A stretch of 64,000 nucleotides of DNA, from the NCBI GenBank assembly GCA_963930775.1, contig OZ005689.1, positions 8,258,854 through 8,322,853 of the forward strand. Reading direction: 5' to 3'. This DNA is from Cliona cf. orientalis. Lineage: Eukaryota > Porifera > Demospongiae > Clionaida > Clionaidae. Position numbers and translations under genes: made by a program. This document shows positions 1-64,000 of the stretch, in pieces; the first letter of the stretch is position 1; each line of letters begins with the position of its first letter. The notes under the pieces are model-generated. The model did no database searches and was not told the DNA's origin. It was given only the letters and a program-made list of their open reading frames with translations.

Positions 1-3000
1 ACCTATAGAATACGAACTTGCTACAGTGAGCTCTTCCCATGTTTGCATCACCTGTACCTTCCTGGAGAGTTCTACAACTAACTGTGTGGCAGTGGTACAT
101 CAGCGAATCTCTCAGCTCAACTCTAGTGGACTGATGAACATTGAATCAAGTCACAAGTTCAACAGATCGATATCTGAGAACACTGCATATGGATGTATTG
201 ATGGAATTGACCTGGAGCGGTACCAGGTCGGAGTGATTGGTGGCAGAATGATAACCATGGAGCCAAAAAGTGAGATCATAATTGCACACAGGTGTTCATG
301 ATTCTTACATCTTCATAATACAGGCAAAAATAGAGAATCTGCTATTACTGGAGCTATTGTGGGAGGTACGTTATGTATTGGTAATGTATAATAGAAATTC
401 TTATGAAATTTTATGATATTGAAAGTGAGCTATTGATGAACTAATTATCAAAGTAGTTAATTTTCTGAAATCTGAAAATATTTGAAACTTAATTACATTT
501 AGGGTTGATAGTTTGCTCTGTGAGTACGTCTTTGATGTACATGCACAATATTATGTTTATATTTGCAGTGCTTGGAGGAATAGTTATGACTGCGGTAGTC
601 ACGGCAGCAGTGATTGTGGCAGTTGTAGCATGTACATGTTTGAAGAGAAGACGTAAAACAGCAGCACAGCCTATGTAAGTGTATTATGCTCTTTACATAT
701 TGAAGCAATGCCATACTGATTAATGCACAACATGCAGCTACAGTGAAGTTACCCCTCATTCAGGTTCACAGACTCACACTATAGTGGTGAGGAAATTAAT
801 GCAAATTGGACCCTTTGCTTAATTGATGAGGGATTTTTTATATATATTTTTCAGAATATTGAGAGTGGCTCTAGAGTTGCTGTTGAGAATGACTATGAGT
901 CAGCAGGGCTACCTGAGAGACCTGCTGAAGAGCAGCCACTACTGCCCCCTCCATCTTTGCCAGCTAGAATGGAGAATGATGATGGATCTTCCCCACCTGG
1001 TGTGTCCACCCCACATGTGCCTGGATCAGCAGACCATGGCACTCACACTTCATCTACTACAGCAGATAATGGTGCTGCTGATCCAACTGCTGAGAAGAAT
1101 TCTCCACCACAGCCACCTAGATTGGATGACAGTGCACCTGTGTCTGATCAGGGCCCTGCAAGTGCTTCACCTCATCAAGTTAATGGTGCTGGGGACCCAA
1201 CTTATGCTTCTGTTCTAGCCAGGATACCAAATACCATGCAAGAATCGGCAGATCATCACGCTTATACTTCACCTGCAGAAGAAAATAGTGCTGGTGATCC
1301 ACCTGGGAGACCTGCTGAGGAGTGTCCTCCTCCCTTGCCACCTAGGTTGGTGGATGATGGCGCCTCTACCCCACATTCCACAGACCTAAGCACACCTCAT
1401 CATGTCACCACAGATGATGGTGACCCAACTTATGCACCTGTGGTTACCACTACACCACATGCTGTGAGTCAACCTGCTGCTACTGAGAGGGTACCTTATG
1501 AAGACATCAAAACAAGCAGGTAAGTTGATACACACATTAAATTTTGCTAATGGTTTATAGTGACTATGCTGACATGTGGTTATCCTGCTTGAGCTTTTAT
1601 GGTAGGCTATTTCACCATCTTTGGTATATATGTTACTATGGTAACATCTAATGTCACTAAGACCATTCTCCAGTAGAGCATCCATAGTCAAGTCATGTTC
1701 AAAAAACTAACAAAACAGAGCTACCCTAGCCCACAGTGATTTAATCAGTGTACAAAGCCTGTATGATGGAGCACTGGTATACCATAGTAACAATACCAAG
1801 AACCTTAGATGATTTCCACCCGCTCTAACTGTGCCACAAGCGCAGTTAGAGCAAGGTATACATAGTTCATCTACTGGAGTTGGAGATAACTGTCATGTGG
1901 TATCCTGCTTGATTTATGATGACTGATGGTCTTCTTTTTTTCCATTCATGGTCTTAGGGCCAGCACTATGCCTTACCACAGTTGCAAATCATTTCCAAAA
2001 AAGGGCCTGTAGATGACTTGCATCAAGTTGTGTATACAAAGGTCAAGCTTCCTTCAATGACTCAAACTGGAGATCAGAACATTGATTGCACTTCTGATCG
2101 GGCAGGTAACACAGCTACATATACATATATTGACAACCTTCCCTTTATTTTTTATCCCACATATAATGTCCGGCATTTCTCCTCCCACAGTTACTCCTCC
2201 AGTTCCTTCTCGTGAAACAGCAACTGTTGCAGTCTGTGAACCTGTAACCACTGATCGGCTCTTCTCTTTCCTGCTGCCTCATGCCTCCAAGTGGCAGTCT
2301 CTGGGGGAAACCCTGTCATTAGATAAAGATCGACTAGAGGACGAAGTCTTCACCAACAACGAGACAGATGAAGCTTGTCTGAGAGAGATGCTGGAGCTGT
2401 ACATGATGAGATCAGATCTCGACCACAGCTGGGAGGAGGTTCACACTGCTCTAGAGAAGATAGAATCTTTCAGTGAGTTACCGTACAGTATTTGCTCTAA
2501 GTATTATTCAAACATTCTGATGAAAGTTGAATTGATTATTTCCTTCCTAATCATTGAATTTCAATTTCGCACCCTTATTAACTGAATGGCTATGCAGTAC
2601 AACATAGTAGAAGACAACTCAGAATTCAGCTTCCAATACAACGTACTGCATGTTAGAGACTTCCACTCATCACAGAGTGTGGCTACCACATTGTGGACAG
2701 CATCCGATCATGAGGAAACGAAATATTGTTTTGTGATCACTGTCAGAGAGCAGTGACACTAGAGCTGATAACAATAAACCTATAGTTGTTGGACACTGAC
2801 TGCTGTTTTTTTTCGTCACTAGTGCTTTCTCCGTGTTTTTCAGATCCGTTCTATTAACTATCTTTTTAAACACCAAACAAGTATAATGTTATCGGCCATT
2901 AAATTTGGATTGTTAGATGGCATTTGCTTTGAACACATGCGTATTTATTATCCCCATGCCTGTACATGACATGATCTCCAGGGTTCAAGTAGTGGTAAGA

Positions 3001-4604
3001 AGGGATGATTATTCTTATTGCAGAATATTTTTCCTAACCAGTTGGGGGGGGGGGGGGGGGTGACCTTTATCACCTAGGAATTCAGATGAATTTTTGATCT
3101 GAATAATCTTAGTGAGATCACAATTGTATAATCTCATGCATTTGCCACCCATGTTGTGGTAAGTGTACACATGTACATTAATTGTGGGCTATGAATATTA
3201 CTGGTATGTGTACCTGTGTACAGCTGCAGGCTCAGGTGGTGTCCCTACCGGTGTCCAGGAGACTACCTCATCCAAGAACTCTCCAATGATCAGTGGGAAG
3301 ACTGTGCTTGTACCAGACATGGATGACACTGGTGTTGACGGTGATCATGGTGAGACTTTTGATGCTGATTCGAATCATTGTTAGTGCAGTGGTTATGCAT
3401 GTATACCCCACTCTGTGTTGGGAGGGTGGTTTTTTTGGCTTATTAATAAAGGGGTTCTTCTGGTTATGTCCAGAGTCCCAATTCCAAAAAAGAATTCGGC
3501 CGACCAATGAGGTAATTAATGAGTAATTAATGACGAAATGATGATGAAATGATGATGAAAGTTATGATGTAATTGCAATGAATACTGCTTCAAAATGTTT
3601 AGCTCGTCTGACAGGGTGTTGGGACCCAGAACTCGAACTTAGTGTAGAAGAGATCGTGGACTATCGATGATATATGGCGATTCTCTCAGTTTGCTCTCTT
3701 TGGCGAGCTCGCACTCTGAGCACATGGCATCAACCAGCTCAAGCCACGTGCCCCAATATACGTGTATACAGAGCATGCGCAGTCTGTCGACTTGTCCTGG
3801 TTCGAATTATGGCGGCGAACAGTAGTGTGATATAGTACTTTTCATGAGGGACTCTGGATGTAGTCTAAGTTTTTCATACTTAGTTACATTACTTATACTG
3901 TGTGAGTGTATAATATTATTTGTATGTGGGGGGGGGGGGGTGCTTTCCTACATTCCAAAGTTGTATCCTTGATGCTTCTTATGCTTTGTTAATGTAAACA
4001 AATAGCGTAGCATTCTCTCTAATAATAATATATTAAATTCATGATGTAGAGAGCAGAGTATGGACCATAATCATAACATATTTTTATCAATTCTTAGTAG
4101 ATAGACAACCTGCTGAGGAGAGCAGTGACCATGAGGAACAAGAGGTGGGAAGTAGTGATTCTGACCATAGCAGCGATCGAATGGAATCAAGTGACAGCAG
4201 TGTTGTGATTAAAATGGAAGGTGAACCTACTAACTCTTTGCTACCTGAAGCCAGTGAGAGCAACAGACCTACACCCAATTCTCTGGAGGGTAAGCTATAA
4301 TATCTTTGCTAAATGTGTGAGAACAATAAATTTTAATTTATTGGCATACTGAAATCCTTGTACAGAATATGAAGTGAATCACAGTATTTTTATCAATTCT
4401 CAGTAAATAAACAAGCTATACTGTGGTTAAGAAAGTAGTGACAGCTACTGAAGAACCAGAGGAAAATAGTGAATCTGGCTATAGCTTGAGTTTTCATGGG
4501 TCTTTTTTTCCATTATGGTCATAGGGGCAGCACTATATGCCTTACCACAATTGAAGATTGCTAAGGAAGGGCCTGTAGATGACTTAGCTTACATAATGAG
4601 ATAA
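1..4604 (+). CDS. Receptor A (3' part): Cys module, TM, tyrosine-rich tail and Death domain
   Basis: This is the 3' end of a type I membrane receptor; the Ig and Fn3 exons lie off the window. Exons that chain in frame are 1-291 (extracellular Cys module, very close to the one in receptor C), 334-365 and 569-674 (TM, then CLKRRRK), 738-786, 855-1490 or 855-1519 (Pro/Tyr-rich tail), 1958-2105, 2191-2472 (Death domain), 3230-3349, 4098-4289 and 4525-4604 (ends YIMR then stop). Tail tyrosines include PIYSEV, PTYASV, PTYAPV, VPYEDI and VVYTKV; the last two match the ITIM consensus. Exon 1958 enters in phase 0. It therefore fits the donor at 1490 rather than the stronger one at 1520, unless an exon was missed. 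An alternative terminal route uses 4771-4875. The role in signalling is inferred from domains. The paralogue assignment is strong; the exact splicing is moderate. Confidence 0.72.
2191..2472 (+). other. Death-domain exon of receptor A
   Basis: This single phase 1-1 exon encodes about 93 residues. A Thr/Pro linker is followed by a Death-fold helical bundle with the hallmarks LFSFLLPHASKWQSLGETL, a helix after it, FTNNETDEACLREMLELY, and DHSWEEVHTALEKI near the end (conserved Trp of helix 5, then an amphipathic helix). It matches the exon at 41916-41677 of receptor E in the motif FTNNETDE.CL..MLE.Y and in HSWEE. Death domains recruit adaptor Death domains at the membrane. The partner here is unknown. 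Confidence 0.8.
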
Positions 4605-4875
4605 TTGTGGTGTAGCCCACTACTATGCACACAACCCACTTCTAATCCACATCAGGACATGGGTTACAACCAATTCCGTTTATAAGTGGATTAGCGCCGT
4701 TCATAGGTACATGTACATGTAAGCGAGCCAAGTTAAAGCTAGGTGTAATCTAATACTTCAATTTTGCCAGGTGGTGTCCCTACAAACGCTCAAGACACCC
4801 AGAACTCTCCAGTGATCAGTTGGGAGACCATGCATGTATCAAACATGGATGATGCTGATACTGACACCAATCATG
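4404..4875 (+). repeat. Duplicated tail exons of receptor A
   Basis: This stretch repeats earlier tail exons in a second, more diverged copy. About 4404-4440 resembles the start of exon 4098 but soon meets a stop. 4525-4604 resembles exon 1958-2105 (YALPQL, then GPVDDL). 4771-4875 resembles exon 3230-3349 (GGVPT, NSP.IS, NMDDAD versus DMDDTG), keeps its phase 1-1 frame and has a good gtgag donor. The 4525 copy opens in phase 1, stays open and terminates, so it can serve as a last exon. This indicates a tandem duplication of part of the cytoplasmic region that left at least two possible C-termini. Confidence 0.65.
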
Positions 4876-4956
4876 GTGAGACTTCATTGATACAATTATA
4901 GTGTACTGGTATACTTATGAACACTCACTCAACCATATCCCCAGTAGCTGCTTAGT

Positions 4957-5160
4957 GTAATGGTGCATGTGGTAAAAGGTCGTCAATATACTTGATGCCG
5001 GCACCAAAAATTATGGAGATAGAGTCTGAGACCGACTCTCAACCTCGATAGTGACGAGTTTCAATGTTACACGTACAATCACAGAAACCAACTCGATAGC
5101 ACAGTGCACTTCCACACTTCAGGTTGGTCATAGCATGGCACACTGCAGTCTCGAGGTTCA
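4957..5160. repeat. Dispersed repeat, copy 1 (pairs with 11317-11460)
   Basis: The phrases ATGGTGCATGTGGTAAA, GGTCGTCAAT, GCCGGCA and GAGTCTGAGACCGA, followed by TCTCAAC, recur in the same order at 11317-11460. Spacing differs, so it is a dispersed noncoding repeat rather than a conserved exon. It lies just after the duplicated tail exons of A. Confidence 0.55.
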
Positions 5161-5202
5161 TGGTTCACAATGATGCATGCTACATAGCACAAGGCTAGCT
5201 TT

Positions 5203-5552
5203 ATTAACCCTCGGCGCATGCGTGAGGGTTACGGTAGTCGTTCTGTGTGTATGTGTGTGTCTGTCTGTCTGTTACCACGCTAGCTGCTACATATCTCGCT
5301 TGCGAGTCCAAACTGTGGTGTTATAAGCCTTATGGCGTTCCAAACGCATGATTTGTGTGAATTTCGCAGAGAATGCTCCGTGTCTGTTGAAAAATCAAAT
5401 CATGCCTCCAGTCAAGCAGTGTCCACAGTGTTCATTCACTGTGTACCACTATTAATGAAGTAGGTATTATTATTATACGATCATCTTTTAATATAGCTAC
5501 ATGTACCTGCCTAGTATGTCATTACCATAAATCTCACAGCACCGAGGGTTTG
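5203..5552. mobile_element. Short inverted-repeat element ending AACCCTCGG
   Basis: The left end AACCCTCGGCGCATGCG and right end CACCGAGGGTT are inverted over about 350 bp. The interior is noncoding with a short TG/TC run (TGTGTGTCTGTCTGTCTGTT). It is probably a MITE; the target duplication is not clear. Confidence 0.4.
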
Positions 5553-5747
5553 GCACCAGTGGTGTTCATTTATCCATGGCATTATATTCATAAGCCAAGA
5601 GAACGCATGTGTCAGAGAAAGTAGCACTCGGCTTGTAATGTATTTGCTGGATACACATGTAAGATACTCTACACATTTTCAAGTCCCAGAAAGGCTCCAA
5701 CGAGGCCTGATTTTTTTTTCATAATTATCTCATAGGTTTCATCATAA

Positions 5748-6132
5748 TTTCTAGTCTCGTCCCCAGACCCCACCCCCAAAAGGAGGAAAAGGGTCTGGTG
5801 AACTTGGGCTGAATCCTCGGTTCTCGTTCTACAGCGCATGCGCATATGTACCAACAAGGCCATGCAAAGCTTGGTTCTGATTGGTCGCTATGGCTGCGTT
5901 TGCATGTGATCACATGCCCGCAACCGGCAGTAAAGCAAACCTTGAATCTGATTGGTGGCGAAATTGAATAGCTACACAGATGGTATAGCGATGTTGCATT
6001 CCTGCGGTAAGCTTGTCATATGACTGAGCCAAAGCTACAATCTCATTGGCGCGTGGAAATTCCTCAGCGCAGGTCCAAGGATTCTGCCCAAGTTCACCAT
6101 ACCCTTTTCCTCCTCGAGGGTGGGGTCTGATT
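5748..6132. mobile_element. MITE of the TCTCGTCCCCAG family
   Basis: The left end reads TCTCGTCCCCAGACCCC, then AAAAGGAGGAAAAGGGTCTG and GAACTTGGGC. The right half inverts this (GCCCAAGTTCACCATACCC, CCTCCTCGAGGGTGGGGTCTG). Related copies are at 8318-8589, 18485, 39092-39165, 39400, 39717 and 48746 in this window. Confidence 0.6.
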
Positions 6133-6170
6133 CAGACTGTTGGCTACCGCTATAGCCAGGATCACAGTTT

Positions 6171-6290
6171 CCAGTGGCAGCAAGGTTGTGCTTGAAATGG
6201 AAGATGTTTCTACAACGTTTTCTCAGACTTCTGAAGCCATTGAGAAGACACTCAATTTTAACATTTCTTTGTCAGAATATCTGGAGGGTA
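6171..6290 (+). CDS. Orphan coding exon between receptors A and B
   Basis: An open stretch lies between a ccag acceptor near 6171 and a gtaagc donor at about 6291. It would encode a Ser/Thr/Glu-rich segment including MEDVSTTFSQTSEAIEKTL and ending SLSEYLEG in phase 1. The donor phase fits the 36-bp exon at 7505. It could be a far 3' exon of A, a 5' exon of B, or fortuitous, because a MITE ends just upstream. No family is recognised. Confidence 0.3.
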
Positions 6291-7189
6291 AGCACAAGAT
6301 GGAGGGGCCCCAGCCCCCCTGCTTCTTACGCCAGTGTATTGACAGTGTCTGCTCAATGTATAAGGGAGCACTTCCTAATTATTATCTTAGAGAATGTTTG
6401 TTGGGGGAACACTCTCTCACCATACACCAACATAATATGGGTTGACAGGATCTGTGCAAAAAATTAATATCATTAATGACCCCTTTCCACACCGTTTATA
6501 ATATAATCCATTGGGTTGTGACCAATGAAAGATTAAAAGTATAATAATATTATATATACATACTGCAGAATGATAATAATTATTATGATCGAGATAAACT
6601 ATAGCTGGAAAGCAGTATTATGCCAGGTACATTAAATGCACCTATGATTCAGATGAGCTGGTGTATTGAGGTAATGTGAATGCAGAAAATAGTATGCAAA
6701 CTATTGTGTGCTAATTATGCCCATCCCCGAAAAACTGGTAAGGGGTCTCGCCAACTGCAGGCGCTATACGGACAAGGACTTATGCCAAACTCTAAACCAT
6801 TAGCACCACGGGTATGGAAATCCTTACATTTGCGTGGTACTTATTGAATAGCGACCCCTTACCAACAATATTATAATTACCGCCATAGTGAGATAGTGTT
6901 CCTTCACCATGCTCCTCTCTCCTTACATCTGTGTTTACATTATGCAAGAAAATTCATCACCAAAGACTTGGTAAAGAGTTATAAAAAATGATGTTGAGAA
7001 AACCTATCCTCGTCCCCAGTCTCCCCGATCTTTACTCAACACACGCAAACATACGTGTACAAGCTAGTTTCCAAGATTTGTGAAATTTAGTTCATTTCCA
7101 AGCAGTGTGCAGCAGTGCACAACAGTGTACAAGTTGGAAACTCTTGCATGTGATATCAAATCTGGAAAGAGATGTTTGTACTACTACGT

Positions 7190-10100
7190 ATGCTGCATAC
7201 TCTGATCCTTGTAATGTACTCCCTAGTATTATGTTGTCTGTGGGTACCTAGCAACTGCTGTGTGCATGTATCTTATCAACAAAAATTGCAGGAAATTGAA
7301 AGTGGTGCTTAATTTGGGACTTTCAGCTGTAGAATTGTATACTATAAGGCCAATAAAGTAATAAACAATTTCATTATGAAATTAAAATGCATGACTTCTT
7401 ATTGTCCCTAGCAAGTAGAACTCGCTGTAATTATTGTATTATTACCATCTTGTCCTTGCTGTGCATATTATAGCCAACTCAGGATTAACTCTTCCTTCAT
7501 GTAGGTCATGAGTGTGTTCTTCAGTGTGATAGTAATACAGGTGAGTCATAAATAATAGCTAATTGCAATGGTAGTAAATCATGACTCACTGCTTCTCGAA
7601 TCTGTCATATTCATTAATTTCAGGCTTTCTCAAAGTTCCATCTTCAATCAATGTCACTGTTGGACAAGAGAGAAGATTTCAATGTCAGCATTCAACTGCT
7701 GATACAATTACTTGGAGAGTCAATGGAACAAGATTATCTGACAATCATCCCCTTAATATTGTTACTCACACAGAAATGAGCAGCTCTGGATCCAGTAACA
7801 ATTTATCGTCAATGGCTGTTAATATTGTTCATATTCTAACCATCCAAGGAGCACAAGTTTACAATGAAACCACTATACAGTGTGAAGCGGTATTCTTTGA
7901 TTCGTCTCCTTCTGAGTTATCACCAGAAGTGGTCTCTCTAGTTCAAGGTATTATGGCATTGATTACTATTTGGTTTGTATGTCTGTGTGTGTGTGGGGGG
8001 GGGGGGGGGGGGGGGGAGGGGGGGAGCTTGGTATCGTATTTGGTCTTGGGCTCCCACTCCTAGGATTATGAGCTTGATTCCCATGCACCTCCATGGATGG
8101 GCCTTGCTACTGTGACTTTGAGCCAATCATAATATCCAAATTGCTCCAAAGTGGCTGTAATTTGGGAACCTGTATGCATGCATGGCTTTGTGTGTTGTGT
8201 GTGTGTTGTGTGTGTGTGTGTGTGTGCCGTGAAATAGACCTGCATGGCTTCAACAAGGGGTGGCAAACCAGCAAGGGTGAAATATCGATCAGTCCCTTCC
8301 AATTTGGTGGGATTTTAGATAGTCTCGTACCCAGGCCCTTCAAGCGGAGGAGGAAAAAGGGCCTGGTACACATTGCATGCGCATGCATGCGCCGGGGGAC
8401 CCCAGAAAAATGTGGGGTATTTGGATACTATCGTATACTCTCCGTTTATCACCCATAGAACTGTACGTCATGCAGAACCCGCAAACGATCACTATGGTAT
8501 CGCGACAGGTCTTATGGAGACTCCCGCGCATGTGCGTGCAGTGTGTACCAGGCCCTTTCTCCTCCTTGAAGGGCCTGGGAACGAGGCTATATAGATTTTA
8601 GATAGCAACTTAGCTCATAGAATTTGGTCCTTATGGTCATGGAAAAAGGGATGTGACCATGCACATCATAAATCCGAATCCCATGGGATTGTATGTGTTT
8701 GTATATATGTGCATGTGTGCATGCCTATAATATGTTTGTGTGTATGTGCATACGTGTGTGTGTTTGTGGGTGCATATATATAACATTGTATACCGGTATT
8801 ATGTATCTGTACTATGACATTGTGCTTGTTGGAGACTAGTGCATTGGAATTGATTATTATGCTCCAACTCAATTGTAGGTCTGTTGGATGCAGTGAGCAA
8901 TATTACTGTTAATACCAGTCAAGAAATTCAGGAAATTAAGTGGGATCCTCCCTTTTCTCTGGATCTCACAAACGTTGATCCAGATGTTATTTACTGTGTT
9001 GAGGTCTATAAAACTACATGTGGAGGCAATCCTAAGTCTCTCGTGACAAGTGATTGTACTCTATTTGAGCCTTACATGATATATATGCTAGATATTGTTA
9101 ATGATACTGATCTTTTGGAGCTCAAAATAATTCCAAGAAGTAACTCAAAAGGCTCTATAAATGGGACAGCATTAAGCATAAACGGTACATAATTATTATC
9201 TTACTGAATGCATATCATAGCAATGTATTGATTGATGTATAGAAGTGTATGCACTGCCTGAGATGGACCCTACTATCCACCAAATTGAGGACAATATCTC
9301 TCTGGTTTTACGCTCAAGGAACAGTTACGATAATATAAAGGTGTATATGATCTTGAGTGGTATAGCAAATCGTAATCAACAATAATAGTTTATTTTTGAT
9401 TGCACAGGGTTTATTTAAGATACCACATTCAGTTTTATTATCATTGGAATCAACGGATCATGTGTTTCCTACATCAGCTGAGTATGTGGCCATCACAAAC
9501 GTGACAAAGAATCACAGGATATATTTAAACTTTGATGGACTGCAGTCAAGAAGGCTTTGGAGTTATATACTAATGGTTCAGACATGTGACAACATTACCG
9601 TTGCAGATGCGTCTGAGTTAAGTATGTCCCATAATTATAGTTGATGATACACTATTAATATAATATATATATTTTTTATTGTTTAATAATATTATAGGCA
9701 CACATGGCATCCAAAACATAACCGTTAAGTCTGATAATGGTATCTATATTTCACTGGATTTCATTGACGGTTCAAATGCACTTGGTGCACTGATTGTTGC
9801 ATACTCCCTTACGGATGACTCAGACGTTCATTATTCCATAATTATCCGACAAAATAAAACTAGAATTCTATCACCATTAGTCGAATTTTCAAATACATTT
9901 TACAACTTGTCAACGTTTGTCATACCAGAGAATGGGTTACCTTTTACAAGAGCTGCAGCTTTACCTAAGGTGTTATTAAGCAATAATAAAAATGAAGGTA
10001 ATTATTAATTAGGAATTATAATAATTATATATACTTAATGTTATGCATGCTTAAATTAATATAATATATTATATACTGTAGCTAGTTAGCGAATTTTCGT

Positions 10101-12092
10101 TGTTAAAAATTTTGATTTTGTGCTAAGTGCTGAAATTTTTTTACACGAAATATATAGTTTACCTGTTACAGTACTAAACTATAGCACGCGCTTGATATTG
10201 ATGACGAATTATTACTCAAACTTCATTTTTGCGAACGAAATTAACCGTATACATTGAATTCATACTCTAATGTACCTTGAAATGTTAATTGGAATGCATT
10301 CACCCATGAATTTCATGCCCCTAATTATTATACGTGCATTGTATTTCCAATTTGTTTTGTCATTGGCCTATAATAATAATATAATATATATTATTATTAT
10401 GATACTATGATCACCAATGTACCTCTAGTTATGTATTATTATCTTTTTTCTTCTCACTGTAGGTGAAACAATGCGTAATTCCATCCTCGATGCTTATGCA
10501 ACCAAAACTATCAACAGTACATGTATCAAGTGTGTTTTTTACGATGAATCAAGTCAAGGTTGTGTTGTTGTGATCCATCCCAAAGCTTCACTGTTATCCA
10601 CTAGCTCCCATAATGTTATCGGTCTCATTAACATTGAAACAGAGTATTTTGATAGATCTGGTGATCAGGCAGAAGGTTGTATAAATAGAAAATCACTTGA
10701 GAATAATAGAGTGGTTGTGTTTTTATACAACAAAATAATTTTGGGACCACCGGTGTTTATTAGAATGATCCAACATGAAGGTGAGTATATAATATTAATA
10801 TTATGTATACTAGCTATTTTAGATTATGTATCAGCACTTACTATAGTGTTTATAACATTACTATAGATAATTCAACCAACAGACAGTTAAGGATCATAAT
10901 AATATTATCACTAGCAGGTATCATGAATAATAGTAATCATGTAATAATAATATTATTATGGTCATATCCCTTGCATGCAATGTTACTGATAATTATAGCT
11001 CTGGTGGTTGTGTTGTTTGCTACTGTTATTGTGACGATAGTTGTTGGGAAGATTCACAAGAGTAAGCTGTAATTATAAGAATATTATTCATAGGTCTGAG
11101 GCTTGCTAAATAAAATGTCAAAATTCTAAGTTTCAACGGATAAAATTATTCTCTTAATGATAATTCTAACTTCTAAGCTTACAATTTATAGTAATTCTCG
11201 TAAGTTCTTGAGATCACCTAACTAGTAATAATGCACCCTAGTTTAATCTGGTATCGATATTGATACTTTTATAAAATTAATTGGTTAATGACATGAAGCA
11301 CCTGTCATATCCTGCAATGGTGCATGTGGTAAAGGTCGTCAATACAATGCATTGTAGTGTTTACTGTCTTCATTGACGCCGGCATAGAGATCATGGAGTC
11401 TGAGACCGATTCTCAACAGCATATTACAGCTTCAAGACTTCAGATTGGTCATGGGCAAAGAATCTTTTATATGTTGCTAGGATTGATAAAAATCAAAAAG
11501 TTGAATTAATTTTTATAATAATAAAATTATGTTGTATTCGAAGTTAGCTGCAGTAATCACTTTAAGAGTTTATGATTAATATACTTTAACTAGTGCAACA
11601 CTGAGTCTGAAGTCATGACATAAGTATTATACCCATGACACAATAATAATATATTATTATGATAAAAATGCATACACATATCCAAAGTGAACAAACACAG
11701 ATCTGCTGACAGAAGTGTATCCAACATTACAACAGCTAACGTGGAAATGAAGCAATGCAGTGCCTATGAATTTCAAAAAATTGCTAAGAGGCCAGTAAAA
11801 ATGAAGGCTAATCCAGCATATGAACACAGAGAGCTAGCATCTACCAGGTGATAATAATAATCAATATTATTAATACTATAAGCATAGTGGGTGTGACATT
11901 TTGTAATACAACTCCTAATTAATCTAATTAGTTATTTTAATGACATACTACCACTATAATACATTGTTCATGTTATAAACCTTCCCATATCTGATTCAGT
12001 CTTTATCACTGATAATATTATTATTGATTATTGCCATCCTTTCATAATATCACTACAAAACATATAATAGGAATGGTGAAAGACAATCATAG
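7190..12092 (+). CDS. Receptor B: Ig + Fn3-like type I membrane receptor, short tail
   Basis: Exons: a possible signal peptide at 7190 (MLHTLILVMYSLVLCCLW; its donor is unclear), a 36-bp linker 7505-7540, Ig 7624-7947 (FQCQ, ITWRV, IQCEA giving the Cys-Trp-Cys set), Fn3-like 8879-9184 (WDPPFSLDLT, PDVIYCVEV, PRSNSKGSINGT), 9243-9340, 9408-9621, the GTHxIQ module 9698-9997, the Cys module 10463-10780, TM in two exons 10867-10917 and 10999-11061 (ALVVVLFATVIVTIVVGKIHK), and tail 11701-11847 (ITTANVEMKQCSAYEFQKI, NPAYEHREL). A short last exon 12071-12092 ends NGERQS then stop. Phases agree up to the TM. The tail exon then needs phase 2 whereas the TM exon leaves phase 1, so an exon is missing or the gene is damaged there. 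No Death domain was found. N-glycosylation sequons are frequent. Confidence 0.7.
8318..8589. mobile_element. MITE of the TCTCGTCCCCAG family in receptor B intron
   Basis: Left end AGTCTCGTACCCAGGCCCTT, then GGAGGAAAAAGGGCCTGGTA. The right end inverts it: TGTACCAGGCCCTTTCTCCT, then GGGCCTGGGAACGAGGCT. No coding content. It sits in the intron between the Ig and Fn3-like exons of receptor B, following a poly(G) run and a TG microsatellite. Confidence 0.6.
11317..11460. repeat. Dispersed repeat, copy 2
   Basis: This is the second copy of the repeat at 4957-5160 (GGTGCATGTGGTAAAGG, GACGCCGGCA, GAGTCTGAGACCGATTCTC, CTTCAGATTGGTCAT). It sits in an intron of receptor B, after the TM exon. Confidence 0.55.
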
Positions 12093-14263
12093 TACCAACT
12101 GATTCAAATGTTGGTGGTCAAGTTTCGCATTACTAAGTCTTATTGCTTATCCTATTGATAACATATTTTTTTTAGTATCATCCAAGATCATTGGTAGCTA
12201 TAGCAGTTACTGGTCTCTAGTTACAGTTTTAGCTTCCATAAATCTTTCATGATCTTCATCTTCATCATTTTCATCTTCAACCTTTGTACTGTTATCACAT
12301 ACCTGTCCACTGCATCCTATAGAATTAATTATAGATTTATCATATAGTTATTAATTTTATTCCTATAGTTTCCCCTATATTATATATTCGAGTACTGACT
12401 TGTATATACTCGAATTATTGCCTGGGGGCATGGTTCTTAATTGTACTCTTATTTTGAGCATGGCGTGCTGGCTAATTCATGATGACAGAGTTGTTGACAA
12501 GGTTTTTCAGCCAAACAGCATTATTTAGAACATGTTGATGATCTTTACCTGTTCATATACTTGTTGAGCAGAATTAAAGCATAATGCCTATATGCCATAT
12601 ATGCGTGTATGCATTATGCATTGAGTAGGCATTGTTCATATTACAGGCGTGGCTAAGATGGCTAAGAAAAGGCACTATTTCTGATGCTTGTGGATCGTGT
12701 CCCTTGATTTGAAACATACTGAAGCCAGTTTTTTGCCAAATTCAACAGATTAAAAATGCATACAAGTCACTCACTGACAGGCGCCTAGATCTCGAGATCT
12801 GGCAACTTTAGTGCTCACGATGATACCATGCCACAATAAATTTTATATGCATTCACATCCTCTGGTACGCCACCGTGTGGTATCAAAATTAATTGTCTTT
12901 GAATTTTTCAGAGATCTATAGAATTTATATTACCATACCCTCATGAAAGAGGAACCACTACAAAATATCAGAGCACCCCCTCTGGGCTTAACTTAAGCCC
13001 AGAGGGGGTGCTCTGATATTTTGTAGTGGTTCCTGCTAAGGTCTAATGTTTACTCGAATATGCGCCCATGAGTAGCTGGCCTGAAGGAAAAACACAGCTC
13101 AAATGGCTGTATGGTCTATATAATTCTGAGAGCTGAACAAACGATCGAGGTATTAAAGATTGATAAATAACCTATCAAACAGCTACAGAACTGAGCCTAA
13201 TTAGCCTTAATGCCGCACAATAGAATGATTGTGCATCGCTACGTAGCAACTGTAACCACACCCACTTAATAGGCTATGATTAGTCTGGCCTGCCAGATTA
13301 GGTACACAGATCGACGCGACAGCCGTCTGCCCTCACTCTAGATTGGTAACCATGCATGCTTGCCACGGAATAAGGCCGAAATCAATAGTAGCCGTAGCTA
13401 CTATTTGAATTATGAAGACCCCGTGGGTAATTTACCTGGGCGCTCCTTTGAGCCTAACGTACTGTGACAGTGATACCTCAAGCGTCGCCCACCCCCACTC
13501 TAGGTCCAATGTACAGTGCACCACCCATGGGTCCTTTTTCATGAAGGTACAGTATGTCATTGGTGTCACTTGTAGTAACCAAGTAACATCACATAAATTT
13601 ACCAGATCCTGTACATGTAGGTACATATGTTTATGAGAACGGTAAATTTTGTGGCCACTACTGCTCTAAGTGAAGTTCAATATCATGATTAGATACCATT
13701 GCAAGTTAAAAGTTTTAATATTATTATAATACTGTACGTACTCGCTCTAATTATTCAAACGGCCAAAAATATCGTCTTTCGGTGTCAAATAGAAAATAAA
13801 TAAATTCGGCCAATGGCTTGTTCGAGTGTAAATAGAATGGGTCCGGTGAAAAAAAACGGAGAAAGCACTAGCAACGAAGAAACAGCAGTTGATGTCCATA
13901 TAGGTTTATCATCGTCAGCTCTAATGTTGCTGTATTCTAAACGATCACAAAGTGATCGCCATCAGTGAAAGTCTGTATAACCTCCGCTCTTAGATAATGT
14001 GGTAGCCACACTCTTCGATGAATGTGGAAATGTTGTCTTGAGCTCTTGCCATGCCGTATCGTATTGCTGTTCGGTTGATTAATTAGAATGGGTGAGAAAA
14101 CTTGAAATCCAAGATGTTCGATGAGTTAGGAAGGAATTATATTACTTAAACTTGCCATTCGGGCTATTAGAATGTTCGAATAATTAGAGTGAGCAAGGTA
14201 GTATTGAATAATATATACTAGAGGTGAAGATCTAGAGTATCGATCTATAAGTAACAATCTTAC
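12093..14263. other. Convergent intergenic region between receptors B and C
   Basis: It contains the 85-bp palindrome and otherwise AT-rich DNA. The missing 3' exons of receptor C would be expected here, but no Death-domain or tyrosine-motif exon could be read on the minus strand. The open frames at 13412-13636 on both strands show no family features. Confidence 0.4.
12950..13034. repeat. Perfect 85-bp palindrome (42-bp arms, 1-nt spacer)
   Basis: Arms 12950-12991 and 12993-13034 are exact reverse complements around a single C at 12992. The centre reads GGGCTTAACTTAAGCCC. The next base pair outward does not match, so the symmetry ends sharply. It lies in the A/B versus C convergent intergenic region. 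It could be a fold-back element, a hairpin RNA source or a palindromic duplication. Confidence 0.9.
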
Positions 14264-17200
14264 CATCCTGTAATGGATTAGCAATTTGAACAGGGTCGGA
14301 GATTGGGTCCACAATCATTTCTTTATCAACCATCTCATTAGGTTGGGGCTGGCGGTCAAGATCACATTCTTCCTTGTGGTCTATACAATAATATTACATT
14401 GTTATAGCTAACTAAAAATTAATGCACAAAAATTCAGTAATTTATCACCTTCTATGACACCTGTGTCCTCAATATTATCAGTACCATCTTCCTTACTACT
14501 TGAATCTTCCATAATATTATTGTCTGAGCTGTTAAGAGAATAAATAATTATTACTCAATACATGTTTGGCACATAAAATTTAATTACTAGCTAGACTAAG
14601 TCTCCATGACAGCTATAGCTAGATCCCAATTTTTCCCCTCACAAGAATTTTTTTCTTTTTGGGGGGAGGGGGGGGGGGGCGGGTTTGCAAATCTTGTACA
14701 TGTATATGTATAGTGTAATATTGTTGTGGTGTATTAGATGAGCTCAGGTGCATCACTTGCACTGTTTAAAGGCATTGTGTCACGATATAAGTAATGATTG
14801 TTACTATTTTTAGATCTAGTACATGGACTTGCGTTGTGATAAATTATGTATACACAAAAAAATTGTCACGTGCTCCTCGTGGACTCCAGAACACCATGGA
14901 AGGACAAGGCATGGACTTAGGTACTCGTAGCACTGGTAGAGGACTGCCATGGAATCTCTCTCTTCTTCTTTGACCTACTGAGTAACTCGCCCTCGCAAAT
15001 GGTAAATCTACTCGTGGTATACTACCTTGAAATTGAATGTGGTGGATCTAGCTAGGCATAGACATCACTACTCTGGCATGATCGACTCCCGCCCGTCCCC
15101 CTGGTAGACCTCTTATCTTCCGCTGCTAACTGAAGACCTACCATCTCCAACCCTTGAGCCTTTCTTGGACCGATTGTGTTCTGCTACCGTGAACTACAAC
15201 CGTTGATTGAAAAGTGGATGCCAGATTTCAATCTAATGGGCATCACGTGTAACATAAAAATAGCCCTTATACAATGCCTTTAAGGAACAGAACCTCAGCT
15301 TTTTTTAGCATGAATCACATGTTACTACATGTATGTGTCGTGCCATGGAGAGGATCGTCAACTTACACTAGTGTTGGGTAGCCAGGCTCAACCTGTGTAA
15401 TTGTACACTTTTGTTGCCATACACCAGGCACTTTTGGATTCGGTGTAAACTCGTCTGTGGTGGCTCGACATGTTTGTGAATGACAGTGCTGCATGTCACG
15501 ACCTAAAATAAGAAAAAATTGTAACTTTAACGTCACTACAGCTATAAAAGATTTCTTACGTGAAATAGGAATTGGTTCAGATTTCTTTCCAGACGATTCA
15601 GGAAAAGCCATGTCAACTTTAGCTTCTGGACATTCTGATTTTGAAACAGGAACTTTCTCTATATTAGTAGCATCACCTTGCTCCAATTTGTCACTGCCCT
15701 GAATCAAAGTACCTGCTGCATCTGACAACAAAACAGATGAAATTATTAATTCACACAATAAAGATCATTGCTTATACCTTTGTTTTCATTTCTTTCCACA
15801 GTTACTGATGCTTTAGGATCCTATAGTTTACAATAATATTACATGACAGTGTAGTGAATATGTGTATATTTTGTTTGAGTGTACATGTGTGCACCAACAA
15901 CTAGTAAAGGATATCTGGTATATACATGTACCAGCTGTCACTCCTGTTTGTGGTATGTTTGTGGTAAGATAATAACTAATCACTATACTTTTTGAGTGGC
16001 AGTAGCTAGTTCCAACACTTACGTGGTCCTGTATTTTCGTTTTGTCTATATCACTGGGAGAATTCCTTGTACCTGGATAAAATTCATTATGTATGATAGT
16101 ATGTACATACCATGCCATGTGACAGTCAATGAATAATCATTTCAAAAACTGTAAACATGCCATATATGTGCATGCATGAGTTCAGGTGATCACATGATGC
16201 TAACATTCCAGGTAAGTGTCCATGGGAGCTCTACAATTTTCTACTATCCACGGAGCTTTTTCAGTGTACTGTGTACTAGAGCACGGACAATTGTGACAAA
16301 AGAATCTGTAGCTATAGGATGCTTGCAATATGGCAGTGAGAATGTAGCCTGTGCACTTTCCCGGAAGAGGGCGCTCTCCCAGGGGCGGATCTAGAGCTTC
16401 CAACAAGGGGGGTGCTAAGTTGAATATTTGTGCGCGAAGCATGTGCGAAAATTTTGGCCACGCCCCTTTTTACAAAACCACACCCACTTAATTGTCGCAA
16501 AGCGAAGCAACAACCAGAAAACGTGGAGAAGTCAGTGAAACTCTAGTTCTACAGGCAGGTTTATCAAGATTTTATAGCTAAATGTATGCCAGATCAAGGT
16601 TTCTTGACTAGAAGGGGGGGTGCTAGAGCTAGCTATGTCCATAGAAACCTGTATGTTGTCTTGGCTGGAGGGGGGGGGGGGGTGCAGCACCCCTCCCCCC
16701 GTATCCACCCCTGCTCTCCATACATATAACAAATGCTTAGGTGTTTTCCCAGGATAGGCACTTGCTTGGGACACTCCATGCAGTAGCGAACATTACAATC
16801 AGATACACAATAATCCCATGCAATGGATCCAAAACATCATTGATTCTTGCTGACCAGAAAAAGATGGTGAGACAGTTGGCTTCTCCATGACTCCCAAGTC
16901 TTGTTTTCCACCGCCTGTATCTTCTGACTAAATAATAAGTAATCAGAATTTAATTTCATAACACAATATCACCTAAATAGCTATATTAACATTTACCTCA
17001 TAGTAATCATGATCATGTTCGCGTGGGTTTGTGCTTTCTAATAATGGTTTCGTTGGAGTGGCGAGATAGTGGCTACCAGCACCAAGGGTTGGAGAAGTAG
17101 GTAATATCTGTAGCAATCTACTAGATTCTTCAGATATGGATGGCGCACAAGGACTTGTAGGATACTTGGTGTAAACTTTGTTTGAGCCACAAACAACTGC

Positions 17201-20200
17201 ATCATGTAGTTCCTGTAGTATTGATCAAAACTAGTAATAGCCGTAAGATGTACTACTACTTTTGTTTTACTTACAACTGCTGCAGCTGATTCAGAAGAAG
17301 CCATAACCACATACCTAATAAAAAGTAGTAATTATTAATAAGCCAGAATTATTATCATTAGATGGGACAACTAGGCTTTAAATTTCCGCTTGGTGGTTAT
17401 GTACAATGTAGTAATCAGCTTTTAAATTATAGGCAAATTAGCCACTAGGTATATCGGAAGAGTGCATGTGGGTGATCATATAGGATAGAAGTGATTGAGC
17501 AACAAAATTATAGCAGTGGTGTATATCTGAGAAAAGCATAGTAGTTGTAGAATTGAAAATAATACGTTAATTCACTTTTATCCCATCTATAGCTAGATAA
17601 AGTAATGATTGCGCAGCTTCTAACCATTTGATAGCTCCTCAACAAAGAGAAATACTACTGTTACAACATAAGTTTCCTGGGCTTAGTTTCATGCTAACTC
17701 AGACATACTTCGAATTCACTTACGGTTGTACTGATTTCTTCTTTGAACGTCGATACTTGATATAACATATTATGATGGCAGAGATTGTAATAACTAGTAC
17801 TCCAAGCACTGTAGTCAAAACTACAAGATAAAATAAGGTTGCTTAGGCTTAAATATTTGTTTGAACTAACTCGACCAACTGTAAAATCCAATAGCTGAGT
17901 TTACTACAGGCATATATACAAATTATGCCAACTCAGACTTTTAAAAGGACTGTCTTAAATATGTATTCTTAACTACCAAGCCTCTAGACAGCTGGAATAC
18001 TACAAGTTTACATAGAAATACTGATATTAAATTTTAACTAATCATCCGCCCAACTGGTGGACCCTACAAGTCATGTTAGTTCAAACAAACAATAATTTAT
18101 TCCGTGTGGCCTTAGCTATTTCAGTGGAAATATTGGTGGGAGTTAGAAATCTAATGTCAATAATAGTCATAACACAATACATAATAATGCATGCATGTAT
18201 TAATATTTGAGAATGAAAAGGGCAATTAATTTTGCCAAATTTACACTCCTACCAATATTATTTCTGGTAATATTATATCATTATATCATCACATACCTAC
18301 ACCAGCAATAATATATCCAGATTTTGATTTGCCTAGAAAAAAACGGTAATTTTAATATCCAGTAGTGGGTCATACTCATGTTGGTGATCTATGAAAATAT
18401 CAACAAGTTATGTTGCTAGACCACATCATACTTGGCATTATTATCAAAAACAGATCTTTCATCAAATTACCCAAAACTTAATTAGTCTCGTCCCCAGGCA
18501 TCCTGATCTTATCAACTGCATGCAAAGAAAGAGGGGGTGCCTGGTAAAACTTGTCACGTGTGTGATATCAAGTAGAACTGACGTCCATAATTACCGTATT
18601 TTGCCACTATTAAGCGCATGCGCTTATATCTCCATAGGAAGAAATAAGCCTGTGCTTAATAGCGCAGTGCGCCTAACAAAGAATAGCTGTATCCGAGAAC
18701 ACACGCGCGCTCACGGTATCATTTAGGGGCGTGGCCAATTGATCGATTGCACAATCATTCATGTTGCTGCATTCCGCCCAGCTCGAAATGGCACTCATAA
18801 CTCAAAGAACCTGAGAATCGATAGTAGCCGTAGTGATTTCGAGTAATTTGAAACGGCTGGAACCTTGGGCTAGCAAGAAAGCATGCAGATATCGAGGTCA
18901 AGGGTCACACATGCGCTTATACACAAAATGCGCCTAACAACAAGTACTTAAGTCAGAAAAATAGTATGCGCTTAATAACGAATATGCGCTTATAAGCGAG
19001 ATGCGCCTAATAACGAGAAAATACGGTATATGGGTGCACTAGCATCCTATAGCACACAAGGCACTAGGCATCAATGTTACAGTAGCTTTGTCTTCAGGCT
19101 ATAGGCGCCCCGATCTTTTCAACATTTTGCTTGCAATTGAATGGAAAGGGGTTACGTGTGTCTGGGGAAGGGGCTAATTTAAAAGTTTAATATCCCTGCT
19201 ACAATAATACTGTAATTGTACTATGGGCGGCTCATATGCTCCTGACTATATGAATAATATTATTATTATAATATAGCCATTATGATACATATATGAAAAT
19301 TCTTCCAGTGGACAACCTTGTATTTGGGTAGTGAAGTTTCCTCCCAACACTGAAATACTGTAGTCAGTACTGTTAGTCATGAGTCCATCAATACAGCCAT
19401 ATGCTGTATTACCAGATCTATGGAAGCTATGACTTGATTCAATATTTATAAGCCCAGGAGGACTAAGCTGAGATATACGTTGATGTACCACGACTACACA
19501 TTCTGTCAAGGTAGATTCTAAGAATGTACAGCAGACACATACACCAGTGGCAGTGGAAGAAAGCTCATATTCAATCACAGTCTCTTCCTGTTCTGTGCCT
19601 GAATTGATAAAAGCAGTGAATAAAATTTAAGCATCAGATTAATTAATACATTAATGCTGCAATTGTGTATCAGCTAGCTCTGAATTACTAAGTTAATATG
19701 CAGTTATGTAAGTGGGGCTAGGATCTGCCTACATACTGTAGAGCGGGAAATTTTTTGTTGGTGCTAGTTTTCATATGATTGACCAAAACACCATTAGAAT
19801 AAATTTTCGTATTTTTTAATTTCGTATGCTTGCTATAGGAGATTGCGTGCATGTGCAGCTGGTATTGCTTGCACTTTGATAAGTTGTTAAAAGCTAACAT
19901 CACTAGCTTCTTTGATTGTAGCGAGGCTTATTGATACTGATAGCGGTTCACTGGGATCAGGAAGGTCACTCTGTTTCAATGCCTTGACAAAGAACCGATA
20001 AAGAGCCATCGTTCAGTGAGCTAGCATTGCATTTAGCACCTGCCGTTAGCAACCATGCGGTAGGCTTATAGGTCAAAGGTCATGGGCGAAAGAAAAAATT
20101 TTGGCACGTTCAAAATTAAGGGATGGAGCATATGAAGTATACGAAAATTAGACTAAGCACCATACGAAAATTCCCACTATACGGTGGTGCATGGTATTAG

Positions 20201-23200
20201 TGGAACCCAAGCATCAGCAGGACATAATAATATAGAGTGGGTTCTTAAGACTTGGCAGTACGTATCTCTTGTAGGGGATTTACTATGCTATACAGACTAC
20301 TTTTGTTGTATACCTCCTTGATCAATGGTGATGTTTTGTGGTACTATAGCACTCCTATTGAATGGTAGTCCACCTTCCTCCACTACGAAAATGGACACTT
20401 GATAGTGGCCTCTCTCTAGACCAGAAACCTTGGCCACAATGACACACTGATTTGGAGGAGTGCTAAATGAATAGTGTACTCCTCTTGACGAGTAAACAAT
20501 CATCAGTGCACCAACAGCATTGGATCCACGGGTGAAGCACCCACTTATTTTTATTTCTCCAGGTAGAGGAGAAGATACGGTGATATTTTGAAGCTCATGA
20601 GTACCTGGTATTGCAACATAAACAGTATTATCATCATATGGGATAGAGTGTAATTACTTGTGTATACCCACATCAAACTATACTCACATTTCAGTTTCAA
20701 CTATATAATCTGATAAATGGTATTCTAAAAGTTTTCCTTATTCACGAGATATAGGTGTACAAATAATATCTTTCCCCAAAGTGATATTAAATAACGGATC
20801 CTTGTCTTATAATCGCATAGCTACAGCAAATGCTAAGCAGATACACATAATTATATAGACAGGCATATTACAAATTGACAACTGTATAATCCTATTATAA
20901 TAGTGCATATTTATTAAATATTGAGGAATAATTATTATGCTATAGTGTCTATGGCTTACTTATTATAAATGTCCTGGTCACAGGATTATTCAAGCAATGT
21001 GATGAAATTACAGAACTTCTCCACAATCTGTTAACTGGTAAGGGTTGAATTGTACTCAAAACCATTCCTCTGTGACTAGTGTTTTTTCTTAATCTTATCA
21101 GTGAATGTTCTCTTTCTACATTATCAATTGGGTGCATTAATAAAGAGTACCACTCTGGCTCAACATCACCCTTAAACTTCTAAAATGAAAGAAACATTTA
21201 TCATAAACATATCCCACATGTATCATAACTATGATCTTACAGAGTCTAAATGTATCTCTACATGTACCAGGTTGCTTCGATTCTGGTGCTGAATTATATT
21301 CTTAGGCAACTCATCCCAAAAGCGAAAAAATTCTATTCAAAAAGATAGTACATCCATGATTTAAACTATTGCACTTGATGATTTAATAGGTTTTTACCTT
21401 CCTTTGTCGCTGTACTTCCGTTACTAGCACCCTCAATATTGCTTCTAGGAGTAACGGTGAAATTATATGTACAGTGAGGGTGAAGTTCATCATCGTCATA
21501 AATATAATGTGATTCCATTAGATTACAAAGACTAATCAATAAGTTTCCACTCCAACAGGTAGTATTATAAACTTCTAAGCAGTATGCAATATCTGGTTCA
21601 ACATTAGTAAGATTGGCAGATGTAGGAGGATACCACGATATAAGATTACTGTTAGAAGTTCTAGAAATATTATTAACTCCATCAAGTATACCTAATACAT
21701 TAAAGTTAAGCATACATGGAACATAATAATAATATCAAGGATATTATATTATAGCAGCCGACATGTATATTATACAGCTTATAATAATTATTATACCTTG
21801 AACAATAATTCCTATTGAAGACGTTTCTTCTGAATCAGGGTTTCGTCCTACTATGTTGATGAACGCTATACACTTGATGGAGATGCCACTATAAGATTCA
21901 TTTACTGTAAAGATTAGCAAATAAACTTGGCTCCCATTCAAGAAGGAGTGTGATGTCAAATTGAATATTAGTTCATTAAATGTGCTACTTCCCAGAGTTG
22001 TTTCATTAACACTCCAGCCAATTGTTGCATTTGGCCTATGACATCTTAAAATTACAGTTTCACCTGACGCGACAGTCAGTACGGGGTGGTTAGGGGTGAC
22101 TCTCACCAAAACTGCAAGTAATAACAGGGGTCAAGATGGAGGGGAGAAAGAGAGAAGTAGAGAGCTCGAGGGAGGGAAGGAGACGGGAGAAGGATAAAGG
22201 TTGTGGAGAAATGCATACTAGTACATGTATACCACTGGTAGCCAAGTACAGATTATGGTTTGTTGATAAACAAGCAGACATTCCTGGGCATCGCCATGTA
22301 GCTAGCGAATAGCTACATGTAGTGGTTTTCCCACTTACGCCTAATAGCTTTAATTATTATGACATTGTCAAAATTAATGATACTTACTTGCACTATTGGA
22401 GTAGGTAGTAGCACTGCTGTTACCTATAAATAAACTATATTATTATGTGATGCAATATTATAATATTATAAGACAACTATATACAATGCATGTATACATT
22501 ATAGTTAACTATGGCTGCACTGCCAACAGTTTTGTTGACAGTGTTACCTTGGTACAATTTTTATTACAACTGCAACAAATTATTATCCCTACAAGTAACT
22601 CGCTTGTCAATCAATTAGCTTAACTACCTGCTATTAATAGTTCCACAGATGGTGTCAATATCGTAGAACCATTTTGTAGTATTGCGCCACACTCCACCCG
22701 TGTTCCATTGAATTCTAAACGGGCTACGATAGTCAAAGTATTGACCAAGCGATCATTTTCGTCCCGAGTAGTAGCAGGTGTGATATCTGGAGGAGGATCC
22801 TGTGTCACCATGGATCCATTAAAGTTCCAGAAAACAAAACGAGCTCCAATGTTTTGACATCTGAAGACAGTCTCCTCTCCTATTCCCACTGGCAGTGCCT
22901 CAGCAGAGGGTATTATTGTAAATTCTGTTGAAATTGGAACATAAGGTGAGCGAACTTACAGTAGTTCGATGAATCTAGCTGTATCTAGATAGACCGCTTG
23001 TGGGAATTCTTATTAGCACCCATAGCAATGGGCTCCGGGTACAGCAGCTGTACCGACAAGGTGGATCGAAATGAGAGCTTATTTACCTTTGTATCGTACA
23101 ATTAGCCCTCGTAGGCGATGGGAACAGAGTTAGAAGAAGGGTTGTTTGACATGTATGTGATAAAATCTGGAATTTGACAAATTTCGACTCGCGGTAGTAC

Positions 23201-24118
23201 TAAAAACACAAACGTACATAGCCTTTCCACCTCGCTCGACCTTGAATAATCATCGATGGACTTTAGTATCCTCAGAAGCCTCGGTGCTGGAGGGATTTTG
23301 GTAGCTAGCTGCCTCGGCCGTTTTCTTGAATGCATTTTGAAACTCAAGTCACTGACTATGTGGATATGATCATGTGTGCTCAGATTTAATGATATTCACA
23401 ATCATGTAATTGGTGATAAGAGCTGAATACAAGTGTTTTACAAGCCTCTGCACAATCATCAGCTGAGGCTGCCTTAACAGTCCTGAGAGCCGAGACCACA
23501 TAATAGTTACAACACCATATTAGAGGTTTCTATATGACCTACTGTTTCTACCATATTAGAGGTTCTACAAGACCGAAGAGCCATACATGGAATCCCGAGC
23601 AAAGCGAGGGTTCTACAGACCCTGAGTTCTAAATCATGTACAAATTGACTAAAGAGTGTAGGCACACTTGCTAACTCAGCAAACTTCAAACAGACTCCAC
23701 CCACTAATTGTAGCATCACAAACGTGCACGCATAATTTTGAGTGGCTTGTGTTTTTGTACTCAACTTGTGGTATTGGCACTTCAAGTATGTACGCTGCTA
23801 TAATATTATTTTATCGACAGCAGTTTCTGTCTCCATTTTTCATGCATGGATACAGCCGAACTTGGCCTCATGCTCTAAGTTATCAAATTTACATCTCATA
23901 GATACCTCCTTCTGACCAATTAGATACGCTTGCTAGAATTAAAAAGTATAGCTGCATCATAAATGAGAGAAAGAGGGAAAGAGAAAAAGAGAGAGAGTGT
24001 GTGGGGAGGAGGGGGATCTACAAGAATTACCTCCAGCTGAATATTTGGTTGTAATAATTATTATTAGTGTTGTGACACCCATGGCCAGGTAGATGTTCTT
24101 TGCACGTAAAAGGTACAT
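14264..24118 (-). CDS. Receptor C: two Ig domains + Fn3-like type I membrane receptor, long tail
   Basis: Reading downward: signal peptide 24118-24031 (YLAMGVTTLIIIITTKYSAG), Ig1 22924-22628, 36-bp linker 22423-22388, Ig2 22111-21797, Fn3-like 21691-21398 (PDIAYCLEVYNTTC, TPRSNIEGASNGS), 21332-21241, 21179-20960, GTHELQ module 20604-20314, Cys module 19598-19289, TM in two exons 18332-18297 and 17820-17724 (LTTVLGVLVITISAIIICYI, then KYRRSKKK). Tail exons are 17314-17275, 17212-16997, 16927-16855, 16072-16023, 15820-15778, 15721-15560, 15502-15367, 14528-14449 and 14380-14264. All tail phases chain. Only the join from the Cys module to the first TM exon is unresolved (phase 2 into phase 1). 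The tail has YVVM and VYTKYPTSP, and a DRQP exon related to exon 4098 of A. The end below 14264 was not found, and no Death domain was seen. The Cys module is closest to A. Confidence 0.75.
16380..16719. mobile_element. MITE with CAGGGGCGGAT-type ends in receptor C
   Basis: The left end CAGGGGCGGATCTAG and the right end GTATCCACCCCTG are inverted and flanked on both sides by CTCTCC. The interior repeats a GGGGGGTGCTA motif near both ends. A second element with the same ends is at 34392-34693. It lies between tail exons 16927-16855 and 16072-16023 of C. The ends resemble hAT-type termini, but the flanking repeat is shorter than the usual 8 bp. Confidence 0.6.
18485..19180. mobile_element. Nested MITEs in receptor C intron
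   Basis: An element with TACCGTATTTT ends (about 18593-19027; interior rich in alternating AATAGCGC and GCGCTTATAAG blocks) sits between sequences of the TCTCGTCCCCAGG type: left end at about 18485, and a diverged right end near 19100-19175 with CTGGGGA. It falls in the intron between the Cys module (19598-19289) and the first TM exon. The outer boundaries are less certain than the inner ones. Confidence 0.5.
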
Positions 24119-24961
24119 TTTGTCTTCAAAATCTGAAAAATTAATTATATGGAAATGGTACACAACTATAATCATAGTCTAGTGTTTATCGCTGAGTTAA
24201 AAAAAAATCGGGGAAAAAAAGCCAGCAATCTCTCAGTCTGATCTTTCTAGTGGTATGAGGTTTGTTAATAGACTGAGTAGCAGCTAGCTACATGAAGTAC
24301 AGCTACTTGACTATACCATTCCTGGCTGAATCATGGTAGTAATTATCCGTCAGCACCCACCCCCCAACAGGCTGGTAGCCTGGAATATCATATTATACAG
24401 CTAAATTTGCACCAAAATTATGTCGTAATCATACGCTCTGTTATTGAAACAAGACGAGTGAAGATTAAAATGGCCTCCGATCACCATAATTCTATACAAA
24501 ATTAATTATACGTACTACTCTAGATGGACGGTAGCTGCATCTGCCCAATAGCTGGTATCAAATATACGCCGCGCGTTCAGATTCGAGAATTTGCTTACCT
24601 TGAACTTAGTAAAATTATTGTAAGTAGTCACTCCAACGGACATCAAGTTAACCATAGATAACTAAGACTGCGTAACCTATGAATTAACTGTTGGGGCGCC
24701 TCCCTGAGCTGAGACAATTGATCAACTCCTCGGTCGCGCAAACCAATCAGATTGCAGTGTTAATTGTCATGTGAGAAGCGATGTTTACTTCCTGTTTATG
24801 TACGGCGCCCGGCGCGGCATGCATGATAGTCACGCGCACTTGTTCACGTTCTTAGCCCCCCCCCCCCCCCCCCCCCCCCCATCAGCTCAATGACGACCAT
24901 TTCCAACAACAAATTCCATAGAACTTGTCGACGGACTCCGAGGAGCGGTGGGGACCGTAAT

Positions 24962-25232
24962 TACCCCGCGCGCGCATGCGCAGCCTGTCTTCAGCACAAA
25001 AATTGCCAAAATCTCAAGGATCTGAGCAAGGTAGCAACTTCTAAAGTACAAAAAATCGGTCGAAATCGTCGAATTCGTTATAAAAATGCGTTTTATAGTG
25101 GCCGCGCCTATCAACCACACCCTCTGCAACCTGGCAAGATATGTAGGTAAAGGTCGTCAACAAGCGCACGCGCACGTAGTTCTTATATACATCTGTGCAG
25201 ATAGACGCACTGTAGGATGCAGCGCGCGGGTA
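24962..25232. mobile_element. MITE with TACCCCGCGCGC ends
   Basis: Left TACCCCGCGCGCGCATGCG and right GCGCGCGGGTA are inverted. A homologous copy is at 52687-53057 (right end GCGCGCGGGGTA), and a left-half copy starts at about 48874. Shared interior motifs are GCACGAAAATTGCCA-like and GGTCGTCAA. Confidence 0.55.
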
Positions 25233-25309
25233 TACGCTCTAGAAGCTTTATATGGGCACGCAGAATAGCTAAAATATGACCTTTGATTGAGAGTCTTTTG
25301 GAGTCCTTA

Positions 25310-26962
<1,653 letters not shown>

Positions 26963-28058
26963 TAGTATTAACCATGTTTTCCTGCATTTGCAATATTTGT
27001 GGACCTACTATGATGTGTATTGTTTCTTTCTTAAAAGTGTAGTTCTCTGCTTGTTTTGTATGTCTACTGTCGTATGTAGGTGGTATCAATAATTATGATT
27101 ATTTGCAAATGTAGCTACACGTACCTTGAAATTACTATCACCCTAAGCACAACAGATCCTTCAAACTTGATGATTGTGAAAACATTATGCTTCAAACTGT
27201 ATGGCAAGGCCCCACAAACCTTATTGGCCATGACTGCATCTCCTTTGGGCCATGAGAGAGCCCATGCATGCGTGATTAATTTTAATAGCAGTGCATGTGC
27301 CATGGTAGTATGTATATGCATGGCATAACCAGAGGCTAATCAATGTCAGTGGCGATTTTAGGTTTATCTACAGAGGGGCCTGAGTGAAGTAGCTACATCA
27401 CTAAAATTATTATAAATATGATGCACAGAATTGAGTTTGAAATTCTAGTATAAGTGTAAATAAGCACATAATATTAGCATGTGACCAACAAAGCTACAAT
27501 AACAGGGCAGGCTTGTGCCCCCTCAGGCCCCCCTTTAAACCCGCCACCGCTAATCATACATTAATGGCGCGCGAAAAAAAATTTAGTGACCACATCCATT
27601 TTTTAATCACAATCGCCCTGTGACTGAATCAGGTCCATTTGATTCAGAAATCTGACTGATTACCATTCTGTGCTTTGCTGGTCAGTTGTCAATGCAGTGA
27701 CTAGTCTCGCTAGCCACACCCTTCAATCTCGAGAGAAAGATGGTCTGGTGACCATGCGTGTAGCTAGTTGTTCCGTCGGAATGCAATAATAATTGCAGAA
27801 CACGTCACAGATAACCGCAAAAAACGTGGGGCCGACTGTAATGCGTGCGCGCCGCCGATAAAGCGTTGCCAAGCAATAAATTCAAATATCGAATCTGATT
27901 GGACGCGACCAAATCCTGTCGCCAGAACAACTCGTTGTATGCACGGTCACCAGTAGTCTTGTGTATCTGCTCAACCGCAGCATCAGCACGAGAATGCGGC
28001 GCATGGACGTGGATGACAGCAGACATTATAACAATACACATGTACAGTGGACTCTCTA

Positions 28059-28146
28059 TTAAGCTTTCTACTATGCCATATACTGTGTACAGTAGATAAG
28101 TTTTAAGCTTTCTACTATGCCATATACTGTGTACAGTAGATAAGTT
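28059..28146. repeat. 44-bp TTAA-bounded tandem unit, two copies (third at 29168-29211)
   Basis: Each unit is TTAA plus 40 bp beginning GCTTTCTACT and ending AGTAGATAAGTT. The two ends are imperfect inverted repeats (CTACT and AGTAG exact). Copies start at 28059, 28103 and 29168, always joined at TTAA to each other or to the 1-kb element. Confidence 0.85.
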
Positions 28147-28150
28147 TTAA

Positions 28151-28890
28151 GGTACCATTAAATTGCGTGGGCGTGAGGTGGGGGATATGACACCTAAACC
28201 ACATCAAAGTCATTAGTGAGGTGCATGTTGTGTAACCACGCCCTTTTAATTGCACAGGTCTCAGGGGTGTGGCTGCTAGAGCCGGAAGTGTTCATTTAAT
28301 ATCCTCCATGGACCGGAAGCCGAGCCGGAAGGGAGGGGCCAGGCCACGCCCAAAACAGCCCCACCCTGTTCCCCAAGGACCACCATTCTCAATCAAGTGC
28401 CTACTAACCACCGGATGTCCACCGGAAGCCCACAATCAATCCCAATTAAAACACACAGCTTCCTCAAGGCCAAAACACACACAAACACTTGGAGGCCGTT
28501 CTGCCACACCGCCCACGCAAGAGCTCACCTCATTTCCTGTGTGGGCGGAGTGACAACACGTCATCGCAACCACATCCGCTTCAAACCATCGTCAGCTTCC
28601 GTCCAGCCGTACGGGCCCCTCGATCGCACCGCCGTACAGTGCCTCATTAACAGACATGGCCTCACCTTTGACCTCCTGCCACGCCCCCAAAGCCTCCTCG
28701 AGGGGTTCAAAGGTCACCACCGCTTCCGGGACACGCCCACCTATCGCCGAGGCCAAGTCCCAGGCGCCGATGTCCAAGCACTGGCCCGTGAAGCCACGCC
28801 CAATCGGAAGCAATAAAACCTGCATTAACGCACACGCACACACTCCACACAGTGCCAGGAACACGCCCACATGCTTAATTAGGCCTAATA

Positions 28891-28924
<34 letters not shown>

Positions 28925-29167
28925 TCGTTGCGGTTAATAGTTAAGAAAGAATGCTTTGATCTTGCTTTGATGTGGGCAATTACCGGCCTTTTCTTCAGGG
29001 GCCACTTCCGGTCGCTAATTACACGCGCATAATCATCCCTGGCCGATTCTGGACACGCCCACCTTCGACCAAAAGCACTCGTATGGCCTCTTCGGCCACG
29101 CCCCTTCACGATTCGCTAATTGAATTAGCCATTCCTGACGCTCACGCCCACGCAATTAAATGGTACC
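28151..29167. mobile_element. TTAA element copy 1 (1017 bp)
   Basis: It is bounded by TTAA on both sides. The inverted ends are GGTACCATTAAATTGCGTGG and the reverse of it at CCACGCAATTAAATGGTACC, continuing through the GCGTGAG block. It is GC-richer than its surroundings, with many CACGCCC and CCGGAAG words and a poly(T) tract near 28891-28921. The open frames in it (up to 139 codons) are identical in copy 2 and show no recognisable transposase, so they are probably not coding. The TTAA target and palindromic ends suggest a piggyBac- or Kolobok-type nonautonomous element. Confidence 0.8.
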
Positions 29168-29215
29168 TTAAGCTTTCTACTATGCCATATACTGTGTACA
29201 GTAGATAAGTTTTAA

Positions 29216-30231
29216 GGTACCATTAAATTGCGTGGGCGTGAGGTGGGGGATATGACACCTAAACCACATCAAAGTCATTAGTGAGGTGCATGTTGTGTAA
29301 CCACGCCCTTTTAATTGCACAGGTCTCAGGGGTGTGGCTGCTAGAGCCGGAAGTGTTCATTTAATATCCTCCATGGACCGGAAGCCGAGCCGGAAGGGAG
29401 GGGCCAGGCCACGCCCAAAACAGCCCCACCCTGTTCCCCAAGGACCACCATTCTCAATCAAGTGCCTACTAACCACCGGATGTCCACCGGAAGCCCACAA
29501 TCAATCCCAATTAAAACACACAGCTTCCTCAAGGCCAAAACACACACAAACACTTGGAGGCCGTTCTGCCACACCGCCCACGCAAGAGCTCACCTCATTT
29601 CCTGTGTGGGCGGAGTGACAACACGTCATCGCAACCACATCCGCTTCAAACCATCGTCAGCTTCCGTCCAGCCGTACGGGCCCCTCGATCGCACCGCCGT
29701 ACAGTGCCTCATTAACAGACATGGCCTCACCTTTGACCTCCTGCCACGCCCCCAAAGCCTCCTCGAGGGGTTCAAAGGTCACCACCGCTTCCGGGACACG
29801 CCCACCTATCGCCGAGGCCAAGTCCCAGGCGCCGATGTCCAAGCACTGGCCCGTGAAGCCACGCCCAATCGGAAGCAATAAAACCTGCATTAACGCACAC
29901 GCACACACTCCACACAGTGCCAGGAACACGCCCACATGCTTAATTAGGCCTAATAAGCTTTTTTTTTTTTTTTTTTTTTTTTTTCAAGTCGTTGCGGTTA
30001 ATAGTTAAGAAAGAATGCTTTGATCTTGCTTTGATGTGGGCAATTACCGGCCTTTTCTTCAGGGGCCACTTCCGGTCGCTAATTACACGCGCATAATCAT
30101 CCCTGGCCGATTCTGGACACGCCCACCTTCGACCAAAAGCACTCGTATGGCCTCTTCGGCCACGCCCCTTCACGATTCGCTAATTGAATTAGCCATTCCT
30201 GACGCTCACGCCCACGCAATTAAATGGTACC
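29216..30231. mobile_element. TTAA element copy 2 (1016 bp)
   Basis: This is a near-identical copy of 28151-29167 at a period of 1065 bp. The difference I could see is in the poly(T) tract. It is separated from copy 1 by a 44-bp TTAA-bounded spacer also present twice before copy 1. The near-identity implies a recent duplication or gene conversion. Confidence 0.85.
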
Positions 30232-31124
30232 TTAACGGACACTCCCAATAACGGACCTCTACCGAATAACGGACACTGCTATATGTACCAACCGATATCT
30301 CCATATGTTTGATACAGTAGCAGCACCTGAATAGCGGACAACCTCTGAATTCCGGATAACGGACACAGCAGCTTGCACGAAGTAATACAGTACTGTATAA
30401 AAAACGTTCCGACTAACGGACGGCGGTGGGTGTGGCTAACCCCGCCCACGACGTCGACCTTCTTACAATGCAGTTCTGGCATTATTAACAATCTGTACAA
30501 AAATAATAATACGGCAATAATATTATATGTAGACACTAAAAAACGGTAGTACTTTGTCTAGCTATAGTAATGACAACAGCCACTGCTTTACTAAGGCCAC
30601 TCCAAATTAATTCATTGTTTCTCATCACCCCTGAGCCAAAAACTGATGCGGGCGGGCGGCTGGAAATGGTCGTTTAATCACAAGTTTGATGGGAAATGGT
30701 CGTCAAAATCATAAGTTCAGCAGTCCAAAAAAAATCGAGGCGGTATACTTTTGTATTGTGCTGGTGCTGATGGAAATACATGCGGGCGGAAATCAAGGGG
30801 GGATGAGAAACAACTAATTGATTTGGAGTGGCCTAATTGCTCAAATGGCAAGTAGCTATCTAGCCATTCGTCCACCATGATGCAATTGACACTCGTCTAG
30901 TCAATCACTGCAGGCTTCCTTGAAACAGACTGAATAGTGCAATACAATGTCATGAAAATACTTGAGTACTTCATGAATTTCTTTACAACAATGAACTATT
31001 GGCTATAAAATTAATATTAGATGAAGTGGGGGTGACTAAAATAAAACACCCCAATAAAGGACATACCCCGAATAAAGGACAGAAGCCTATGTACCAAGGT
31101 GTCCGTTATTCGGAGAGTCCACTG

Positions 31125-32856
31125 TACATGTAATTATTGCGAGCCTAGCACTGGAATAGGACATGAATACCACAGGAATGTGCGGCTCAACACCGCTGGA
31201 ATGTGCGGCTAACTTCTTTTGAGTTCCCTCTTTCCCTCGGATTGGGGGGTGTGGCGCACGAGATTATGCAGTGACAGAGACACTTCAAAACCTGGACTAT
31301 GGACTCATATGGAATGGACCGTACGCGTGAACTGTACTATGGACTGGATGTTTGACGACCATTACCCATTCCAAGGGAGGGGGTTCAGGCTGGCGAGCTA
31401 TAGGTCCTCTATCTTCTTGCACGCAAGGAGAAAGGAGGGGCTAGCTCCCCAGATCTAGAGTCATGCACGCATGTATAATAATAGCGGTGAGGATTCAGCA
31501 CGCCTGTGCATAGCTAAAGCCATGATAACGTAAGCACCACCTACTGATTTGCACGAGGCCAATTATTATAATATTATTATACTTGTATGGTTGCCTAGCT
31601 GCTAATCACACAGTGGCTGTGCTACTAAGCCAAGCTACAGTAACTTTCAAATGTCGGAGTCTGAGAACGAGACAGTCACTTCCTTTTACACACAAGAAGG
31701 CCACCCGTCAAGTGTCATCCGGGGATTGGGGGCTGCGAGGTTAAGATCACAATAACATAACATTATCTAATAGCCTGGGGGGGCACTAGATATTCTAGTA
31801 AAGATCATGACATTGTAATGTTTGTGAGCATTAAATTTTAATGAACTGGCTCCTCATTATTAATAATTTTGGTGATTCAATGCGAGTTTTAATTTATTAT
31901 CAATACTGAATCCACCAAAATATTATATTAATTGCCAAATTAAAACTTAGCCTTGCCAGAGTTTCCCACTATAAGTATGACTGGTATTTTGAAATTATTA
32001 GGTCATTTTATTGGTATAATAATATCAACGAAATTAATATGCAAGGCACGCCTAGACTAACTTAATTTGTTGTCCAGCACAGCACCATTTTGACAAACAA
32101 CACTCCCAGTGGGGAATTTTGTAACATTATTCATTATGATGTCATAGCAACAGTAACATACACAATGATATGTAATGGCTTTAGGTGTGATGTCATGCAT
32201 GATTTACGGTTGACATCATTAGTTGTACTATAATATTATAATAATAATATTATTATGTATGTCATGGAATCACTATTTTTCTATATTGCTACCACAGTGA
32301 TAACTCAAACAAGTACGCACCCCATATTATTATAATATTATAGTAGGGCCGCAAACATTGTAAACATCATGAATATTCCTCTTAAATATTATTATTTTAC
32401 AATTCTTGTGGTTAATGACAATTAACTATTGCATAATGACTCAGAATATTTCGTAATGGCTGGCAATAATCTGTCCTAAGTCATGCTACATTAATTATTT
32501 ATTAATTTTAGTCTTGTATTTCATGAGTCGATTCTACTGTCCATAATAATCCCCTACATGCAAGGAACATTAGTCAGATGCACCCTCCCATGACTATTAT
32601 GCATGCCGCAAAAATTATAATAATAATTATAAGTTTTGTAGTTATTACCTTTTAAGGTAATAGGACAGAAGCAGAGATGAATAATAATAATAATAATTAT
32701 TATTATTGTCATGAAGATCGACGAACATTTTATTTTCATATAATTATGTGGTCATATAATACCTCAAACCGCCATGAAGTAATTACCTAATTATTACTAT
32801 AATATTATACCAAGAATGATAAGAATGATAGTTGCTGCCTAGTAATAAATTAAATA
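31125..32856. other. Gene-free stretch between the nested element and the pogo-like MITE
   Basis: AT-rich with many ATAATATTAT-type palindromic words. The longest frame (31219-31458) has no recognisable motif, and no exon fits the receptor pattern on either strand. Nothing functional was identified. Confidence 0.5.
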
Positions 32857-33325
32857 CAGTGGAACCTGCCTTAGCAGTCACCTGGATAACACGGTCACCT
32901 CCTTAATACAGCCACATCCTGTAGGTCCCAAATAGCCACATGCATTCACTATGGAATGCAACCTGGATAAGACGGCCACCTGCCTATTGCATATACCAGC
33001 CTAGCCTGTTAGCCAGGTCCCATGGCGTGTACACTAGTACAAATTAGCCTGCCTATAGTGGCCACTGTAGGACAGCCCCCAGCAGGGAATCCCCCACTTG
33101 GCTGCCAGGTACAACTTGTGGGTTTGTTAGACCACCTGCTAATCGCGCTTACAGGCATTCCCAGAATTTACAGCACCCGACACTGCTCTATTGCAGCCCA
33201 CAGTTACGTTTGCAATCACTTAGGCCTCACTTCTCCTACAAGTTTTGCATATTGCAGCCACCTCTCTAATGCAGCCACAGATATTTGGCCCAATGGTGAC
33301 CGCTTTATATAGACAGGTTCCACTG
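32857..33325. mobile_element. pogo/Tigger-like MITE (CAGTGGAACCTG ends)
   Basis: The left end CAGTGGAACCTGCC and right end CAGGTTCCACTG are inverted and flanked by TA on both sides, over 469 bp. The termini match the CAGTGGAACCTC-type ends of pogo-family elements. The interior has repeated GGCCACCT/CAGCCAC words and no transposase. It lies downstream of receptor D. Confidence 0.7.
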
Positions 33326-34134
33326 TACTATTATAATAATTATAATAAAAAATTTAATAATGCAGAGTATAATATTATATCAATCTTCTTCTATTATAAC
33401 AGTGTATCCACATCCTCCCAGAAATTAGCCCCCCATCCCATTTTTTCAGCTGTCAGACTAAAATGTTCAGATCTACTGATAAAAATTAATGATGAGCAAT
33501 TAATCTTGCTGAATTTAATGTGAAACCAACAAGTGTTAAAATAAACTCATCCAGTGGCACCCACTATTAATAGTATATAGAGTCCCCGAACCCTATACCT
33601 ATCTTTAAGTTATTATAGAACAAATTGGATGCGTTTTCAAACTTGCTAATAAAATAATAATTACTAGTAAATATTGGTGTTGATAAATAATAATTAATAA
33701 TAATTGCTAATAATCAGTTTTAGAGGTAATTTAAAATCCTATATTAAGTGAATAAAGTGCCAGATCTTATCAGCTTTGCTTGCAACTCAATCATCACTAC
33801 AATAATTTTTAAAATAAAGTAAAAGGTCAGGCATAAGGAAAATAGTAATTTTGGTAATAAAAATTTGGTCTAACTGATTCGTGTGGAGAAAGGTATAAAA
33901 ATACTAGAGTGATTGTATACAACTGGCATGTGCAAAATTGATACCCAATGTATATACACGTACACAAGAAATATCACTCTTTTACCACCACCATAGCATA
34001 TCATATAATATTGATACCTCACACACCTTGCTAATCTTAGCATGTCCCGCAGGTATATAGACCTTGACAAATTTACATGTAAACTATTTTCGATAAAGGG
34101 TTTCAGAATTGCCATAACTACAAGTATTACTCAC

Positions 34135-37100
34135 CAGTCTTGTGAGGTGGCTTCTGACCTACACCTTCTAAGCATTGGCAGGCTGCTTGTTGGTTGTTTC
34201 TGTATTTATTTTGCTGTGTGTATGAGAGATAGACACGGAGAGAGAGGAGGTATAGCTTAGTATTGAGGTAAGGTTCAAATCAGAATAACGTACCTTTTAT
34301 CATTCCTTCGTTTCTTGAAATAACATACAGCAGCAGCTCCAATTATTGCTAAAAAAGATAATCCTGCTCAAAGAAACTGATCAAAATACATCAGGGGCGG
34401 ATCCAGAGGGGGTTCGATGGGCTCGGACGAACCACCCTTTCTAACTAGCTGTCTAGTACTTAGCCTGTATAGTAGTGTAAAATCTAGGCTTCATAGAACC
34501 CCCCTGCCTTTAGCTAGCTACAGTACTAGTACTAAAGCCTCTGTCTTTAGCTCACCTACTTGGATGTTTTTTAGTGAATATTTGGTCGATTTGAAGTCTT
34601 GGAGTGCATCACAAGACCTCGAACACGCAAAGTAGCGAGAAATGGGCGTGTTAACTAAGAATCCCCCTCTGATAAATCCTGGATCCGCCCCTGTACATAT
34701 AAGAAAACTCACCTATAATTGCCACAGCAAGGATGGCAATAGTAGTAAATAATATAGTAACAACTGTTGTTACAGTAACATCCCGCTGTCCACTTAAGCC
34801 TGATAGGCAGAAACAATTATTCATAACATTATTGCTCGTTAGTATTAAACTTTATATACCTCTTTCATGTCCAGTATAAAACTTTGCTACAGGTTTTCCA
34901 CGGATCATATTATCGCTAAATGCAAATACAGCAACGTGGTATAATCCATCTCCAATCTCGATACTGCCTCTAGCTTTTCCTCCTTGTGGCTCAAGCTTCA
35001 GTGAACTGAAATTAATCAGTTGGTAAGGGGTCGTCGTTGCACGTTTCCAATATATAGTAACACAGGCAGTAGCAGTAGAATTTTCCCTAAATAAGCACTC
35101 TATCAGGCACTCTTGAAAGTTAACAATGGTTACAATGGTGATGGTTACAAAAACATTGTCGTCCGTTTTGTCTTGTTGTGTACCTTTTGAAAGACACAAT
35201 GGCATAATATTATATTACTCAGTCTAAAGTCTGTTGTAGCAACAACAGTGAAAATTACCTTCAGTTTTGCTTCCAGTAATCGTAACGTTCCTAGGGAAGG
35301 CTACTGCCTGTTGTAAGGGCAATCCACTTTCATTTATGGCATAGAGCAGGGTTGAGTAAGTATCACTACCTAATCCTTTTAAATGGTTCATGACAATCCC
35401 AGAGTTACTATTTTTAGTTATAAGGTAGTGAACCTCTTCTTTAGAGTACACTAGAGCCACATTTCCCAGTGTAGTAGTGTTGCTGGCAATAAATTCACAA
35501 CTTATGTTGACCATTCCCGGAGTCAGGGCACTACTGGTTGTATTAACATCCTGAACAAAGTGTGTACCTACATGTACATTAACATTAATTTTGACATCAT
35601 TATAGGTGAGCATTAGTGATTGACAGGTGTATAAAATGTATCACTGTGACATTCTTTGCATACTTACTCAGCTCTAGATCCCACAGAATAGTAGACGTTC
35701 CGGCTGGGTTTGACGCATTGATCTCCACCACAAACAGCTGATGTGGTTGGAGTAAGTCAGTACAATTTAGAATCAAAGTGATGTTCTCTATATCGTGGTC
35801 AACCACAGTTGGACACGTGTACCATCTAGCATCAGTGATTGATCCCATGGTTACTTCATATGTCCTGGGCCTCCGTGACCCAGCTATTTCCTATCCACGC
35901 ACATGCAATAGCATGTTATGCATAGATCATTTAAGAATCATTAAAATAATACCTTCAACTGCTTTGGTAGATGGATCATGGCTGTAACAGTATCATTACT
36001 GATGTCAATTATCACTTCTACATCTTCAGACTTGAGTTTCCTAGGAGCTGTATTATGATGTGGTACAGCAAATAATGTTGTGGCTTACACAGTGGTATCC
36101 TTACTTAATTGAGGGTCTATCTCAATAATTATTGGTATCAGGAAACTGAGGCAGAAGCTAATTGGACTAGGCTGTGACTCTATAGCCCAAGCCTATTATA
36201 GCATTACTTAATTTGAGGGGAGTTGGACTGTCTGGTTGGCTGGGAGTGTAAGATGTTTGGCTTGTAGTTCAACTCCATTATTAGTCTTTCTTGGCTCAGG
36301 ACACTCACCATAAATCATATTAGGTAAGCGGTGGCGTCAGAAGCGGTATGGTTGCTATGGCTCGGCCGTACCACCTTTTCTGATGGCTCACCTATAGATC
36401 GAGCTATCTACAGTTGTATACTAGCCTCGTTCCCAGCTCCTTTGAGGCATGGATACCAGCATAGATATCTATGGTACAAGGCTACAGTTTTATGAGTAAT
36501 TACCATGACGACCATTACTAATAATAAATGCTCATGGCGTAGTCTACGCATGCACACCGATGGAGCTGCCACGCCCCCTCGCTGGTCAGCCTTACCAACT
36601 AAATTGCTTCCTACACTACGCCTCTTGGTAAGTCACCGAGTCAAACTACCTTAGCAGCCACATGTACCTGTGCCAGGTGTCAACCTGGTATCATACTATG
36701 CGCAGCTGCATGCCAGCACCTGTTGATCTGGTGTATTAAACAAAGAAGGATGAGACGTTCATACCTCGTGGGATCTGTTAAGTGTATTTACACACAAAGG
36801 ATGATCTAAGATATCTTGTTAACCTAGGAAAAGACATGCTGTGCAACATATCTCACAATGTAGCTACCTATGCTTACAAGAGTGTATACAGAGTAACACT
36901 ACAAAGTGAATGTGAGACATGTATGTATAGGCAAAAATTAAACTAGTTACAGTTACTCACTGTTGTACAAATATGTTTCATTTGTAGTTCCATTCATAGC
37001 TCCCGGTACGTTACTTCTGGGAGTAACAACAAACTGAAACAAAGAATCTGAATTGGCTGGTGTGAAGCTGTATTGTGGCTCAATAACATTGCAGTCACTG

Positions 37101-37615
37101 ACTACATGAATGTGTAGGTCCCTCTGTAAGCCTACATCGGTAACTTCATAGATATCAATACAGTAGACAACATCTGGATTGGTATCATTTAGGTCTAGAG
37201 AAAATGGCTGTGTCCAGCGTAGTTGAATTGGAGTTGATATTGGAGAGGAAGTGACCTTTAAGTGACCAACTGCACTTAATTGACCTATGGGTGTGGAGAA
37301 TATGACATCAGCGTTGGTAATAGACCCCTCCATTACATGACCTTTCCTTATATGGCTTGCATTAGAAAAAAGGGAAAGACAATAGAAAGTCATTATACTG
37401 ACTAGCTGAGCTCTCACAGCCACAATACTCAAAGATCACAATATAATATATAATTTCATGTATTATATTGAATGCGTCCAGCCCATCGTGCTTGGCGGGG
37501 ATTTATCTGCATAGAGCCCAGCTCTTTAGGAGGCTGTTTGGGAACACCAATATCAATCTATAATTATCTTCTCAGCCGGCCAAGGTGGCCCATTACATCC
37601 GCCTTATTCCCTCCC

Positions 37616-37650
<35 letters not shown>

Positions 37651-38745
37651 TTTTGCATGCAATTCTAATTATTAGCTATGGCTATGCTGTTTGCATGCAT
37701 ACCTTGAACAAGTAATCTTGCTGGAGTTGAGTATTCAACATCCACTCTTTCATTTCGTCTTGCATATGTGATACACACAATTTCTGTCCCATTGTAGCGT
37801 GCTAAAGCTTTAATAACAAGTGCCTCTACTGCTGCCCCACGTCCTTCTGTCCTGATCGAACCATCGTTTGTATCGATGTTCCGGAGGTGCACCCCATCAA
37901 TGGTCCAATCAATAGTCCCAGAGTCTGTTGGATGCTGACAGAGAAATTCAGCTTCTAGTCCTTCAGCTTTAACAATGGTAGACATACTGTAACTCTCTGT
38001 GGAAATTAGATCTAAGTCAAATTATGCAATGTGATGGGATGGGGTGGGTGTGCAAAAAGAATCAGTCATAACTATTGGCCATACTAAACGTCTGCCCTGC
38101 ATGTACCCTTGGTAGCTATGTGTCTGAGGCTGCAACAGCCCGGCCGCAATTTAGACTCTAAATTGCGGCCGGGCTGTTGCTCCACTGCACAGGGCCGGGG
38201 GAGCCGCTCCGGCTGCTCAGGCCATGGCCTGAGCAATATCTGGTCTGATTTTCATAGCTATGCGCTAGTTGGGCATTCCTGCAACGCTGAAACTATATGA
38301 ACCACACCTACCGTGTGTTCTGCGCAAGCGCTTAAGCGCATGCTCGAGCATCATCCATGAACTGAGAGTTATTAAAGGCTCAAAATGTCCACCCCAGAGA
38401 TATTCAGGGGGAAGGGGATATGTTAGGCCCCCGTACCCCTTGCATATATTATTATTATGCTGCCACTTTAGCCTCACCATAATTTTCTACCTTCCCCCGG
38501 CCCTGCTGCATAACTGAGGTGCAAGACCACGCAGGTCCATCCTCATTGTCCATGCACCATTACATATGCTACAGTAACTTGCTACAAGTTTAATATAAAC
38601 TTGTATTAATGAGGCCACTCCACGCTTCACCTCAGTACCGTGGCACCAGCTCAGTGCAAGATCGCAAAAGATTATTTAGTGTAGTAAACTCACCTTGTAA
38701 ATTTAATAATATTAAGAGTAGCACCACAACCAATCGTCTTTTCAT
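34135..38745 (-). CDS. Receptor D: Ig + Fn3-like type I membrane receptor, tail incomplete
   Basis: Exons downward: signal peptide 38745-38694 (MKRRLVVVLLLILLNLQ), Ig 37996-37703 (FLCQ, IDWTI, IVCIT), Fn3-like 37284-36961 (WTQPFSLDLND, PDVVYCIDIYE, TPRSNVPGAMNGT), 36047-35953, 35890-35668 (second Fn3-like half: QLFVVEINASNPAGTS), GTHFVQ module 35567-35259, Cys module 35183-34860, TM exons 34799-34713 and 34348-34294 (TTIAILAVAIIG.. AAAVCYFKKRRNDK), and a short tail exon 34167-34135. Every junction keeps frame from ATG through the TM. The first 36-bp linker seen in B and C is absent. No further tail exon is convincing before 33 kb, so D may be a short-tailed receptor or may have lost its tail. 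A 302-bp MITE sits in the intron between the TM exons. Confidence 0.77.
34392..34693. mobile_element. MITE with CAGGGGCGGATCC ends in receptor D
   Basis: The left end CAGGGGCGGATCCAGAGGGG and right end CTGGATCCGCCCCTG are inverted, with TACAT directly repeated on both sides. It sits in the intron between the two TM exons of D. Its ends match the element at 16380-16719. Confidence 0.75.
38132..38180. repeat. Perfect 49-bp palindrome (24-bp arms, 1-nt spacer)
   Basis: Arms 38132-38155 and 38157-38180 are exact reverse complements (CAGCCCGGCCGCAATTTAG in the left arm) around a single C at 38156. It lies in the first intron of receptor D. Its design, perfect arms with a lone C at the centre, is the same as at 12950-13034, but the sequence differs. 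Confidence 0.9.
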
Positions 38746-39091
38746 CTTATGATCTTATCCATGGATTCTCGCTGCACTGTTCCGTACTAGATCATCTATG
38801 GTTCCACCAAATAAAAGTAGTGCACGCATGAAATTCGAATTCAAAAATAATACCAATAATGGCAATTGGCGTGCGTTAAATAGAAACATACCCCAACCGC
38901 CCGCGCCCCCCCCCCCCCCCGGCCGGCCCCCCAAGTGTACGCGTAGGGCCATGGCAGTACAAGGTTAGCCTCGTTCCCAGTAAACCGTGGCGTTATCCCA
39001 TGCACCGTGAAAACTGCAATATGACCAGACCGTTCCTCCTCTTTTGAAGGGGCTGGCCCGCGCTACTCACTGAAAAGGTGCGACAATTCTG

Positions 39092-39165
39092 GTAGCCTCG
39101 TCCCCAGGCCCTCCCAGTTTTTAATGTTGCACGCAAAACGTGGGAGTGGCCTGGGGACGAGGCTA
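39092..39165. mobile_element. Minimal TCTCGTCCCCAG-family MITE
   Basis: An approximately 74-bp palindrome: TAGCCTCGTCCCCAGGCC at the left and GGCCTGGGGACGAGGCTA at the right, with a short AT-rich loop. Partial copies flank it (38967, 39400-39430, 39717-39778), so this intergenic stretch between D and E is a small cluster of the family. Confidence 0.7.
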
Positions 39166-40553
39166 CAATTCTGGCACACAATGTGGCTTTCAGGCTGTGT
39201 CTACAGTTCCGGCACCGGTACTGGAAATCTTGCGCTTCGCGATCGAGTACCGGCAATTAGCCCGCCAAAAAACTTAGAAAATTAGATTCATAGATCAAGG
39301 CGGGATTCGAACCCATGATCACAGTCTGTGTGCCCAAAAAAGCGCTCGGTGTGGACATAGATTATATAATATATAATCATGGTGTGGACCAGACCCGCTT
39401 CATCCTTTTAGGGGTGGGGTCTGGGCACGAGACTAGCCTACAGTTGGTGATAAGTGGTTAGTATTATAGTGGAAAGGTATATAAATTTGGCAAAAAAACA
39501 GCATCCAGCAGCGGTGGACTAGGGGCTGGTGCTGGCGGATGCAGCATGTCATGTGATTGGCATGGCAATGCATCAGCAGCTCTCACACGTCAGTGCAGCA
39601 ATAGCTAGCTAGGTGGCTATAATATAGCACGCAGTGCCATATGGTATGAATCTGATTGGCGCAGCAGATCGGAATTTAGACATGCCAAGTCAGCAAGACC
39701 TAAAAAGCACTCGATGCATGTGTACCAGACCCTTTCCTCCTTTTGCCATTTTGGGAGTGGGGTCTGGGGACGAGACTATAACCATAGCTGAAACCCACCC
39801 CCCCCCCCCCCCCCACTACTAGCCGTCTTGCGCTCAGTATACTAATATTATTATAATTATTATAGCTATAGATCCCAGCCCCCGAGCTATACTGGTATAA
39901 TACATTACCAAGTACTCCAAGCACTAAATCATGACCATGGTTTGGCTAATATAATAGGTCACTAATTAATGGGCTTTCATGAAAGTTTTTAGAGGATATC
40001 ATCTAACTCAATTACTATTGATTTACTGGGAGAGCCCCTGTTAACTAGCACTCCAAAGGTTGTATGAATAAAATAAAATAATTATTATTAATGATGCCAT
40101 GACGGTCACCATAATTATATTGATAGATCACTGGTACTGCACTGCAAAACAATTTAAACTAACATAATTAAGATGAGGATTGAGCATGAGCCAGTGGTAA
40201 TATATCATTATTATCCAGTAGCTATTTCAATATTATTATTGCGAGCAGGTTGTCTTTAATTTGCTTACAAGCTTAGAAATTACATGTACATCGTTTAAAT
40301 TATGCTTCATTATAGCAGGAAATTAGCTGTAGTGATATTATTATTATTATTATAGTGTAACATAAATTTTTCTCTCAGAGCAGATCATATTATAGTGCAT
40401 AATAAACGGCACTGTAGGTTAACACACCAACGCTTATTTCACTAAAGTATGCAAAGTGGTTCAAATTTAATTTTAGCCTATAATACCAACATACTATTAT
40501 TGCATGCACAGAAAGTGATATGTAATTATTTCTGCCACTCAATTCCTCTAAAA

Positions 40554-43500
40554 TTAAGGCTCAGGATCCTTAATATCATCATTGGTTATTTCATAGTGAT
40601 CTGATTCTGAAAAAAATAACAAAAATTTAACAGTTGAAACTGAGTTCAAGAATTGAAGCTAGCTTATTATGTAACTATGTAATGCAGGATCATGGTGCAA
40701 CAAAGTAAGAGTTTGGGTATAGTCATTTTAGCATGCAAATGCCACTGGAACTCATAATAATTATTGAGATCTAAGACTAATAAATTTTTGTTCGACAAAA
40801 ATTTTGTCAAGCCCACTGCAGCTACATTATAATAATTATTAATGTTTCACATGCCAATGCAATAAAGGTTGCGACATCCTATATCCAATCATTAACAGGG
40901 GACAAAAAAAATCAGCATGATAAAAATTTTGTCAGTGAGAGCAGCAGGTGCAAAGGTGAATTAAGACAAATTTTCTCCTATAACTTGCTTTCTACAAACT
41001 AAATAATGCAGTGAGTAATTATTACTCACTATTATTTAGTTGTAGAATTACTCACTACAATATTAAATTTTTAGATGGTTCTATGTAGCCTGGTAAATAA
41101 TCAGTAAGGTGTTGATACCAACACAGGCTGAAAACGGGAATGTGGAAAAGAACCGGGAAGCTGCCGGGAATCGACATAAATGGCTGTTGGGTGTGAGACT
41201 GCTGTATAGCAGTACCACTCAGCAGTATGTAATGTGGAGTGGACTGGTGGCAGTGGGTGGTTGTAGCTTAGTGGTTAGAGCACTGGCGGCTCAATCCAGC
41301 TACCTGCGTTCGATTCCTGGCGGCTTCCTGCATGGTTCTTTTCCACATTCCCTTTTTCAGTATCAAGACCTTACAATGTCATATTAAATTTAGTTCTGTA
41401 GAAAGCAAGTTGGACATTATCATCATAAACATTGGTCTTGTTACATGCTACAATGAATGGTCATTTTTCTCATAGCAGGTCACATATTATTATGGTATGA
41501 TGTAAATTTTAAAGTGCATGAATGTGAGAGAGAAGAATGTGTGAGAGATGGAAGTATGGATAATTATATACATGTGAGTTATTGTGAGTGTATGCATATC
41601 ATGTATGTGTGTGCCACTGTGTGTCAATGTGGGGGTGAAGGAGATTGAAAGAAAGAGATGCTACGTATTGCCCAACCTTTTGTATTAGCAATTTCTATAG
41701 CTCTGTCCATTTCTTCCCAGCTATGTTCAAAGTCAAAATTTTTGAAATAGAACTCCAACATTGCTTGAAGACAACCTTCATCTGTTTCATTATTTGTGAA
41801 TATTTCATCCAAGTGATCTTCATCAAATTTGAGTGCCTCTCCTATTTCTTTCCACTTGGTGACCATGGGTATTAATTTTGACATGACCTCTTCAATAGTC
41901 GGCACAGTATTGTTCCCTAATCAAGGATTCCAAAAGTGAATCTTATTAGCATTGCTATTAGCTATTGACAAGACTATACTCCAATTATAACATATCACAA
42001 CATTCAAGCATACAATGGGCTATTCCAGTTAATGAGGATATAATAATACACTCCTATGAAGGAGATTTCATTAAGTACTGAAGGATCGATTTTGATGCGA
42101 TTTATGGTATTTGTATTGTCGTAGGCATAGCTATAATATAGTACAGCATGACCGTACCACATTTTGGGCCTCCAGAGTCTATTAAATTGTTTGACTCCTG
42201 GAAATTTAATAGTCAATTTTTTTCATGTTCAGAGTGAACCGTACCACATCAATTTTACTACTTTTTAAATTTATCCATTGTGGATAGTAATGAACTTCAG
42301 AAGTGCTGAGGGGACATGATAGTAATTGGTGCTCATCCAGGGTGTGGAAAAGATTATTATCGGGCAAAATGGGGATTTGATTAGTTTAAAAATTAATGAT
42401 TAGTATTGACTTAAGTGAGTGGTGTATGGCCATTATCTGGAATAGCCCAATTCAAGTTACTCAGATATTACAGAATGCAACAGAATCACTAGATTTGAGC
42501 ACATTGGTGTACGAAGAAATATACGGTATGCACTGGACTCGATGTGGTCATATTCACATCTACAAAGGTTTGCAAATCTGTGATCCTGATTTAAATTCTA
42601 ACCAATATTTATTATTGTGAGTATAACATACTAAGAAGTGGTGGATTATCTTGACTGGATTCTTCATTAGGAGTAGTGGGTGGTGTAGTTTGAATCCTGA
42701 AAGTGTTTTCGGTAGTTTGAGATGGCTGTACCTCGCTGTAGATGACCATGGTCAAGTCAGCAGGAGATGCTTTTTCTGCATGTTTATCCTTAAAGTTATC
42801 AAAAGTGAATAATAATAATGTTATGGGAAAGTAGGTTAAGATCAGATTACGATTTCCTAAACATTTCCTAGGAGGATCAACACGCATGCACAGACATATA
42901 AGATATTATAGTATTCTATTAATGTATGCGTGCTCACGTCATACTATGCACATAACTGTTAGCATGCATAATATTTTAATAATAGAGTGACTCATACACA
43001 ATCGTGCCCATTTGTATAGTGTAATGTTATCTCTTGTGTAGCTATATGCATGCGCACACATAACGGGATGCATGCAAGTGCACTGCAATTAATACAATGT
43101 ATTACTAACGTTTATCCTTGCACTACCCTATTTTACGTACACTCATCCCATGGCTGGTAATTTTCCTGTAAAAATATTGTTTACTAGGGAACTAAATGCA
43201 CATGCACACACATGTCATGATGACTCATAGTAAGCTGTGTGCATACACAACTTAGATGCACACAAGCTCCACTACATCCACTCACTTAGATGACACAGTG
43301 TACGTACATTGCTAGTTGTACCCATTCTCACACCTGAATAGGCCAGTGTATATACCGTACTTACTGTAATTTAGGCGCCACTGTAATATAAGCTCCGTCT
43401 GGCCATTTATGGAATTTTTCCTTTTAAATATAGCACCGAACGTCGATGGAATTACTTTTAGGTGGCGCTTAGTAATTACAATTTCATACCTTGTACCACA

Positions 43501-46500
43501 CGCCACTGTTATTACTAAGCGCCACTCTAATATATAAGTGCCATTCACCATCGAAGCGAGTTTTTAATGCTTAAATGTAAGTGCCAAGCGAGGTCGGAAT
43601 TAATTTTTCCTGGTGCTTAAATTACACAGTAAATACGGTATATATATCTCGAAGACAAAAGTCACCACGTACAGAATAAACTGTATACAAAGCACCAAAA
43701 TTTCTATAATACTACTTGTACTACTGTAACAATGCGTGGGTGCATCAAAGGCACCGCCTAGTGTTTATCTAGCATAAACCACCAGGGTGTAGTGTATAAC
43801 TATAATAGGGAATTAATACTACTCTTACAATAGAAGGTATAGCTGCTCTGCCTCGGTGTCTATTTGCACACTACCGTGTATATTTAATAAATATTATAAG
43901 TAAGTCAGTAGTGAGCAGTTTATCTGTAACATATGTAAGATAATATTATTAGTAATACGTGGTTCATGTGTAGATACCAGTTACCAGCATTTCGTCCAAA
44001 ACTTTTGATTTGGGATGCACATGAACATTCCAAATTGAAATTAATTAGGTGTCACTGAGGATTTGTAGTACCTCAATCTTGTGCAATTCACAATAAACAA
44101 CTGATTCAGAAGTGGGTTGTATTTCAATACATGATGTATTTGTGGCGTAGATATTAGGCTCCATAATCTGTGATCTGTATGTGTTAGGAAAACTGTGATT
44201 TTCTGTATAAGAAAAATATTAATTTCATGGACACCTGTTTCTAATTTTTTGTCTCTGAAGTTTGACCTTTATTAGGATAACACCAGCTATTGCTGCAAAG
44301 ATTTAAAAGTAGTATTGAAATATCTAGACATAAGATGACACTTGAAGCTGACATACATGTGCATGTTATACACAGAGTAGTAGCCACTGCTATGAGAGCA
44401 ATAACGATGTACAATATTTTCACATTGGGAAAATTATCAGTTGGCACTGTACTATCCAACCGAGGATTGTCAGACTGAGTAGATTCTGGAAGGTATAGAT
44501 GCATGCTTTAATGTGTAAATGTACAATATCACTATATACCATGATAGCAATTATGATAATATTATTATGCGATGCTGATAACTCTTTTTTTCCTCATATA
44601 CAAATTATAGCATACCTTCCCATATAATGTTATCCCACATGATATTTAGTGGCTGCCCATACACCATACCCTTTTCACTACTGAAGGCAAACACAGCACC
44701 TTGGTTAGCCATGATAATATTTGGATTAGGATTCTCTATACAATCGTAAGCCTCCGTTTGAAGTTGATTGATTTTCCATGTGTTTAAAAATATCAAATCT
44801 TCATGGTGAGTGTTGACAAAACTATTGTAGTAGATTAATACACACGCTGAAGCAGAATCATCGTGGAACACACACCGAAGGCAGAAATTAGTTTCATTTT
44901 GAAATACTGCTGCTGATACATTGAAAATAGGTTGGGGTGTGTACCCAGAACCTATACAATTATATATATAATGGGAACACTTAGCATAAATAAATGCTAT
45001 GGTCTAAGATACATACCTAAGAAATCTGGTGGATCATCATCGATAAATACTTGGTTTGGATACCTTGCTGGTTGTTCCAAAGGGAGACCAGTATCATTTA
45101 TTGTGAACAAAAGAACTGAATACTCTTTGTTACTCAGACCACTTAGACTTGCACTGATGTATTCTTCATCTAAGTTTTCAGAGATGAGATAATGAATGTC
45201 ATTATCATGGGAATACACCATGGCCAAGTATCCCAAGGCTACACTGCTATTGACGAGAAACTTGCAGCTGATATCCATCCGACCAGGTTCTGTGTGACTG
45301 TGTGTCACATTGATCTCTTGAATATAGTGTGTGCCTATTGAAAATCAGTCAATGGCAACAAGTTTGCATTAAATTTGTGAATCACAATTGATACTGAAAA
45401 TAGAAGTGAAGCAAAAGTACGGATAACAGTGACAAAAAGCACTAAAACAAGAGTAGTAGTGATGGACAACTAATACTAGGAGACATCCGATACATTATTT
45501 TAGTATGATCTAAAGATGTCTTCTAGTATTAGTTTTTCATCACTGCCACCCTTATTTTGGTGCTTTTTGTCACCATCACCCCTATTTTTGCTTCAATTTA
45601 TATGCGTATATGCATAGTAATTGCCGTGGCGCTGTATTTGAAAATTCTTGACAAATGGCTAAACTTTCATATGCAGTGGCTTCTGAAACTATTCAAGACG
45701 TTGATGTGGCACCATGTTACACTATTTTAAAAAGAAAGAAACAGAAAAATATGAAGACATGATTTTTGTTACCCTCGGGTAACAGCACCCTCTCAGTGCA
45801 TACCGATAGACATTCTAGGTGTAAAAATGCTTGTAGAACATGATAGTCAAGGTTATAATTAAATCCTGAAAATTTCTGCTCTTGAGATACCGTATATAGG
45901 ACGGGTTTTAATTGCGCAGTTTAATAATAGCGTTCTAGTCAAGTCAGGCCAAATTGCAAATCTAATAATTGTGATGGACGACCCCATACCGTACTGTAGT
46001 ATACATGAACGTTTATGTTTACAAATCTATTAATTGCGAAACGTAGAAAAACTTGCAATTCGCATTTAATAGATACTCGCAATTAAAACCCAACCTACGG
46101 TAATTCTATTTTGTAATGCATTATAATATTATGTAGTGCTACGTATAACATCCCAGCCATATAGATACAAATTTTGCACACATTGGTATGGTAGTAGCCA
46201 TATACATACACCCTTGAAACTTGATTTGTGCATGTGCATATATCCAGGAGTATATTACATGCATGCACTTGTCTGGGATAATTTAAAACATGCATGAATA
46301 TGGGCATGAATTATTGTGGAATAAGTGTTTTGTACAATATTATTATAAAGTGAAAGCTAAATTATCGTTTGTTCTCACATTTGAGTAAACAATACCTACA
46401 ACTATAGCAAACTGCCATTGAGCATTGAACATAACACCTAGTAGCTGGATCATGCAGCTTGTTCTGTTTTCATAATGTAGTCATTATGAGTTGTACTGCA

Positions 46501-48636
46501 TGTATGAATCCAATGACACTTACTTATAATCAAATCTTGAATAATGATGGCGCTTCCAGCACGATTAGAAGCACTGATATTCACCATGTAAAGGTTATTC
46601 GGCTGGATTATACTGTCATTGAGTATCAGTGCAACAGCATTTTCATGATTGATGGGGTAGAGTATAACTTGTGTTTGTTGTTGATGTTCATGTTGATCTT
46701 TCATAATTGATTTCAGTGAAATTTTATATATATCTGGTCTATTTGGACCACATAGCAGCTATAATAATTATTGATAAAAGAAGAATAGCATCAGGATATA
46801 TTATCTGAGCACACCATGTGACTTACATCATCGTCGATCAAATTGATAGTCACTATGATAGCTTGATCACCTTGAAAATAATTTATGTTGACGTCTATCA
46901 TAATATTGCTTTTAGTTGGAAGAAACTGTGGCTCTGCAAGTGTAGTGTAATAATAATATATTGAAAGAACACATGCACACACATGGTTGATAGCTATGCA
47001 TGAACTATTCAACATCCTTTAGTTAGTGCCTGTAACTATTATTAATAGGACTAATCTATAATTAGTATCTGTAAAATTTCTTGCATATGGTTAGGGTTGT
47101 TGCTAGGTTACTGATAGCAGTTTATGTCATGTTTTGGGCATTATTGCTAGGATCTGAACATGTTAGACACGATTTAGAAGACCTCTGGGCTCAGTATGCT
47201 GAAAACAATAATTAACAGGATCTGAGAATAAGGTATAATTTCATGCAGAATGCAAAGTTTCGACATGGTATAATAGTACTGTGATCATTGTATGCCATAG
47301 GGGGTCTGGAGGCACCCCCCCCCCCCCCCCCCAGAATGTTTCTGAGGTGTTCTGGCAGTTATTTTCTACTAATATTATATTATCATATCTACTGAGTGTC
47401 TAACCAATGTGAGTTAGTGGTCTGTGATGCCATCTATATAATGTAGTGTAATAGACATTAGGAAATTTGACCAGCCCCTCTTTTCAAAGTGGGAGGGGAG
47501 TTCAGCCCCCTTCTTCTCCGCCCCTGCACCTGGACCAGAACGTTAATTTTCGTGCTCTAATTTTGCGCCACCTGACATGAGGTTGGTAATTATTTTTTAG
47601 TTGCATGACATTGTTAATTAGAACGGATACAGTACAGCCTTGAAATTATGCGCGATCTAAAACTAAAATTCAGCCTCCGCGTGACATTACCCCTTTTCTC
47701 AGATCCTATCACACATTAATAATATTATTATTATGCTTTGAAGTAAGCTTACTTAAGGTGTGATACTTTTAAATATGCTTTCACTCACTCTTAAATGAGA
47801 ACGAAGCATTTATATGGCTTGGCATCCCATCTATTGCTCCCTGCACATTGCTTCTGGGAGTAACAGTGAACAGAAATATATCTCTAGGGTTTGGGTTCTC
47901 ATTGACAATTGTTAAGTTGTATTGCAACTCAAAAATGCAACTGCTGCTGAAGTTCCCTCTATTCATGTTGTAGAACCTTTCAACGTCCACACAGTAGACA
48001 ATATCAGGCTCAGCAGTGGTGAGGTTAAGTGAGAATGGTGGTTTCCAACTTAAGGAGATGAGTGATGATGTTGACTGATATTGAAGGTTATCGATTGCTT
48101 CAAGGGGACCTAATAAATAAAAAAAATCCAATTTAGATACGCATATTATAATAATTAAACTTTGCAACCTTGAACAACAAGTGTTGCGGGTGTAGAGTTG
48201 ATAAATTTAGTAGTTTGATTGGCCCCAATGATATATATTATACACACCACCCTCGATTCATTAAACTTGGAGATGGCAGGGATGATTAGTGCTTCGGTAT
48301 TGTTACCATATCCCTGTTTTTTTATCGGCAGATCTGATTCAGTAGCATTCACATTGCGAAAAGATACTCCATTTATTTGCCACTCAATACTATCATCATC
48401 ACTTTGAACCTGACACCAGAATATAGCATCCAAACCTTCAGTTTGTACTACATCAGCAGGCCATTGGGAACCTATAAATTATTTTAATTCATATTATAAC
48501 AGGAACTGAGGTAGCTAGCTACAATCTTTCAGCTTATCCAATCCACGTTGCTTCACTTACTTGATGAGATTCGGATCAAGGAGACTGTGACTGCTACTGT
48601 GACTGCTAAGTTTATGTTCACAGCTGCAGTATTCAT
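40554..48636 (-). CDS. Receptor E: complete Ig/Fn3-like receptor with ITIM-like tail and Death domain
   Basis: Thirteen exons chain in frame for about 817 aa: 48636-48561 signal peptide (residues 1-25), 48471-48169 Ig (26-126; FWCQ, IEWQI, VVCII), 48109-47789 Fn3-like (127-233), 46933-46827 and 46758-46524 second Fn3-like region, 45334-45017 GTHYIQ module (348-453), 44951-44616 Cys module (454-565), 44485-44357 and 44292-44235 TM (KILYIVIALIAVATTLCITC, then basic residues), 44192-44072 tail with NIYATN and VVYCEL, 42788-42632 tail with VIYSEV, 41916-41677 Death domain (721-800), 40606-40554 last exon (DHYEITNDDI then stop). A surface receptor coupling tyrosine phosphorylation to Death-domain signalling is inferred. 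The DD exon donor (gttggg) is weak but gives the right phase. MITEs occupy several introns. Confidence 0.83.
41250..41330 (+). repeat. tRNA-derived (SINE-like) sequence
   Basis: An A-box-like TGTAGCTTAGTGGTTAGAG is followed 40 bp later by a B-box-like CGTTCGATTCC, the spacing of a pol III tRNA promoter. A tRNA cloverleaf does not close well (the T stem mismatches), so this is more likely a SINE head than a functional tRNA. It lies downstream of the last Death-domain exon, in an intron of receptor E. Confidence 0.5.
41677..41916 (-). other. Death-domain exon of receptor E
   Basis: This phase 1-1 exon of about 80 residues has a helical Death fold: IEEVMSKLIPMVTKWKEIG, then EALKFDEDHLDEIFTNN, ETDEGCLQAMLEFYFKN and FEHSWEEMDRAIEIAN. 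The spacing and the Trp in HSWEE match receptor A. The preceding exon ends in phase 1 and the last exon restores frame, so this is part of E and not a separate gene. Confidence 0.8.
43354..43640. mobile_element. TACCGTA-ended MITE in receptor E intron
   Basis: Left TACCGTACTTACTGTAATTT and right GTAAATACGGTA are inverted. The interior repeats GCGCCAC and GCTTA words. Same end type as 18593-19027 and 45893-46102. Confidence 0.6.
45410..45595. mobile_element. Long-arm foldback element in receptor E intron
   Basis: The two halves are imperfect inverted copies: GACAAAAAGCACTAAAA, then AACTAATACTAGGAGACATC, are answered by GATGTCTTCTAGTATTAGTT and TTTTGGTGCTTTTTGTC. The loop is about 25 bp. There is no coding content. 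Confidence 0.65.
45893..46102. mobile_element. TACCGTA-ended MITE in receptor E intron
   Basis: Left TACCGTATATAGGACGGGTT and right AACCCAACCTACGGTA are inverted, and both continue into TTTAATTGCG-type sequence. This is a third member of the TACCGTA end class, inside the intron between exons 46758-46524 and 45334-45017. Confidence 0.6.
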
Positions 48637-48743
48637 GCTTGCTTTGATGGATGCTGGTCACCGGCGTTTAAGACCTGTCCTAGTAGAGTCAGTACAAGTG
48701 GAACGTTACTGTAACTGTTACAGTGAATGATGCATCCTGTACT

Positions 48744-48833
48744 GGCCTCGTCCCAGGCCACTCCCAACATATTACGTGTAATACGTTTTCAATTACACGC
48801 AGAAAACTTGGAGTGGCCTCTAGACAAGTCCGA
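48744..48833. mobile_element. TCTCGTCCCCAG-family MITE upstream of receptor E
   Basis: Left GGCCTCGTCCCAGGCCACTC and right GAGTGGCCTCTAGACAAG are diverged inverted ends around an AT-rich loop with TTACACG on both sides. It lies about 110 bp upstream of the E start codon, so it may overlap the promoter. Confidence 0.5.
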
Positions 48834-49429
48834 TCCTGTACCGCATCTATTTACAGCGCATGTGCACGCGTTATTACCCCGCGCGCATGTGCAAGGGGTA
48901 AAGCTTGTCCGTCTGTTGTTGTTGGCACGAAATTGCCAGATCTCGAGCGTTTGTGCATAAATTTAATTATATATATTCCCCTATATAATCTATGATTTAT
49001 GGGTTCCGTAAGCACAACGAAACCGTAGACATCTGTGAAAAAGTGGTTTCTGCCACTTCGAATTGCTGAAAACACTGAATCTGATCCCAATATTAATAGC
49101 TAATTTTATCCAACCATTCTCAAATTATTGATAGCTACAATAAAGCTCGCAACCAATTACAACCAGGCATTCGCTTGCTGCAACCTTAACATTAGAAATC
49201 CAGTAGCTAAACAAATTATCATTATTCCATTCTTATGTCACTACTCTTCTGATTACGACATTATTTGTATTACAAACTTAAGACATGCATATGGCTTACG
49301 GGAGTCTATCTTGATCCTGGTGGGGGTGTGGAGGTGGATAGGGAGGCTAGCCACCTCCCACCTTTCCTATAGCTCTATTATGCAAAGTAGTACTGGGATC
49401 ATCCACCATTATTATCCAGCCACCCCCCT

Positions 49430-50500
49430 TGCACCAAGATCATACTATTAGTTTAATAGCCACCTTCCAGGCAAAATTTCAGGATCAGCACCTGTCCTTA
49501 CTTGACCCGACAAAATCAAGCAGCTGTGATGGTATCAGTTCCAATCTGATAAAACACTGCACCTTAGCAATATATCTATCTCTTCTACGTTCTATGGAAA
49601 CAACACTATACAAATGGAAATATCATTCAATCACCCCTATCTTCAAATCAGGAGACAAATCACTGGTCAAAAACTACCGACTAATAGCTATCTCTTTTGT
49701 GTAAAATATCTCAAGTTCTTGAACACCTTGTCCAGGCTTCAGCAAGACAAGCATTATTATCAGTAAATTAAATATCCTTTTAATATCATCACCAGTTCGG
49801 TTTCCGTCAATATCACTCCACAACGGGCCAGCAATTTCTGGTCCTTCTAAGTGACTGGAAACTAATGTTCAATGGGACAAAAATATTATTTGCTGTCCAT
49901 TACCTCTCGTGCTTCTCCCGATCAGAATGATACCCTGACAGAGTATTTCATCAATGGGCTCCCTATCTCCCCATGTAGTCGACAAAAAGATCTAATTGGT
50001 ATACTTATATCATCAGATTTGTTGTCTTTCCACCACATGATATCAAGGATAACTTCCAAATCCTATAAAAATTCTAGGCCTGCTCCGTTGCATGTTCACA
50101 TCATCAAACAATGGAAAAAGCTTTACCTCTCATTGGTGCGATCTCAACTCACCTAATTTGGTGACCACTCCTACAAAAAGACATGAATACAACTGAATGT
50201 ATACAATGCCATGCAATAAAATACATTACACTTCTGACTACAGGTCTAGATTGATTATCTCCTACCATTATCAATGCTTCTCGAACTCAGTGACATCTAT
50301 TTCTTGTGAAATCTTTTAAACTCCATAAGTCGCCCGACCAATCCTTCAGTATCCTCAAACATGTCTACTTCAGCCAGAACAACACCAGGTCTGGTACCTT
50401 CAACAAACTAGTCCAGCCTCCTATCAAGCTCCTATCAAGCTCAATGGGGATAAAGAATTCTACTTTACCGTGGCATAGGCATATACGAAGATATTGAAGG
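49430..50500 (+). mobile_element. Degraded non-LTR (LINE) retrotransposon fragment
   Basis: Broken frames show reverse-transcriptase landmarks in order: SSSCDGISSNLIKHC, then WKYHSITPIFKSGDKS and NYRLIAIS (about 49.5-49.7 kb), HQFGFRQYHSTTGQQFL in another frame (about 49.8 kb), RQKDLIGILISSDLL and SLVRSQL (about 50.0-50.15 kb), and a C-terminal LWN-type tail near 50.3-50.5 kb. The segment that should carry the catalytic YADD box is missing, and frameshifts separate the pieces. It is an inactive LINE copy. The clade (CR1, L2 or Jockey-like) cannot be fixed by eye. Confidence 0.75.
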
Positions 50501-51149
50501 TTGGGGGCATAAGATTACCTCATGTATATGGCTTAGTTTATTCTATTAAAGGGAAAATTTTATGCCAAGATAATCAACTGTCATATACACTAGATAAAAA
50601 ATTCAGATTTCATGCATGTAGGAAATGTGTAGGATAGGGCAAAATTTTCTACACATTTCATTCATTAATTTTTTACAAAAACTCTGCCCTATTCTCTGCC
50701 AAACATGTGTCGGAAAGCTCATGTTTTGGTAAGCAGGAAATCTTACTTTTGGTCCAGTGATAATTAAAGGAGTATTCTCAACTTGGATGTAGGTATATGT
50801 AGCTATTTGGCTTAAAATTTTACCATTGTGTTACTTCACAACGAAAATGCTCAATATACAAATTTGTAGCTAGAGTACTCAGCATGTAATAATCATTTGT
50901 TCTTATAATTCAGCCTTCTCCTCAGTATTCAGATAATAATTATTATTATTATGCATGCACACAATGCTCGAGAATCACACCCCCACGAACACTTTATGGT
51001 GTTATATTTGCTAGTCAATATTGTTCGCTGAAATGCAGAAAATTATGATGGTCCCCTTGGACTGTTCATGCATGGTCCCCAGCCACTTACAAGGGAGGTC
51101 ATGGGCTGGGTTTCAGGTATATAAATGGCTAGCATGCAGGGTGAGTCTC

Positions 51150-51202
51150 AAAGTCTGTATGGCAGGGTTAGACTCCAGGGTCTGCATGGCAGGGTTAACT
51201 TA
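51150..51202. repeat. Short tandem duplication
   Basis: Two copies of a 27-bp unit containing GTCTGYATGGCAGGGTTARA (51155 onward and 51182 onward), followed by a partial CTCCAGGGT. It lies in a gene-free stretch between the LINE fragment and gene F. Confidence 0.6.
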
Positions 51203-51836
51203 ATCTCCAGGGTTTGTCCTGCGGGGACCAAATGCGGCGCAGTGGATAGTCTGGGGGGACCACAATTTGGGGTGGAGGGGGGAGTGTTGGGGCAGACTAT
51301 TGACAGTGTGATAGGCTCTGCATACAGGATGATAAAGCTAATTTCAGGCCTAGGAGTCTTCACTTTGTAATACTTAATAATATGGAAATATCAACTGATC
51401 AGTATTAAATACACCTGGGCTGCTTACTGAGCAGTGGCTCTTCCTGCTGTAGCTTTACTCACTTTAAGTTCTAGCTCTTTTTCCCCCTTTCCCCCTCCAA
51501 CCTCATGCTCGGGACATGCACATTCTATATTTTTCAAAGGAGGGGCAGGGAACAAGTCTTATATACTTGAGAAGGCTAGCTATATAGATCCATCCTTCAT
51601 AATATTATAATAATACAGTTACTGTAGTAACACATTCTCTTTTATTTTGTCCAATTCTCTTTTGCAGGATTCAAGCAATTTTAACCCATTCTCTTAGCAC
51701 TGATGCTAAGAAATCAGTATAATTCAGTTGAAATTCTTGTATGTTGTGAAGTATGCTAATAGAACAGCTATATATACTTGGAGAAGTTAGAGACTATAGT
51801 TACATTGCATAAATCTTGTATTATGTATATATATTT

Positions 51837-54800
51837 TTAAGCATTGTTCTCATTCTCTTCTTCATTTTGCTCATTTTCATCACACTCTTCAGCATCACTC
51901 CCTTCTATCCTAGAAATTCCTGACGATATAGCACTTCGCAGAGCAGATTTGGTGAGTGTGACATCATTGTCAATAGAAATGACACTTCTGCCAGCCAGTA
52001 GTGCAGCTGATGCACCCTTCCCTGCAATAAAAGAGCATACCATGATATGTATGCATACCTAAATTTAGGTACATGCTATCTAAGCACCAAATTCTTATAA
52101 TTGATTATTATCGTGTACCTAAATTTAGGTAGACTCGACGCGAGTGCACTAATGCGCATGCGTAGTGGGTGTGGTTGGTGGTCCAACTTGCGAGGACGTT
52201 ACTTGGGATAGCAACTATGGCTAGTGTTAAATACCAGCACACTTTGAGGGCGCTAGTTCAACAATGGATGATACTCTGGTAGATACGAAATATTCTGGTT
52301 CAAACTTCATGGTAAATTGGCTAGTAGATAACTCTACAATATAGTGTCTAAAGTCTTTCAGGCAGGGTTTGTGTTCCTAAATCAAACGTTGTATGCACCG
52401 TAGATGTATGCACACGCAATGCAATACCTATATTTGGCGTAGAATGACCACTCCTTATTCTCTAATACAAATTAGGCTCTGAAATTGCAGGAAAGATATC
52501 TGGTAGCTATTATACTTTGATCAGACAAGCTTAAGAGCTAGAGGACACTTCAACTTGGGGGAGGGGGGTGGAAGTTAGCCTCATTATGACATTAAGTCCT
52601 GGATCCCCTCCCCAAGAAACCAAATCTGTAATTCTGATCCAACCTACTCTTCTATAGAAAGAGCAATGACGGGCATGGTAGCTAATTACCCCGCGCGCAT
52701 GCGCAAGGGGTAAAGCAATTGTCTGTCGTCGTCGTTGTCGTCGTTGTCGTCGTTGTCGGCACGAAAATCGCCAGATCTCGCGTTCTAGGCATTTATGCGT
52801 GCTGTAAGCACAGGAAATCGATAGGTGTCGGTGATAAACTGGTTTATACACGCTTCGAATTGCTCAAAAAGACTTACTAGTGTTACAAATCGTGCATTTT
52901 CTGTTCGGCATGCCTGTGGTTTATCGACCACACCCACTCCTTTAGCATAACCGATGCGACTGCGCATGCTCAAGCTCTGCATTGGAAAAGGTCGTCAAGT
53001 CACGAAACAGCTATGCCTCAGATACTACGCTAAAGTGGCTACAGAGCGCGCGGGGTATGTGCTCTATAGAGCTCTAGTTGTCTGTTGCAAAGAGTCAATT
53101 ATTAGTGGTTTCACTGTTGAATAACCCCGATATATAATTTAAGGCTTATCCTAATATGGATGGGGCTCTAACACATATTATTGATAGCAGCTAACATTTA
53201 CCTTTAGTCATTGTGTCCAGAACCATTTGTCCGGTGAAGCTGAAAGCTTCTAGCAAAGCTTTGTATAGCTCTCTCTCATCCTGGACCTGAAAGAAGTTGG
53301 GAATTGGTCTCGAGAAATTGAAATGGTCCGCCTTCAACTTTCCATCAATCGAGAAGTGTCCCACAATTATGCCACTGACAGTAGACACCATTCCCATTGA
53401 AGCACCTGTATTCATAATGAAAGTGCCAGTTAAATATTATTATAATCATGAATGTACACTATTATAGTTATGGTATGCACGGTTGCTCGATATGATGGAA
53501 TCACTAAATAGCAGCCTTGGCTAGACAATCTGGTACTGAGAAACTGTTCAACTGTCTAGAGCCAATGTGTAATATGTTTTTTTGAACATACCATTGTGAT
53601 CTAGACATACCTAGACAGCTGCACTGTTGCCTCTCTAAATAAGCTACCGGTATTCACGTAGTACATATCCTGTGCTATATCCCTGACCAGACAATCTGCA
53701 TGGCCCTGGGAAACTATTATACCACAATAACTGTCCAATCAAAGCCAACGTAAATAAGCTGATCACACATCGTGCTGTATATTGTTAGAATGTGTAGCTA
53801 ACATTCTCTTCTTAAAGTATAATCACTTAATACAATGTCATGACACTTCAGTGGAGTAGGAACCAGGGGTCCAGCGGGGACCACTGGTCCCCCCCCCCCC
53901 CCCCCCCATGCAATAATCCGGCTTGATACATAACCCTTGTGTAGTTATTCTTCAAATTTTTATCATATTATATCAGACTTTCTTCATAAAAGACTGGTTT
54001 AAATTACTGAAATACAACTTTTACAAAGGAATAATTATGGTCATAAAATTCAGTAATCAAACCATACCCATGCACAACTTGTATCGGTGGCCCCTGCAAC
54101 ACGCGATTGCTTCCTACTCCACTGCACTTGTATATCTAACCTGATGAAGATGGGGATGAGTGACTCCAATAAGCTCTGTCAATATTGTCGTAACATCGCT
54201 TCACCTCTGCTGCCACCATATCCATCTGGGAGACTGAGCATAAAATGATGCAGTTGAATATTGTGAGAGGACTGTCTGGTAGGGTATTGAGCTGACGGCT
54301 AGTATACACAAGTTTGCACATATCATCTGCTGTCATGTCCTATAATTATTGTTGAAACTGATTCAGTTAATCTACCATAACTGTGTATATATATGTACCT
54401 CAGCAATGCGGGCCAGAAAGAGATGAGATCCACTAAATGGTATCTTCTCAGCATGTATGTCTGTGTATGACAGTGTCAGAATGTTATGCTGTAGTGTATA
54501 TGCCTTGCACCCTTTCAGCTGGTACAGTGAATCATGACATTCAGCTTGAATCTCACTACGTAAAGCTGCTTGACAATATGCCAGGAATGGTGGTGGTACA
54601 TCCTTCGCAAAAGATAGTGATCTAAATTGAAGGAGCCGCTCATCTGCTGTAAAGTTGGGAAATCGCTCTCTAGCATCATCCCACTTCACATTCACTGTCC
54701 GAGAGAATGCTCGCTGGATAGCTTGCAGGGAGCGGAACTTGGATGCAGCTTCTTTTACTTCTTTAAGACTCTTCTCCTTGTTGAGGAGAGCATTTAGCAT

Positions 54801-57800
54801 CTCGATCTAGATATTTTATAAGTATTAACGTAGTAAATGGTGTACTTGCTCAAGCCACCTACAAATATGGATTCTAAAGCCAAAACGGTTGCTCTGCTTG
54901 AAAGAATTGTTCATTGTAGCTACCTTACATACAATCATATATTGCTATACTTGTATCAAGAAATGCTGGTGTGTCATCCCACCAGAGATGCTCTCAAGTT
55001 TGCATGCACAGTCCAACTCAAATTCATGATAGTTGCTCTTGCATGGGATGAACACCAAGGGAAGAGCGCAAGCACACCCCCCCCCCCCCCCCCCCCATAT
55101 AGAGTACCATTATTCACCTGAAATGATGGAGGTAGGGCTTGAATGGGTTGGAAATGCTGCTGCATAAATTCTGGCTTCGAAACCAAATGCTTTTTCTGAA
55201 GCCTTTGATCTTTGAGGCCTCCTTCTTCATATTTATCCATAACGTGTGTTGCTAGGACCCATGCTTCTGTGGTGAAGCAAGCTTGGGAGAAAATGTTATC
55301 CTTCTGTGATCTTGATATGTCCTAGAAAATAAAGATTATTATCCATCCCTAGCTGCTTAAACTTCAATATTAAATTTATAACTTACTGCTGGGAGAATGC
55401 ACTGCATGCATGTCTTTTTCCATGCACCACTTGGTGACGGTGTATCATTGCCTTGGTACCCTATTTCTCTTGCCATCAAAAACAGCTTAGATCTGCATGC
55501 TTCCACCTACATAACCGACAGAGCTAGTTATTACTCTCGATATATAGTTATACCTATTGTTACTAGTAATAGTTATTGACCAACTCCCAAGGTTTGTATG
55601 CAGTATAGAAGCACAAATCCCGAGGGCAAAGCCCGAGGGATGAGTGCTTCTATACTGCATACAAAGCGAGGGATTGGTCAATAACTATTTTCTAGCCCAT
55701 TGTTTCCATGGATACAACAAACATGTTTTTAGCCCCCAAGAACTGTATGAATGTTTGCCCTGGCCCTCAGGAACTGTATAATAGTAAACATATGGACATG
55801 AGCCCTACAAGGAGGGACTGTATCACATATACAGTACCTTGTATACCTTAGTAACTGCATAGCAACGGGCTAGAATGAAACTTACATAGTCACGATGGGT
55901 CATTTTGTGTATAAAATGCCCATTAATATTGTGTCTTGAACCCAATCGCAATGCTTCATCATCACTAAGGCCAGCATAAACCTCTGCAAGAATTGTAGCA
56001 AACAGAGGATTGTCGGGATGCTCTTCGTGCAGCTCTATTCTCGCTTTGCTCGTATGCTGACCTCCAAGCACTTCATATTTGTAAACACCCTTCAAACGTT
56101 TACTGAAATCTGCTGCATCCTTCACATCTTTACAAAGCACAGCTATTGGAGGTACTCCCGGAGAGGACGGATCTTCTGCCATTTTTTCCTTCAGATGCTT
56201 TAGGAACTGCCCATCAAGGCTCCGGATAAGCCTTGGACTAGGGGTATCACATAGGCAGGTTACAGGGAGCTCAAGTATACCTGCAGTATAAAAATTATCC
56301 TCAAATGGGTGTGCATAAACTGTAGATATACGTGTGCACTGAATGCATACGGAACTACAGCACATGTGCAACATGCATGCATGCGCATGGATCAGATAAT
56401 AATTATGATAATATCTATATAATTATGTAATAGTTATAGCACGAGCGCGAGGGATATATGGCATTTATTGCACCGAAGCCCGAGGGCGCATGCGCCCGAG
56501 GGTTGAGGGCAATAAATGCCATATGTCCGAGCGCACGTGCTATAACTATTTTATATCCCGAAGGCATAGCTAGCTAGCAACGCCGTACAAGAAATTTAAT
56601 ATCATAGCAACTACTTACACAAACAAAGAAACTGAATGGCAACTCCACATAGCGAGTCTAGCTTTAGTCGCTGCGTTGTCTCACCTTCATTATTGGAAAG
56701 CGTCACGATACGCCCTGTAGTGTCTAATAACTTTCGACTGAAAATGGAAGGATGGACAGACGCCTACCTAAGCTATTTGGAGGACCAACTTTCTGGAAAC
56801 GATCCTCACGAACTCCTGCTCGAGCTCAGCGACAATGCTGGCGAACACTCGCTCCACCCACCAATTCCAAGTGGTTCTGGACACGCCCACACTGGCTCCA
56901 AACGTGTCCTAATGCAGCCCCACCCTCAAGACCTTGAGGCACCACCACTAAAGCGATTCCAGACGCTAAGCAGTGAGCAATTGGAGAGACTGTCAAAGCC
57001 CAGCATCCCCCAAAACACCAAAACAGCCACTAAATGGGCTCTTGACAACTTTTATTCATGGATGAGACATAGAAACAGTACAGCAAAAACTGCTACAGAC
57101 AAGTGCCCTGAATCAATTTTGGAAAACATGGATCCTAAAATGCTGAATAAGTGGCTCTCAGCTTATATAGCAGAAACGAGGAAAGTCAATGGGGATCCTT
57201 ATCCTCCTGCAACCCTTCAGTCTCTACTCTCAGGTTTGCTGCGTCACATGCGAAATATCGATGAGTCAAGAGCACCTAATATCTTTGCTAGTGACAATCC
57301 TGCTTTTAAGGAGCTCCACTACACCATGGATTCCCTGTACAAGCAGCTTCGTTCAGATGGGGTTGGATCTGAGAAGAATTCTGCTCAGCCTTTCACGAAA
57401 GAAGATGAGAATATTCTTTGGGAACAAGGAGTACTTGGTACTCAGTCTCCAGCTTCCCTTTTGCGAGCTGTTTTTTTCTATAACGGCAAGAATTTCTGCC
57501 TTAGAGGAGGTGAAGAACACAGGAGCTTAAAACTTTCCCAGTTTACAAAGACTCAAAATGGCTACGTGTATACTGAGAATGCGTCAAAGAATCGCCAAGG
57601 TGGCATCAGTCAAGTGAGGCTAAAAAATAAGCGGGTAGAGATCAGAAAGAATAGCGATGCTGGAGAGCGCTGTCATTGCAGATTGTTAGACTTGTATACA
57701 AGCAAAATTCCAGAAGATGCAAAATCGAAGGATCTTTTCTATCTCCGTCCACTTGAAAAAGTGAAGAATGATGAAGGCGTTTGGTACTACAGTGCTCCAG

Positions 57801-60019
57801 TTGGTCGAAACAAACTCTCGAAGATGGTGTCTGAAATGTGTAAGCTAGCTGAAATTCCAGGTCATCATACAAACCACAGCCTGCGAGCAACTGGAGCGAC
57901 TGAATTGTACACAGCTGGTGTTCCAGAAAAGATCATTCAAGAGCGCACTGGTCATCGCTCGGTAGAATGCTTGCGCATGTATGAACATACCAGTGATAAG
58001 CAACAGCATGCAGTCTCAAACATTCTCTCCTCTTCCTCTGAGCTCAACTACCAATCAGAAATGAGAAAGCTGGAAATGTGTGAGACTCATGCAACTTCAC
58101 ACTCATTGACAACCATCCCAAACATGACTTTCAACAACTGCCAAGTGAGCATTAACTATAATCAGGGTCCGTCAGCTCCAACCTACTTCAACTCACAGTA
58201 GCTGCTGTAGTACATACATACATGACTTTAAGACTCTCTAGCTATAGAAAGGATATTATTCTTTGATGTTTAGTATACTAGCATAGCTATTATGTTAATA
58301 TTTATCTCAGTTTTATTTGAAACAGTTTACAGAGCACTGAGTCGCTGATCCTGGGACCGTTTTGCCTAGAGTACTTCATATTGCACTGTGGTTGCCTGTA
58401 GCTACTCATATTGCACTGTGGTTGCCCAAAGCTACTCATATTGCACTGTGGTTGCCTGTAGCTATTCTATATGGATTTTAATGCACATAGCAACAATGTA
58501 GTAACGGGATATAATATATATTATTGCATGTGCACATGTTTATCTCGTGCCTATTCATGCGGCGCCGGAGACTAGAGGGCAACTAGGTATAATAAGTTGC
58601 AGCATGCTATACTGGCTCCATGCTGGAATGGCTCGCGAGAACTTAGAAAAATTTCGACAAGTGAAAAAAAAATCAAAGCATAAAGCGAGATTTGAAGCCG
58701 CTGCATTCTATTCCACACACAAGAGCCCCAACCACTACACCACCGCTGTTGTTGCTGCTGCCAATCATTATTTCCCCCCTATCATAGACAATCCCTAAAG
58801 ACTAACCCTGCTAACTATTGGCAACCCATCCCCAAACCCCCACCCCTCCCATACATATCACGTATAGATAAACCCTAGAGACTAACCCTGCTAACCATTG
58901 GCAACCCATCCCCAAACCCCCCAGCCCCTCCCATCCATACCGCGTATACGTATAATATTAGTATGCATGAACGAACCATTGTTGCGTGCGCCTCCCTATA
59001 TGCTATGGCCATTCCAGCACATCACATGGAGCCATTGTGGCACACTACAGATGTCCCATTCAAGGTGACTTCAAGGATATAGCTATACAACTATAGCTAG
59101 CTATAGCATCACAAGTCATCATAGCTGAATAAAAACATAAAGCTTAATTTGCTAACATACCAATTCTTTTGGCCAATATAGCATCATCTAGGGTGTTTTG
59201 ATGTTTCGGTACTTTATTAGGTGGTGAATTTGAAGACGCTGCTTCATCTCCTTCGTATCGAGGACGTTTGTTGGTCATGTCTGTCTGCTGTGATTGCTCC
59301 AGTAGTTGTGAGCTATTGGTATCTTCTAAATCACTTAACCTGTACCATATTGAATTGAAACTTAGTAGCTAGCTAGCTACATGTATATGTGTTGCAAATT
59401 TTTAGAATCTCAATTAGCTTGCATACATTGAGGTTTCCGAGGCATCAGTGATTTCCTTCAATACATCTCTCTTTAGGATACGGCATAATGTAGCAACATC
59501 AAAGGTCGTCACCCTTTGAAATTCCCTGATGAACTCTCCTGCAGTAGTTGTGTCACGAAAGCACTGATTCAATTGTGCTGCTGTAGCATGGTTCCATTCA
59601 AAATTCTCCCTGTTTAGCACAACTGCAGACTTGTCTTCGAACGTAACCTACAGTAGGCAGAATTATTAAAATGATACCCCCTCACCCAAAGTTAGTGTGA
59701 TCTGTAGCTACATTTAGTTTAGTATTGACTAGCTAGCTAGCTGTTCAATACGGATTAAAATAATACTTGCGCATGCAGTATCACAGTATTCAATCCGTGA
59801 TTATCATACCTCCACAGCATATGGAAGATAGCTCTCTGCTTGCTTGCACAATTTCCGGGATGAAGGAGAGCGCAATTCAGCTACGTGACCGACAGGGAAT
59901 CCTTTGCGACTCTGTATCTCCTTTCCACCGCGTATGACTTTTATCCCTTTCACTGTGCCATCAGCGCCACCAATATCGTCCAATTCGAAGTGCCATCGCT
60001 TAGAATTATGACCACTCAT
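51837..60019 (-). CDS. Gene F: ParB-like domain protein with methylase-like C-terminus
   Basis: Ten exons keep frame for about 774 aa: 60019-59810, 59647-59427, 59339-59161, 56280-55886, 55506-55387, 55321-55118, 54806-54399, 54339-54141, 53405-53202 and 52021-51837. Exon 3 carries a likely nuclear signal (NKRPRYEGDE). Exon 4 (about residues 204-335) looks ParB-like: PPIAVLCKDVKD, VLGGQHTSKAR in place of the G-x-HR-x-A box, then LSDDEALRLGSRHN. Exons 9 and 10 read FTGQMVLDTMTKG and KGASAALLAGRSVISIDND, resembling the D-P-F-x-G-S-G-T motif and the following strand-acid of DNA N6/N4 methylases, but with the key residues changed. The acidic C-terminus ends NEQNEEENENNA. Phage and bacterial ParB-methylase fusions are the nearest known architecture. 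Function here is unknown and catalysis is doubtful. Intron 3 (2.9 kb) hosts the Crypton-like gene. Confidence 0.72.
52687..53057. mobile_element. TACCCCGCGCGC-ended MITE in gene F intron
   Basis: Left TACCCCGCGCGCATGCGCAA and right GCGCGCGGGGTA are inverted, with a (GTCGTC)n-like run after the left end. It lies in the last intron of gene F, between exons 53405-53202 and 52021-51837. Related copies are at 24962-25232 and 48874 onward. Confidence 0.6.
55567..55700. repeat. Hairpin element with CCCGAGGGC centre (1)
   Basis: Arms AATAGTTATTGACCAA and TTGGTCAATAACTATT enclose GTTTGTATGCAGTATAGAAG, its inverse, and a centre of CCCGAGGGCAAAGCCCGAGG. It lies in an intron of gene F. It has the same outer word (AATAGTTAT) and centre as 56431-56560. 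Confidence 0.75.
56431..56560. repeat. Hairpin element with CCCGAGGGC centre (2)
   Basis: Arms ATAGTTATAGCACG and CGTGCTATAACTAT enclose ATATGGCATTTATTGC and its inverse, with a centre of CCCGAGGGCGCATGCGCCCG. It ends about 75 bp before the Crypton-type start codon, inside intron 3 of gene F. Confidence 0.75.
56636..58201 (+). CDS. Crypton-type tyrosine recombinase (KIAA1958/QRICH1/ZMYM-like, DUF3504)
   Basis: An uninterrupted 521-residue frame starts ATGGCAACTCC. After a low-complexity N-terminus (to about 120) comes an N-terminal SAM-like helical region with NTKTATKWALDNFYSWM, then a tyrosine-recombinase catalytic domain. The catalytic set is visible: Arg290 in FCLRGGEE, His414 and Arg417 in NHSLRATG, His440 in ERTGHRS and Tyr449 in LRMYEH, with a candidate beta-hairpin Lys near 320. 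This matches animal Crypton-derived proteins and Crypton recombinases, which act on DNA through a covalent 3'-phosphotyrosine. It is single-exon, lies inside intron 3 of gene F on the opposite strand, and has no premature stops, so it is either a recent insertion or a conserved nested gene. Three tandem 30-bp repeats follow in the likely 3' UTR. Confidence 0.85.
   Translation: MATPHSESSFSRCVVSPSLLESVTIRPVVSNNFRLKMEGWTDAYLSYLEDQLSGNDPHELLLELSDNAGEHSLHPPIPSGSGHAHTGSKRVLMQPHPQDLEAPPLKRFQTLSSEQLERLSKPSIPQNTKTATKWALDNFYSWMRHRNSTAKTATDKCPESILENMDPKMLNKWLSAYIAETRKVNGDPYPPATLQSLLSGLLRHMRNIDESRAPNIFASDNPAFKELHYTMDSLYKQLRSDGVGSEKNSAQPFTKEDENILWEQGVLGTQSPASLLRAVFFYNGKNFCLRGGEEHRSLKLSQFTKTQNGYVYTENASKNRQGGISQVRLKNKRVEIRKNSDAGERCHCRLLDLYTSKIPEDAKSKDLFYLRPLEKVKNDEGVWYYSAPVGRNKLSKMVSEMCKLAEIPGHHTNHSLRATGATELYTAGVPEKIIQERTGHRSVECLRMYEHTSDKQQHAVSNILSSSSELNYQSEMRKLEMCETHATSHSLTTIPNMTFNNCQVSINYNQGPSAPTYFNSQ
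58377..58466. repeat. Three 30-bp tandem repeats after the recombinase gene
   Basis: CATATTGCACTGTGGTTGCC plus a 10-bp tail (TGTAGCTACT or CAAAGCTACT) is repeated three times without gaps, 176 bp after the stop codon of the Crypton-type gene. Confidence 0.85.
58690..58755 (-). repeat. tRNA-like (SINE-type) sequence
   Basis: On the minus strand GGTGGTGTAGTGGTTGGGG resembles an A box, and CGGCTTCAAATCTCG resembles a degenerate B box at tRNA-like spacing. The B box is imperfect, so it is most likely a tRNA-derived repeat. Confidence 0.45.
58790..58950. repeat. Two 80-bp tandem repeats
   Basis: AGACTAACCCTGCTAAC, ATTGGCAACCCATCCCCAAA, CCCCTCCCAT and CGTATA occur in the same order twice, at about 80-bp spacing. 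It lies in intron 3 of gene F, 3' of the recombinase. Confidence 0.8.
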
Positions 60020-60571
60020 TTTCAACTTGACAGATCCCACAATATCGGCCGCAGTCCCTGTGCGTGTACGTCCTCGATCAGAGTTGCTCAGTCGAGTTCA
60101 GTCCGGTAACTTCGTACACTTTGTCACAGTCGAGTCAGGTAGGTAGCAGCGCAGCAGGTAGCTAGCTAGCGAGCAAGAACAAAAAATTTAATAATATTAT
60201 TAATGTCGTTGAAGGTTTCTGCAGCTGCGAGGGCCTTGGGACTTCTAGCAGATTGCGCGTGCGCACGCTTGCGCTGCCATGTGCTATTCAGCACATGTGC
60301 GCATGCTCAGTCGAGTCGCACTATGATATTGCATATTGCGCGCCAGTCTCGTAGGCGCGCCTCTATCTGATATCTGTATGGACACTTGTACTTTTGTAAG
60401 TAAGTACGTCTCAACAAAAATTGGCGCGAAAAGACCCAGTCATGCAGTTGTCTACTGTAGCTACTGTCATATCAAGAGAAAGTCACATGTACAGTATTGA
60501 AGTTGCTGTTGCTAGCTACTGATACTGAATTAGCTACGTCGCTAGTAGTATAGTAGCGTCTTCGAGCGAAA
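60020..60571. promoter_or_regulatory. Shared 5' region between divergent genes F and G
   Basis: About 550 bp separate the two start codons. The stretch is richer in CpG than its surroundings (clusters such as TGCGCGTGCGCACGCTTGCG and GGCGCGCC around 60255-60360), which fits a bidirectional CpG-type promoter. No TATA box could be assigned to either gene with confidence. The promoter role is inferred from geometry and composition. Confidence 0.4.
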
Positions 60572-63470
60572 ATGAATTGTAACCTTACTAGCGATACTTT
60601 CGTGAGCGGAAACTCTAGTACTCTTGCTAGTGACGATAGTTTGTTGTTCGTTGATGAAACTTCTCATACTAGTGGTGATTACTTCGATGAGACTCTGCTC
60701 CATCAGGAATCTGAAGCCAATAACGAAACAGCTACGAGCAGTACATTGTCAAGTTCCCTCATTGAACTCAATGAAAGCTCTTCAAGTTTGATATTCGGAA
60801 ACCAAAATCTGCAGGCTCAATCTGAAGTCAATGACATATCATATGATTCTTCAACACTAGATCTACTCTCCAACTCTTCCTTGAACTTGAGCACACAAAC
60901 AGCTTCTTCAGTGGTATGCTACTCTCCCTCACCGTCTATTGACAATTATGTCCTAGTTGATTCTCCTGTTAATCATTCCACACCAAATCGCAGGAATCAC
61001 AAAAGGAAGCGTTGCAACATGGAATCTCCTGTCTCAAGACATAGCATAACATCGGCAGATCTTTTAAGCACCTCATGTTGTAAGAGAAAGTGCTTAAGTA
61101 ACCTTAGCTTGGTTGAGGTTACACAATCCAGGGAAAGATTTTCCTTAAAGAATACAACGGAACAGAATCAGTTCCTTCTTGATTCTTTTCAGATATCTGG
61201 TGGGAGAAATGCTTCCTCTGGTGGTGAATTGATGGGCATGATCGAAGGTAAACTCTTGTGCTGCAATGCTTTCACCTCAGTCCTGAGTGTCTCACAGAAG
61301 CGGTACAAACAGCTCCACGACCAGTTTAAGGAAGGTGCTATCAAGTTTCTGAGAAAGCCAGTAAATCGAGTGGAGTCAACAAAAGTCAGTGAAGCTAAAG
61401 CATGGATGTCTCGCTTCTTTTGCCAGATTGGTGACCGTATGCCACATATCCAACAGATCCATTTGCCTCATTTTCTTACTAAGCACGATGTTTATGCAAG
61501 AATGAAGAAAGAATTAGCAGAGCAAGGGATGGATGAGAAAGAATGCGTATCGCTATCGTGGTTCTACAAGTTGTGGGACAAGAGTTTCCGGCATGTAGTC
61601 ATCCCAGAAGTAAGTTAGAATTCCGGGTCGCGCGCCGCATGGAGTAAACGAGCATGCGCAGGAGGTGTATGCAGTGGGTCAATTAAGAGGTGTGGCTTAT
61701 TGCTGGAGCATGCGCACAAGATAATGCCTATCAAGCATTTAAATTTGCTGAAAATCAATATGCACTAAGGCATGTTCTATGATTATGCAGCAAAGCCGAT
61801 TCTCTAAGTGTGATCTCTGTTGCAAGTTTGCACAGGAAAGGATGAAGTTAGGAGCAACTGCATTTCAAGAGTATTTTCAGAAACATCTCCAAATCATTTC
61901 GTAAGCAAGCTTGCATGCTTCCAAATCTCAAAAGCTTACAGGCAGTAGCTAAATTGAACCTGGTTATATCAAATGTCTGATAACCTCACAAGCATCATCC
62001 TACTTTTATACAGCCAAGAGCGCAAGAAGTACTACTTGCACAAAGAGAAGGCTCGGTCTCAGCCAGAGAAGTATGTGACAATCATCATTGATGGCATGGA
62101 CCAAAATAAGACCAACGTCCCAGCTTTGGTGCAAGAAACAAAGTCAACACAGAACTTGTACCGAGTCCGTACGCACCTGACAGGAGCACTAGTTCACACT
62201 AGGTTTGTAAGTTGCAGGAGTGACTATAAATTAAGATACTGTAAATTCCAATCTTCTCATTTATTGCAGCAAAGTAGACTAGCTAATTCTAGAGTACATC
62301 CAAAGTCTTTGATTGTGAACTCACTTTTTACGTACAGATCACCACATGGAAAGCTCATATATAGCTTCTACGACATCCTACAGTGGCCCCATGATAGCAA
62401 TCTCACAATACAAGTATTGGGCACTGTGCTGAGTAAAATCAGTGATTCAGCACCACTTCCTCCTGTCCTTTACCTACAACTTGACAACACTTCCAGAGAG
62501 AACAAGAATCGCTATGTGCTTGGATTTTGCTCTCTTCTGGTAAAAAAAGGAATCTTCAAAAAAGTAAGTTTATTTACAGTGATTTCGTCATTAAAATCTA
62601 TGTTGAGCAAATAACAATTATTGCAGGTTAGGATTAACTTCCTACCAGTTGGTCACACGCACGAAGATGTTGATCAGTTCTTTTCAAAAGTGTCACACAA
62701 GTTAAAAAAGAATAACATTGAGACAATCCAAGGTTTGTCACCAGTTTGAGTACGGGGTTGTCTATAATAGCTCAAGTGCAATTCCTCACTATTACCTGGG
62801 ATGGGAGCGGGAGGGTGGCATAGCTCATGCAGTAGTCAAATTAAGTAGGGAATTTTGGGATCAATTCCAGGTGTCATGACTGCCCTATAGCTAGGTTATT
62901 CCGTCTAACTGTTTTAACTACTAATGTTGATGGGATGAAGGATATCTGTGGTGCTCTAGCATACATATACTAGCTCGCAGGCATGAATAGAGAGAAGAAT
63001 CTGTGGTGCTCTAATACATGTACAGTTCAGCTGCCATCACTATAAATATTGTTATGACATTCTAGCATGGAATTTTCTCATTTTCACCGTTGATTTTTGT
63101 TGTACATTATTAATGATGTACTAGCTGCTACTGGATGAATAATAACTTCAGCATAAAATTTATTATTACAGATCTCATCAAGTTTACAAAAGAGAGTACA
63201 TCTCCTGAGCCGACTGTGGTGACACTGTCATCTGTTCATGATGTCAAGACCTGGATTACTCCCTTTCTTAATCCCTTCACTGGCCACTCAACTCCTCACT
63301 GCTTTAAGATTATCAAGGATGCAGAAGGGGAAGTGAAAATCTACTACAAATGTTGGAGTAGTGATCCCTGGTGCAAAGAGGATGAAGTTATCTTACCACT
63401 GAATGTGAGTATATTTCAAACCAAACCCCAATCACTCAGTGTAACATAATTATCACAGGGCAAAAAGTGA
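60572..63470 (+). CDS. Gene G: transposase-like DUF7869-type protein
   Basis: Seven exons chain in frame to about 637 aa: 60572-61609, 61791-61900, 62014-62202, 62338-62563, 62627-62732, 63172-63404 and 63459-63470 (GKK then stop). The first 200 residues are Ser/Thr/Asn-rich and acidic, with a basic patch RRNHKRKRC. Then come a Cys cluster (KCDLCCKFAQERMKLG), VTIIIDGMDQNKTNVP, PPVLYLQLDNTSRENKN and INFLPVGHTHEDVDQFFS. These are the recurrent motifs of the DUF7869 family in cnidarians, sponges and other animals. Their Asp-rich strands suggest an RNase H-like transposase fold. That link and any catalytic role are inferred. The gene starts about 550 bp from gene F, head-to-head. No terminal inverted repeats were identified, so domestication is possible. 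Confidence 0.72.
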
Positions 63471-64000
63471 ACTATCCTATACGTCATGATGTGTATGATA
63501 GATGGAGGATAGACCAGCTGCTACTATCCCTCACCTGTCCACTACTGGCCACACCAACTATCATTTTGCCTATCCCAGATACAATATATTACAACTATCT
63601 TACGTATGCTACACTGCATATCTGGCATGTTGTGGATAGTTGTGCTGTCATAAACCTAACACTTCTATCAGGATAGATCAACTTGCATAGTACTATCTTA
63701 TAGCTGATAGTTTCTGACAGAGATCTGCATTCGTAATCAGTATGGTACACTGTTCTAAAGTTGATACTTGCCGCTTTTATCGCGGGCTCACTGAGAAAAG
63801 CTATCTTCTCACGATTAGCAGCTCCAGCGCTAGCGCTAGCACTGCGATCGCGATCGAGGCCATCAGGGGGCGGAGTTAAACCAAGGGGTTAAATCTACAG
63901 CTGATCGGTGAACTCTGTACTCCAAGACCTGGCGCCAATAGTTGGAGTATTTCCATGTGTCTCTCGGAGAAGCTAAGAACATGCACTTGCTTTAAGTGAA

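What the first reader, a model, noticed from the sequence alone, without database searches (positions are those of the whole stretch)
1..48636. Five-member cluster of Ig/Fn3-like receptors, some with Death domains
Five paralogues share exon order, phase and signature motifs (for example PDxxYCxEV and TPRSNxxGAxNG in the Fn3-like exon). They differ in Ig number (two in C, one in B, D and E), in the 36-bp linker exon (present in B and C), and in tails (Death domain in A and E, none found in B, C or D). Clustering, divergence outside structural residues and tail switching resemble immune or allorecognition receptor families. That role is inference.
Basis: partly seen in the sequence, partly recalled or inferred. 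Interest (0 to 1): 0.85.

Follow-up and report, generated by a model that had tools for sequence, protein, structure and literature searches.

The report
Sponge immune-type receptors with swapped tails
The five genes belong to a family of about fifty mostly clustered receptor genes in a sponge, built from immunoglobulin and fibronectin-type domains, in which almost the same outside part is joined to one of two very different signalling tails, as in the paired immune receptors of vertebrates.

Summary
The cluster is real and much larger than reported. The window fits chromosome 1 of the sponge Cliona cf. orientalis (by assembly sizes). Genome searches with three exons gave 53 family loci: 28 at C1 7.97-8.46 Mb (holding the window), 21 at 11.24-11.82 Mb, four elsewhere. 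Two tails alternate. One is long, with PPxPPR repeats, tandem ITIM-like tyrosine motifs and a Death domain (A; E a variant). The other is short, with a CxAY...NPAY tyrosine pair (B; 14 copies seen). Tail type does not follow the ectodomain tree. Two genes 85-91% identical in aligned blocks through the ectodomain lose all detectable similarity about 150 bp past its last exon; one continues into a Death tail, the other into an NPAY tail. This is paired-receptor anatomy. Selection is purifying, without strong diversifying signal. Recognition of self, non-self or microbes is likely but inferred; allorecognition needs polymorphism data. Nine searches of open-access papers showed no such sponge family.

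The parts
1..269 (+). Gene A: membrane-proximal Cys (Fn3-type) exon; upstream exons (signal peptide, two Ig, Fn3, linker, GTH) lie left of the window, from about -4616
562..657 (+). Gene A: transmembrane segment followed by KRRRK
733..795 (+). Gene A: SYSEV tail exon (also in g8145, g8188, g8233)
855..1517 (+). Gene A: proline-rich tail exon with PPxPPR-type repeats, two DPTYAxV motifs and ITIM-like VPYEDI at its end
1958..2086 (+). Gene A: tail exon with second ITIM-like motif VVYTKV; four matches in the genome
2232..2462 (+). Gene A: Death domain (profile match bounds)
7624..7947 (+). Gene B: Ig (I-set) exon
8879..9184 (+). Gene B: Fn3 exon
9698..9997 (+). Gene B: GTH exon (Fn3-type fold, modelled on C's)
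10463..10780 (+). Gene B: Cys exon (Fn3-type fold, modelled on C's)
10983..11066 (+). Gene B: transmembrane segment
11666..11848 (+). Gene B: short tyrosine tail ORF, CSAY...NPAY, Y-to-Y 18 residues
23919..23960 (-). Gene C: candidate signal peptide (weak)
22628..22924 (-). Gene C: distal Ig exon
21797..22111 (-). Gene C: proximal Ig exon
21398..21691 (-). Gene C: Fn3 exon
20314..20604 (-). Gene C: GTH exon (structure predicted)
19317..19598 (-). Gene C: Cys exon (structure predicted)
17723..17824 (-). Gene C: transmembrane segment followed by basic residues
16976..17011 (-). Gene C: possible tail end HDYYEVNVNIAI (unconfirmed)
38686..38745 (-). Gene D: candidate signal peptide MKRRLVVVLLLILLNLQGEF (not matched in other genes)
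37703..37996 (-). Gene D: Ig exon
36961..37284 (-). Gene D: Fn3 exon
35668..35883 (-). Gene D: extra half-Fn3 exon (Fn3b)
35259..35567 (-). Gene D: GTH exon
34855..35199 (-). Gene D: Cys exon (ORF bounds)
34714..34779 (-). Gene D: transmembrane segment; no tail motif found
48169..48471 (-). Gene E: Ig exon
47789..48109 (-). Gene E: Fn3 exon
46519..46758 (-). Gene E: Fn3b exon, acceptor out of phase with the Fn3 donor (skipped, or disrupted)
45017..45334 (-). Gene E: GTH exon
44700..44951 (-). Gene E: Cys exon
44355..44423 (-). Gene E: transmembrane segment
44075..44170 (-). Gene E: tail ORF with NIYAT and ITIM-like VVYCEL
42714..42755 (-). Gene E: ITIM-like VIYSEV
41677..41916 (-). Gene E: Death domain exon

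Best explanation
A large germline family of type I surface receptors in a demosponge that works like paired immune receptors. One or two distal Ig domains, on a stalk of three Fn3-type sandwiches, bind a surface ligand (inferred). One gene class ends in a long tail with proline-rich SH3-type sites, tandem ITIM-like tyrosine motifs and a Death domain. The other ends in a short tail with a CxAY...NPAY tyrosine pair. Genes with nearly the same ectodomain carry either tail because recombination in the intron after the last ectodomain exon exchanges tails. The same or a similar ligand can therefore give different outputs: phosphotyrosine signalling through SHP-like SH2 phosphatases and/or Death-domain signalling, against NPxY/phosphotyrosine signalling. 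Shown: architecture, clustering, two tail classes, tail exchange, purifying selection. Inferred: surface expression, ligand binding, phosphorylation, opposing outputs, and a role in recognising self, non-self or microbes.
For: At least 53 loci, 49 of them in two intervals of one chromosome. Nineteen of 29 parsed groups in the fetched stretches have Ig, Fn3, GTH and Cys. Ig: PDB profile hits Robo1 at 6e-16. Fn3: of 14 PDB profile hits up to E=1, 13 carry names of Fn3-bearing proteins and one is named 'hypothetical protein'; best 8e-4. GTH and Cys models (pLDDT 79.7 and 81.7) match chiefly Fn3 domains and Fn3-derived monobodies. Related signal peptides in A and other A-like genes. Death: 7 of 7 match PF00531. 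The first ITIM-like motif is kept in 5 of 5 Death-type tails compared; the second is VVYTKV in four and TVYSEI in the fifth, the gene of the other cluster. Strict ITIM matches: 11 in these five tails against 1.18 in shuffles, 0 of 2000 as high; related rows are not independent. NPAY tails: 14 in the fetched stretches, Y-to-Y 18 in 10, 16 in 3, 19 in 1. Tail switching: T and Death labels need 4 changes each on the ectodomain tree, starred branches force at least 2 each, shuffled labels do as well in 127 and 230 of 500. Breakpoint: g8145 and g8176 align in four blocks at 85-91% up to about 150 bp past the Cys exon and not beyond; g8145's tail aligns with A and g8188, g8176's with g8248. SH2-SH2-phosphatase order at three places.
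Against: No transcript, protein or ligand data; models rest on homology and splice signals. Mean dN/dS is below 1 in every domain; pairs with dN>dS are 7 of 36 for GTH, 2 of 28 for distal Ig, 2 of 36 for Cys, 0 for the rest in A-like genes. Only 8 of 209 sliding windows reach pN/pS over 1.2 with pN over 0.12. Of three window Ig exons scanned singly, only B's matched an Ig family. A and E Death domains score below Pfam's cut-off one by one and the Death profile found no solved structure up to E=0.1. Vertebrate-type activating partners need a charged membrane residue: 1 of 6 NPAY-gene segments has one (Asp in g8366). NPAY tails are not ITAMs. B's tail keeps the NPAY but not YxxV at either tyrosine. 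Tails of C, D, H, g7974 and g11788 are unresolved; g8233 has both ITIM-like motifs but no Death exon was found.
Confidence: 0.6

Rival explanations
1. Allorecognition complex: the receptors and their ligands are the highly polymorphic self-markers that decide fusion or rejection between sponge individuals, as Alr genes do in Hydractinia.
For: Similar anatomy to the Hydractinia complex: dozens of clustered IgSF genes (at least 41 Alr loci, PMC11067881 passages); ITIM and ITAM-type motifs on Alr candidates and ITIM/hemITAM on Botryllus receptors (PMC12065747 passages). Two intervals on one chromosome, tail exchange, one- and two-Ig forms.
Against: No polymorphism data; purifying selection between paralogues; no strongly hypervariable window. 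Paralogue comparison does not test allelic diversity.
Confidence: 0.25
2. Innate receptors for microbes or symbionts: the family recognises microbial surfaces and the Death tail triggers NF-kB or cell death.
For: Death tails in a genome very rich in Death domains (150 of 150 scored matches over cut-off, of 1292 first-look candidates). In two other sponges some Ig-domain and Death-domain genes change expression after microbial signals (PMC6208332 passages).
Against: No expression or binding data here; ITIM-like tails are more typical of receptors for host ligands (general knowledge).
Confidence: 0.3
3. Ordinary cell-adhesion or developmental receptors expanded by tandem duplication, with no immune function.
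For: Ig plus Fn3 is a common adhesion layout; PDB hits of the Ig profile include Robo, Dscam and NCAM; selection is purifying; a review ties sponge IgSF mainly to adhesion and intercellular recognition (PMC11999971 passages).
Against: About 50 mostly clustered copies, exchanged tails, ITIM-like plus Death tails and rearranged copies are unusual for adhesion receptors (the judgement is general knowledge).
Confidence: 0.3
4. Mostly a decaying or mis-assembled array: duplicates, haplotigs and pseudogenes.
For: Some exons hold stops or frame breaks (for example C1:8371144 and C1:11259223); E's Fn3b is out of phase; two cluster-2 loci give identical scores; reported primary k-mer completeness is 60.5%.
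Against: Nineteen parsed groups have all four domain types in open frames; mean dN/dS below 1 in every domain; tail motifs conserved between clusters about 3.5 Mb apart.
Confidence: 0.08

Closest known systems
Hydractinia Alr family (allorecognition complex)
   Same: Dozens of clustered, divergent single-pass IgSF genes with pseudogenes; ITIM/ITAM motifs reported on Alr candidates (PMC11067881, PMC12065747 passages).
   Different: Here I-set-like Ig on three Fn3-type domains; Death domain in one tail class; polymorphism unknown. Sequence homology to Alr was not tested.
Botryllus fester co-receptors (FcoR)
   Same: 53 loci reported, type I Ig receptors, ITIM against other tyrosine motifs, signalling motif swapped between related forms (PMC12065747 passages).
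   Different: FcoR have a variable-type Ig, sushi and two C2-type Ig, and no Death domain is mentioned in the passages seen; Botryllus swaps motifs by alternative splicing and between alleles, here the swap is between genes.
Vertebrate paired receptors (KIR, LILR, SIRP, PIR; from general knowledge)
   Same: Clustered; nearly identical ectodomains joined to ITIM or non-ITIM tails.
   Different: A charged membrane residue in only 1 of 6 NPAY-gene segments; Fn3-type stalk; Death domain; non-ITIM tail carries NPAY.
Sponge Ig-TIR receptors
   Same: Sponge Ig receptors with an immune signalling domain (PMC6208332 passages).
   Different: One gene and two genes in the two species of that paper, with TIR; here about fifty loci with Death or NPAY tails where read. 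TIR was not searched for.
Death-domain receptors (TNFR, p75NTR, UNC5; from general knowledge)
   Same: Single-pass receptor with cytoplasmic Death domain; UNC5 also has Ig domains.
   Different: Ig-Fn3x3 ectodomain and ITIM-like motifs before the Death domain; ectodomain shared with partners that end in NPAY tails.

Membership tests
Immunoglobulin superfamily (Ig domains) | Paired Cys, core Trp and Ig profile match | tested here: met
   C, W, L, C invariant in 18 of 18; B reaches Pfam's I-set cut-off, D's and C's distal Ig exons match no Ig family singly; 5 of 18 match Ig_3 at E<=0.01; PDB profile to Robo1 6e-16. The Tyr usual two residues before the second Cys is not conserved.
Fibronectin type III | Sequence profile match for the Fn3 exon | tested here: inconclusive
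   Pfam fn3 in 3 of 15 members at E<=0.1, best 0.0057; DUF4945 in 4 of 15, best 0.015. PDB profile: 14 hits up to E=1, 13 with names of Fn3-bearing proteins.
Fibronectin type III | Fn3 fold of GTH and Cys exons | tested here: met
Death domain | PF00531 profile match | tested here: met
   7 of 7 exons at E<=0.1, best 8.1e-6; A and E singly below the curated cut-off.
Death domain | Six-helix fold | not tested
ITIM-bearing receptors | [SIVL]xYxx[IVL] in the cytoplasmic tail of a type I receptor, conserved | tested here: met
   First motif 5 of 5; second VVYTKV in 4, TVYSEI (T at -2, not strict) in the fifth; E has VVYCEL and VIYSEV.
ITIM-bearing receptors | Phosphorylation and SHP recruitment | not testable with these tools
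   SH2-SH2-phosphatase orders exist in the genome; binding is not shown.
ITAM receptors | YxxL/I, 6-12 residues, YxxL/I | tested here: not met
   0 of 14 NPAY tails have L or I at +3 of the first Tyr (V in 11). Spacing fits in 3 of 14 (Y-to-Y 16) and is 18 or 19 in 11.
Vertebrate paired receptors | Shared ectodomain with exchanged tails | tested here: met
Vertebrate paired receptors | Charged membrane residue in the non-ITIM partner | tested here: not met
   1 of 6 NPAY-gene segments (Asp, g8366) and 0 of 4 Death-type segments checked. It works like one, but is not filed as a member.
Allorecognition locus | Extreme allelic polymorphism and co-segregation with fusion/rejection | not testable with these tools
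   Only one assembly of one individual is held.
Hydractinia Alr homology | Sequence or structure homology to Alr1/Alr2 | not tested
   No Alr sequence was compared.

The most novel reading that the evidence does not exclude
A self/non-self receptor complex of a sponge: about fifty Ig-Fn3 receptors, nearly all in two intervals of one chromosome, acting as paired receptors whose ITIM-plus-Death tails and NPAY tails compete over shared, polymorphic ligands. Paired ITIM-type recognition would then reach back to sponges, with cell death wired directly into the receptor.
Probability: 0.28. Interest if true: 0.95.

Novelty: new variant of a known kind. Interest (0 to 1): 0.72.

Why it matters
A 2025 review states that the allorecognition candidates of sponges, cnidarians and ascidians are not conserved with each other, and that ITIM/ITAM motifs nevertheless link cnidarian, ascidian and mammalian systems (PMC12065747 passages). 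A sponge family with ITIM-like tails, gene-to-gene tail exchange and a Death domain in the same tail would carry that logic to one of the earliest animal branches, and gives exact loci at which sponge allorecognition or immune recognition can be tested.

Tried and rejected
Pfam did not recognise the Fn3 (2 scanned), Fn3b (1), GTH (1) or Cys (1) exons one by one; family alignments, PDB profiles and predicted folds were needed. A profile link between the Fn3 and GTH exons was not found; GTH and Cys are weakly linked (55%). The GTH profile had no PDB sequence hit and the Cys profile only a chance-level one. A 36-bp linker in B and C was looked for and not found. Positive selection was looked for by pairwise dN/dS and sliding windows; no domain-wide signal was found. 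For the Ig rows the A-like gene g8394 dropped out (one Ig exon incomplete), leaving 8 of 9 genes. An ITAM reading of the NPAY tail was rejected; the three tails of 16 spacing come closest. A Death-like ORF after g8089 (C1:8092071-8092595) looked similar by eye but Pfam gave no match and it is not counted. One weak Cys match on C9 (30 residues, one stop) was left out of the 53-locus count. Tails of cluster-2 genes could be looked at for two genes only, for lack of sequence; one stayed unresolved. SH2 and phosphatase genes were not modelled; the three SHP-like orders rest on position alone. Paper searches: (27 aimed at genome notes, 58 at Alr); I saw listings, and passages of PMC12639293, PMC11999971, PMC11067881, PMC12065747, PMC6208332 and PMC12723187; no whole paper. 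The library holds open-licence papers only.

Full report
What was given. The finding described five Ig/Fn3-like genes (A to E) with two tail types in a 64-kb window and suggested an immune or allorecognition family. The window is C1:8258854-8322853 of a 216.8-Mb assembly held in 149 contigs. C1 is 37,495,003 bases. A genome note for the sponge Cliona cf. orientalis gives 217.17 Mb, 19 chromosomes and a chromosome 1 of 37.5 Mb (passages seen). The identification rests on these sizes; no marker gene was compared.

The observation. A six-frame self-comparison of the window found the repeated exons. A is the 3' part of a gene on the + strand; B is on +; C, D and E are on -. Ectodomain exons have splice candidates of phase 1-1, apart from E's Fn3b exon. 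What did not hold is listed in the observation check: the number of genes, the missing tail of B, and the 36-bp linker.

Extent. Forty kb on either side already held at least four more genes. Searching the whole genome with D's Fn3 exon gave 47 matches, with E's GTH exon 36, and with C's Cys exon 43. Merging 125 of these 126 (one weak C9 match dropped) gave 53 loci: 28 at C1 7.97-8.46 Mb, 21 at C1 11.24-11.82 Mb, one at C1 12.09 Mb, two on C18 and one on C5; 31 hold Fn3, GTH and Cys in order. The tool scores only best candidates, so this is a lower bound. I could read 364 kb in all, window included and 6.2 kb of it N: 344 kb of the first interval and two 10-kb stretches of the second.

Tails. 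Class one (A, g8145, g8188, g11821; g8233 without a detectable Death exon; E a variant) has a proline-rich exon (PPxPPR repeats in the four A-like genes), ITIM-like [VI]xY[ED]DI, a second exon with VVYTKV (TVYSEI in g11821), and a Death exon. E has VVYCEL and VIYSEV before Death. For g8086 and g8073 only the Death exon was found. Strict ITIM matches number 11 in five tails against a mean of 1.18 after shuffling (0 of 2000 as high); the rows are related, so the stronger point is that the motifs survive in g11821, about 3.5 Mb away, where much of the exon no longer aligns. Death exons: E's close relatives (40-54% identity) are five, each 1-2.2 kb 3' of a family Cys exon; 7 of 7 family Death exons match PF00531. 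Class two has a short tail with CxAY and NPAY; 14 copies in the fetched stretches, Y-to-Y 18 residues in 10 (B among them), 16 in 3 and 19 in 1. A genome search with one such tail gave 12 matches, two of them outside the intervals.

Tail switching. On a tree of 21 ectodomains, Death tails (5 rows) and NPAY tails (9 rows) need four changes each; well-supported branches force at least two each; shuffled labels do as well in 230 and 127 of 500, so tail type does not follow the ectodomain. Long branches warn against reading deeper joins. The sister pair g8145 (Death) and g8176 (NPAY), support 91/93, aligns in four blocks at 85-91% over exons and parts of introns, up to about 150 bp beyond the Cys exon, and not beyond; each tail aligns with other genes of its own class. 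This is direct evidence of exchange in that intron. It does not exclude that either gene also uses unseen exons.

Selection. Among nine A-like genes (eight for Ig) mean dN/dS is 0.59 (distal Ig), 0.49 (proximal Ig), 0.34 (Fn3), 0.76 (GTH), 0.50 (Cys); Death exons 0.35 in 3 pairs. Pairs with dN above dS: 7 of 36 in GTH, 2 of 28 in distal Ig, 2 of 36 in Cys, none in the others. Eight of 209 sliding windows reach pN/pS above 1.2 (with pN above 0.12), five of them in GTH. The genes are constrained, which supports function; rapid diversification of Ig domains is not shown. The Cys exon is the most conserved ectodomain exon family-wide (median identity 58% against 34-45% for the others), as expected of a shared stalk.

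Readers of the tails. The genome has SH2, SH2 and tyrosine-phosphatase matches in this order within 2 kb at C8:9936138-9938107, and the same order over 8-16 kb at two places on C4: candidate SHP-like enzymes. Beside the first interval lie kinase ORFs and an SH2 ORF.

How it most likely works. Paired receptors: shared or similar ligands bound by the Ig end; long-tail members signal through tyrosine motifs and Death, short-tail members through NPAY. That the parts are receptors with exchanged tails is well supported; what they bind and which sign each tail has are inferred. The recognition task (individuals, microbes or neighbouring cells) is open; I put allorecognition at about a quarter.

Against the known. 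Closest in logic are Hydractinia Alr and Botryllus FcoR and vertebrate paired receptors. Two tests fail: the NPAY tails are not ITAMs (0 of 14), and a charged membrane residue is seen in only 1 of 6 NPAY-gene segments. The joining of ITIM-like motifs and a Death domain in one tail is, to my knowledge, new; nine searches of open papers showed no such sponge family. I rate it a new variant of a known kind.

Noticed in passing
window 28198-30309: Two tandem copies of a unit of about 1065 bp; most translated pieces are identical between the copies.
   Followed up: no
window 56636-58201 (+): ORF of 521 aa with DUF3504 and Phage_integrase matches: a Crypton-like tyrosine recombinase (the name Crypton is recalled).
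   Followed up: partly
L008:5386-6753, L021:5471-7690, also C1:8410215 and C1:8462072 (-): Class C GPCR ORFs (ANF_receptor plus 7tm_3 in the two scanned; the other two share a printed stretch) recur between receptor genes, as if duplicated together with them.
   Followed up: partly
L027:2403-3540 and 5371-5835 (+): Protein kinase ORFs and an SH2 ORF with tyrosine and proline-rich stretches nearby lie just beyond the first interval; another SH2 match lies at C1:8490139.
   Followed up: partly
C8:9936138-9938107; C4:7505653-7513694; C4:7445030-7460998: SH2, SH2, tyrosine-phosphatase order: candidate SHP-like genes.
   Followed up: partly
C15 7.2-8.3 Mb; C7 1.89-2.14 Mb; C19 5.40-5.52 Mb: Dense arrays of tyrosine-phosphatase (C15) and SH2 (C7, C19) matches.
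   Followed up: no
C1:11284573-11287230 and C1:11469057-11471725: Two cluster-2 loci give identical scores in two searches: a recent segmental duplication or a retained haplotype copy. Sequence could not be fetched.
   Followed up: partly
whole genome: Very many Death domains: 1292 first-look candidates, 150 of 150 scored over the cut-off.
   Followed up: no
C1:8350982 and C1:8356354 (+): Death exons of another kind inside the cluster, with no family Cys exon upstream on that strand in the stretch parsed.
   Followed up: no
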